Positions 1-64,000 of a stretch of DNA of 64,000 nt are shown in pieces. Positions within the stretch are counted from its first letter, which is position 1, and each line of letters opens with the position of its first letter. Source of the stretch: Neelides folsomi. Taxonomy: Eukaryota > Arthropoda > Collembola > Neelipleona > Neelidae. The notes beneath the pieces are model-generated. The model did no database searches and was not told where the DNA came from. It saw only the letters and a list, made by a program, of their open reading frames with translations. A program made the translations under genes and the position numbers. The DNA is taken from contig JAQGBZ010000024.1 in the NCBI GenBank assembly GCA_034687125.1, positions 1 through 64,000 of the forward strand. The letters are read 5' to 3'.

Positions 1-183
1 GTCAGCCCTATGTTAAAATGCACCATCATGTCAATTCCCATATTATCTTGATAAGTTTGGGATGTCTGGCAGAAAGCCAGTAGTTAAGTCTAAGTCTAAC
101 TTCTACTTATAAATGTATTTATTGGACAGTAAAATTTAAAGATTTTGACAGATGGGATTGAAAATATTTAAAATTTGACTTAC

Positions 184-536
184 ATTTCCGATTTACTTGA
201 TCCAGATCCTTCTCCCATTTTGAATGAAGTAAAATGTGGGTTGTGAGAAGATTCAAATTTTATGAGCAACAGCAGAGGAGGAAATTCGAACGACTGGTCT
301 TTGGCCGTAATTTGAAGACACTGAGTGGTGGCAGTGAGGTTTTGGGTAGTGCGAGGTTCGAGCGGCTTCACCTTGCATGAAGGAGATTTTTGATGGCTGA
401 TATAACTGATATTATTTGATGTGTTGGGAGAGATAAAGAGAGAGAGAATTCTCCTTTGCCTATGCTGATAAGGATCCTTAGTTAGACCAACATCCAAGGC
501 TGCTGCACGTCGTGTAATTGTTTCATCATCACTCAT
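184..536 (-). CDS. Possible first coding exon of an unrecognised gene, 5' part only
   Basis: An open frame of 117 complete codons begins with an ATG at 536 and ends in a good splice donor (GTAAGT, intron from 183), so the gene would continue to the left and leave the window. The translation opens with MSDDETITRR and closes with a Ser/Gly/Lys-rich stretch. It has no signal peptide, membrane segment or motif I recognise. I looked for the next exon in bases 1-180. A stop-free frame exists there after a ctgccag acceptor, but its phase does not match the donor, so I do not join them. The open frame could also be chance or 5' UTR. The start is simply the first ATG. Confidence 0.3.
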
Positions 537-1854
537 TTCCTATAACTCAATGACTATCTGACGGAAAAGTTTAATCAAATTAAACCTTATATCCATCCAT
601 ACTTTTTAACTTTATAACTTTAACTTTATATTATAGAAACCTCATAGACCTCATTTAATAAGCAAGTTGTATCTGATTGCAACCCTCACTACATCGCAAC
701 ATTGAATGGAGAGTGCATAGACTGATAGGGGATTTTTATGAGACCTTTTATATAAGATAAATATGAGTGATGAGAACGTGTGGGGATAAGTAGAAAGTGT
801 TCACCATCAACATTGGGGATTTCTTGAAGGAAACTTTTAACCAATTAACTCAATTTGCCATTTCTTGATGCAACTTACAATTAGCTGTAGGGAGAATTGG
901 CTTAGAAAGTTGTGCTTGTATGTATATGAAATAATAATTTATACTTTCAAAAATGTCAATCAAGACGGTCAGGACATGCACGCCTAATCTACCATATATT
1001 GTATGCATGTATTTGACAATTAAATTGTAAATAAAAATATTATTACTAATATTCAGTTAATGCGATTCAAAATAAAATAAAAATGATAAGCTGCTCTGAG
1101 AATTAATATTAGTGAGAAATGTTCGTATTAAACTATAAATAATATAAATAGATTAAAATATACAATATTTGTTTTTTGAGTTAGTACTTTTTTATTATCT
1201 CTCACACACCATAAGATTCAAATGAGCTTACAATATTAACTAAAGATAAGTGTACGACGTTGGAAGTTCTAGTCTAAACAATATCTGTTAATTAAGTACA
1301 TCAATTTATTCTGTTCAATTTATTATTGAATGAAAGCCAGTTTCAAGAATGACTTTAAAACAGCGGGTATTAACAAGAAAAATATGATTTATCTATTCAT
1401 ATAACTAAAAATATTAAAGTCTCAACAAGTTTAAATAAATTATTTAAATTAGGCTTTGATAGCTTTAAGTTTTTAGGCAAGGAATAATACATTTGGGGAA
1501 ATAAATGGGGGAGTTGTGTCAAAGTAAAATGTTTAATTATTGATGTTTCAGAAAGTCACTCGCCTTATTAGAACTATTATTAGGTTGACTATGCTAAACT
1601 ATCCTTATTTTAAGATTTTACACAATATCCAGAGATCTCTTCTGATAAAAGAAATTAGAATATTTGTTTTATAATATCCGAATCTTTAATATATTTTAAA
1701 TAATTAATATCAACCTGCACCTACTATTTGGTTTCAAGTAGAGGTATACGAATTTCTCCCGTGTGATCTGGACAATGAGATAGAGAATAAAAGGGAATAT
1801 TTAGAGTGAGACCTTATCTATCTCAAGGTACGTTTAACTACGACGACAATTCAT
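537..1854. other. Intergenic, AT-rich, no gene seen
   Basis: This lies between the 5' end of the left-edge candidate exon and the 3' end of citrate synthase. Both strands are full of stop codons. I see no conserved coding block, RNA gene or clear repeat. It presumably holds the promoter of the left gene and the 3' UTR of citrate synthase. Confidence 0.5.
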
Positions 1855-4409
1855 TTATTTCTTTGCTACAAGTTTCATCATCCCCTCCGTTGACATGGAT
1901 TTGGGGCGTTCGATTGGAAGGCCAAGTGCTCGGTCCCAGATGAGGGAAGCCATCACTCCAAGTGCTCGAGAAACTCCAAATAGCACGGTGTAATAATTCA
2001 TTTCTTTCATTCCATAGTACTGAAATTTCAAAAAATGTAATCTTTAATTCATAGGATCATAGGCCATATAAACAATTAGTTTTATTAGGTAATGTCAATA
2101 TTAAAATTTAGAATCTATTTAAAGTTAATTAATTTTACCTGTAATAATACTCCAGAATGAGCATCCACATTTGGCCAAGGATTCTTTACTTTTCCAAGTT
2201 CAGTGAGGATGGGTGGAACAATTTTGTAGATGTTTGACACCAACTACAAGAACAACAAAAGATTAATTCAACAAACATTCTTGTGTCAATATTATGAACA
2301 AGCAAAGAGTGTGATAAATACCTGGAACATTGGGTCGTTGGGTAAATGCTTCAAAGCAAATTCTCTCTGACATGTGTATCTAGGGTCAGTTTTACGAAGA
2401 ACAGCATGACCATAACCTGGGACAACTTGCCCGGATTTCAATGTCTTCCATACATATTCTTTCAATTGATCTTCCGTCGCATTCAATCCAACGTCATTAG
2501 CCACTTTAGTCAAGAACATTAATACCTACAAAAAATAAGATAAATAAATAAACTTGCTTTTATGTAAAAACATAAATATTTAAGTGACACTTGTCTATGA
2601 TAATTAAATATTAGTTTATTTGTACTTCTTGGTTAGCGAGTCCGTGAAGAGGACCTGCCAAACCATTCATTCCTGCAGCGAAACTTAAATAAGGATCAGA
2701 CAAAGCCGATCCAACGAGATGAGTTGCATGTGCACTCACATTCCCTCCTTCATGATCACTAAAATAATTAAACAATTAATCTCAAAATATGTGAATAAAA
2801 TACATGTTATTTATCACAAATTAATTAGTGTTCCAGCGTAGTACCTGTGAATTGTCAGATAGAGTCTCATGAGTTCGATGAAAGTGGGTTCTTCATATCC
2901 AAGCATATTTGTAAAATTCTTGCTCCAATCTAAATTCTTATCAATGCACGGAATGGGAGTTCCATCCCTGAACAGATTCCTGTAAATGATCGCCGCCACA
3001 GGAGGAAGCTTTGCAATTAAATTCATGGCATCCTCATAAACATATTCCCAATATTTCGACTTGTGAACTCCTTTCGAATAAGCTTCAGCAAATTTGCTCT
3101 CGCTGTTCAAAGCGGTAATCGCTGCACTGAACTGAGACATTGGATGGAGATTCGATGGAAAATTGCTCAGCATCGTTACAACATGAGAAGGCAAATCGGC
3201 TCGATTGGCCCATTCCTTCGATATGGATTTTACCTAATAAAAATTGCTATTAAATCTTCAAAATACTTCCTGATGATCTCATTTACTATTAAATTAAACA
3301 TTATTTAATTCAAAACAAATACCAAGAATGTAAATAAATTCTAGGAATGAAAAAGGTCATTGTACTTGAGCCTCAGATGGAACATCTCCGGTGACCAAGA
3401 GCCAGAAAAGGCCTTCAGGAAGAGGTTCGTTTCCTCCAGGTGCCTTTGGAAGAAGCTTTTGGCATTCAGGGATTGAATAGCCTCGAAAACGAATGCCTTC
3501 ATCAGCATCCAACACGGAGGTTTCACAGACAAGACCTTTGATCCCTCTCATGCCACCGTACGCCTGGAAATATAACATGGTTTACTTAATTTATACTCAT
3601 TGAGTCATTGGGCTGCTATAAAACACATTAAACTGTATTTGAACTTTTTATTAAAGTTTATTAAAATCATCATGATAAATAAAATTGAAGATTTTTCTTG
3701 TTCTTGACCACGTACCATTTCCACCGTGACTTCCCCGATTTTCGTAGCACCATGCTCTTTTCGGAAATTTTTAACATTTTCTTGTTCAGCTGGGACTTTC
3801 TTTAGAAGAACTTCTTTAAGATTTGTACTCTCATTTCGAACAAATACGGTCACAACGGGTGCCAATTTCTATTGAGAATCATTCGATAAATTAAATAATT
3901 ATTCAACAAAACAATGGTTCTAGTTAAATAAAATAGATATAAAGGAGCATGCATATTCTTTGAAATTGAAATGAGGTCTCATATAAGATACACCAACAAC
4001 TTAAACTAACATTAAGTAAGTGTAATCTTTATGTATATGGATTATATAGAAAGAATGTCATTAGAATTGAACCTTGAAATGGACTGGAAAATTTGGATAG
4101 CATATTAGATAGTGGAATGAATGAAAGTATAAATGATGATATACCGTCAAAATAGATATTGAATAGTGTGTGATAATAATGTAATTTAATAATGTATGTA
4201 GCTCTTATATGCAATTATATGACCACTATCAGAGTTATACACAACGAGAAAGGTTTTATAATTTATATATTAAATATGAGTGCTAATGTGGTCTTTCATA
4301 TACGTAACCTGAATTGATCGGATCATTATAGCAAGGAATTTAAAAAATGTTAATTTAATATCACCTGAGCTTGATTAGATTTAGAGAGGAGAGCCCGGAA
4401 CAGAGCCAT
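1855..4409 (-). CDS. CS: Citrate synthase, mitochondrial (8 exons, 463 aa)
   Basis: It condenses acetyl-CoA with oxaloacetate to citrate, the first step of the TCA cycle, in the mitochondrial matrix. Exons on the minus strand: 4365-4409, 3716-3868, 3366-3563, 2845-3233, 2626-2758, 2322-2525, 2139-2243, 1855-2019; all junctions keep frame and total 1,392 bases. The short basic N-terminus ([15 protein letters not shown]) fits a mitochondrial presequence. Family blocks are near-identical to animal enzymes: [67 protein letters not shown] and the C-terminal [12 protein letters not shown]. The catalytic triad is present: His300 (in GPLHG), His346 (in GYGHAV) and Asp401 (in NVDAHSG), matching H274/H320/D375 of the mature pig enzyme. 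Length is normal. The exon 3 donor is the weak GTACAA. Single-copy housekeeping gene; I see nothing degenerate. Confidence 0.97.
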
Positions 4410-4815
4410 TATGATCTTGAAATTTCCGAATGAGTGAGAAAGTGGGCGAAGGATAAGATCCGAATTGGTAGCACACGGGAAGAAGATTGGAATGAGATCT
4501 CTCTGTATGTGTAAGCTGAAGCTGTGGGACTGAACTGAACTCTGCCGGCAGATCGGTTCGGCAATCCTCGCGATCCTTCAAATTCCAACCGAATGCGAAT
4601 GGCAAGCAAACTGGCAAATGGCAAACTCTCCCTCTACACCTTTGCTTTGCTTTGGGGAGAAGTGATAGTGATTGATGAAAAGCCAAATGGGTAATCTCCT
4701 GTGACGTTTAGCGATCTATTAAAATCTGCAATAAATGTACTAACAATAAAAAGTATCAGATAATATTTAGTATAATATAATAGGAATAGGTATACCATAT
4801 CGTATAGCCGCTGTA

Positions 4816-4909
4816 TACTTATATCACCTTATCAGTATACAGCTTTATACTGATAATGTGATATAAGTGTACTTATCACTTAAATAGTATTTAAGTGATA
4901 AGTACACTT
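4816..4909. repeat. Two back-to-back hairpins
   Basis: The first palindrome spans about 4816-4868 with 23-base arms (left arm starts ACTTATATCACCTTATCAG) and one mismatch around a short loop. The second, 4866-4909, has perfect 22-base arms (AAGTGTACTTATCACTTAAA at its left end) around almost no loop. The two share an overlapping AAGT at the junction. This could be a degenerate fold-back transposon or two nested ones. No coding potential. Confidence 0.75.
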
Positions 4910-5391
4910 TATGACCTATAGAATTGAAAAAATAAATCATATGTTAAAAACAATTAATGCGAGGGTAGAGTTTACCCTTTAATCTAGGTCTGTTCAAATA
5001 AAGAAAATACTAAAGAGAATTCCACCATTTAATTACCGAACCGACTCGTTTTTCATTAAACCTTTTAAAATTTAAAACGTGGGACAAGTTATATGGTTTA
5101 ATAGTTTATACATTAAGGTGGCAATTGACTTTCTATACATGTTTTAAACATTTAACCAGCCTAGGTATAAATATAAACCATTTAATTATTACTCGCGTAC
5201 CTTATGCTGTATTAGTCCGTATCAGTTTCTGATAAGTTTCCCCAAGTTTCTTTACTCAACTCATTGTCCCTTCAAATTGTCTTTAATACGTTCAATATTC
5301 TCCAGATGAATCAATGAGTGAAAAATTTACATTAGGAATAATTATTTGTAATTAGAATAATTCCGAATAGTTTTTTTAAAATTGAATAATA

Positions 5392-5506
5392 CAAGGTGGC
5401 CCAGCGTTAACTGAGTATTTTTGATCATCCCTAACTTTTTTTTATTTTTTAACACAATTTTCTAATAGATTATCATTAAATACTCAGTTAACGCTGGGCC
5501 ACCCGA
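5392..5506. mobile_element. Fold-back MITE, Tc1/mariner-like, 115 bp
   Basis: Perfect 26-base inverted arms lie at 5395-5420 and 5478-5503 (GGTGGCCCAGCGTTAACTGA at the left) with a 57-base AT-rich loop. The outermost bases (CAAGGTGGCCC and its imperfect partner) are flanked by TA on each side (5390-5391 and 5507-5508), the target duplication of Tc1/mariner elements. There is no transposase frame, so it is non-autonomous. Arm identity suggests fairly recent insertion. It lies between two genes, not in an exon. Confidence 0.7.
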
Positions 5507-6024
5507 TACTGTCAATTGGAGATAATTATTCGAGATACAATTTCGAATATTATAAATATTTAAAAAAAATGAACAAACAGGAGAAATGATGGAAACAGCA
5601 AATTGAGAATTTTCATTTCACTAAACTGAACAAATTTAAAAAAGTTTCATTGGATACAAATGTTTAATGTAATAAACTCGTTCATTTCAGGGCCTAATTA
5701 AAAAATCCAAGAAAAGGCACAATTTCAACCCAAGCCGCACAATTAAGTAAGTGACAAAATGAGTAGTTTAGGCTCACGGCGAACTTTTAGGGAAATGACA
5801 ATGTATTATGGAGTAATGTGACAATGATTTATTATTTGAATGGCTTTATTAACTTTGAAGAAAGAATTTGACTAACATTCAGTCACAACAGTTTAAAATA
5901 AATACAAAAAGAATACATTTCTAATTCCATCTTGAAAACGTTAATAATGCATACAAGAATTGGGTAATATATTATTTATTAAATGAGTTGGAACTTGAAT
6001 AACCTGATACTTGGTTGACCATTT

Positions 6025-7365
6025 TTAGAACCATTTGCTCTTGATAGCTTTGTATTTTTCGACACTGAGGCACATTGCATCAACTATTTCTTCTGCAGTC
6101 TTGGTTTGTCCGTAGTAATCTACAAATTCTCCATCTGGATTAATGAGATAGATGATGACTGTATGGTCAACCTATATTATAAGAATACTGAAATTAATAA
6201 ATCACATAATCACATTTATATAATTTGATAAGGATTGAGCATTTTTGATAAATAAAAATAATTGTGTTAATTACGATATAATCTAATTGTTCATCTCTGG
6301 GTCCAGCACTAAAGTAAACTCTAAATGCTCTACATGCGGCTTGTAATTGCTCAGGAGTTCCAGTGAGTCCAATAAATTTAGAAGAAAATTCTTTGATGTA
6401 TTTAGCAACAGCATTAACATCGTCTCTTTCTGGGTCAACGGTGATGAACAAAGGTTGAACTTGAATTCCAAGTTTAGGATTAGCGTCTAAAAAGGAATAA
6501 TACCAAAAGGATTAAATTATAATAAATAGATCAAACATACGTAGGTGTGAATTTGTATTTATTGTCAGTACACAAATAATGATTAATGAAGTATAATAAA
6601 TTATTATTTATTTACCAATTATATCAACAGCCTTTGCAAGCTTTTCTAATTCATCAGGACAAATGTCTGGGCAGTGAGTGAACCCAAAATACAACAAGAT
6701 CCATTTACCGAAAAATTCTTCGCTCTTTGTTGGCTTTCCAGTGTGATCAATTAAATCGAATCGTCCACCAATAGCAGCTTTGCCAAGCTGCTTTTTCTTT
6801 TCTTTTACAATCGCTAATGAAAAAATTCAACAATTTCCTCCTATTAATATTTGTTATATTTATATTTAAGTATTTCAATTTAATTAAAATATAACCGACT
6901 AAAAATAATATTTATTAATACATTAATTATACTTGAAATCTATAATTGGTTTTATATTGAATTATTTACCAAGATCCTTTTCTCTTTTCAGAAAATATAA
7001 GTAAACTAGCATCAGACCACCCAAAACAGAGGCAACGGCTAAACTTTTCCAAGACACTCCACTTTTCTTTCTTGGTCTTTGAGGAAGTTGTGGAGGTTGA
7101 GAAGATGAGAATCTAAATAACTGAAAATTTCGAAAATTAAAATCTTTAAATGAATTATTGATATTAATTTTATATTCTCTATTAAGGCGTATTGGAAATT
7201 TACCTGATTCTTGTTTGTTTCAAATGTTTTTAATATTGTGGATTTCGTTATTGATAAATTAGGAATTAACCGTGTGGAAAAATGAACATTCTGAGACCCT
7301 AAAATTTGAAAGAGATGTCTCGAGGTCACACCATTTTGCCGACATAATTTGAGAATAGAATTCAT
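6025..7365 (-). CDS. SCO1: SCO1/SCO2-type copper chaperone for cytochrome c oxidase (5 exons, 289 aa)
   Basis: It delivers copper to the CuA site of cytochrome c oxidase subunit II, anchored in the inner mitochondrial membrane with its thioredoxin-like domain in the intermembrane space. Exons: 7204-7365, 6970-7120, 6616-6813, 6275-6486, 6025-6171; frame is kept throughout (870 bases). The N-terminus is a likely mitochondrial presequence, followed by one membrane segment (about residues 78-96, [16 protein letters not shown]). Copper ligands are present: the CPDIC motif (Cys152, Cys156) and His244 in the VDHT block, with spacing as in human SCO1. The blocks [19 protein letters not shown] and [10 protein letters not shown] are typical. 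I start at the internal ATG at 7365 because the upstream in-frame codon is TTG. It is divergent from SFT2, whose start is 558 bases away. Confidence 0.95.
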
Positions 7366-7923
7366 CTTCAACTCTGAAATTAAAATTGTAAATGAAAATA
7401 TTATATTCGAAATTTTAATAATAAATAGTGTGAAATATTTATTTAATTTTTATGAATGAGAGATTAACAATTGTTTAAATTTAATTAACATTACATAAGA
7501 AATGAATTAATTAGTCTTACCTTATAAATTAAACACCAAAAGCCAAAAATCAGCACACCGGAAAATTGAAATGATCAAAATGATCAAAAGAATTGCATTC
7601 TTTCCGCCTAAATGTTTAGATTCGCAATGTGGGATATTTGAAACATTTGACAACTCAACTCAAGAAAAGAACCCAACGAAAAGAACTCGATGACTCGAGT
7701 TTTCTTTTCAGTTTTTGTAATTTTAAAGGTCACATCACGTTACATAATCTTTTTAAAAAAATTTATCATAATGTAATTCACTATTCCGTAACAGAATTTC
7801 AGTCATTTAAAAGATTATAAAAATATACTTATAGCATTGAATAAGGTTATTTACACATTGTTAGCTCCGATAATGAAGAAATAATAAATTTCCATTTCAT
7901 CATACCCTAATATAAAAACAATA
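7366..7923. promoter_or_regulatory. Bidirectional intergenic promoter region, SCO1 and SFT2
   Basis: Two housekeeping genes start from opposite ends of this 558-base gap, so it must carry both promoters and 5' UTRs. I see no convincing TATA box with a correctly placed initiator on either strand. Compact divergent housekeeping promoters are often TATA-less. The role is inferred from gene layout only. Confidence 0.45.
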
Positions 7924-9170
7924 ATGAGCAAAAACATTGAAATTGATTTTGGAGAAGGCAACGGGTCAAATGAACTCAACGACTACTTAATAAAAAGAGA
8001 ATCACAAAGTTCCAATGGATTTACATCCTTCTTTTCAAATGTGGGGAGTAATGTCAACAAATATTTGCCAAGAAGAACTGGAACCGGAAGTATCGAAGAT
8101 GACATTTCTGTTAGATTCGGTATGTTTGGATTGGGTGGTAACAACACACAAGAACCACAAAATCAAGGGCTTGGAAAATATTGCAAATGTTTCGAATTGG
8201 TAAGTATAATAATATTTATAATGTTAACAAAACTAGAAACTTTACAATACTATATACTTGATAAACAAAAATGACGATTTAATTTAATTCTAACTAGTAT
8301 AAATCATACATATTTAACTACTTTTTAATTACCTTTTATTTAATCAATAATAATGTATGTATATCAATGTCATATATTTCAAATAATTTATGTAATAGGC
8401 TTTTTTGTAATACCATAGTTTTATGGGCTAATTATGCCTCATTTAAATATTTAATTTTTATGTAAATACCACAAAGAAAATGGAATAAAGATCAATATCA
8501 ATATCAATAATATAATTAATTAAACTTATTAATATTACAATTATATTTTCAATTTCATAATTACAGTTAATTACTTTATTATAATATTTATTCTTATATT
8601 TGTTTTGCAGAGTCGTAAAGAAAGGATAATCGGTTTCTTCATATTTTTGGTCTTTGGACTCGTGTTTTTCACAATATCCAGTTTCTACATACCCGTTCTG
8701 ATATTCAAAGCAAGAAAATTCTCAATTTTTTTCACATTGGGAAGCGTCTTTACTTTCACGGGGTAGTTAAAATGTTATTTATCTACTTATTTTTAAATTA
8801 GTGGTATTGTTTAACTCTGTTAACTGATGCATTTTATGGTGGATCATTCCAATACTTTCTCGGTATTAGCATTTAACATAATTTGTTTATTATTTTCAGT
8901 ATGTCGATTTTATGGGGCTTCCAATCATTTATTCGGCATTTATTCTCGTCCGAAAGATTGGTCTTCACTTTGATGTATTTTGGATCTTTGTTTCTGACAC
9001 TTTACTTCGCCATTGGACTTCAAAACACGGTGCTAACAGTTATTGGAATCATCTTTCAAATTATCTCTCTCCTTTCTTTTGTCGTTTCTTATCTACCTGG
9101 AGGTGTAACGGGGTTAAAATACCTAGCTACTTTAATTACATCAAGTGTGTCAAGAACTTTGCCAATATAA
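7924..9170 (+). CDS. SFT2-domain vesicle transport protein (3 exons, 232 aa)
   Basis: This belongs to the SFT2 (SFT2D) family of small tetraspanning Golgi/endosome membrane proteins implicated in fusion of retrograde transport vesicles with the Golgi. Exons: 7924-8199, 8611-8762, 8900-9170 (699 bases, in frame). The N-terminal 90 residues are hydrophilic and acidic, as in SFT2D2/3, and include a conserved-looking LPRRTG segment. The SRKERIIGF block then begins the domain and is followed by four hydrophobic stretches. The third exon holds the family signatures ERLVFTLMYFGSLFLTLYFA and VVSYLPGG, and the protein ends shortly after. Cytosolic termini are expected. I cannot separate SFT2D1, D2 and D3, so no symbol is given. 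Confidence 0.92.
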
Positions 9171-9820
9171 AATTTTTCAAACTTGTCGAGGACTCGTTTG
9201 AGCAACACAAATATTAAATGGGATTACACCTGTACGATTTGTACCTAAACTTATAATTATACTATTATTTATTTTGTATTTACGTAAATACTGTACATAA
9301 TTCTTATTTTATAAGTATTTATTTGGTCATTGCCTTCTTATCTTATAATAATTATAATTTCTTGTAATTAATGCTTTATATAAAATATAAAAATAGGGTA
9401 TTTTTATATAAAAGATTTTCTCGGTGTTATATTAGAAATTAAATGAATATCAATACTTAAGGCGTGATTAAAAATTGCTACGTTGCATAAACAAAAACCT
9501 TTTTTTCATTTCATTTTATTTCTTCATGATATGATAGTATTGATAAAATATTTAAATAATTTTCGATGACTATAATAATTTTAACTTACAATCATCATTC
9601 ATCAGCACCAATTGTTCAATAAATGGATTTAGAATTAAAATTATTTTGGACAATTGCATTCAAATCGACAGAATTTTATATTAGAAACAAGTCATTAATC
9701 TAATTAATACTTGATAGTACTAGTAGTTGATATACTGAACTTGATCTTAAATAAAATATGTATAGTTTATTAGATATTTATACAAAAATGTAAAAAAATT
9801 CATTTTCAATGGAGAAACTT
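9171..9820. other. Convergent 3' flanks of SFT2 and gene A
   Basis: SFT2 (plus) and carotenoid oxygenase A (minus) end towards each other here. An AATAAA on the minus strand (plus-strand TTTATT at 9766-9771), about 50 bases after A's stop codon, is a good polyadenylation signal candidate. I see no gene or repeat in the remainder. Confidence 0.5.
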
Positions 9821-12800
9821 TTAATAAACATTTTCTGAGGCGCTTTTCGCACTATTGACGAAAATTCCATGAAGCGTTTGAGCAAATTTTGTATTGAAAT
9901 CCACTCTTGCTATTTCTCTCAAGTCCTTCGAATCCAAAATAACGAGATAGTCAGATTTCTCTCGATTTCCCGAACTCACTGCAGTAAGAACAACGCCTTC
10001 ATCTTCCTCTGAATTCAAATCTGGATGAGGAACAAAAAGAGCTTCACCGCAAAAATCATCCTCTGAATCACTTTTGTAAGTTATAAATTTTCCAGTCAAG
10101 ACGTCTCCCTTACAAATCTAAAGTTTCAATTAAATATCAATTACAATTTTATTGACCACGTTGTTACCTCGATACATTGTAATTATATTGTATAAAGTAA
10201 TATTGGTGAATATTCTTAATGTTACGATTAATAGAATAAATCATTTAAATCATTTAAAAATAAAGTTGAATATGGATTCCATATGGAAAAGAGATGAAGT
10301 AAAAGAAAGTAAATTACGGAATTTCTAAAGATGCCTTCATCATAAATCCCAGTTGCATAATAGTATCTGTAAGGTTTGGTAAGATAACGAGGATTGATGG
10401 TTGGGAATTCCAGTCCGGGATCTCCAAAAGATTCCGGCGTCAAATGAATCTTATCACCTCTTCGCATTGCTATCGCTTCCTTCCCACGCCCTTCCTTGGC
10501 CACTAAATTTTTCTCAACTTGGACGGTCTAATCTCACAAATTGAAACATTATTGACAATTCCCCATTCATGACATTAATTTATCAACTTTTCACTCACAT
10601 TAATGTCAGATATGATCGGAATGACAAAGCGGGCCGGATGGGAAGAATCTTCTTTAGAGAATTCATTATTCCTCAATGACTTCAAGTTCCATTTTTCGAG
10701 TATCAAAGGACTTGGATATTTTATCAAGTCAATTATCAGCTAATAAAAAATATAATTTTAAATGAATTCTCTGAATTCAATATTTTTGTTTATCATATTT
10801 TATCATTGAGATTCTCACTTGACCATCTTCTTCAAAAGAGTTGATGAAATGAAAAACAAAGAAAGGATCTTCACTAATGTATTTAGTTTTCAAAACATTT
10901 CCACTTGATTTTTCAATGATGTGAAAGCGGTTCTAGCAAAAAAATGTATAAAAATATTAAATCCCAATAATGTTCAATAGTTCAATAGTTTAAATATTGT
11001 ACTAACTTTCTCTGCTGGTGTCCATTCAAAACAGTCTTTAATTGACTTCCCTTTAATTCCAATTTGAGCCAACTTGATACAATTAACCAAGAGTGGTTGC
11101 TCCATCATAATTATCTATGAATTATACATTCAAATTTCCAATCAATATGATAATCATTAAATAATCTTTTCTTAATTGGCGAGACGTGTCATCTCATTAT
11201 CATATCTTTCATTAATGAAGAAATTGTATCAACTCTCGTCACTTACATAATTCTCTGATAATGTAAAGGAGTGTGAATATGTCAAACAGGTCTTGAACGA
11301 AGATGGAAAGCTAGCAATGATCTTTGCATCCTTCAACGCTAAACACATACAATTATAGTAAAATACTATTGATTTAAAGGGCATTTGCAAGGAATTGTAG
11401 AAATTATAGCAAATTCAAATATAGTATTTTATTCATTTCATTTACCATCATTTCCATGTCCTGTTGATGAAGGTGGAATTTTAACAACATGATGCTTAAG
11501 TCCTGAAAATACAGTTGAGCCAATGTTCCATGTAACACCGTCAGCATCGCATATTGGATGGCTGGATAATTAAAATCAATTATTAGTATAGTAAAAACCA
11601 CGAAATTGCGAAATAAGGAAAATCTGTTTTTTTGAACAAACCTGCAATTGAGCATTGTTCCAGACGATTTCATCAGATCATGCTTTAAAATAAGTTATTG
11701 TTAATTATAATAAACGTTTGTTTAAAAACATTGAATATTATTATCACTTTAATAATTGTTACAAAAAATAGTTCATTTTAAAATAAATACTTACTCTATC
11801 TTTTTTCACAAGGTTCTCACAATCAATTGAATGTATGAAACATGTTTCAGATGCTGTAGTATAAAACATAAATTATGTATAACTGTTTTAAATTTTTTAC
11901 TTCATAAGCTTTTCATAAAAGTGAGAAAGATAATATTTTAATTTCAATACACTACCTGAGTATATTTCATCCTCAATTTTATAAAGAGCTCCAACATTAT
12001 TATCGGTCAAATCCGTCGGAACCTTTAAAATTAAAAATTAGTCTTTAATGTAGAGTACATTTATTTATGTATTCATCATTTATCCATGATTTTTTCCAGC
12101 AAATTTTATAAAAGCAAAAATAACTGCATTAAATTACTAAAAAACATTTTTTACAAGTGTATTGAAGATTCTTGAAAAAAAGCTTCTGGTTGGGTCTGGA
12201 TATGCCTTTGTTCCTAATTATGAATTAATTCATATTTAATAACACGTGTGTCTATTCCAATCAATAATAATGAAAATAATAATATGCCAATCAAACACTG
12301 GGAATTGCCCCTCATATGCTCCTCATATTCATTCATGCAAATCATTAACTTTTTCAATGATATAATTTAAACGTTACCAAATTCCGCATAAACAGGTCTT
12401 TTCGCAATCATGGCTTTTTTGTAAGCTTCGCTCTCAAGAAACTTTTGGGAAAAAGTCACCTTGAAAGAAATTTTAAAAATTAAGCTTTGATCATGAAAAT
12501 TAATCATGTATGGTACTTATTTTTATTATGCATAATTTTATGCAAAGGTATATGAGACAAATTATTTTTTATATCTACTAACAAAAACTATAGTACAATA
12601 GTGTATTGGTATCTTGTTTCTTTTAGATTATATGTCTATGTGGTTCATAAACGAGAATTTGACGGAAAACTGGTGGCTATAATAATCTCAATCTCTATTT
12701 AAAGCTATTTGTAAGCTGAAAACGTTCATTAAATAATAGTAAACAATACAACTCGTGTACTTTTTATGAGAAAAATTATTAAAAACTTACTTTTTTGTTG

Positions 12801-13084
12801 CATATTTCCATTTTGCATATGATAGCCAATCCATCGAGAAAATGATTTACCGTAAAATCATCATCAATGTCAAAAATTCCAGGTCCAACGCGCATAAATC
12901 GACCTTCTAACCAACTTGGAATTTCTCCTTTGATTTATTAAAAAACATCTCAATGAATAAATTATTAATGAAATAATAATCGCTTTGCAGTCATTATGTA
13001 TTTGACTTGAATACCTTTAATGTTTCCTTCAATGGGATCTGGATATTCTTTTGCCGAGTCGAAAAGGGCAGCAATTTGCGGCAT
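9821..13084 (-). CDS. Carotenoid cleavage oxygenase family, gene A (14 exons, 530 aa)
   Basis: A member of the BCO/RPE65/NinaB family of iron enzymes that cleave carotenoids or isomerise retinoids. Exons: 13015-13084, 12791-12927, 12378-12459, 12155-12213, 11956-12022, 11795-11853, 11642-11682, 11446-11561, 11247-11338, 11007-11114, 10819-10932, 10599-10739, 10318-10527, 9821-10117. All phases fit (1,593 bases). The four iron-ligand histidines are His173 (CSHP), His233 (YSHSF), His305 (FHFINSFEEDG) and His515 (LHGIF); second-shell Glu141 is in ASETC. The RVGPG block and a PDP membrane-loop motif (YPDPTRSFFSR) are present. It has no signal peptide, as usual for the family. First of the array and one of the most intron-rich. 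Shares introns and ligand spacing with B. The substrate cannot be told from sequence. Confidence 0.92.
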
Positions 13085-15684
13085 TTTAGAAACTTCTTGT
13101 AACGAAATTGTATTATGAATTTATTTTATCTATTTGTATTTATGTAATATTTGTAATTTGATCAAAAATGCTTTATAATAATCTTATATCTTTATTTCAA
13201 ATGTTTCAGAGATAAAACTGTCAATTAATGTGTATGAACAATTTAATTTTTTTGAGTACTTTAACAAAACCCTACTTTAAAATAATGAGAATTGGGAGAA
13301 TCTTGTGTTGGGTATTCAATGGTGACTTTGTAAATATTCTGAAAGAAAAGTCCTTTTCTCCTCTGCCCTTGATTTTTTATTTTGGTCGTAAAAGTATCTT
13401 ATTTATGAAAGATAGTACCTAAGAATGTATGGAGTATATCCATACACTTGCACATTTATATCCGTTCAAGCATATCCAAATACGATTAGATGCAGTTTAA
13501 TGTGATATATCTCCTTTAGATAAATTCATATATCCTCTACTGAAAATTGGTATATCTCCAAGTGAGTTTTAAAGTCATCCAAGGGTCATTTTTTCAAAGG
13601 GTGACCGGCGACTGATTTAAAAGTAAGAAATAAGCTATACAGTATTGTACGAGATATGTAATTGTATATCCTATGATCTCCTATGTATGTAAATGTCTTC
13701 AGCTGCAAGGGCAAGGGTAGAAGATTCTTAGAGCTTGAAGGCCAAACTGAACCTTTTGTCAAGAAAATTGTCCTTTCATTTCTTGGAATAAGAAGATGAG
13801 TCGACTTTATTTTATATTTAGAAAAATGCCAAAATAAAAACTAGCAAATCTTTTCACTTACAACTATATTTAATTGGATATTTTAAAAAATTATATTGTA
13901 ATGTTAAGTATACATATTACCTTATAGACCCACAGCACTATATAGATGAAGTATTCTTTTACAGATAAATAAAATAAAACTACTTATCAAAAGTTAACTA
14001 TGATGGATAAGGGGCGTTGTAAAATTAGTTATTTATTGTTAGTTATTCAATCACATTCTATCAAAATTCAAAATACTATAAATAGTTTATCATGTTATAC
14101 GTATTATTGGTTATAAATACTTATAAATATTAAATAGAAATACAGGTGAATTTCAATGATCAGCATGATCAGGGGGTAATCTCACCACATTATTGCACAT
14201 TGCATATTACACATTTCAAATGGAATTTTAGTGTTTTAACCTTAAAGAATTTACACTAATGAGAATTTACACTAATATAATAATGAGAAAAGAATTTACA
14301 CTAAGTAATAATAATATACTAATAATAAATCATGTAATCACTACTCAGTGATTACATGATTTATATGTATGACAGTATGGCTGTATGAGTCCTATTTATT
14401 TAATCCCAAATAAAATATGTTATTTAGGATATAAGTTCTAAAAAGATTTTAATGTGGAAAAAATTAATACAAAGTGTTATTTTAATATTTGCAATTTATT
14501 TAATATTTCATTTCACTTAATATTTGCTATTTCATTGACATTACGAGTTGATTCTTGACAAAGAGTTGAGCATAATTATATAACTTTAATTCATCAAAAT
14601 TAATATGGATAATTGGTTTTTTATCCTATCTTAACTAATCGATTAACTTGCAACTAACTACACTGATAAATAGCCTACCATATAATATAAGGAGGTATTC
14701 TCCATATTTTGTATGTATCCTATATAATGATATATAGTAATTAAATTATATGTACAGGTACTATGTATTACTATTACTTAAAATATCTACCTAATTATTA
14801 TATCTATAAAACTATAAAAGTATACACTACTCGGAATATAAATATAAGCAAATGGATTATCTACATAAATATAGTTATATCATAGTTTAAATATTATGGT
14901 AATATAATTATGACAATATTAGGATTAATGTACAATGGATATACTTATTCTAGCTACAATATATTTATAATTATTCAATATATTTACAAAATACCACTCC
15001 TGTTCCCCCAAGAAGTACGATTGGATTCAATGAATCACTATCGTTTAAACTCCTGAGCTAATCAGTAATAAATAAATCTAAATATTACACTAAATAAACC
15101 TATCTAAAATCTATTCCAATCTAACAACTACGGCGAAGTCTTGTACACGTATTTCAATTTATTTAAAGTATTTACAGTTTCTATTTAAAAATCTGTAGAA
15201 TACAAAATGTCTACTAATATCGATAAGTATTTACATAGGAAGTTACTTTAAATCATTATTAATCTAATATTAATCAACTTAGCCTAAAATCACTTAAATT
15301 AAATTTTTAAAGATTACGAAACAAAAACTAAGTTAATTATCACTAAGTTTGGTCGATTACCGGTTAAACATGCATAAATTTAAAATGTATTAAAATGACT
15401 TGTTGCATAAAAGCGGTATTTACGCTTACTAAATACTTAGGCATCTAAAATCTAAGTTTTCTAATGGGTTTAACCGTTTGAATAATAAATATAAAAATCC
15501 TATTAAAACTATCTACGCATATTACTCCTTATTGACATTGAGTTCTTACATCTAAATTATTTAATAATTTCAAAATTGATCCTCGACCTTGAATATGCGA
15601 AGGATAAAAATAATATCAACAAAGGTAAATTAACTATAACGAATTTAAAGAGAATAATTGAGCGCAAAAGCCCAAATGACTCGT
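13085..15684. other. Intergenic between genes A and B
   Basis: This holds the 5' flank of A and the 3' flank of B. Just upstream of A there is no clear TATA/initiator pair. Three short copies of GAATTTACACTAA lie at about 14248-14303, and a perfect hairpin at 14325-14364 is listed separately. I see no gene; the 64-codon frame at 13228 has no family resemblance and I reject it. Confidence 0.5.
14325..14364. repeat. Perfect 18-base hairpin with 4-base loop
   Basis: Arms 14325-14342 and 14347-14364 (ATAAATCATGTAATCACT and its exact complement) face each other across ACTC. Such a short palindrome in AT-rich DNA could be a transposon end remnant or a structural element. It follows a run of short GAATTTACAC repeats. 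No flanking target duplication is evident. Confidence 0.7.
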
Positions 15685-18600
15685 TTATCCCTTTCGAGGA
15701 ATAAAAATTCCATGGAGTGCTTGGGGCACTTGCGTAGAAACGACAGCTCGTCCCAATTCTTTCATTGTTTGCCCATTGATGAATACGAGGAAATCTTTGG
15801 GTCCTTCACGGCTATCCGAAATTGCGGAAATGATGATTCCATCATCTTCCGCCTTGCCATCAGGATGGGGAATGAATAGAGGTTCACCAGGATAATAAAA
15901 TTCACCATCTCTCCACAACTTCACTTCTCCGGTCTTGGTGTCCAATTTGCAAACCTTTGAATTTTAAAAAAACATTCAATTAAAATCATCTATACTACAT
16001 TACATAGTACATAGTACGAATATAATGACAATGACAATGACTGATAAATAGTATGATTTTTCCTTTAATTTTTTTTCAATGAATCCTTACAGAATTTTCA
16101 TAATATCCAGGTAGGCAAGATCCAGTTCCAAAGATGTATCTGTGGGGTGAGAATGTTTTCAATGGGTTGATGCACGGTCCTTCGAATCCAGGTTCGCCAA
16201 GTCCTTCAGGGCTCAAGATAATGCTATCATTATCCCTTCTGGCTGCTGCATTGGTGTATGGTAAAGTGACCAAGTTTTCTCCCTTGGCCACATCCTTTAA
16301 AAAAATCATTCAAGGTATTGAAGACATTGAGGAATTTAATAGAGAATTTGAAGAGGACCTTATTATTTAGATAATTTGAACATTTTCATCTTAATTACCT
16401 TCATGCTCTTGAGGATTGGAATGACGAAACGAGTGACTCTGGCAGGATCCTTGTCGCCGATGTTTCCTGATCGAAGACGAGAAATGAGCATTTTGTCCAT
16501 TACTTCAGCACTTGCATAGGCCGAGATGTCAATGACAAGTTGATCGCCTTCCTCGTACGAGTTCACAAAGTGGAAGTAGAAAAATGGCTTGTCAGCATAA
16601 TACTTTGTTTTCAACACTTCTCCAGTTTTCTTGTTTACAATATGGAATCGATTCTGTAATAAATTATTATTTAGTATGTGGGAAGAAATTTTAAATTAAT
16701 TTTAAATTCTCCCATGAGGAATATTAACTTTTTTGAACAAATTACTTAAAACTTTTTAAAACAATACTTTTGTATAAACTTTTGTATAATAAATTGCATT
16801 TTATTTTCCTTGCTTTAATTTATTCTTGTAGCTTCCTACATATTTATTTCGTTTTTATAAAATACAACCCGTTTAACTTTAATTGTGTGAGACGGTGGGG
16901 AATTTTATTCATCAACCTCGTTATGAACTTTTAAATGAACTTAAACTGAACTTGGGCTCAAACAATCCTTGACCTGAACTATAGCTCAACCAAGGTTTAA
17001 GAATATTAATCAAAGCTTAATGAAAATGTTTTCCCAAAGAACTAATTTAACATAAACTCGTATAATAGAGGTTTTATGGAAAGTACAGAGAATAAAAATG
17101 ACATAATTCAAGCTGTTGTTCACGTTTTTTTATGAAATAATTATAATGACTAACGAGTTCATTATTTTCTTAAATAAAGAAGATAGGAATTTCATTGGAG
17201 TTGATATTTATTAAAAAATGGAGCTTTTACCTTTTCCGTTGGCGTCCATTGCATGATGTCTTTAATCCCTTTTCCGTTCATTTTTGCATCTGCAATCTTC
17301 ACCACGTTCATGAGCAAAGGTTGCTCAACCATTATGATGTAGTTTTCTGCGTAATTACCAAAATATTTGTTAGAACTCACAAGTGACGTTCAATCCCTTC
17401 CATTGAATATAACTCACCTGACATGGCGAAGCTGTGGTAGTAGGAGAAACACGTCGACCACGATGGATAAATCGTCGCAATTACTTGTGATTTTTTAATC
17501 GCTATTTAAATAAATTGAAGCTAAAGTTTCATTTTCTAAAGGATTTAAACACCATTTAAACTCTCCATTTACACATTCTTTTTTACAGATCTCATTAAAT
17601 TGGACGTGATGCTAGAAAACGTTAAAAATTAATTATTCATTGTCTAAGCAAAATGATGCAACTTGAATTTACAAATGGTTCTATAGCCGAGGATTAAATA
17701 AATGAAGGAAAAATCCTTCCTACATAATTTGAGCGATAACTACTGAAAGTATTTTACTTCTAAAGTGTTAATTTTACATTGCAAAAAGCTTTCTACTTTT
17801 TTACAAAAATGCGAAATTAGCAATTACTAAGCTTTTGCTATTTACTGCATAAATACGTTATTTACAGGAAAATCTAAAAGTTTCATAAAAATGTCGGAAA
17901 TCAAAAATTATAGATTTCGTTGAAGATTTAAAATAATTGAATTAAAGATATGGTTGAAGCTTACTATTGAGTAATGCAGGATATAATTGTATGTTTGGAC
18001 CTCACTTTTTGATCAATCACTCGTCACTGTCATTCATGAGTCAATTGACTTACCATCTTTGACGCAACCGGAAGGAACAGATGGAATTTTCAAAACTTGA
18101 TATTTACATCCTGTAGTGAAACTAGTTCCAATATTGTACAAATCTCCATTTCTATCCCGAATCCTACATTTTACAACTCAATTAAATAATCCGTTCCCAA
18201 AGACAGAGACCGTAACTGAAAGTCATAAGGAAACACTAAAGAAGAAAAAAAGAATTGTACTCACGGATGAGCTGTTGACATGTGCGTTCCAAAAAGCTTA
18301 AAGTAGTCAATCTAAATAAGAATAAGAAGAAAAAACATCTTCAGTTTTTTTCCCTTCACTGATGGTCTTATTGTATTTAAATGGGTTTATTTATCAAAAC
18401 CACGCTAACCTTTTCTCCAGTAGTTGAGAGATTCTCTGCGGAAATGTTATGAATGTGACAACTTTCGCTCGCAGCTAATAAAAGGACAAAAGAGAGTTTT
18501 AATTATGATGCAGCACACGCAAGTGATAATTGTTGGGGAAAAACTTTTTAAAACAATTCCTCACCATAAATATCTCCTTCGATGGTGTACAAGTTGATTG

Positions 18601-21600
18601 CATCATTGTCAGTTATATCACAAGAGTTCTGTCAACACGGAAACTTATTATGCCTTAAGATGGACGCGGGTTTAATTGTAGCAAAAGCAGGTCTGGCTTT
18701 TCTCCTTGTTTTTGTAAAACTTGTCATGCATACACTTTTACAAAACCCAAGTACAAGCGAAATCTTATGCTAATTATTTATAAAAGCCAAGCTTTCATAC
18801 ATTTAAGCATACAGAAATAATTATGTTTATACAGAAATGTACAGGGAATGTTCATATTTACATAAACGCGTTCACAGTTGTCACTCATGAAGAAATCTAA
18901 TTAAATTAAAATCTCAAACACACACATTGTGATCATATTGTCATATAAAATATCTTTGTATTGTGTTTTTTCCTAAGCTGTATTAATTACTTATGTACAA
19001 GTATGTATATTATGTACATAAAAATATATTTACAACCATACACATATTGTGCATGTAGGGTATTTAGCTCTGTACATCAAATAAATATTTACATAATTAA
19101 ACTTACCTTTTTGTTCTTTAAACTTATAAACATGCACATGCAACTTATTAATATATTTTTTTAAATGATCTTAAGTATATACTCGAATCATAAGTAAGAA
19201 AATAATGGAATATTTACATTTTCCTTGTTTGGAAATTTATCGGTCTGTACATTACATATATTAAATATGTAAATATAATAATTTAAGAAGCATCTTATTT
19301 ACAGCCTTACAATTTAACTATGTATCTATTATAGAAAAAAGATCTTATAAAAAGAAATTTTCAATTCAAGCTGAAATGTGCAGCTTTAAATTCTAAGAGT
19401 GAGTGAAGAGCAATTCATTTTTTGCAATTGAAAAAAGTCTCCACGTTTAACATATTATAGAGTATTTATGCTTATGGCTGTACAAATTTACAATTCATCA
19501 TTTAACATGAACGTTCATTACTAAATAATTCTAGGAATTAAATAATTAAAATATTCTTTACAAATATTTTACAAATTATGTACAACGTTATTTACATGTA
19601 TTTACAAATGTACAACATGGATCTGTTTTGGAATCTGAAAAAGTTTAATGTATTTACAAAGCATTTAGGAAAATGCGACATGCATTAAGAAAATTACAAT
19701 CATTCAAGATAGGGATCTGAAATCATGAAGTCATTAAATGTTCCTTTTCATTCATAAAATTTGTTGTTCAAACAGAAATAAGAAGGTAGTTAAAAAATCA
19801 ATTGATTCATCCTTTCATGACATTTAAGCCTTGCAAAATTGTTTGATTCGTTTGTCAACTCACGAAAGCGCTGATGACCCGAGAAAAGAAATTCTTTGAT
19901 TCCAAATTCCCTTTAGTTGCAAATTCAGGAAGGATTGGTCTTTTTGCTTGGCTCGCTTTCTTGTACGCATCAGATTGCAAATACTTCTTGTCAAAAGTTA
20001 CCTAAATCAAATCCTCATTATTTTAAAATGCTCTCAATTATTACAAGCAAAAAATGGATTTGGAGCAATGTGCTTACTCGGCCGTCACGGATGTCAAATT
20101 TGGAAAGCATGGCATAACCGTCAATAAAATGGTTCATTGTGATATCCCCAATGTCGAATTTTCCAGGACCAACTCTCACATATGATCCGGATATCCAATT
20201 TGGAATGTTACCTGTAAAGAAATATTGCAATTAAATAATGAAAAACTTAATTATATTAAGCAATTAAATTATAAAAGGTTAAACAAATATAAGATAATAA
20301 TTGCATTTTTTATACATTTCAATGATGTTTGATCGAGTAGATGATAAAAAAATTGGGGGATATGAAAAGTTAAAAATGGAAAACCACAAGTTTGCATTGA
20401 AATAGTGATTTAGAGGAAGTTCGGAAAGAAGTCATGCAATTTAAGGAAGTGGAGAAACGGAAACGAGGATGTTTCATTTTATTGCTATCCGCATTTAACC
20501 CAAAGAAACATCCACGATAGCATTTATTACAGAATGGAAATGAATGGGGAATCAACTTGGATTGGCCTTGTGAGTCCAACAACACCACAAACAAACCTGA
20601 ACAACGTTTATCAAGGGAAAAGAAGAGTTAATAAAAATGGTGAGAAGAAAGGAAGGAAGTTAATTTACTCAATGATAGGAAATTCTCAAATAGTTAACTT
20701 TAACTCATTGCCAAAACAGTTTGATGTTGAACATTAGTGTAAAAAATTACCCTCCGTTATATAAGAAAATATTATTAATATACAAAAGTACTGTAGTATA
20801 ATATTTATGAAACACACCTTAATATTTAGTTAGAGTTTTTAAATGTAAACAAATTGTATGTAACAATAATATTTTTTTAATTGAACATTGAACTACTTAT
20901 TGTTTTATTATATCAGTAATTGACCATGACTTAAAGAGGAAAAAACTAACTACAGAATATGCATGACATATGGGAATCTTCATTTTGTCACAGTGTCACT
21001 TAATTAATAAGATCACCTTCTTGATATCTCCTTTCTTTGGTTCAAGGAGATAAAAAGCGGAAAATTGGATAACACGTTTAAAACCCTAACTTCTTTTTGT
21101 ATCATGATTGGAAGGAGAAGATAAGGAACAAATGATCAATATCGTTAAATGAGGAGAAAGGGAATGCAAATCTCTACAAGATCTTGTACGTTAAGACTTA
21201 AAAAGAACAAAATTTAAAAAAATTCGTTTAGTCTTTTCCTTCTCCTCCCCCGATATCTCCTGTATGGCGTCTTAAATCATCTTTTTAACCAATCTTGTCT
21301 ATTTTTGCCGTTTGATAATGCGATAATGGAATTCACCTTCAGAGTTTAATGTCAAATTTTACCCCTAGTTTTTAATTTTTTTATTTAAAATGATCAAGTT
21401 TTCTATTTTGTATTTAAATAACCAGATGAGATTAAAACTGAATGGAATGTGGGAAATTCCAAATTATGTATGCGATAGAAAAAAGTGGTTCGATATGAAA
21501 GGACTCGTTATTATAATTTATAAAGATAATATAGCCAAGTGCGTCTTAAAAATTGTATTTGTAGTTGTTTGAATGCGAATTTGAATGTTATAAAAAAGTT

Positions 21601-24600
21601 TGAAACTAGAAAATTGTTTGGGACAATAAAGGCTCAACTGGAAAATTCGACTTGCCATTTTTTACATGAGATGACATAATTTATACGAATTCTCTTTGGC
21701 CAATTGTAATTCAATTAGCTCGAGTGACGTGCAAAACTACACGAGTTCGGAAATTTTAGCAATTTCATTTGGGCATAAAAGTCATTTATGAAAGTTTAAT
21801 GTAATTTGTGCAATAAATAGAGTGATTGTCAATTTCTTTATCTTTGTCAATGTCATTTATATTACAAGTACTTTAACTTTAGCTTTAGAAGACATTAACT
21901 CTCTTCCTTTAATCTATTGGTGTTGTAAAGTAAGAGTTGATTTCGTAAATAGTCGCATATTTAAAATGAATTTAATTAAAATGTCATAAATCAAAATATA
22001 TTAGAGGTTCTAAAGATTTTTTTGCCTCATTTCCTTGAAATATAAATATTTTTTATATAAAGTAGCAATGACATACTTAATCAGTTGATATTTTCCACTC
22101 TAAAATCATGTGCTCAATTATTGTATTCTATAAAGCAATAAATTATTATGATTGAAAAAATATTAGTTAATAAATATTCGTGTATAATTTTGTAATACCT
22201 AATTACTTTGTAATGGAATAAACATCTTATCTTATTTACTTTTAGTCAAACTTGAACTTGAGATACAAAAGCACAAAACATAATGAAGGATAAATAATAA
22301 TGAATCAAAACAATTAAGAAATGTTTTCCAATAATTTTGTACCAATTTGTGTTTGATATGTTATTGGATTAATAAGATAATAACAATAAATAATTGTTAT
22401 TTGGGGGATATACGAGTACATTATTTAATTGATCAAATCACAAGTTTACGATATTAAATATTATTAAATATTCTGACAATTTTAATTAATCTAATTAAAA
22501 GTATATGTGGTAAATAATAGAATTGACTTAATGTGAAATAATAAATTATATTCAAGAAAGTACAATTGTCATTTCATCACCCAGCTTGTTAATTTTTTAT
22601 TAAGATGTAATCAAATTGGCATAAATGAAATACACAGAGTCAAAAGGAATCAACGCTCACCAACATGAGCCAAATGACTCAAATATGAATGAACCATGAG
22701 AAATATAATACGAATAATACCATATTGTAATAAAAGGAATTGTCTATGAAATGAACCATAGCCATTTAAATACAGGTACTATTCATGTGTATTCCAAAGG
22801 TACTTTTTTCCTCAAAGGTCTCATATGATTGATTTCGGCCTCTTGGAAAATAAATGTTTAATGGAAGAAAATGAAGTAAGTGAAGTATAGCAAGTCAACG
22901 TGAATAATGGGTTTTAACATGTGAGTTTAATGCTCTTTAAAGATTTCGTTATCCCATCTCGACATCATGAGTTGGTGGGAGTGCGTCTTTGCCATTCCCT
23001 TCTAAACGAGTGGGTTTGGGGCAAATGGGTTAGAGACGAAGTTCAGTAATTTCCTCAACATGCCCTCTGCAGCATGTTTCTCCTGAGGCGAGTGGAAAGA
23101 GAAGGTAAAGGTAAAGAGTTCCGCAACTCGCCATTTCCTCACACTGAATGTCAACAGAGTTGACCGTCGTCGGTACCTTTCGCCCCAAACCACCACTTGG
23201 AGCATCTCAATCCAGTTTGTGTCTCAACGTGGCATTGTAATTGGAAATCAATGGCAAATTCGCAATATCTCCTGCACGCCCATTCTCACATATACCTAAT
23301 GGAAGTTAATAGAACATTCTCGTTGGACTTGCAAAGATTGATACGCCGACTCGAACAGGGTAATTAAAATACACATGGAACACGTGTTCGGCCACGTACA
23401 ATAAATTAATAAGCAAATGGACACTCAACGACTCATGCAGGTTTTGAGGGATTTGAAAACCTCTCATATTCGTCTCACATTTCTCAATTAATATCAGAAT
23501 TTCTCTTGCTTAACAAAGAACAATGTGCATGCACTTTGATGTCAAGGCTAAATAAATCCTCATAAAGATTCCTTTTCTGATCTCTTGCTTTTTTAATAAA
23601 TAAATATGCGCTGACTGAAACTTGATCTGCTTGCTTCACACTCCCATGATTCCAACATTGAGTTTTGAGTTACACGAACTAAAGCGTCCCTAATGGCTCC
23701 TACTTCCAGTCAAGATCCAACTTAAGTATAACTTTTAAGTATACATTAAGTTTAGATAGTTAATGTAGTTTATACTTATATGGTTCCAACAATGATTGTG
23801 ATTAATTTGCTGTCCTCTCATTCGGAAAGATGTAATGCCCCTTCTTGGCATCTCTAATTCCTTGAGACATTTTATTAAACTTTATTTCCTTTCTTTTACA
23901 CTTTTTTAAAAGGAGTAAATGGAGTTTAGACATTACATTGAAATAAAGTATATGACCGATTGTGTAATTTGGGAGAAATACAACAATATTTAATACACAT
24001 AGTATATCTTATATTTACTTTTATATGAAATAACGTTTCGGTTTAACGTTAATGAACCTTTGGTCAATGCATCCTAAATTTTCTGAGCTAAGAATTGATA
24101 CAAAAGGAATTGTTTTAGTTTCAACATCCCGAGAAAAACAATTAGGGTTTTTATGTAGTTTTTTAAAACGGACGTAACTTTTATTACCTTTTTGCTTAAT
24201 TTGAGATAAATTTAACTGTCAGGTAATGTTAGGTGGAGATAATAAATGCTATTAAATTCTTTCATGTATTTTTAAATGAGCCAGATGATGGAGATTTAAT
24301 TGGTTTTTTGCTTACTGTTAAGACGTTAAAATAATTATTTAAACAAAAATGTAATAATTAAAGACTTTACATTTGTATGTTATGAATAATATTGGCTTAT
24401 GGGTAAGTAAAGAACAAGTTAAATGACACAATGTGTAATTTTGACAATGAATGCTCATTTGCAAATATGGTATTACACAATTTTAAGAAAAAATAATGTA
24501 AAATATAAATATTGAATTTGTATTTTGCATCTTCCATGCAATATTCAAATATTTGCTTGATCTTCTACGACTCACTCCATGAATGAACATAAGAGTACTT

Positions 24601-25677
24601 ACTTTTAGAACACACTTCAAATCTAATTTATACATAATTTAAATCATAAATACTTCCCACAAATGAAAATTTCAGCATGTAAATATTTATACCCCAGTGA
24701 CTTGTTGTTTTTATTTACTGTTCAATTTTCTCTAAAATTCCATTTTAATTGGGGAATACGTTCAAAACCGTTAAGTGGAGTCAAAAATAATCATACATTA
24801 ATAAGAACAGTAATGCTCATAATAAGTAAACTCTGGTTAAATTCTAACATTTAAATTTTTTGAACCAATAAAAATGATAATTTTATGTCAGCATTACTAA
24901 TTTTTTATTTAAAATTACTAAAGAAGAACTTCCAGTACGACTTAACGTAACTAAGATCAGCTATGTAGAACGAATAATTTTGTTTAATTATCTTCATTGA
25001 GTTTGAAGTAATGAATCAAAACCACGTCAGTGAGTCGTGTAATAAAATGCTATAAGCCTAATAAGACAATACATGAATAAAATCTAATTATTTTGTAAAT
25101 ATTGTATCATATTTCAAATGCATGAATAGTTTCAAATACATGAATAGCTTGTTATGTAATCATAATCATACATGCAAAGTATAAGTATAGCTACAATCTA
25201 TCCTATATCCGTTCCTGTTTATTACTGTGCATGTAAAAATAATTTAATTAATCGAAAAGTAAATGAAGAAACAAAGACGATCATTGCATAGGAAAAACCT
25301 CGATCATAAATCGTTCAATGGTAAGTATTGCATAAGCTATTGGCTTGTGGTTTGTTTTACACGAGCGAGTGACAAATAAAATGACAAAACATTAATCCCT
25401 ATATTTAACCGTTTAAATAAAAGTTTTTATGAAAGTGAAACATTCCCATTAACTAAATTCAACCGATAATAAATGTCCTCAAAAATACAATATTAGTAGA
25501 ATGAAAGTGAAAAAATGAAATCTTATTATCCTGAGGGAGGCGAAAGGTTCAACAAGTGGTGGCTGTAAATAAAGAGTGGTTGGAAATAGAAAACAAAAAC
25601 TCACCAAAAAGTTCGGCAACATTCGGTTCGGAAACTTCCTCCTGGTTTCTAAAAATCTTCGCAAGGCTTCCAGGCAT
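15685..25677 (-). CDS. Carotenoid cleavage oxygenase family, gene B (12 exons, 519 aa)
   Basis: Same enzyme family as A. Exons: 25605-25677, 20078-20211, 19864-20001, 18565-18628, 18410-18474, 18265-18311, 18054-18163, 17418-17501, 17231-17346, 16399-16653, 16091-16294, 15685-15954 (1,560 bases, all in frame). Exon 1 encodes only 24 codons (MPGSLAKIFRNQEE...) and is separated by a 5.4 kb intron. I accept it because its phase-1 donor joins exactly to GNIPNW, and a TATA/initiator pair lies upstream. Ligands: His173 (TAHP), His233 (YYHSF), His305 (FHFVNSYEEGD), His511 (LHGIF); Glu140 in ASES. The PDPCK-like loop motif is missing (residues NLESKNFFSR instead). Exon 4 (NSCDITDNDA) uses the least certain acceptor. 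A-like in spacing and introns. Largest gene of the array. Confidence 0.9.
18853..19660 (-). promoter_or_regulatory. Cluster of TGTAAATA motifs inside intron 3 of gene B
   Basis: Eight copies of TATTTACA on the plus strand occur within about 810 bases; read in the sense of gene B they are TGTAAATA. At RNA level UGUAAAUA fits the Pumilio consensus UGUANAUA; as DNA it resembles a forkhead site. Only one copy in the other orientation was noticed (near 19266). The stretch is otherwise AT-rich and non-coding. Function is inferred; a decayed simple repeat is the alternative. Confidence 0.4.
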
Positions 25678-25828
25678 CTTGAAAACCTTGAGTTGTTACA
25701 ATCAAAAAATGAAGACAAATCCACGTGGAAATGTATTAAATGAAATATCCTGTGCCAAACGTCGTAATTGGCAAACGGAAACAGAGAGATAAAATATTGT
25801 TAAGTGTAAGGAAGAAGGAGTAGCCGGT

Positions 25829-25865
25829 GACTGAAGAACATTTGCCCCTCAAGCTCGCTTATAAA
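25829..25865 (-). promoter_or_regulatory. Core promoter of gene B: TATA box plus initiator
   Basis: On the minus strand a TATA box (TTTATAAG, 25865-25858) lies 31 bases upstream of the A of an initiator TCAGTC (25834-25829), the arthropod-type Inr with ideal spacing. Transcription would start near 25832 and give a 5' UTR of about 155 bases before the ATG at 25677. This independently supports the distant first exon of B. Confidence 0.65.
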
Positions 25866-25965
25866 GAGGATAAAGTTTCCCCCTTATTTAAGCCTAACTT
25901 TTCTCTCATCCCTTCATCCCTACAAATGTCTCTGATCCCTCTGTGAAAAGATACGCATTGGGATA

Positions 25966-26016
25966 GGATCCCTCCATCTCACCCTCTTTGTTCAAGCCAA
26001 AGAGGTGGAGGGATCC
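25966..26016. repeat. GC-richer stem-loop upstream of the gene B promoter
   Basis: GGATCCCTCCA (25966-25976) and CCTCTTTG (25983-25990) pair with CAAAGAGG (25998-26005) and TGGAGGGATCC (26006-26016), a 19-base stem with a 6-base bulge and a 7-base loop. It starts about 130 bases upstream of the predicted start site. It may be a composite binding site or a decayed inverted repeat. Confidence 0.5.
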
Positions 26017-29000
26017 CCGAGAGTTTGCTGGCCACTGGAGGAAAACACATTCTTGCAATTAAACAATCCTATGACTCATACAAGTTATCCTTCTTTTCAC
26101 CAAGCAGTTCTCTTTTATTGTACGTATGAATTCACTCACATTTTCTTAGGGCTACTTGTTATAAAATACAATTCTTGGTATATTGTTCTGTATAATAATC
26201 CTTTATATCATCTCGTGGTCGAGAGACGTGGCAAAAAGTTTGCGTAAACTGACCTTCGACCGAACGTAGCTCGAGATGTCTAATGTAACCAGAGATCTTA
26301 ATGAATATAAAAGTGTACATAAGTAGTTAGTTAAAAAGATGTCTGTAGGGATAGGTTGGGTGGATTCTTTTTACTTCCAAACGTGTTTCCTTCCTAATCA
26401 TAATACGTTAAGGATATGTATAACTTTTAATCGTAAGTTCTAATGACTCATCGATTCACTTTCAGTCTCAATCTCAATGAGTAAGAAAACTCCAAAATGT
26501 CAAGGATTAAAATACGGAACGTACGATTTTGAGTGAATCACTTTTGATCATTAGTTAATTGGGTTTGGGTCTAGGTTAGGCTTCGTTTGTTTACATTTTT
26601 TAAGATGGTCTTGGTCGAACGTTCCTTCTTGAACAGTTAACTCGTATGAAAATGGTTTATTTATTTGTCATGATTTAATTGATTCGATCTTCGATATTTA
26701 AAGAATAACATTGGATAATAAAAAAGTGAATTTTCAGATTCTTACCTTGTTCTATTATTTTATATTGCTTTTATTTTGATAGATTAATAGTCTCAAGAAT
26801 AAAATCCAGATTGTTTAATTATTTTTAAATCTCTGAATTTATTGTAATATAAAATGTTTTATGATATTATTTTTCATTATAATCCTATGCAAGTTCAAAG
26901 TAAATTGCAAATAAAATGTCTTAATTGCGCATTGCTATATTATAACCTAATCATAATTCTGGCTTGTAATACAATAAGGACAATGACGTACCCAATTAAC
27001 CAAACTGACTTTTACAAGAGAAATGGGAATAAAGACAAAAGAGCTCTTTGACATTTGACGCGTTGAAAGTCATGTGCATCTTACATTTAATGCAATGTTA
27101 ATAAGCTTGTTTATTCGATCGATAAAATGAAGGTATTCTTGCAAAATTGAAAGATAGTGCAACTTGTAGTTCAAGTTGCGTTCACTTACAAAATTCTAAT
27201 GCAGCGTTTGTTTTTGTTTCAAACTTTGCGTGTATATTCAACAACTCGTACGCAAAATAGTTATATTACGTGTATTTGGATTTAGCATCTGGACTTTATT
27301 AATGATGTTTTTATTATAAATGCTGCTGATGACGAATGGCTTAATGAGTAATTTTTAATTCAAAATTCAAAAATTGAGCAATACGTGTATTTTAAATATT
27401 CTTTATGTTGGTTATAATGTAAAAGGTTATTTTATAAAGAACAAAGTCAAACTAATTTATTAAAGTCCTATTTAAGTATTTGAAAACCTCCACGATATTT
27501 GTTCAAAAGATAAAAAAATCTATTTCTTACATGTTTAGTTACATGGACTTCAACATGGATAGTTGTAGGAGTCTACATATACGCTAACGTCCTTACTTTT
27601 CACAAGGATGAGCAAGTTCTAAATTGAAAGTCAAGTTAATTGAAATTGCACATAAGTAATAATCTAAAGATACATTTAAAATTAAGGACTTTTGGATTGA
27701 TGCACAATGTTGCATGATATGATTACATAAGTATGTTTTTTATCATCTACAGGATTTGTACTTAAATGTCTGATGTTTCTGACATTGTAAACTCTCACTT
27801 GCTTGGTAATTCTTGAAGGAAACTCTTAGGAATAAAAATAACTGCCCAAGTTCAATAGTTATTTAATTCCTATTTCCTTCATGTAACATTATAGGTAATG
27901 TAATGTGTGTAATGTGTTCCGGAAGTCATTCCTTCAAAGGGCATAGGTCATCATTGATAATTTTTAAACTAAATGGTAAATGCAATTTGAAATAAAAACA
28001 ATGGTTCTACTATGATTATAATCTATTAATTCGTGAACGGTTGAATGCTATGAATACTACGCGTTTAAATGTTCTTTATTTGTAGTTTGCGAATTCTTAT
28101 AATAAAGAAAGTTTTGCATGAACATTTGTATGTATCACTAGTTTTATTTAGTTTGTATCTTCCCAATTCATTGTACTATAGATTTGTATGATATACTTCA
28201 TGTTTTAGAAAAATCTATCAATTCTGTAGATTTATTTATGATTTTAATGATTAATTTTTAATCAATTTCTTTTCAGTTATTTATTATTAAAAAACTACAC
28301 ATTTTAATCTTAACAATAATAAACACAGATTTTTTTAAAAAAAAGGACGCTATGTTGATAAAAATGTAACTTGTTTAAAATAAAATACAATACAATACAA
28401 GTAAAATACACTACAATTTATCTAGTAGCTACATGTAAATATTTGTATTTATAGGTATTGATAACTGATAATTTTAAAACCTTTTTTTTATTTTAAGCTA
28501 ATTTAAAAAAATGCCTAGATAAAATATAACTTGTTCGTAGTTCCATTTTTATTTTAAATGAATCCTATTCAACAAAATATTTACACAGCACCTTTTAATA
28601 AGTGCCTACATATTTACCTACAATAAAATGTATGTTACAATATATTTATACACATATAAAGTACTTACTTTCAGTATACATAGCGTCCGAAATTATAGTT
28701 AAAAACAGCCAGTGCTAGTATCTACTATAATATTTGCAATGATATGTGCCTAATTATTTTAGACGTTACGGTATATGGTATGTATACTTATACATGCATA
28801 CTTAATTTAGAATACCTATTACATCATTACAGTATTTATAATTGATGTAATACTAATAGAGTACATAAAACTAAAATGACACCATTTATTAACTTTTAGC
28901 ACTTTTGAAAAATATTCGCTTAATCTCCGACCTCCGTAAATATTAGTTTAAAAATATGATAAACGAATGTTAACAATTTTGATTAAAATTTGCTTATTTT

Positions 29001-29216
29001 TAACCAAACAATTTTAAACATAATTATCAGTTATCATCAATCCATTATAATTAATTTGATTACTAAAATTTTAAAATCATTAATACTTATGAGTGACCTT
29101 TGACACTAAAATCAGCTAACTCTAAGTTGAAATAATTAGGCATCGTTCGTATTTGTATTTATGTAGCACCCAAAAATTTCAATTCAATTCATCTTTTGAA
29201 TTGAAAAATATCACTT

Positions 29217-32200
29217 TTACTTTTGAACCAAGATTCCGTGACAAGATAAAGGAATTGGGGATTTAAATGCAACTCGAGCAATTTCCTTAAGGTCTTTTGC
29301 ATTCAAAAATAAAAGAAAATCATCTTTATCAGCCTTATTGACAGTGACGGCCGAAATGAGGATTCCGTCGTCTTCTTGCTTTCCTTCGGGGTTGACAACA
29401 AAAATGGGCTCGCCTGGATTGTTGTCTTCGCTCTCCTTCCACACCAACACTTTTTTGTTCGAGAGGTCAATTTTAATTATCGAATGTGAGAAATCACATG
29501 GGTTGATTGTGGAACAACCGTAGAAGTAATTATGTTTCTTTGTATAATATTTCTTATTCATTGTCGGCATCTCCATTCCACTTTCGTTGACGAGGAGTTC
29601 TGGAGTGAGGATGATTTGATTTCCTTTACGAACAGCTGTGGCTGTTGTGTCCACTTTTACCAAGTTGACTCCTTCAGTTACTTCTTTCACGTCTTGTACA
29701 ATTGGGACGACGTATCTTTTGGGAGAGGGCAAATCAACGTCGTCGTAGGCACTTTGGCGTAATTTGGACAGGAAGAGCGAATGGAGCACTCGAGGAGACT
29801 TGTATGTGTTGATGTCGATAATGATCTGGAATTATTGATTGAAATTAAAATAAAATTAATTTTATACAATTTATGTTAAATATTCCTGTGATTGTAATTT
29901 GTTAATTTTAATAACTACTCATACTCATATAATTGGTTTTAGATTTTAAAAATAATCTTACTTGACCATCTTCTTCATAACAGTTGATGAAGTGCATGTA
30001 GTAAAATCCAATATTTGACCAAAATTCAGTTTTAAATACTTTTCCAGTATCCTTTAAAATATAAAATATTTTTAAAATAACAATATGAATAATCTGATTA
30101 AATAAATTATAAAGATGAATCTTAAATATAAAAGATTTATAAAATAAAGAACGGCATTTTATATCATAAAGTTTAGAAGCATTTAAATACAAGCACAGAT
30201 TTTAGTCATAGTCAAATGCACATAAATGGTTTTAATTGAAAAAAGTGAAAATTGATTAAAGTTAAATTCTAATAATAATAATTCTAATTCTCCCTACTCT
30301 TTCAAAAGTAGGAAGATTTCGAATTAAAAATTGTTTTTGTATGAATTATGTTTGTACAATTCATATAACAATAACTTTGCATTAACAATTTTTATTCATG
30401 AGCGAGATTTATCGAGCTGAAACCAAAGACTGAAAATTGCAAGGCAAAAGAATAGGGAATAGCTCCTGGTTTAAACTTAACTATCTTGATAACTTGTATG
30501 GAGATTTAGCTTTTTAAGTTTGATCTGTGTAAAAAGATAATTAAGAATTTAAATAAAATTAACTTGTTCTAATAAAATATCTAAGGTTTAAAAGTTTTAA
30601 AATATTTTACAATGATAAATGATCAAGAATATAAAGTAAAGATAATGTTGTTGCAATAAGCAAATATTATTTGTTAGAAAGTAAACAAAAGAAAAGCAAT
30701 AATATAAATAAATAAAAACAGTGTAAATAATATTCTTTTAAAGGTCAAGATCGAGTAAATAAACAAATAAATTAACATAGTTAAGTAATTGCTTCAATTA
30801 AATGAGAACTAACCTTATCTACAATGTAAAATCTGCATGCTTCAGTTTCGCCCTTCCACTCAAGCCAATCAATACATGTGTCCCCTTTAACCAAAGAAGC
30901 GGCCAATTTGGACACGCTCACACCAAACGGTTGTTCCACGAAAACTGCATAAAAATAAATTATAAATTAATTTTCACTTTTCCAATCTATATAATTCAAA
31001 ATTACCATAATTTATTGTATTATACATAATATACTACAGTTACAGACACACCATACATATTATGTATGATATGTCAGCTTAATAATAATTAGCGAATAAT
31101 TTATTGTGTTTTTGTACTGAGGTATTTCTTTGTCATTCCAAAACTGTGTGCTTGGCCGATCATGGTTTTGAATCTGCAGGGGATCGTTGCAACTGTCACT
31201 GCTTTGCTAAGAATCTCTTTTGATGACGCTCCAGAGCCAGAATTTGATCCAGGCATTTTGTAGAAGTGGTATTTTAATCCCGTCATTATTGTAAAACCCA
31301 CGTTCCATAAATCTCCCGTGTAAGGGCACACAACTGGATGAGCAGATTGGCCATTAACCTATTTCAAGGATTCAAATGCCCATTCACACGTGTATTTAGT
31401 GTATTGATTGAAATACCATAAATATGCAATATTTAAGACACCCACCTTAAAATATTTATTTGAGTCGTATTTATTATCATGGCTTGTTAATCCGCTCATA
31501 TCAACTTTCCTGTGTAGTCAATTATAAAATTAGTATAATTATTTATTTGGCATAAAGTTAATATTTTATGAAAATTTTTCTATCAATAAAATATTGACAA
31601 ATCTGCTTATAACTCACCTAAAGAAACTTGTATCAGAAGTTACGAATAAATCATTGGCTATCATGAAAGGAGTACAATAGTCGTTGTCCGTAAATTCTGG
31701 GAGCTAAAAAATTCAAAATGTTTAATAAAAATAATGTGATTTATTGAAGATATTAATCTCCCATAATGCGTGGGAGTATGTACTTAATATAATATTTTAC
31801 CAAGGAGGAAACAACTCGTGAAAAGAAGCCTTTATTGGGATCTGGATATGCCTATAATACAAAAATTGAAATTTAACACTTTTTCATTCAAGAATTGCAT
31901 TTTAATTCATCAAGTTAAGGTGGAATAAAAGCACAAGGATTCTGTAAACCTTGTTTTAAATGTTTTTATTCTATTTATTAATGGGTTAATATTTTTGCCA
32001 GTTGCAAAACCAACTTTGCCAGGATCAATTAATTAAATTTGCCAATGCGTTAATTTGCCAGTTGAAACTTTCGTTTTTGCCAGTTTAAAAATCAGAGTTT
32101 ACCAGTATATATTATAAACATTAATTCATCGTAATAATGAATATTAGATATAGTTTAAACATGTTATAAAGAATAAAATAAAATGTTATTGAACAAGAAG

Positions 32201-34966
32201 GGCTTTTTTAGCTTTGGATGGACGGCCGCGTTTCCTCTTTCCCCAATTGGAATATTATTTGCTTCAGATGGAAAAGAAAATTGATTCATTCTAGCTGAAA
32301 TTCCGATAGTACCTATGTTTGCAAATATTGTTTTTTAGAAAATAAGGGCATGAACATTTATAATTTTCCCAAGATTTCTGAGGTGAGATCTGGATAACTG
32401 AATTGCGGTTCTTCAATATCGTTCATAATTTCATCACGGAGTTGTTGTGAATTAATCAATTGAAGTAATGTTCGAATATTTACTAATATATTTGTGAATT
32501 AAATAAGATTTTAAATGAGATAATTGAAATTGTTTATGGAGAAATTGTGAACTCATGACGTGTCTTATCTAATCATTATTCTATATTCTGAATACATAAA
32601 ACTTGGGCTTTCTTTAAGAATTATTCTTATAATCATACTTATATTATGTACTGGCAAAGCTAGTTTTACACATGTCAAATTTTGAATTAAATCCTGGCAA
32701 AGCCAGTAACTGACAAAGTTTTTTTTATCCTGTGAAAGTTGGCTTTTGAACTGGCGACTTTATTGGTATCCTTTATTAATGTTGAATACCTTTGTTGCAA
32801 ATTCCGTTATGACTGGTTTTTGAGCAGCAACAGCCCTAAAATGCATACAAAGAAACAATGAACAATTACATATCATATTAGGTACTTGATATGTGTACTT
32901 AATAACATTAATAAGTGCTATAAGAAATGGATTAACAAATATTTCACTTTCTACTTTATGAATTATGATTTATATCTTTAAATCTTTTAGTTTTTTTCAA
33001 ATGCTGCAGTTGACTGCAGTTCCCTACAATGCATTTCCATTTCCTAATTCATTTCCCATAACCTAACTTAACCCATAAAACATGATCCTATAAAGAGAGC
33101 TTGGAAGAATGACGGAAGAAAAACGAGTTTTAACAAGGAATTAAAATTTGCATTTTTCTTAGTATTAAATTTTTCTTAGATTGATTACAAACCTGCGATA
33201 AGCATCAGATTCGAGGAATTTTTTTTCAAATTCCACCGGTTTGCTTCCATCAATTATAAATTTTGACAGAATTGCGTATCCTGAAATTAAATCATATATG
33301 TAAAGTACTTACTCAATAATTTTAAGATGTTGATATTTGTCTCAAGGTTTGGATCTTACCATCAAGCCAATGATTGACCGTGAAATCATTTTCAAAGTCG
33401 AATTTTCCAGGCCCTGTGAGTATAAAATTAATATTATACCAGTGGTAGTTATTTAATATCCATTATATTAACAATAATAATGTATGTTTGATCAGGACAA
33501 TGAACAACAGAGCATTACAAATTACAAATAGTTTATGATTCAGTAAAAAATACTTAGAACTTGAGAGTTAGTTCGTCATTTTATGTAATAGAGATGAAAA
33601 AATGGAATTCATAAGAATTACAAACCTGATCTTATGTATGTGCCCTTCAACCAAGGTGGGAGATTTCCTGAAACAGAACATTAAAATTAAAATTATACAT
33701 TTTCATTAGCAAAAAATTAAAAATTATTGTACCATACAAAATCTAAATCTACATTTAAATAAATATTTTATAAATATGTACTTTATAATATAATACTTAA
33801 AAACTTGATATTTGACATGATAATTATTTAAATATTACAATTATTTGTATTCATATTTATTGGATCATTCATAATTATTTTAATTATTGTTATAAATTCC
33901 TTATCAAGTTTGACACCCAACTAACACACAATGAAAAGTTTAAAAAATCTTCAGATTGCCATATCTTTGTGTAATTAAACCAAGAACCTTGAAAGTGTTA
34001 AATTGGAGATTACAGAGGAATTTTGAAGAAAAAATCTCTTTAGCAATTTTCCTCTTAAAAACATCCTTATGATTATGAAAGACCAAAAAGAAGGAAAGCG
34101 TTATTTACCACTTCAAAACATCTTGAGTGGTTAATCTCACATTGCATCATTTTATATGCATGGGTAACATAGCGTTTAGAAGCATGCCACTCGCACATCA
34201 TTACACTCAAAAAACTTGCTCAAAGGTAAAATGCACCCAAAGACACATACGCAACAATACGTAAATTCAAAATAACGTTGTCGCTCCCTAAACAAGAAAA
34301 TAACCTTTATTTTGTTTCGCATTCATGGGGCTAAAATTAATTGCTCCAAGAAATGTCAAGGGACAAGAATAAAAAACCATTTCACAATTTATTAAAAAGC
34401 ATAGAAAAAGCAATAGGGTTTAAAAAAAGACAATTTACTATTGATTGATAAATATGGATTTTAAACGGGTTTGAGATATAAAATACTAATTTAATTACGA
34501 TATAATTCTTGGCTCTGCGCATACCATAATCCTTAATCAGATCACGCTTATCGGTAATCAATATATTGTCATTTGTTAGTTTATAAATTCAGAATCAATG
34601 TAATAAACAAGTTTTGTATTGCAATAATATACTAATACTTTATACATAATATATCTTATTCTATAAAGATTTCGATCTTGATAAATTACAAAGAGATATA
34701 ACTAAATATTTTTAATTGACTTGATATTAGAAATTGCATATTATACAATGAATCCGATATACAAATATTTAACTAAATTTAATTTCTAAATTATTTTATC
34801 ACATAAAGACATTGTGTATTTAATTATGTATAGCATTTTTAATCTTTATTAATGTAATAAATTCTGGACTATATAATAATTTACCTTGAATTTTGGAAAT
34901 CTCCGGTCGAGAGAGTTCTTCAGCAGTCTCGAACATTTTCTGAGATGTTTCTTTCATTTCTGGCAT
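29217..34966 (-). CDS. Carotenoid cleavage oxygenase family, gene C (12 exons, 527 aa)
   Basis: Same family. Exons: 34885-34966, 33626-33667, 33360-33413, 33193-33280, 32790-32835, 31801-31851, 31618-31703, 31446-31509, 31118-31358, 30814-30944, 29962-30051, 29217-29825 (1,584 bases, all in frame). The start MPEMKETSQK is chosen because its phase-1 exon joins to GNLPPWLKG. Ligands: His178 (SAHP), His242 (AHSF), His315 (MHFINCYEEDG), His521 (CHGIL). The residue normally Glu in the TETN block is Asp145 (TSDTSFF), as in D; Cys before the last ligand is also shared with D. The PDP loop is present (YPDPNKGFFSR). The donor of exon 9 is the weak GTACAA. The intron between exons 5 and 6 contains a transposon remnant. 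D is the likely sister gene. Confidence 0.91.
31997..32755. mobile_element. Non-autonomous DNA transposon remnant in intron 5 of gene C
   Basis: Imperfect inverted repeats of about 28 bases lie at 31997-32024 (GCCAGTTGCAAAACC...) and 32727-32755. Inside the left end are further TTTGCCAG copies, and CTGGCAAA copies occur at 32651 and 32694 near the right end, a subterminal repeat pattern seen in several cut-and-paste superfamilies. Between them, on the minus strand (32186-32248), is a short frame ending in a stop that reads NWGKRKRGRPSKAKKALLVQ, an AT-hook core (RGRPSK) like the DNA-binding tail of a transposase or chromatin protein. Upstream the frame is broken. The element lies in an intron, so the host gene is not damaged. 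Confidence 0.55.
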
Positions 34967-36956
34967 GATGAACCACAGAACTTGAAGTTATTACAGAGGG
35001 CCTAACAGGTTGGTTGAATATAGCAAATCCTACACGTGTTTATTGTATTGGAAAGATCCGAACGCTGAATTAAAACCCAATTTTTCTCGAGCAATGGAGA
35101 AGAGTTCTCATTGAGACTTGCAGGTGGAAATTGGAATTAAAGACTGATCGAGTCATATGTTTAGACTTTAAGATAGATAGAGGAGCTGAAAAAGAGGGCC
35201 GAAATGCCGCAAGGTAGATAGATTCCAGTTCTTGCGAACGTGCCACGTACGAGCGAAGGAGCTCTCCCACCCCTTTCAACTGACCAGCTAAATACCTCTA
35301 CGTCACAATACCATACAGATCCATCATAATGCAATAGAATAAAGATCCTGACACTCTGCACTTTAACATATACATAGGGTTAGACTCTCCCTCAACTTTA
35401 CATGTATGGCATTACATGGATCATTTAAAGAGACAAAAATGTTCATGCCAACTCTTTAATGACTTGCATCCTTTGATTTCCCCATTGCTCAAACTTCAAC
35501 TACTGAATTTAATAATCGACCGACATTCAAACAGGTAACTCGAATGCATGACTTTTGTAATATGCAATTAGTATTTAGGTGTAACTACAACTAATAAAGT
35601 ATATATTACCTTATGATTTCCGAGTATTCCATGTCCTATTTTTATGTATTTACCTTTTTTGCCCCTTAAAAGCACTATGGTTGAAACTTCATGTTTACTA
35701 TAATACCTATTATTACAGAGTGGGCCATAAGTATCTTTCTTTTTTAAATAAACAATTGTATAAAAAAGAAAGATACTTATCGTCCCCCCTGTATATTAAA
35801 TAAATTCGTAATAATTTACATATTAGCATATTATATTAAACATTAGTATAATAGTACTTACTTACTTTTAGTAATACTTAAATGGAAATACTAATAAAAA
35901 TAATAAAGGTTTAATCAGATTCATATTATGTAAGGGGAACTTATTTTTAAGTATTCATTAACCAACAAGGGGTAGTTTTTATATATTTTATACAATTTAG
36001 AATTTACATTTAATGGGCATTAAAATGATCAATCGAGTAAGAAAGTTTTTATGAACTTTTAAGGATTCCTGATGATAAGGTTCATCAATAAATCATGACT
36101 TTTATTATACAATCTTCTCTTTTGCTCCCTTTTACTTTTGAAGCATTTCTTCGGTGTTTAAAAGCCTGGGAAAAGGAATGGGAACTTAAAATACCCCATC
36201 CATCCCTTGTTGAATTTACACTCAAGTTAACTTGTGGTGCTTGTAGATTAAAATGATTCTTTATGATAAGTATATCCAATGCTTGAAAAATCCTCATAGC
36301 ACTTTACTATGAGTTAAATGGTCGTTCTTCTTTAACTTTTATGTTTAACTCATAGCCAATGTTATGTAAATACTCAAACTTGTTTCAATTAAATAATTGC
36401 AATTAATTATCTTTCATTTGATCTAAGCTGGAGTGATTTGTTAGTCAAATGATGTAAAGAAATCTCAAAGGCTTAGCGTTTGCCATCATCATTAAATTAA
36501 TTTTATAAAATGATCCTTACTCTAAAGTTAAAGACTAGCATGTGAATTGAGTTAAATCCGATTATTTTAATGGTTTTACTTTTGTAGGTTAAAATGTAAA
36601 TGAGTAAAGTTGCATTCATTACAATCAGATTGAAATAATATCTCAAGTTAACAAAATTATCATGATTAAAATAATGATAATTATCTTTATTTGATTTATG
36701 TTTTGGCTGAAAATAAACCGATCATGGTATTTATTCATCAATAGATTAAGGTATAAAAATAAATCTACATGTAAAATATATCGTTTATCATTAACGCATT
36801 TATAATTAATTACGTAGTGAGTTGTACAAACTATTTAATTTATCATTTCACAAATTATGTCCAATTTTAATAAAGGTAATATAAACATTTTTATTTAATA
36901 TTAAATCACATTATTAAAATAATCAAAGATACCATATATGGATTTGAAAAAATGGT
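34967..36956. other. Intergenic between genes C and D
   Basis: This contains the 5' flank of C, a small mariner-like fold-back (35716-35791, listed separately) and the 3' flank of D. I see no coding exon. A TATA-like ATGTATATG (near 35368, minus strand) exists upstream of C but lacks a good initiator at the right distance. Confidence 0.45.
35716..35791. mobile_element. Fold-back MITE, Tc1/mariner-like, 76 bp
   Basis: Perfect 20-base arms at 35727-35746 and 35761-35780 (ATAAGTATCTTTCTTTTTTA) surround a 14-base loop. Outer termini are CAGAGTGGGCC on the left and, on the complement of the right, CAGGGGGGACG; TA flanks both sides (35714-35715 and 35792-35793). The CAG start and TA duplication are typical of Tc1/mariner. 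The terminal GTGG-CC resembles the element at 5392, suggesting related families. Confidence 0.65.
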
Positions 36957-39782
36957 TTATTTTTCCGACAAAAAGATTCCGTGACAAGCTTGAGGAACAT
37001 GATTCTTGAAAGTCGCCCTTCCAATCTCTTTCATTGTCTTAAAAAAAGTATGAGAAATTGAATTGAAAATTCACATCAAATAAAAAAATAATCATTAAAA
37101 AATTTAAATAAGTAATTATAATAGTAACAATAAATGTTTTAATATTACTTTTGCGTCCAGAAATACCAAAAAGTCATCTGCAGAGTCTTGCGAAGAATCA
37201 TTTTTCTCATCTCGCCTCTTTGTGGTTGTCACTGCTGAAATTAAACATCCGTCATCTTCTGCATTTCCATCCGGGTTGCGAATAAACTGAGGCTCTCCGG
37301 GATAATTGAATTCACTTTCCTTCCAAAACAATGTGTCTTTGCTTGCGACGTCCACTTTGCAGAGTGAATTGGTGCAGTCGTTGAAGCAGACGGTTCCAGC
37401 TCCATAAAAATATGAGTATTTTTTCCCAAAGAATTTCCGACTCAAAATTGGACACTCCAGCCCGGGCACTTTGGTTAATGGGTCAGAGTGAAGGATGATC
37501 TTATTTCCCTTCCTGATGGCCGTGGGCGGATCTTCGCCCTCGTCGTTCAACCCTTCGTCCATTTCTTTTACGTCATTCAAGATGGGAATGACAAAGCGTT
37601 GAGGCGAAGGGGGATCAATACTCTCTCGCATATTGCTCCTCAGACGGTCCAAATACATGCAGTCAATCATTGCAGGGCTTGGATAGCCATTGACATCAAT
37701 CACAATCTATAACAAGCGGCGATGAAATTATTTAAACATTAATTCAAAACAATGTTTAAGCTTAATTTAATAAATTTTTAATGATTTTTTAATGATTTTA
37801 AATGATTTAAATGCCTTATTATCATCTTCGTAGCAATTAATGACGTGAAGGAAGAAAAAGGCTTCTGATGAGAAATAATCCACCTTGAGAACCTTTCCAG
37901 TTGACTTCTCAATGAGATAAAACTTATTTTTTTCCTACATAAACCCGAAATTAAACCAAAAATTGCTCAATTATCTTTTCCTTCATTTAACCATTTATCT
38001 TTATCATTAATTTATTTATCCATTTATCAATTATCCCTTTAATCATTAAGTTTAATGTATACCTTCGGGAGCCAATTTAGCCAGTCAATGAAGGCAGTTC
38101 CATTGATAACACTTGCAGCAATTTTAGAAATGGGACAAAAGAGCGGTTGCTCAATGAAAACTGTAATTCACACCCACAAGATAATTATATATATATATTC
38201 ATGAGAATGTAAAGAATTTAATTTAATTAACTATTTAAATGGATTTTAAATGTAGCTTGCCTATGTAATTTTTTGACATTCCAAAGCTGTGCGTGAAAGC
38301 AATGGAGCCTTTAAATCGGCTTGGCACTTGAGCAATTGATTGTGTATTTGCAAGCATTTCTTTTCCGCTTCTTTTCCCTCCAGCAGGAACGCGAACAATG
38401 TTGAACTTCAACCCTGGACCGAATGTAAATCCAATTGAATAAATGTCCCCGTTGTGATCTTCAATTGGGTGGCAAACGGAGCTTTGCATTCCATAACATT
38501 TATTCGTATCGTAAAGTTCCAAAGCGTTCAAGGAGACTGGGTCGATCCGTCGAAAGAAATTTGTATCTGTTGTGGAAAAAATGTCATTGCCGATCTTGAA
38601 CAGCGAAATGCTGTCATTGTCTGTCATTTCGATCGGAAACTATAAAACAAGGCAAAGGTTAATGCTTCATTAAATCGAGACTCTCGTTAATTCCACTCGA
38701 TTGGGAAAGATTTCAATGATAAGTTTTTATTGAAATGTTTTTATGGGTTATATCTGTAGGTATCTTTATCAGATTGCAATTAAAAGTTCAAAGGCAAAGA
38801 AAAGATTACCAATGAAGAAACAAAGCGAAAAAAGAGTCCTTTGGAATTATCCCCAGCTCCGCGTGTAGCAAATTCCGTCTATCAAATATTTTCATTTTAT
38901 AGTTTTATAATAAACAATAAGTTATAGATGTAATAATTATGCCTATGTATGTTAATGAGAAAGATATTATTATATTATTGACGCTAAATGACATTATTTC
39001 AGACTAAACCTGTTTGAGAAATATGTTTATAAATTAACGCAATAGTAAATATATTAGTAGGAATTATATAGTATGTATTAATCTCACCACTGCAGGTTTC
39101 CCAAGTTTCAACATTCGCTTGTGAGCATTTGAGTCAAGAAACTTTTTTGTAAATTTTACTTTCGAATCATTAATTTCAAATTTGGTCAAAATTCCGTAGC
39201 CCTGAAAGGTATTTTATGTTTCAATATAATTTACTTTTAAGTCTAGGAGGATTTTTTGATTATAAGATATGGTAGATATTTCAATACTTGAATAAATAAC
39301 AATTCTTACATCTAACCAATGTTTCATTGTAAAATCTCCCATATCAAATTTCCCAGGACCTATTTTTAATATTATAAAATTGATTTCATTTCATAATGCA
39401 CTTTATAGAAAATATTTTATAATATATATTAGACTCTAATTAAAATAATTGAAATTTTAATCAATTTGATGAAATTGTTAAACTCACCAACTCTTAAAAA
39501 CGTTCCTTTTAGCCATTGTGGAATTGTTCCTTGAATAATATGTGAAAAAGGGATTATATAAATATCAGGAAATGGATACAAAAGATATGAGAATGTATTA
39601 TTATGCTGTATAATTATAATATTATAATTGCAGTTAAGTCGGCTTTAATTGTTTGAAAGATAAATGGTCTTTTAATATAATTATATAAATAAATACTAAC
39701 CTTTTATGGTAACTTCTTCAGGATCAAGAAGTTCAGTTGTGGACTTAAAAAGTCTCATATAATCTTCGTTTGAGTTTCCCAT
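36957..39782 (-). CDS. Carotenoid cleavage oxygenase family, gene D (10 exons, 530 aa; two GC-AG introns)
   Basis: Same family. Exons: 39701-39782, 39488-39529, 39310-39359, 39088-39201, 38810-38878, 38261-38639, 38063-38160, 37815-37934, 37149-37706, 36957-37037 (1,593 bases). Two introns must use GC donors: 38161-38260 (ATAG|GCAAGC) and 37707-37814 (TAAG|GCATTT). Only these rejoin NYI to VFIEQP and EDDNK to IVIDVNG, and no GT donor nearby keeps frame. Ligands: His176 (VCHP), His236 (THSF), His308 (LHVINCYEDDN), His523 (CHGIF). Asp144 replaces the usual Glu, as in C. The PDPCK-like motif is absent (RGAGDNSKGLFFR). A charged insertion (KRRDEKNDSSQDSADD) lengthens a loop before DFLVFLDAK. It shares an intron at the IVF/LIF position with C. 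Confidence 0.91.
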
Positions 39783-41267
39783 TTCAATGACCAGAAAAGT
39801 TTGATTATTTTGTAGGATTAAAAGACTTTGGGTATTGATGCGAGAATATTCACAATCACAGTAAAGCGAAGGATAAGGATTTGAAGATGTTTATTATTTG
39901 AGTAAACTTTTGGTCCCCTCACCTTTCCCACCTTCTAATCGTAGCTAATGAAAAGAATCATTTTGACATTCATTCCTTGTTCCTCTTTTTGCCAATTTTG
40001 AGTTTCATCAGATTCTCTGCAAGTGTAGGTTATGATATTGGTCGGTTTGGCAAGGCCAACCGTCCCTTTCACTTCAACCCCAAAAGAGCTCAAGTTCTTG
40101 CGGAAGATCAATTGCAATCATTTTACAACCTTTTAATGCATTGTATTTGTATGGACAAACAAGTTCTCTAATAAAGGGTCTATTTTTATGAGAATATTAA
40201 TATGTGGATTACAAGATTAATGCTATGATTTAATATACGCGTGCCTCTCATTAACTTTTATTTTATTGTTTACACATAAAGGAACACAATTTGATGAGAT
40301 TTGCTGAGATGAAAGCTTGTTTGGCATTTTTGATTGATCATAAAATGCATTTTATGGTTTGAAAGATTATTGAAAGTGCATAGATATGTAGAAATAAAAG
40401 AAATGACCAAAATATTACATAATTCATATTCGATTTTACTTTACTATCCGTATTACAAATTATTCTGTACAGGTAGGTATACATTTGTAGATTGATATTA
40501 CAATATTTATAAGCATGTTAAGACTTTATTGTGTCTTTCAATATTTATTTATTTTTATACATCTTTGTTTTTCTTTTTAATGTTTTTTAATCCTCAGAAT
40601 ATCAGTTTAAACATTAAATATTGGCTATTAGAAATATCTTTCTTCAAACAACCCCATATAGATTTTGATAAATACATTATATTTAATATTTTTTATTTTA
40701 ATGATATGCAAAAGAAAAATATAGCCAATTTTGGTCTTTTATAAAGATTTATTCATTGGGATTTTTACAAGCGTTTATTCTTATATCGATAAATTATTTA
40801 ATAAAAGTATAACATTATTTGATAAAATTATTACACTATTAAAATGATTATAATTTTAGTTAAATATAATAAATTCAAAGTAAAGTTTAAATAAATACAG
40901 CAAATTATGTCTGTAGTCTTTAATCTGTAATAATATCGTATACGATCATTTACATTTTACTTAGTATATTTGGAATGCTGTTATTCATATTGCAGATAAT
41001 GTTACTTTTAGTATACCATGTATTTAATATCATAGGTCAATTTGATTGTTTGAATTAAACAATTATTTTATCAGGTCATGTTGGAATTGAGTACGTAGGA
41101 ATGATGACAATGATGAGGGACATCTGTAACTTGAGCTCTTTTAATATGCGGAATGAGCCATTGCAATTGAACAGACGGAAGTTTGAATGGTCAAATCTTC
41201 AAGTCTGTAGTGAAGTGGGTGTGATCAGTAGTCAGTATCTCTGTAGTTTATAAATAGCATATGTAGG
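39783..41267. other. Intergenic between genes D and E
   Basis: This contains the 5' flank of D, including a 13-base motif shared with the E promoter region, then AT-rich DNA and the 3' flank of E. I see no coding exon or clear repeat. Confidence 0.45.
39909..39921 (-). promoter_or_regulatory. Motif shared by the 5' flanks of genes D and E (D copy)
   Basis: TTTGGTCCCCTCA on the plus strand (TGAGGGGACCAAA in gene sense) lies 127 bases upstream of D's start codon. The same 13 bases lie 172 bases upstream of E, and both are followed by a (T)CCCAC run. A shared regulatory site or leftover promoter duplication would explain it. Nothing else identifies the binding protein. Confidence 0.35.
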
Positions 41268-44061
41268 TTACGAATTGTCAATGAAGACTCCATGGAGGGA
41301 AGGGGGAATCATTGAGTTGAAGTACACTCGACCCAACTCACTCATTTCATCCGCCTTAAGGAAAAGGATAAAATCTCTCTCCTCCTCTCGCTCATCTGTA
41401 CAGGGGACAATGAGAACTCCCGCGTCCTCCTTCTCTTCCTCGTTTTCTTTGTTGGCTCGGCTAATGGTAGGATCAGGGACAAAGATGGGTTCACCCAAGA
41501 CGTAATTCTCGTCCTCGCGCCACATCAAAGGCTCCTTCCTCCTTATGTCAACTTTACAAATCGAACTCTTGAAGAATCCTTCACAATTGAGCCCCGTTGC
41601 ATAATAAAATCTGTATTTCTTCCCCACAAACTCCAAGTTGATCGATGGCATTTCCAGCCCTTTCTTTGCAAGAATTTCCGGGCTTAATATCATCTGTTTG
41701 CCTTTTTTCATGGCTGTCGCTGAGGTATTCAAAGTGACGAAATTTGTTCCTTCGGGGACATCGGAACTCACAACATTGATCGGAATGACGAATCGCTGGC
41801 CGAGAGCTCGGGTATTTTCCACGTCCCGGAACCCGCCGCGGAGTTGGGTCAAATCTGTGGTTTTGAGCGTTAAGGGGTCGTCGAATACATTGAGGTCAAC
41901 GACGATTTGACCATCTTCTTCATAGCAGTTGATAACATGGAGGAAGAAAAAAGGCTTATCGGAGAAAAATTCTATTTTTTGGTTGGCCAATTTTCCCGTG
42001 AATTTGTTGATGACAATGAAACGGCAAAGGCATTGGTCGTTGGGCCGAGTTTCGGGCATCCATTCAAGCCAGTCGGAAAATGATTGATTTCTTGTTAAAA
42101 CTGACCCGATGATTTGCTTCACATTTAATACAAAGGGTTGCTCTATGAGGATCATGTAATTCTTTGTGAGACCGAAGGAATGATTATATGACATTATCGT
42201 AGACCTAAAAAATGAAAATATAAGGTTAATTACATAGGTAGTTTAATTATACTAATATTAGTTAAATTATTATATTTAATTTAATTTGAATATAAAAGTA
42301 CAATTGTGTGTCTTACCATCGACTTGATATAGATCCAATTATTTTCCCACTGTTAATTAATTCCTTCCCAGTGAGTTTTTTCCCGTTTGGAGGAGGAATT
42401 CTTATAAAATGATATCTGAGACCAGTCATGAGTGAGTTGCCAATATTGTAAGTTCCAGTCTCATCTTTAAGAAAAAATATAATTGAAGTTAAATTGGATC
42501 CCAAACTTTTAGACTTAAAATATTTTGATGAAAAAAGTTTACCAGTGAGTGGATGTGCGCTGGCTGCATTGACAGAAAAACACTTATTTGTGTCAAAAGT
42601 ATGAATAGAATTCATTGTCTTGATATTGTACTCGTGGAAGAAGCTGAAAGTTTCAAATATTAATTAATTAAATCATAATTGAATTAGTTGAATTGCTTAA
42701 ATGGCCAATAAGAACTAACTCTAATTAGATATACTTGAAAAATGTTATACAAGTAATTCTCTTAATAGTAGGTAACATATTATATTATAAATAATTACTT
42801 AATGTATGGTATAAGTAACAATTTCATTTCATACCTTGTTTCTCCAGAACAAAATACTTCTTTCCCTATTTGGAACAAGGACATGTTACAATTATCAGTC
42901 AGCTCTGGAGCCTATGAAAGAAAAATTAAGCATTTAGTTAAAAACATTTTATTACACTGAATACTGAATTACACACTAGAAATGAAATAAGGCCAGCGCG
43001 AGCTATCTATTAAATAGATGATCCTTATTAAATATTAAACGAGTTTAAATTAAATTTAAACAATGGATTTAAGCTAATACATAAAATATTAATTATCAAA
43101 ATTCTCAACAATCTAATTTTTTCTTTTTTTGCTGATCTTCGTTTTTACTTTGTATTTATTTACATGTAACATATTTATCAATAATATTAATATGTATTAT
43201 ATTACCTTGTTTATTCTATGGTACATATTATACAATTATGAAAAAGATAGTATAACTTACTAGATTTGGGATGATCTTGGAGAAGAAGCTCTTTCCTGGT
43301 TCTGAATAACCCCTTGTGCCAAATTCACCTTCAAAACAAGAGAAATTATTAATGTAAATTTCTATCATTTATTAATAAAATATGTAATTTTAAAATAATC
43401 TTTTCATTTGAAATGAAAAACAACCATTACACTACTGCATACATACATACTTAAATAGTTAGATTTTATGCGTTTATCAATTTGTAAACTAAAATTTGCA
43501 TTTGTAATATTTTATATAATAAAGAATTTTAAATTACAAACTGCCGGTCGTTGAGCCGCTTTTGCTCTTTTGAATGAACTTGAATTAAGAAACTTTTTGG
43601 AAAAGTTAGCTTTTCCATCTTTGATTTCAAATTTTGAAACAACGGCGTAACCTGAAAATTGAACAAGTTTTAAATTATAAAACTTTTTTATCTTTAATAC
43701 AAAAGAATTTATATTTGCAAATAAGTACCGAATAGTACAAAATGTATGTAATGTATATTACATACTACACTACACATGTATCCTTGCTTTGTTTATTCTC
43801 ACCATCCAACCAATGATTCATTGTAAATCCATCGTCAAAGTCAAAGAATCCCGGCCCAGTTCTAAAAATTAATTCCAAACTATTTTCATACTGATATTCC
43901 CCATTGAATAATGAATGATTGAAAGTGAAGGTGAACCTGAGGTAAACTCCTTTGAGCCAGAGTGGAATGCTCCCAACAACGTGTCCTTCCTCGGCCACTT
44001 CCAGCTCCTCAGCACTTTTCCAAAATTTAATTGGATTCTTCGTCCCCACTTTGGAATTCAT
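41268..44061 (-). CDS. Carotenoid cleavage oxygenase family, gene E (8 exons, 542 aa)
   Basis: Same family. Exons: 43937-44061, 43803-43861, 43538-43651, 43261-43328, 42835-42911, 42543-42643, 42317-42464, 41268-42204 (1,629 bases, in frame). Exon 1 here already contains the GSIPLWLKG block that other members carry in exon 2, so an intron has been lost. The last exon of 937 bases also fuses many. Ligands: His178 (SAHP), His239 (NHSF), His320 (LHVINCYEEDG), His535 (LHGVF); Glu146 (GETSFF). The PDPCK motif is altered (YSEPGKSFFSK). An acidic insertion (SRANKENEEEKEDAG) makes this the longest member. The intron 42465-42542 is 78 bases and stop-free, so retention would add 26 residues in frame directly after the first ligand block. 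The exon 3 donor is GTAATT, chosen to keep frame. Confidence 0.92.
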
Positions 44062-47001
44062 TGTGATTCCAAGGGATATGAAACATCCACTTCGTTACTT
44101 CCAGTATGTGGAGATTCAAATATGAGAATGATGATGAGACTGGCAAAGGAAATTTCTCCTAAATTGTCATTCGAAGGGCGAAAGAGTTAACGTTGAGAGT
44201 GAAGGAGGAGAAGGAGGAACTTTGTGATTGCCTTTGGTCCCCTCATCGTCCCACTCTCTGTCTCCTATCTTGTTTGCCTAACTATTACTTAAGATCGTTG
44301 TTAGCTAAGTCATGCGGAAAACACTTTTGATATAATGCAATAATATAAGGAGAACCAATCTCTCCTTTCACTTCGCTTCATTCACTCTTTGCAACAACGT
44401 AACCTCAAATGAGTTCCTGAGAGAACAACTATTATTAAATATGCAAACTAAATTGGCATACACCTTGGGTTAAAGCGGTCTTGGGATTTTAATCATATTC
44501 CGACTGTGAAGTTTAATTGAAAATTCCAAATTATCAGCATTTGCTCATTTAGATCTGGAAAATTATATTATTTTATTAATGACTCTAGCATTTCATTTTT
44601 CATATCGCTAATTTTATAACATTGAAAAGAAATTAAAATTGATATTATTGATTTTGTTTTTACGATTCTCTTAATGTCAATTCATAATACAACGTTAAAG
44701 TCAATATTTATATTTACAGATTTGTTCACGTTTTTGTGTTGAAAGGGGAGAACGTTTACTTATTGATAAGATGAACAATCAAAAGTTAAATATTAAATCT
44801 TATATCCAATGTGAGTTTATAATTAATCTCAATTTTCAAATATTACTCAAATCATTGTCAACAAATTTGAATCTTAATATTTTGAATAAATAATCACATT
44901 AAAACACTTTGATTTTCGAAACTCGTTGTCGGTTCTTTGCTTTAAAATTTCGTAACATTTAAGGTTAATAGTAAATATTATGAATTTAAGAGCCACTTAT
45001 TCATTTAAACATATTCGTTATTAGGATGAAAATATTGTATAACCTTTCCATTATAATAAATTATAAGTAAAAATTGAATAAACTAGCAAACTCACTAAAT
45101 ATTAAATCATGTCTATTTCTATTTACTACCTATTTATTTTGTAATTTAAGCATACAGATATAACACCTGAAAATATTTTTAAGTACGAACGACAAACTCA
45201 CCCTCAAGACAATTTAAAGAGAAATTATCAAAAAAATTAATTTGTCTACCAAATGATGATCAGGCACTTCTGCCTTCTGCAATACAATTCCTTAACAGAT
45301 TCCTTAAGGATGAATCAACGAAGCAAGACTGAAAGTGAAATTTTGGTCTTCCTTAAATATCTACCTGGAATTCATTCAAAAGTGAAAGAATGAATATTAT
45401 CACTATTTCTAATATATTAGGTGTTATTGGCATCCAGCTTAAGGTACTTTAAAATAGGACTTGGGATGTTGGTATACTAATAGATTTCTTTAAATTTTGG
45501 ATATAGGTCAGTATGCACGTGGTCCTTGTTTGGTTCTTGTTTTTAAAATATTGTTACCTTCCACTTCCACTTCCACCTTTAACAAGGTGAGAAGGTCAGG
45601 TAAAATGTTTATAGATTTCAAGGGTTTAACAGCCCTTTCCCTTTCAGAAAAACAAAATCAAGGATTCATCTGACTGACTCACTAAGGGTCTCCTTCAACT
45701 TTCGTCCTTCAGACATCTACGTATTTGTTATTTCAATGAACTTCACAAATGTATATATTTTGATGTCATTGATAAGGTCATAAGTTGGTTGAACTCTTCT
45801 TACAGTAAAATAGATTAGTATTACATTTAAGATAGATAAGTATATTTATATAGTATTACAATATTACAAATACTTTAACTAATATTATATTAATTATGTT
45901 AATAATTCATTAAACAATATTTTTTTATAATACCTACATTATAAATACGATACATAAATATGCAAACCAGTTTAAGAATCTGTATATTTATTTGTATTAA
46001 ATAACAATTCTCCATATCTAGACGATAGAAATATTTTTTTAAAGAAAAATTCATTAAAAATAGGGGAAAAATTCTCATATTCATTATATTCTCATTAACT
46101 TCTTGATGTTTTTAATTTCTACGAATTAAAAAATGCCTTACTTATATTTTATGACACAGTTTGGGAATTAAAACTTCATCAACTTCAAATTTCTTTTTAG
46201 TAATAAAGGATTATTAATAATTAATGAATCACATAATGAATGGCTGCCACTTCATCTTTTTTCTTTGTAGTCTGATAAACTTTTAGGGAGAATATCTCAA
46301 AAGTTGAAATTTTCAAAATTCATTATACTACTATTATATATATATAGAAAAATAGCAATGTAATAAGGGAAATATTATACATAGTAGTTATATTACACAT
46401 TTAAAGAAAATAAATACTTAAAGAAACAAGATTTGTTGGTAATATTATGATATTTACAATACATAGAATAGATTTCAAATGAAAATTAAAGATGCACTCA
46501 AGTTAAAAAAGATTTTTTAATTGTTTCAGAGAGCAAACAAATTATTATATTTATTACAATAAAACTTCCTACTCATAGGCTGAATTATTTTTTACAGTTA
46601 TTATCATTGATTAGCTCGATAAATATTCAAAAAAATATATTTTTTCTTATAATATACATATTTTATAGAAATGTAATGTATTTATTCTATTCTTTAGTTA
46701 TTAAAAATATATCGATTGGATAATCGTCATTTTACAATATAATTAATTTTTACACGTGATATAAATACAGACATAAAAACACGCTAAAACAAAACAAGCT
46801 TTTGTTCTAATATTTTTTCTATTTTTATGTTATTATTTATTAGGTTGATCCATACGCTCCCACATATCAAATATATTCTTATGTACAAATTAGGAAAATT
46901 ACAATCCAAAACGTTATCTTATTGGCATTGAATATTAAAATTGAGGCATTTGATTAGCCATCTTCTTTTACTTAACTTTAGCGCAAAGTTCAAAATAATA
47001 T
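44062..47001. other. Intergenic between genes E and F
   Basis: This holds the 5' flank of E (44062-44450, GC-richer) and the 3' flank of F. I see no coding exon. Small open frames such as 45899-46084 are AT-driven and have no recognisable content. Confidence 0.45.
44233..44245 (-). promoter_or_regulatory. Motif shared by the 5' flanks of genes D and E (E copy)
   Basis: Second copy of TTTGGTCCCCTCA, 172 bases upstream of the start codon of E and in the same orientation as the copy before D. The surrounding bases (a pyrimidine-rich CCCAC run after it) are also similar. Confidence 0.35.
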
Positions 47002-50000
47002 TTACTTATTGAGAAACAATCCATGTAGTGCTTGGGGTATATGAGCCTGAAAAATATTAAAATATAATGTTAAAAGTGGTAAAATAATATTTATGTTACA
47101 CATTATAACTTAAAAAATAATTAAAATTGTCTCTTATTAAATTGATAACGAATATATAGAACAACCTTGTATTTTTAAGTAATTACAATTAAAATAATGT
47201 GTTTGAACAAACCTTGAATTGCGCTCTTCCTAATTCCTTCAATGTTTTTGCATCAAGAAAAATTATAAAGTCATTTGCGCCTGGTCTCGCGTCAGTTATA
47301 GCAGAAATTAAAACTCCATCATCTTCCGCAACTCCGTTTGGTTTCGGAACAAACATAGGCTCACCAGGCTTTAACATAAAATAAATCACACTCAAAAATT
47401 ATTGCCAATTAATTACATCATAAACTTATAATGATGAATACTTGAAACATATCAAGAAATAGGTTATACTATGCCTACATATATGAGTACTGCGTGTGAC
47501 GTATGATATAGAATTTTATTTAAAACTTACAAAACAATTTTTTCCGCCTCCTCTCCAAAGCGTGACTTCTTTAGTTTGAGAATCAATTTTGCAAATTGCG
47601 TTTTCAAAAAAGCCTAGAAAATATCAAAATGAGTTTATTGAGTTAGAATGTCTAAATAACTGTCTAACCATTTAATCAAATACCGCATCATATTACATAA
47701 CTGAGATTATTAGGTTAAAGTATTTAATTAAAATGGGTATTCTACGATGTTGCATACCAGGAGCAGCAGATCCAGTCCCCCAAAATACGTTATACTTTCT
47801 TCCAAAAAACTTTCGATTAACCGACGGGAACTCGAAGCCCGGCTCCGTAAGGATTTCAGGGATGAGAATTATTTGGTTTCCTGCCGAGACGAGAAGAATG
47901 TTTTAATTTAATCATTCTTTTATTAAAGAATTTAATAATTAAATAATTGACCTTTGCGCACAGCAGAGGCATTGCTCTTCACTTCGACTAGATTAATATT
48001 CTCAGGAGTGTCTTTAAAGTCAGTGACTAGAGGAAGAACAAATCTTTGCCCACATGGCTGCTTCCCTTCATCAAAAATTCCAGCTCGGAGCTTGTCCAGG
48101 AACATGTTATCAATAGCTGATGGGTCTGGATACGCAACTAAATCCACCTATGATAAAAACAACAATGTTTACAAACAATAAAACAAACGTTTTTTCATCC
48201 CATTATTATTCACTCATCATTTTTTGCAAATGCCGTAATTGGGTAATTATTAATTTTAATTACATAAAAATTACACAAAGGAAATAATAATGATTGAGAG
48301 CAAAAAACTTGAATTTTTTATAAAAAATAAAATAGGGTTAAAAATCAAAAAGGAGCGTTTACCACAATTTGATTGTTTTCCTCATAACAATTGATGAAAT
48401 GGAGGAAAAAGAAAGGATCTTGAGCCGTAAAGTCGATCTTCATCACAGATCCTGTGCTTTTATTAATGACGAAAAATTTGTTTTTGAGATGGGGCATCCA
48501 AGCGAGCCATTCTTTCAAGCTCTGATTCTTAAACACGGAGCAGATCGCAGCCTTGACAAGCATCACATACGGTTGCTCGATAAAGATTATGTAGTTCTTT
48601 GTCATCCCTGATCAAATCAATCTTATTAATTCATAACCGTTTCACTTTGCATTTAATGACTCCTCATTTCTCAATCCCTACGCATTAAACAGAGTGAGTG
48701 AAACAAAGTGACTGAATACTCTTCATATTATTCCATATAATATAATATGATTGAAAGTAGAAAGCAATTTATGAGGATGACACAATTTCTACAAATTCAG
48801 TGTGCAAAAGGTCAATGGAGTCGAGATTCATGAAAAGCATACCAAATGAATGTGTGTAGCTGCACATCGTGCTGTGAGAGCTTGAGATGGTCGAGATCTG
48901 GTCCAAACAATTAAATATTAAAATCAACGAAATAATGGGAATATTAAAAATTAAATATTTGACCCATTCAAATTCAAAATAAGTTTCATTTGTATATCAT
49001 TAATTAGCGTATTTGTACAGGAATTTAATTGTGAGTAGACCAAGGTACGAGATTAAGGTTAAACAATCACCGTCTTAGATTTCTTGAAGATTTCTTTGGC
49101 TGACTGGTTGGGTGCACCAGGGGGAATTGCTACGATATGGTACTTGAGACCAGTTAAGACAGTCAGGCCCACATTGTATGTGATCTGACTCACAGGATCA
49201 ATAATTGGATGGGCACCTGTGGGAACAAATTAATTTTTGCAAATCTGCCAATTAAAACCCAATTACTCACTCATGATGTTCATTGCAAAATGGGTGTTCG
49301 TGTCGTATTTTTCGCCCGTGTGGAGACTGCAGAGATCTATCGATCTTTCGATCATAAATCCAAGCTCATTTTAATAAAAATTCTCGCCATTATCATTTAA
49401 TTTGCTGATGTTGTAAGTAAATGCTTACCTGAAAAAGGAAGTCTCAGAAGAGACCACGATGTTGTTCCCCATTTTGAATACGGAAAGTTGGTCGTTGTCG
49501 GTGAGTTCGATAGGATTCTATATAGAAGGGAAGTAATGGGGAAACAATCAGTTTTGATATATGCACACGTCCCTCTCGCGCAATTACGCATTCAGGATAT
49601 TTAGATGTATGAATTCGTTATGATGTTAGTGAACTATAATTCTCATAATTGCTTCCACCCTTACATACTTAATGATAAATAATGGACAGATTCACTTACC
49701 AAAGAGGAAATAAATCGCGAGAACATGTTTTTACATGGGTCGCTGTACGCTTTAGTTCCAAATTCGCAAACCACACTGAAAATGAAGTCATATATCATTT
49801 TTTTCCTTAAGAACATTTCCTACTTCTTTCAATTCATTGAAATGGTTTGAATGAAGATGATGAAAAATGGAAGGGAAAATGATGCACTTACGGCCGTTGT
49901 GCTAGGCAAGCTCTTTTGTATGCATCTGACTGAAGAAACTTTTTCTGGAACTTGACCGACTCTCCATCAATTTCAAATTTGGAAATAATGGCATATCCCT

Positions 50001-50743
50001 ATAATGGCAAAAGCAATTAAAATTAAAATAAAAAATATTGATAAAAATATTTTTTGGGAGAAATGAGTAAAATAAATTGATCGTACATCCAACCAGTGAT
50101 TGAGAGTAAAATTTTGAAAGTCCCACAGTCCTGGACCTACTCTAAAATCCAAAAATCACTTCTCATTAATTCATGAACTAAAAGATAATTAAAAGCCCAA
50201 TTTACACATTTCCACGCTATCAACATGTGTAAATTATAATTTTTACAAGAGTCCAACTTAAAATATTTAAGAATTTTTATAAAGAAATGCACAAGAGCGT
50301 ACTAATAAATTATGCACTAACCTCAAAAACGTTCCTTGAACGTACTTTGGCACGGATCCTGTTTATCAAGGAAAATTATTGTTAGCTTTGATCAATTCTT
50401 TTGTTAATACACTCAAAACTCATTTCCTTTTCAAGCCAAATATTTAATTTATTCATAAAAACCTGACATGTACGATTTATTTGCATACAATATGCAAAAT
50501 AAACTCGCGAATTTTTTTAAAAAAGTAACACTCCAAAATGAGAAAATATTGATTTACTGACAAAAGTGAAGATAAGCGTCAGGCTTTTATGACATAAATA
50601 ATGTTATAAACAATTGAGGTTGAGAATCTCAAGTTGAGATCTTGACAAGTAAAATAATATTTCTTACCATTGATGTGAGCCTCTTCTTTTTCGTCCATTT
50701 CCTCCGTCGTTCGAAAGAGCTTTTCGAGCCTTAGTTCAGGCAT
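47002..50743 (-). CDS. Carotenoid cleavage oxygenase family, gene F (15 exons, 520 aa)
   Basis: Same family and the most intron-rich copy. Exons: 50668-50743, 50322-50358, 50087-50141, 49892-49998, 49700-49775, 49429-49517, 49271-49344, 49071-49216, 48843-48897, 48363-48607, 47952-48147, 47758-47880, 47531-47613, 47213-47368, 47002-47046 (1,563 bases, every phase fits). Ligands: His174 (SAHP), His236 (THSF), His308 (LHFINCYEENN), His514 (LHGLF); Glu142 in SSETSFF. The loop motif is nearest to the vertebrate PDPCK (YSDPCKNMFSRF). Also typical are RSIDLCSLHTGEKYDTN and LISAITDARPGANDF. Start MPELRLEKLF is chosen because exon 1 joins in phase 1 to GSVPKYVQG. F and G are arranged head-to-head. 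Very likely an active oxygenase; cleavage position unknown. Confidence 0.93.
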
Positions 50744-53700
50744 GGTTCAGGAATGTGTATTAAAATAATTTATCACTTAAATAATTCACTTAAAAGTTAT
50801 GTGACTCAATTCTTTGGCGTAAAGAGTTGAAACGAACGCTAACTCCGGCTTACTCACAATGAGAATGGTGAGAGATTGGAGCGAATCAAAGGTAGGTGAA
50901 ATTTTCTCTTTTCATTATTGCTATGTATATGATTGCTCGCATAGTGAGCCAAGTCAACTTTCCCTTTTTCTTGATCTGTGTTATATATATTCTTTATAAG
51001 ATCCGCTCACAACTCCCCTTTGTCGCGAACATGTGGGAATACCTATACAAGAAGTGTACATACAACAAGGAGGTAAATAATATGCCAGGCTGCCTCAACA
51101 AGATTTCTCTCAAAATAAAATCACAATTCTGTAATGTTGTCTAAATTGACGTGATTCACAATCTTCTCAACATTTCACTCAAAATATTTGCGATTTTGCA
51201 TATATACTATACTTACACTTGATAAGTTGGTTATTATTATATTATTATAATCGTGTGAGATAACTTTCAAATCTGTCCCATTGAGACATAGCTTTCACGC
51301 ACTTTTATACTTTTATTTATTATTTTGTCACACTATTCCGTTTAATTACTCTGCAAATACTCGCGAATTTTGAATAAAACAAATGTTCTTAATTCTATAC
51401 AGTTCTCGTAAGACAATTTTAGCAACCTTTACCAAAAGGAGTTAGAGCAAAAATAAACGAAGTTTAATTATTAAGCCCTGCTTTTCATGTGCATGAGGTC
51501 TGCAGATAAATGTTCCATTGTTCGTAAAAGAGTTATGCAATTGGAGTGCAGCAACATTAAAATACCTTTAATATTTCATAGACTTCAATCTCACTCTCAT
51601 CGGTCTTGCACTTTTAACCTATGATCTACAATTGGTGTTCTGCTCTGAGCCTCACGTTCAGCTTCGCCCCAATCTTTTTCATCCCGCCGCATACACAACA
51701 ATAAAAAGTGTAGTAGTGTAATGGTAATGTAAGTTAATGGGAAATGACCTCATAAGAAAACATTACCCTTGGCTCAGGAATTGCATTGACACATTACGTA
51801 TTGTAAATAAAAGTACATTGGTCTGATGTTCGGCATGTAAAAAAGATTGAGTACCTTTCACACTATAGGACATTAGCACTAATCACAAGAGAAATGAACT
51901 ATAAACGTAAATGGTCTTATACGTGTATCACGTAGTACTGAATGGCGTTTTTATTAAGCTCAATAACTCCATGCAAGATTACGCATTAATTAAACTTTTT
52001 GCTTGTCATTCTATTTTGCAATATTTTTCTATGTGTGCTTACAATAAGATAAACCCAAGAAGGTAATAGCAAATTAAACAAAGATATCATAATCCACTAT
52101 GTACTCTATGTAGAGTTCTGTAATTTTCATGTCCAAAGATTAGTTATAATATAATAGAAGCTACGTACAATTAAATTGTATAAAATTTGTAAGATGGATG
52201 ATATGATATTATTTATATGTATACTTCTACTCCCGTATGATCTTTATGATATCAAATAAATAAAAGTAGGTATATCAGTACAAAGTACGTTAAGCTGGAT
52301 ATTATTATGATATTATGAACTTTAATATGAGTAGGATATACTGACGGGTAATGAGTCTTTGTATGTAATTTACGTACTATACATGTATGATATGAAATTG
52401 ACGGAACTTGGTCATTTGAATAAATTGGTGAGTAATTGAATAGGGTGTAGTAATTGAAAGTGAGTTACTACTAAATTGTTTCAAATGGCATTATTGAAGG
52501 AAAGACGGCCATTGTAAGGATGGCAAAAGGGAAAAGAACTTTTTGACCCACTCAAGTTGTTTGGTTTACTTTGTTGCCCTATTGAAAACGAGAGAGACAC
52601 TGCAGCATACCTTATGTAGGCATTTGCCCATGGGGGAAAAAGCTGTTCTGAAGTTCTTTAACCATTGACCTTCAATCTTTGTACAAGTTTCTGTTTCACC
52701 TAATTTTACTTTTTTGCAAATTATTAAATTACCATCAACTTGTATTTTTAATTATTGTCTTTAAAACTTTGAATGTGCAACGTGAAAGAAAATAACATAT
52801 AATAAATACATATAAAATTGTGTGAATGCATATAAATTGCATATAAGCATGTAATGTAATGACAAGCTTTCAAATCCAAATCCAACATTTAATGTATTTA
52901 AGTAAAAATGAAAGTAGTTATGTTTATTTTTTAAATTGTTTTATTATCAGTATCACTTTACTTGACTCAAATTGATGATATGATAAGTAATTGGTCATTT
53001 AGCTCATTTTATTTCAGAATTGAATTAATTTGTAATTTGATATTAAAAGGTAGCTTATAAGTGTCTGGTGTCTTATTACATCTTCCATTATAATAAGATG
53101 TATAAACGATATAAAATAAACAATCCGAAACATTGTAGTTAATCTTTTATGCTATTACATTTATGGCTCATTTTATTCTGACCTTCATTGTTTAACAACG
53201 ACATAATACATTATATTAAGGCGTAACTTTGGAGGAATCTAACCACGATCTACGATGATTCTTCTATTGATGATGGGCATAAAACGAGGAGGCGTTTTAA
53301 ACACAAGTAAGAACAAGGAACTCATGATACTCTGGGTTGGATAATGAACTTATTCTTTTATTATTATAACATCACACTTAAAAGATTTCATTTTAAAACA
53401 AAGAGGCATACAATGTAATTCCTTTCATGCTGTATTGTTTGAAAAAAATTAAAATTTTAACTTATTTGTACACGATTTAAAACTTTAATTTTAAACAAAT
53501 AATTATCTGCGATGCAATATTCATTAATAATTACTTGTTATTTCGTCTTTAAATAATAAAATGAAAGTGAAAACAAATGTGCGTAAATCTTTTATTGCGT
53601 ATTTGATCCGTTGAGCTTTTTAATTAAATATTTGGTGCGTATTAAAAATTTTCAGTGACGACAATTGTAAAAGAAAACTCCGAAAATCGATCCACGCATT

Positions 53701-56700
53701 TAACTTTTAAACGCAAAACACTTTCGCATCTTGTAGGTACAACATCTAAAATTACGCCGTACGCTTCTGCCTGAGTGCTTCACCTTCGATAGCCCTCGCA
53801 ATAATTTGAAAGGTCCTACAGACAACCGTCTGAGTCATGTTGTATTGATATATCAAACTCACCTAATATCAGTCTATACATGAGAAGATGCAAAGTTGAG
53901 GAAAAAAATGCATGATAAGTTGAGTGAGGTAATGAATTACTTCCTTTAGCCCAAATCTCATCAGTCGTTAATGAAAAAGGTAAAGCAAAGATCAGGAAGT
54001 CCAAGGCCGTGAGTGGAAGCTCAAAAGTCAAAGGCTTCAATTTGGTGAACTTGCCCATAGCCACCTCTATATCTCCCACTATAGGAATTTGAGGAATTGA
54101 AGGAAAGCGAGGAGATGCTGAGAGTTTGAGAGATTATTGAAAGGAGGAAGGACCATATGAGAACTTCAAGATCACTTTCTGGTAATAAGAATAAATCATA
54201 AGTGCGAAGCCCTTTTCGTGTCTAATAAATAGGCACGGGAGGCATATAATGGAAAAATAAGAAGAAAAAAACAAGGACATTCCCCTTATAACTTACTCTA
54301 CCAAACTTCGAAGAATGAGGAATAAAGATGAGAATAATTAAATTCATTGCCCTGATTCATTCATTCATTCAGGCCCTATCCAATCTAGTGACCTATAGTT
54401 ATACAAATATACTTTGGCATAAGACACTTTTAATTTAATATACTTATGGTTAGCCCGGTGCACACAATATGTTATTGCGTTATAAACTTTTAATTATCGC
54501 ATGCAAATATTGATCAAGGGGCCAATAAGGAAAAAAAGCTCATTAACTCATTAATAAAACTATACTCGTGAAACGGACGTTTATAATTGTAATTACAATT
54601 ATACCTTGCATGTTTGTGCGGTCAAACAAATGTTCTTACCTTGTAGGATACACGTGTATAAATACATTACATCCAATGTAAATATTAGTATTTTTAACAT
54701 TTCAACAATTGTTTGCATTTAAATGCAATTAATCTTTTTCCTTATTTGTTTATTATTAAATAATTATTACTCTCAAATATTTATTTAAACTTGAAGATTT
54801 TCATCATTCTTATCTTGTAGATCTCATGTTGGGATTTCATCGTTTAATAATAACGTTAAATATTAGCAATCATAATTATAAGGTTTTTCCATCTGAAGTC
54901 CACTAGTAAAATTATGTAATCGTTTAATTAATTCAAATGCTTAGTTTTCTATCTCCCTGCACTAGATGCATATTCTTTTTCATTTTCTCATGGGGCTGGC
55001 CCAATTAACTCAAAGTGAGAATATTCAAAGAACAATAGTTTGATAGATATCAGACATGTTCATCCTCTTACATTTTAGTAAAAGCTATAAAATGTTGAGT
55101 AATCTTAATTCACTGACCGCTGCTACACATTCGTAATGAGGAGAGGAAAAGAGGAATTGAAATGAATTTTTCCCACATCTTGCATATCCAGATATCCAAA
55201 CTGTCAAGGATCCTTCGATCTCAATTCTTCACTTAAAAGAGTTTTTTGTGCAGATAAATGAATTATCGAAAATTACTTTCATAAGAGATTCACCTTCAAA
55301 TTAATTTCCTTTCCATTAAATCATTTTCAACAATTCCCAACAGTTGCATTTTCGTATACACATCTTTAATGCATTAATCATGTATTTGATATTTATTATA
55401 ATAGTAGGAGTAAACACGCTCAATAGACCATACCCAACACACACCCATCCTTCTTCCTCATGCCACTCGTATAGTATCAATAAATTTAATTAGAAAAGAT
55501 AAGCTCACACACTACAATTGTATATACAATTATATCCACTACCTATACTTGGATAACTCATTCTGGTTATGGAGATTTTCAAGAGTTGAAACGTGATCTG
55601 AAAATCCCAGGTCTTTCCACGAGCAAGGATTTCCCTCAAAGAAGATGGAAAAGTGTAAACAACTTAAACCAGGAAGTGGGGAAGTAGCGCGACTCATAAC
55701 TTATTGTAATCCAATCTTCCTCTCCCTTTTTATTGAAAGAGGAAACTCGTGTTCAGCCCTAAACAAAAAACCCCACATAATTCCTAAAGATCTTCTTCAA
55801 ATTAACCATTTTTGCAAGGTCCTTTGTTATTCTATTCCAATTAAAGAAATTAAGGGAATTAAAGGAATTAAGGAAATGGAAAAAATGGAATGAGATTATT
55901 TCAAGTAAAAACTTACATGGAGCATTAAAATAAAAACTAACAAAGGTGGGAGGTAAACAAAGCGCATTTTTAAAATGACTCGCATTGTTTGCCGTCTCAA
56001 TTCAGAAATATCTGGAAAGTGATCTGCGTAAGCAGGAATCTTCACCTGCAATTGTGAACCCAACAAGAAAACACGCGGACGACGTCACTACACAATTTTT
56101 CTGCATGTCGCATCGCATTTAGCCATTTAAGAGAAAAACACTTATAAATGAGCTTACTCACATCGCTATAAAATACAATCAGGTTCTCGAGTATTTAATA
56201 AAGGAATAATGGCATATGTTTGTAAGCATCTACTATAGCCATAAACATGTAGTATGAAGTTGATTTGCGAATTATTTTGCAGTTCAGGGTTAGCAACCCT
56301 ATACCATGACATACGGCAGAATCATGGAACAAAAACAATCCTTCCACTGCAGAATACTGAACCCTTGTTCCATAGGTCCAATGTTTACAACCATTGTTTA
56401 TCAATTGATTGGATTAACCCATTGAGGTTTAATCCTCTAAGTTTCCCTTCTTGGTATTACACCGCATGACGTAAGGACCGGAACGCATTTTCTTACTGCG
56501 ATCTTATTATGAATTTAAGAGGTGAATAGGTGAATACAGGAAACGTGTACTTGCATTTTTTTCCCTCCCGAGATGACATTGGCCGTGAAAAATGACGTGG
56601 TTCGAGATTAATCATGGGAATGTTTGGGAATGTTTGTTTGTGAGTACCTGGAAATTTGGTGTCGAGGCGGCGAGTGTGGGTTGGGAGCACACGTTGTCAA

Positions 56701-57298
56701 TGAGGGAGGGAACCCTCCTTTTCATGTATATAAGGTTTCGAATGAAACCTAATGGCCAGTTTTACTACAAAAGTAAGTCAAGACACATTGAAGGATCACC
56801 ATTGAATTGAGCCTGAGTCTCATTAGCAGATATCGCAATCAGCGACTGATCTCCCATTGAATACATCCCGAGAGTTGTAAGCGGAAAAGAAGGCATATAA
56901 ATTGGCGATTCCCATCTTGGATCATACGATCGAAGCATTGAGAGTCGGCATAACAAATACACCACCTCATTATTACTACAACAAAGGTTGAGAGAGGAAA
57001 CTCTCGATTGTTGCTCTTGCTATCTCATTCTCATAAGAACTCTCTTTGTGTTATTGTATTGGCGATCTCCGAGGAGAAGATCAGAAAGTGAAAGTCTTGA
57101 TAGACGAAAAAAACTGCGGTGACGGAGAGACTCATTCACTTCCTCAGTGAGATTCGAGAGGGACGGATTTTGCAATCATTATTTAATATTCTCTCTTGTG
57201 TGGCTAAAAATAATATTCAATTGTTTGAACGGTGAAGTGAACCTGCAAACTCCCATTACATAACCAATCCCTCAAATTGCAATCTCATTCAATTCACA
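50744..57298. other. 6.5 kb intergenic region between divergent genes F and G
   Basis: The largest gap in the array and the point where orientation flips. It must carry the F promoter at its left end and the G promoter at its right end. I find no convincing gene. The best coding-looking frame is 53941-54079 on the minus strand (MGDIEVAMGKFTKLKPL...), with a possible donor GTAATT, but no partner exon is secure. Short AAGGAATTAA repeats occur near 55850-55880. Confidence 0.45.
56896..56925 (+). promoter_or_regulatory. Candidate core promoter of gene G
   Basis: A TATAAA at 56896-56901 lies 28 bases before the A of TCATAC (56922-56927), a weak initiator, about 375 bases upstream of the start codon of G. 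A second TATA (TATATAAG, 56727) has a CCAGTT 31 bases downstream and a GTAAGT donor soon after, so an alternative leader exon is possible. A CRE-like ATGACGTAA lies further upstream near 56465. Which is used cannot be decided here. Confidence 0.4.
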
Positions 57299-59521
57299 AT
57301 GCCTGAGGCCCAAGTTGGAAAATTGTTCATGTCGACGGAGGAGCTCACGACTGCTGAAGAGTCCCATATTAACGGTACTTATAAACCAATTTCACTCTTA
57401 ACCTAGTTAATAAATAGCATTCGTGTGAGGATGGTAAAAAGTGCGCGAGATGCATTTCTGCAACAAATGACCACCATTGACACATGTGTCTCTTTGTCTT
57501 TATAGGGAACGTACCAGATTATGTAAAGGGAACTTTCATTCGTGTCGGTCCGGGGAAATGGGACATGAATGGATTTACCATGAACCACTGGCTTGATGGC
57601 TATTCAATACTTTCAAAATTCATCATCAATGGAGACCAAGTATCCTTTGAGAAAAAGTTCCTCAGGTCAGAAGCTTACAAACGGGCCATGGTGGCCCAAA
57701 AGCCAGTCATCACTGAATTCGGAACCAAAGCATTTCCAGATCCTGCCAAGAGTCTTTTTTCTCGCTTTGTTACCTCCCTTGTAAGTTAAAAAATCAAATC
57801 AAAAATCTTTTTTTTACTTTTTTGCAAAATATCTTGATGTGGCGTTGAATGTACATTATGTGTACATTTTTCACTTGCTTTGCACTCTCAACTCGGCATG
57901 CAAGAAAGATTGAAATGTAAAGAACGTAACATGTAAAATCATCATCTCATTTTTCTAGTTCCCAATTGAGCTGACTGACAACGATCAGCTCTCGCTTTTC
58001 AACTATAATTCAACATGCTTCGCCACAAGTGAGACTTCCTTCTTCCATGAAATCGAACCTTGCAATCTGAGCACAGGGGAAAAATTCGACTCCAATAAAT
58101 GTTTCGGACAAGTCAAGTTGAACTCGCTCTCTGCCCACCCACAGGTCGACCCGAAAACTGGGGTAAGCTGACCCACATTTCCCAAATCGCCAAATCATCT
58201 TAAATTTATTAAAATGACCATTAGTGAACCATGTTCTGTGAACATCTTTCGAGATTCCTATGCTAATTGAACTTATCCTTCCAGATAATGTACAACATTG
58301 GCTCAACTCTCCTCACTGGGCTCAAGTATCATATTATGGCCATTCCTCCTGCGGCAAGCAATCAATCAGTAAAAGAAAACTTTAAAAAGTCCAAGACGAT
58401 CGCGACGATCTCGGCAACTAAATCCTGCTACCTCAGTTATTGTCACTCTTTTGGGATGACGTCCAAATACATCATTTTCATCGAGCAACCGTTTGTTCTT
58501 AATTTCAAGAAGGCTATGGCTGGAGCCGTGCTCAAAACCCAATCCTTTAAAGAATGGCTGGAATGGCACCCAGAGGAAATCATGAACAGATTCTTCATTA
58601 TTGAAAAAGGTGATTAGACCTTCCAAGACATTAATTACATCCTTTGTTTACGATTTGGCTTTTGAGTACAAGATCAACATCATTGCATCACCATCTATTA
58701 TTATACATTAATATCCTTGGTCTACTCAAAAGCTGAATGACAGTTAATTATTAAACTTCAAAATTATCAATTAATAATTATAATTAATATATTGATTCAA
58801 CTCATTTCCAGAAACGGGAAAAGTTTTGAAAACGGAGATCGTGTCAAAAGATCCATTCTTTTTCCTCCACTTCATTAACTGCTATGAGGAGGACGATCAC
58901 ATTGTGATGGATCTCACCGTTTACCCGGATCCTTCCATGCTTGACAACATGTACCTCTCAAAACTCCGAGACGGGATTTTCGACGAGGGCGAACAACCCA
59001 ATGCTCAAAGATTCGTCGTCCCGATCGTCTCCGACATCCACGACGTCCCTGAAAACATTGATTTAGTCCATATTAAGACTGAGGGGACGGCTGTGCGAAT
59101 CGGGAAGCAAATCGTCCTCACTCCGGAAATCCTCACCGAGAAAGGTTTTGAAATGCCGGTGATCAACAAGAAATATTTTGGAAAGAAGCATAATATTTTT
59201 TGGGCCACGGGATCGAAGGCTCCTGGACATTTCGAAAACGCCCTTTTCAAATATGACAAGAAGAAGCGAGAAACGATCCTTTGGAGAGAAGGGAATTTTA
59301 ATTGTCCAGGCGAGCCCGTGTTCATTGCCAAACCTAATGCATTGCGAGAAGACGAAGGCGTTTTAATTTCCGCTGTGACGGACACGAGAAATAATTATAG
59401 TGATTTTCTTCTCTTTCTTGATGCCACAACTATGGAGGAGCTTGGGCGTGCGAAATTTAAAGCTCACATTCCTCAAAGTCTTCATGGGATTTTCCTTAAT
59501 ACACTCGCTGTAGCACTGTAG
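57299..59521 (+). CDS. Carotenoid cleavage oxygenase family, gene G (5 exons, 529 aa)
   Basis: Same family, the only copy on the plus strand. Exons: 57299-57374, 57506-57780, 57959-58162, 58285-58609, 58812-59521 (1,590 bases, in frame). Ligand positions nearly coincide with bovine RPE65 (180/241/313/527): His177 (SAHP), His239 (CHSF), His313 (LHFINCYEEDD), His518 (LHGIF). Second-shell glutamates are Glu142 (TSETSFF), the Glu of CPGEPVF and that of EELGRA. The PDPCK-like loop reads FPDPAKSLFSRF. Exons 2, 4 and 5 each fuse several exons seen in F, so many introns were lost. The start MPEAQVGKLF resembles F's N-terminus. A polyadenylation signal AATAAA lies at 59871. Codon use is GC-richer than in A to D. 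Confidence 0.95.
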
Positions 59522-59870
59522 CATTCACTAAACTTACTCGCATTCTTTATTGATTCAAACTTTTGTTCTTACTAAATCCTCTAACAAACACTGTTATATA
59601 TGTAAATACTTTTATATTTTTCCAAGTATTGTGGAAGAGATAAACTAACTGGGGAATTCCATTCCTAGGAAGTTTTTTTTAAGATTTTATAGATTATATT
59701 ATAAGCTTCAAATAGCAATTCTTTGTTATAATAATTTTATTTTCTAGAGATTATTTTATTTAAAAAATGTATTCTGGTCAAAAATACTTTAAAAGTGCAT
59801 AAGTGTATGTAATTTAAGTACTTAGTACTCTTACTATTTTATACTTTGAACTTAAACTATTGCTCAAATG

Positions 59871-59876
59871 AATAAA
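59871..59876 (+). terminator. Polyadenylation signal candidate of gene G
   Basis: A canonical AATAAA in sense orientation, 350 bases after the stop codon of G. No other AATAAA was noticed between them. Assigned by position only. Confidence 0.35.
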
Positions 59877-60433
59877 ACATAATAATTTTTATACAAATGT
59901 ATTTTCAATTGTACTTTGCCGACTTATTATATCTTTAATGTTCTAACTAAGTATTACTTTTTTGTATTTAATATTCATATTATTACTCTACATAAGATAT
60001 CATTGATCATATAAAAACTATAAAATATACATTTACATACTTATACATTACATATTTTTACTTTCTATACAATGTAATATATGTGTACATCCATATATGA
60101 AGATGCATTGTACGCGTAACAAATATGAATACCCAGACAAGAATTATTAATATACGTGTGAAAAAATATTATGATGGGTTTATCTCTATATAATTATTCA
60201 AAATTACTTTCGTTCAGCATTCATGCAGATAATCCCTAGATTACCGTTTTTACAAAGCATTGCTTTGTTTACATCTTAATTATGTATACCTAGTATACAT
60301 TCTCTTAAGTCATTACAATGAATTTTTTTAAGTCTATCAATGATGAAATATTCCCCAGTTTAAACAAAAATAATACATTATTAACAAACGAGCTATTCCA
60401 ATTATTCAATTTCAAAATGATACATTATTAACT

Positions 60434-60572
60434 AGCAATGGGCCCGTCTCCTGACGGGATGGTAATTTCAATCCATTAAAAATCTTTTAAATGGTACATA
60501 TATCGAGGATTTCCAATAAAAGATTTTTAATGGGTTGAAATTACCGCCCCGTCAGGAGACGGGCCCATTGCT
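60434..60572. mobile_element. Fold-back element with about 55-base arms (139 bp)
   Basis: Left arm starts AGCAATGGGCCCGTCTCC at 60434; its complement ends at 60572. Arms of about 55 bases match except for three positions, around a loop of about 29 bases. Two of the three differences would be G-U pairs in RNA, so a transcript would still fold into an almost uninterrupted hairpin. The GC-rich outer ends contrast with the AT-rich surroundings, pointing to an inserted MITE. No clear target duplication was found. Confidence 0.7.
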
Positions 60573-60730
60573 GGACTTTAGTTATAAAATATCAATTTGT
60601 TTCCGTAATCCGTTTACTTTAGCACTTAATACAACAATGTGGGCTGAATTAAAATTAAAAACCTTTAAAAATTATGACCACGACCCAGAACTCGGCATTT
60701 GCTACCCAATTCAGGTATTACCCGAGCTAG

Positions 60731-60813
60731 GACGCCGGAACAAACCGGAACGTTCCGTTCCGATTCCGATCGTATTCCGAATTTTTACGTTACGTTCCGG
60801 TCCGATTCGGATC
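60731..60813. repeat. TTCCG-rich imperfect repeat
   Basis: A GC-rich island of interspersed TTCCG/CGGAA units (GTTCCGTTCCGATTCCGATC in its middle), followed by more of the same. It is unlike its surroundings and looks like a fragment of a dispersed repeat or transposon end. Confidence 0.5.
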
Positions 60814-62702
60814 ATGTTGTCTATATGTTAACTACTGGACCACTTTTAATAGCCACTTGAAACCTTGACTTAAAAATCTCCCCCTATCCCTTGACAAAAA
60901 TGACAGTTCGGTTTGGAATTAAAATGTATTGAAATGGAGAGAGGAAAAGAATTTGTTAAAAAACGTTTCAATATGAGCGTTTGTCTCAAACTCAAACTCG
61001 CCAACTTTTCCAAAATAATTCAAAAGTTTATGTATCTCTTCCTTGACAATGCCAACATTGTCGCAGATTTCTCGAAGACCATCGGTTTAATCAAAAAACC
61101 CTCCCATCATTTTGACCTCGGAAAGATTCCGGTCAGGTTGGTATTTTTATTTCAGCCAAACTATTATAGTGAGTGAGAAAAGTCCCCGAACAAATTTAAA
61201 GTTTAATATTTTATAAAGGTAGATATTGAGCAAATTATAAATAAAAACTAAACGATTAATTTATACAGACTCATTTTTTCATGATTTGGGGTAATTAATG
61301 AAAATTGAACATACTACGGAAATATTGTTTTTGTTATTGTGAATACTATAAAACACAAAGAGGTCTGTTCTTTAACAAAAAAGAACTTAACGTAGATTTG
61401 CGTACGAGCGAAATACTCGTTTGGCAAGATAGGAAACAGCATTTCTCTTCTTAATAAAGCCCAATCTTTAAAATAATGCACTCTCTTTTGTTTACTCATT
61501 TACGTCAACATTAATACAATAAAACATGCACAGCTGCATTTATCTATTAGCCAGTATGAAGAAGAGAAAAATATTTTTATCTTATTTAGTTAATGCCAAT
61601 TACTGCGTATTTAATTGACCGTCTTATACAACCTCCAAGAATAGAAATACCTAACGCGATTCAATAAAATAATTAAGTATGGAAATTAAATGATGTATAA
61701 TTCGTACATTTTTTGATTTTCTAAACAATAGAACTTCTTATAAGGAATTCTAAATTAATGAAGTTTATGTGCAACATTATTCTTTGTAATATAATAAGAG
61801 ATATATAAATGAAAAATTATTGTTCTTTTGCAGGAAATGAACAGCTTAACCCTTACCACAAGCTAAAGGTTCCTTATAGGAAATTATATGATGTGCAACG
61901 AGCAATTCTTTATCTTCACTTCTTCACACTCCCACTTTTAATACCTTTTTATCTTATTCATTAATCGAGAGAATTACACGAACACTTTACCTCTTTATTC
62001 TTTCAGTTATTCGCATTTTTATTTATCTGTTCTTTGTCGCATTCTAGTGGTTGTTTTATTTGCAAAATTATAAATTCAAAGGTTTTACAAGGAGTGCCTC
62101 GTCTGGCGCTACATCATCTTGTGCAAAAAAACATTGCCAAAATCCACTCTATGCAATATTTGTAGATGAACTCAAAGAAGCCTCCTTTGTCATGCTTTAA
62201 AATTGGTTAACTTAAATATTTACTAATAATGCTTACTAAATGCTCTTACTAAATGTTTGCTTCCTTATGCTTTTATGCTTTGGTATTTGCAATTCGATTA
62301 AACAAAATGATCAAATAATGTAATTCAGAAATTGTTAAAAGTATTCGATTTATTTTTTGCTTTCGTTTTTAAATATTCGATTTCGATTCTTTTCAATAAT
62401 AATATTTGTTATTTCAAAATGATCTTATTCTACACTTTGCATTAGTCTTTATTATTAAGAGATATTCTTATATTTACAAATAATTAATAAAAATAAGTAA
62501 CATAAATAAATAGGATAAAACATTGTTAATAAAATGGTAATCAAACACATTAATAATAAAAACAATAAAAAAAGCATCAATTGCATATTGATTTTATGCA
62601 TTGTAAAATTTGCATATTGATACAAATTTGCATTAGGATATTTGGCATTGTTGGATAATTGATCGATAGGATTTCCAATAACTGGAATTGAGCCGTTGTG
62701 AC

Positions 62703-64000
62703 TCAATTCATGAAAAGGCCATGGAAAGCAATAGGGATGTGTGCTTTGAATTGAGCTCTTCCGAGTTCCTCCATGGTAGTGGCGTCGAGGACGAGAAGAA
62801 AATCATTGGCACCCGGCCGGGTGTCTGTAACTGCGGATATCAAAACTCCATCATCTTCCCTTATTCCACCAGGCTTGGGGATGAATTGCGGTTCTCCAGG
62901 AAATGTTCCGGTTTCCTTCCAAACGACCGTCTCGTTTTTCTTTGCATCGTATTTCATGATCGAATGCAAGAAAGCTCCGCTCATGATCCCAGCTGAATAC
63001 AAGTAGGAGTATTTCTTTCCTTGGTACTTCTTATTAATAATCGGCATCTCGATCCCTTCCTCGGTGAGGATCTGTGGAGCGACTGTGATTGAGTCTCCGG
63101 TTCTAACAGCCGTCGCGTCGCTTTTGACTGCAACGAGATCCACTCCCTCAGGAGTGTTCTTGAGATCCACCAAGGGAAGAACGTAACGATGGACAGCGGC
63201 TTTTGACTTTTGCTCCATTTTCCCATCTCTGAGGTCAGCAATATAAAGGGAGTCAAACATCTCAGCATTTTCATATGAATTAATGTCCAGCACAATTTGG
63301 TCATTTTCTTCATAGGCATTGACCATGTGGAGAAAGAAAAAGGGATCTTTGGACATGTATTCTGTTTTCAACACTTTTCCAGTCTCTTTTTCAATGACCC
63401 AGAATTTGTTCCGTGTGCCTTCCCGCCATGTGAGGTATTCGTTAAAAGAGGGATTTTTCATGTAGCAGAGAGCGGCCTTCTTGATGTCCATCACATAGGG
63501 CTGTTCCACAAAGACGATGTATTTTTTGGTCATGGCGAAGGAATGGCAATAGCTGAGCATGCCTGAGAATGCAAAGCTGGAGGGAATGGAACAAATGATT
63601 TTGGCCTTTCCCATCAAATTCTTTGAGCTTTGATTGCTAGCTGGGGCCGGGATTTTGAAAATGTTGTACTTGAGGCCGGTAATGACGCTGAAGCCGATGT
63701 TGTACATGGTGCCGTCGGTGTCGCGGAGACAATGGGCTGAGGCCACATTGCAGCCGAAAAATTTGTTCACGTCGCACTTGTCCCCGACGCAAGAAAGAGA
63801 GCATGGGTCGATTTGGCGGAAGAAGTTCGTCTCGCTTGTAGCATAGACATCCTCACCGAGTTGGAAAAGATTCACCGAGTCATTGTCAGTCAGCTCGATG
63901 GGCATGATAGCAGAGAGAAACCGGGAGAACATTGATTTGTTGGGATCCTTGAACGCTCGAGTTCCGAATTCTGTAAGGACAGGCTTCCCGGCCTTTTGGG
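62703..64000 (-). CDS. Carotenoid cleavage oxygenase family, gene H (5' end beyond the window)
   Basis: Same family. One uninterrupted exon of at least 1,298 bases runs from the right edge to the stop at 62703. It begins inside the block QKAGKPVLTEFGTRAFKDPN, so only roughly the first 90-100 residues are missing. All ligand blocks are present: SAHC (with Cys replacing the usual Pro), YCHSFAM, LHMVNAYEEND and FHGLF; the Glu of TSETNFF, FPGEPQF and EELGRAQF also remain. The loop reads FKDPNKSMFSRF. Not one of the introns seen in A to G over this region is kept, but the frame is intact and codon use is GC-richer. This fits cDNA-mediated intron loss of a functional gene rather than a dead retrocopy. 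Upstream introns outside the window cannot be excluded. Confidence 0.95.
   Translation of the reverse strand, partial: QKAGKPVLTEFGTRAFKDPNKSMFSRFLSAIMPIELTDNDSVNLFQLGEDVYATSETNFFRQIDPCSLSCVGDKCDVNKFFGCNVASAHCLRDTDGTMYNIGFSVITGLKYNIFKIPAPASNQSSKNLMGKAKIICSIPSSFAFSGMLSYCHSFAMTKKYIVFVEQPYVMDIKKAALCYMKNPSFNEYLTWREGTRNKFWVIEKETGKVLKTEYMSKDPFFFLHMVNAYEENDQIVLDINSYENAEMFDSLYIADLRDGKMEQKSKAAVHRYVLPLVDLKNTPEGVDLVAVKSDATAVRTGDSITVAPQILTEEGIEMPIINKKYQGKKYSYLYSAGIMSGAFLHSIMKYDAKKNETVVWKETGTFPGEPQFIPKPGGIREDDGVLISAVTDTRPGANDFLLVLDATTMEELGRAQFKAHIPIAFHGLFMN

Follow-up and report, generated by a model that had tools for sequence, protein, structure and literature searches.

Eight consecutive carotenoid cleavage oxygenase genes in the springtail Neelides folsomi

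Expanded sets of carotenoid cleavage oxygenases (CCOs) are known from several animals. For the prawn Exopalaemon carinicauda, sections of a transcriptome-based report describe seven BCO-like and two isomerooxygenase-like genes, the proteins of which carry the RPE65 domain and four iron histidines and measure 527-693 aa, one being printed as 195 (PMC7363964). According to the same sections, three BCO-like genes were examined by knock-down; for one of them, beta-carotene in the hepatopancreas rose fivefold, and for a second, BCO-like3, knock-down showed no phenotype (PMC7363964). Lancelets have expansions of BCOL genes (PMC5643517), and BCOL has been called secreted (PMC7221588). Among the titles and abstracts listed in our literature search, the coverage of which excluded most subscription journals, we found no CCO array from a springtail or other hexapod.

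Here, we analyzed a window of 64,000 nucleotides (positions 1 to 64,000 of contig JAQGBZ010000024.1, assembly GCA_034687125.1) from Neelides folsomi. The array in this window is a clear gene-family expansion; the original prediction had contrasted it with about three vertebrate genes and one in Drosophila, a contrast that overstated its novelty, given that comparable expansions were already known in the prawn (PMC7363964) and lancelets (PMC5643517).

Array layout and gene models

Eight CCO genes, denoted A to H, follow one another between 9.8 and 64.4 kb on a contig of 395 kb in a 75-Mb genome, and all belong to one family (PF03055), as originally predicted. The whole-genome search with the PF03055 profile produced 29 exon-level matches, 18 of these on the array contig, where they form eight clusters, each with at least one match above the curated cut-off; the remaining 11 are located on four other contigs, one locus each. 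Gene models were splice-aware, and the aligner could place introns freely at GT-AG sites and, with a penalty, at GC-AG sites. The eight models encode proteins of 518-542 aa in 2-15 exons, with 1-14 introns per gene and no internal stops in any, and A to G span exactly the 519-542 aa predicted for seven complete copies. All genes are on the minus strand except G, which is on the plus strand.

Gene A (9821..13084) consists of 14 exons and encodes 530 aa. In gene B (15685..25677; 12 exons, 519 aa), exon 1 (25677-25605) is separated from the rest by a 5.4-kb intron and has a profile score of 39.6, compared with 14.4 for the runner-up in that stretch and a maximum of 6.7 on the opposite strand. Genes C (29217..34966; 12 exons, 527 aa) and D (36957..39782; 10 exons, 530 aa) both have Asp at the site of RPE65 Glu148; D includes two GC-AG introns and would encode 522 aa if the second ATG is the start. 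The last exon of gene E (41268..44061; 8 exons, 542 aa) is 937 nt long, stop codon included, and gene F (47002..50743; 15 exons, 520 aa) carries a palmitoylation-type Cys (SDPCK). Gene G (57299..59521; 5 exons, 529 aa) is followed by gene H (62703..64000 in the window; 2 exons, 518 aa), which runs past the window end to contig position 64,416 (exon 1, 64,416-64,341; exon 2, 64,183-62,703) and scores 266 bits in its window part against a PF03055 cut-off of 27. Six of the eight proteins begin with MP, and no signal peptide was apparent by eye.

We found no recognizable foreign gene between the array genes, in agreement with the original prediction: none of the 15 frames of at least 80 aa, intergenic or within the long first intron of B, reached a Pfam cut-off, and one of them gave two weak matches at chance level. 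Likewise, no degraded CCO copies were detected between the genes by tblastn over contig bases 1-80,000, where 3 of the 558 pieces with E <= 1 fell outside modelled exons, all three with E >= 0.08. The assembly is an 840-contig draft. On its mitochondrial contig, trnL(taa) is located between cox1 and cox2, in what we take to be the ancestral pancrustacean gene order; on this basis, we rejected a mite, nematode, or tardigrade as the source.

Duplication history and active-site residues

Altogether, 12 CCO genes were found in the genome, namely, the eight array genes, three dispersed relatives, and a NinaB ortholog on contig C12. The dispersed copies sit on contigs of 38-56 kb and may lie at any distance from the array. 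In trees with four solved proteins, none of them BCOL or crustacean, as the only references, all eleven genes other than the NinaB ortholog group in a single clade with support of 100/99, hereafter the array clade, and C12 alone groups with NinaB (99/98 in the final-model tree, 100/99 in an earlier tree). The closest solved relative of C12 is also NinaB (4e-105, compared with 9e-68 for RPE65). The earlier tree, the dN/dS analysis, and the first iron-histidine check used a B model without exon 1; the final models, with this exon, underlie the residue table, the later tree, and the pairwise identities.

Within the array clade, the neighbors A+B, C+D, and F+G+H also adjoin in the tree. The three dispersed copies share a branch with C-H (84/83), and the order of E and these three is ambiguous. 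Constraining the eight array genes to an exclusive clade lowered the likelihood by 14.0 (p-AU 0.021), so that this topology is rejected only moderately. The array label is not clearly clustered on the final-model tree, where 86 of 500 shuffles were as low, compared with 22 of 500 on the earlier tree.

A draft assembly of this many contigs could contain haplotypes or misjoined contigs posing as tandem copies, and yet the eight proteins share 37.0-62.0% identity over 28 pairs, and synonymous sites are saturated in six of the seven pairs tested, with dS of 3.69 in the remaining one; these values refute the haplotype version of this explanation. Moreover, the eight genes fall into a single clade together with the dispersed copies, not into unrelated clades as misjoining could produce. 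The agreement between array neighbors and tree neighbors, together with the saturated synonymous sites, marks the array as an old set of animal CCOs that arose by serial tandem duplication, and an assembly artefact is scarcely credible. It is also very unlikely that this is a decaying pseudogene cluster with one or two working genes. The very unequal intron numbers (from 1 to 14) and, in the dispersed copy C506, a Gly in place of Glu417 would fit such decay, but all eight models lack internal stops, although the aligner was free to place GT-AG and costed GC-AG introns, and dN (0.32-0.52) is far below dS in all seven pairs. The coding sequences are thus intact and constrained, as the original view of an expansion rather than a pseudogene graveyard would have it, and the array genes probably encode working enzymes.

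The four iron histidines, which had been predicted for all eight array genes, are present in these and in all 12 CCOs of the genome. The second-sphere glutamates, RPE65 Glu148, Glu417, and Glu469, are all kept in six of the eight array genes, the exceptions being C and D. Across the genome, Glu469 is invariant (12/12), Glu417 is present in 11/12, and the Glu148 site is Asp in four genes (C, D, and the dispersed C389 and C506). The Thr147 site is far more variable, with Ser in six, Asn in two, Gly in two, and Thr in one of the eleven array-clade genes. Sections of a study of moth NinaB report that changes at the matching Thr site strongly lowered oxygenase activity (PMC11142922), and thus, some of the copies may be weak or use other substrates. 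Among further RPE65 residues, Phe103 is kept in 11/11 array-clade genes, Cys112 in 1/11, and Trp331 and Tyr338 in none, the palmitoylation Cys being absent in ten of the eleven. Changes of this kind are not peculiar to the array, given that C12 itself has Ala at the Thr147 site and no anchor cysteine. At six NinaB pocket sites, the majority letter accounts for 0.36-0.55 of the eleven proteins, compared with 0.59 on average across 513 columns, as a descriptive measure.

According to sections of the moth study, mutation of Leu63, Phe357, or Lys498 altered 11-cis formation (PMC11142922). The NinaB numbering fits our alignment, given that eight mapped residues fall on the letters named in that work; Trp17 is outside the aligned piece. 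C12 retains all four distal-pocket residues (Leu63, Met339, Phe357, and Lys498). In the array clade, Met339 is found in 4/11 genes, and Leu63, Lys498, and Phe357 are found in none, the Phe357 column being less certain because it adjoins a gapped stretch of the alignment.

Substrates and possible roles

PF00494 matches were initially taken as candidate phytoene synthases, but none of the six looked phytoene-synthase-like. The frames appear squalene-synthase-like (two on contig C468 and one each on C649 and C283) or NDUFAF6-like (C112); this was judged by eye, apart from one C468 frame that was searched against solved structures. For the crtI family, the best match in the genome search scored 44 bits, far short of the cut-off of 238. 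We accordingly rejected a carotenoid-making animal of the mite or aphid type, and the substrates are probably dietary, with the reservation that exon-by-exon searching for crtI and PF00494 could overlook a carotenoid-synthesis gene. Contig C468 carries unusual polyprenyl-synthase-like and squalene-synthase-like genes. Additionally, the genome contains 45 exon-level matches to the CD36 lipid-receptor family on eight contigs and, from a search aimed at isopenicillin-N-synthase-like genes, eight exon-level matches to the DIOX_N domain.

We consider it fairly probable that the array is a CCO set for dietary carotenoids or apocarotenoids that diversified for catabolism and apocarotenoid production rather than for the visual chromophore. 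Each product would be a non-haem-iron dioxygenase, either cytosolic or loosely bound to membranes, with a propeller tunnel that would bind a diet-derived carotenoid or apocarotenoid, and O2 would split a conjugated double bond to give two carbonyl products, without the trans-to-11-cis isomerization performed by NinaB. Because the duplicates appear to have diverged in the pocket and probably also in expression, the cluster would act as a catabolic and modifying set for carotenoids and apocarotenoids, clearing pigment and producing apocarotenoids, and the visual chromophore is probably supplied by the C12 NinaB ortholog.

The original prediction also entertained retinal supply, under which the array would provide retinal or 11-cis-retinal for opsins, as a multi-copy NinaB/BCO1 role split by tissue or stage. 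The array does belong to the NinaB/BCO1 family, and crab NinaB-like and BCO1-like enzymes are both reported, in sections of one study, to lower beta-carotene when expressed in E. coli that produce it, the NinaB-like one more so (PMC11171921); nevertheless, the separate NinaB ortholog carries the tested isomerase-linked residues, and three of the four are absent in all eleven array-clade genes, which weakens this reading and makes it unlikely, although array enzymes may perform central cleavage to all-trans-retinal. A shift to other conjugated or phenylpropanoid/stilbene-like substrates, yielding a detoxification or chemical-signal cluster, would be in keeping with the variable pocket sites and with the active-site Thr altered in 10/11 genes, but we regard it as improbable because the closest solved relatives of G are animal carotenoid/retinoid enzymes (1.7e-79 for RPE65, compared with 3e-10 for lignostilbene dioxygenase). 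Also speculative, and quite doubtful, is that the cluster makes a lineage-specific set of signals or defences derived from apocarotenoids or terpenoids, with CCOs that lack the anchor Cys and have retuned iron-side residues (Thr147 to Ser, Asn, or Gly; Glu148 to Asp) cleaving different polyenes, possibly including the products of the polyprenyl- and squalene-synthase-like enzymes of C468.

Comparison with known carotenoid cleavage oxygenases

In this very small arthropod genome, a single NinaB is accompanied by eleven other CCO genes, which suggests that pancrustacean carotenoid cleavage diversified apart from vision. The array, the members of which vary in introns, anchor cysteine, and active-site residues, also offers a ready set for establishing which residues determine the substrate and cleavage site of animal CCOs.

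Compared with vertebrate RPE65 (PDB 3fsn), which is the best solved match of G and shares Phe103 with the whole array clade, ten of the eleven genes differ at Cys112 and ten at Thr147, and all eleven differ at Trp331 and Tyr338. Insect NinaB (PDB 8fty) has the family and the iron ligands in common with the array and has one ortholog in this genome, whereas the array clade lacks its Leu63, Phe357, and Lys498 and, except for F, the PDPC cysteine. The BCOL family (PMC5643517; PDB 9plv), which occurs in lancelets, nematodes, and molluscs, resembles the array as a lineage-specific CCO expansion lacking the PDPCK Cys (F being the exception in the array), but the match of G to 9plv is much weaker (8.8e-33). 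BCOL has been called secreted (PMC7221588); by eye, the array proteins show no obvious signal peptide. The E. carinicauda set, as far as the cited sections describe it, is similar to the array in that it comes from a non-insect pancrustacean with many BCO-like genes that keep the four iron histidines; it was derived from a transcriptome, in contrast to the genomic array described here.

Loci, gene models and intervening sequence

We searched the whole Neelides folsomi assembly (75.1 Mb, 840 contigs) with the carotenoid cleavage oxygenase (CCO) profile PF03055 and obtained 29 exon-level matches, 18 of which form eight clusters, genes A to H, on contig C24 (394,897 bp), and the other 11 lie at one locus each on contigs C500, C12, C389 and C506. 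On mitochondrial gene order, the animal is a pancrustacean. The window covers C24 from its start to 64 kb. No PF03055 matches were found to the right of gene H on C24, and the contig starts 9.8 kb to the left of gene A. We searched six frames in this left flank (2814–9217) and recognised three as exons, belonging to citrate synthase, SCO1 and a Got1/Sft2-like gene. Protein queries with G and C506 against the genome yielded no further CCO locus among the matches listed, and the loci obtained with them are a lower bound.

Each locus was modelled with a purpose-written protein-to-DNA aligner that handles introns; a second run used a family profile and also allowed GC donors, at a cost. All twelve models are closed by a stop codon and 11 are opened by ATG, the exception being the NinaB ortholog (C12, 18.8–20.9 kb), for which exon 1 was not found by modelling. 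Exon 1 of gene B was placed by a separate scan, with the top candidate at 39.6, the runner-up in the stretch at 14.4 and the best on the other strand at 6.7. In gene D (36957–39782), two GC-AG introns bring back the conserved stretches NYIVFIEQP and NCYEDDNKIVIDV; an alternative start eight codons downstream is possible and would give 522 aa.

Between the array genes or inside the long first intron of gene B, we found 15 frames of at least 80 aa, none of which had a Pfam match at cut-off; one frame gave a pair of weak, sub-cut-off matches (E = 0.041 and 0.055). When the twelve CCO proteins were compared by tblastn with contig bases 1–80,000, only three of the 558 pieces at E ≤ 1 fell outside the modelled exons (best E = 0.084). 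Searches of the window detected no Rfam families at cut-off and no tRNA by ARAGORN (bacterial settings).

Descent of the array clade and its introns

Protein identity among genes A–H spans 37.0–62.0% over the 28 pairs; in the seven pairs tested, dN is 0.32–0.52; six of them show saturated dS, and the remaining one has a dS of 3.69. The eleven non-NinaB genes (A–H and the dispersed C500, C389 and C506) form a single clade (100/99) in a tree with four references of solved structure, and this clade was recovered again with three references. The three-reference tree supports F+G+H (100/99), C+D (90/89) and A+B (93/89), with gene E placed without resolution. Thus, the members of these groups adjoin in both the array and the tree, the pattern predicted by serial tandem duplication. 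The dispersed genes group with C–H and not outside the array genes (84/83). On the three-reference tree, A–H alone as one clade was rejected (p-AU = 0.021), and "array" as a plain label was not clearly clustered (86 of 500 shuffles as low).

The array contains 70 introns, from 1 to 14 per gene, with 68 GT-AG and two GC-AG splice-site pairs, and the twelve genes together have 45 distinct intron positions (counted with the gene B model lacking exon 1). Position 124/0 is occupied in 10 of the 11 array-clade genes, all except H, and positions 168/0 and 503/0 are common to A, B and the NinaB ortholog, which favours common animal descent and argues against recent bacterial transfer. Introns are missing from the final third of the alignment in seven of the genes (C, E, G, H, C500, C389 and C506), while A, B, D and F do have some there; H retains the first intron only, whereas there are 14 in F, which is close to both G and H. 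Such a distribution would fit introns having been lost starting from the 3′ end, possibly through recombination with partial cDNA.

Iron-site and pocket residues

The four iron histidines, Glu469 and Phe103 (RPE65 numbering, as below) are present in all twelve genes. Four genes (C, D, C389 and C506) have Asp in place of Glu148, and C506 also has Gly in place of Glu417. At the Thr147 site, D alone has Thr; A, B, C, F, G and H have Ser, E and C506 have Gly, C500 and C389 have Asn, and C12 has Ala. The palmitoylation cysteine occurs in F only, as SDPCK; in mouse BCO2, the SDPCK variant is reported to be still palmitoylated and the Cys to Ser variant not (PMC7221588). In C12, Ser replaces the PDPC cysteine, and the Ala noted above lies at the site of moth Thr151.

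In moth NinaB, mutations at the Leu63, Met339, Phe357 and Lys498 sites reportedly altered the 11-cis to all-trans ratio, and mutation of Thr151 and Phe106 lowered activity (PMC11142922). C12 retains all four of the residues whose mutation altered this ratio, and the array clade retains them in 0, 4, 0 and 0 of 11 genes, respectively, the Phe357 column, which adjoins a gapped alignment stretch, being less sure than the others. On this basis, the genome holds one gene with the marks of the visual isomerooxygenase and eleven without them.

Possible roles and known relatives

The genome searches for PF00494 and the crtI family gave no indication of carotenoid synthesis above cut-off, from which it appears most likely that the substrates of the eleven non-NinaB proteins are carotenoids or apocarotenoids taken up with the diet. 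Of three BCO-like genes reportedly knocked down in a prawn, BCO-like6 gave a fivefold rise in hepatopancreas beta-carotene, BCO-like3 no phenotype and BCO-like1 death (PMC7363964). At one dietary beta-carotene level, a crab BCO1-like gene reportedly showed a nearly 15-fold increase in expression (PMC11171921). The prawn knock-downs and the crab diet response support catabolism as the putative default role of the array-clade enzymes.

Contig C468 carries two repeated units (23.0–27.7 kb and 37.3–42.1 kb), each with a polyprenyl-synthase-like gene (PF00348) next to a long frame that is poor in introns (553 and 560 aa between stops). In a comparison of one frame with solved structures, the C-terminal part was squalene-synthase-like (9e-47), and residues 66–179 matched the last ~105 residues of HAD-type drimenol synthase (3.5e-5). 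The units are a candidate terpenoid gene cluster in an arthropod, one that would include a fusion enzyme. Relatives are present on C649 and C283.

In the literature searched, we found no published account of the eight-gene tandem array, the extent of anchor-cysteine loss or the separation between these genes and a NinaB ortholog. The CCO expansion itself is of a known kind: the prawn is reported to have seven BCO-like genes together with two isomerooxygenase-like ones (PMC7363964), the BCOL family is described as having expanded extensively in certain species, lancelets among them (PMC5643517), and carotenoid oxygenases are mentioned for a spider mite (PMC4046741).
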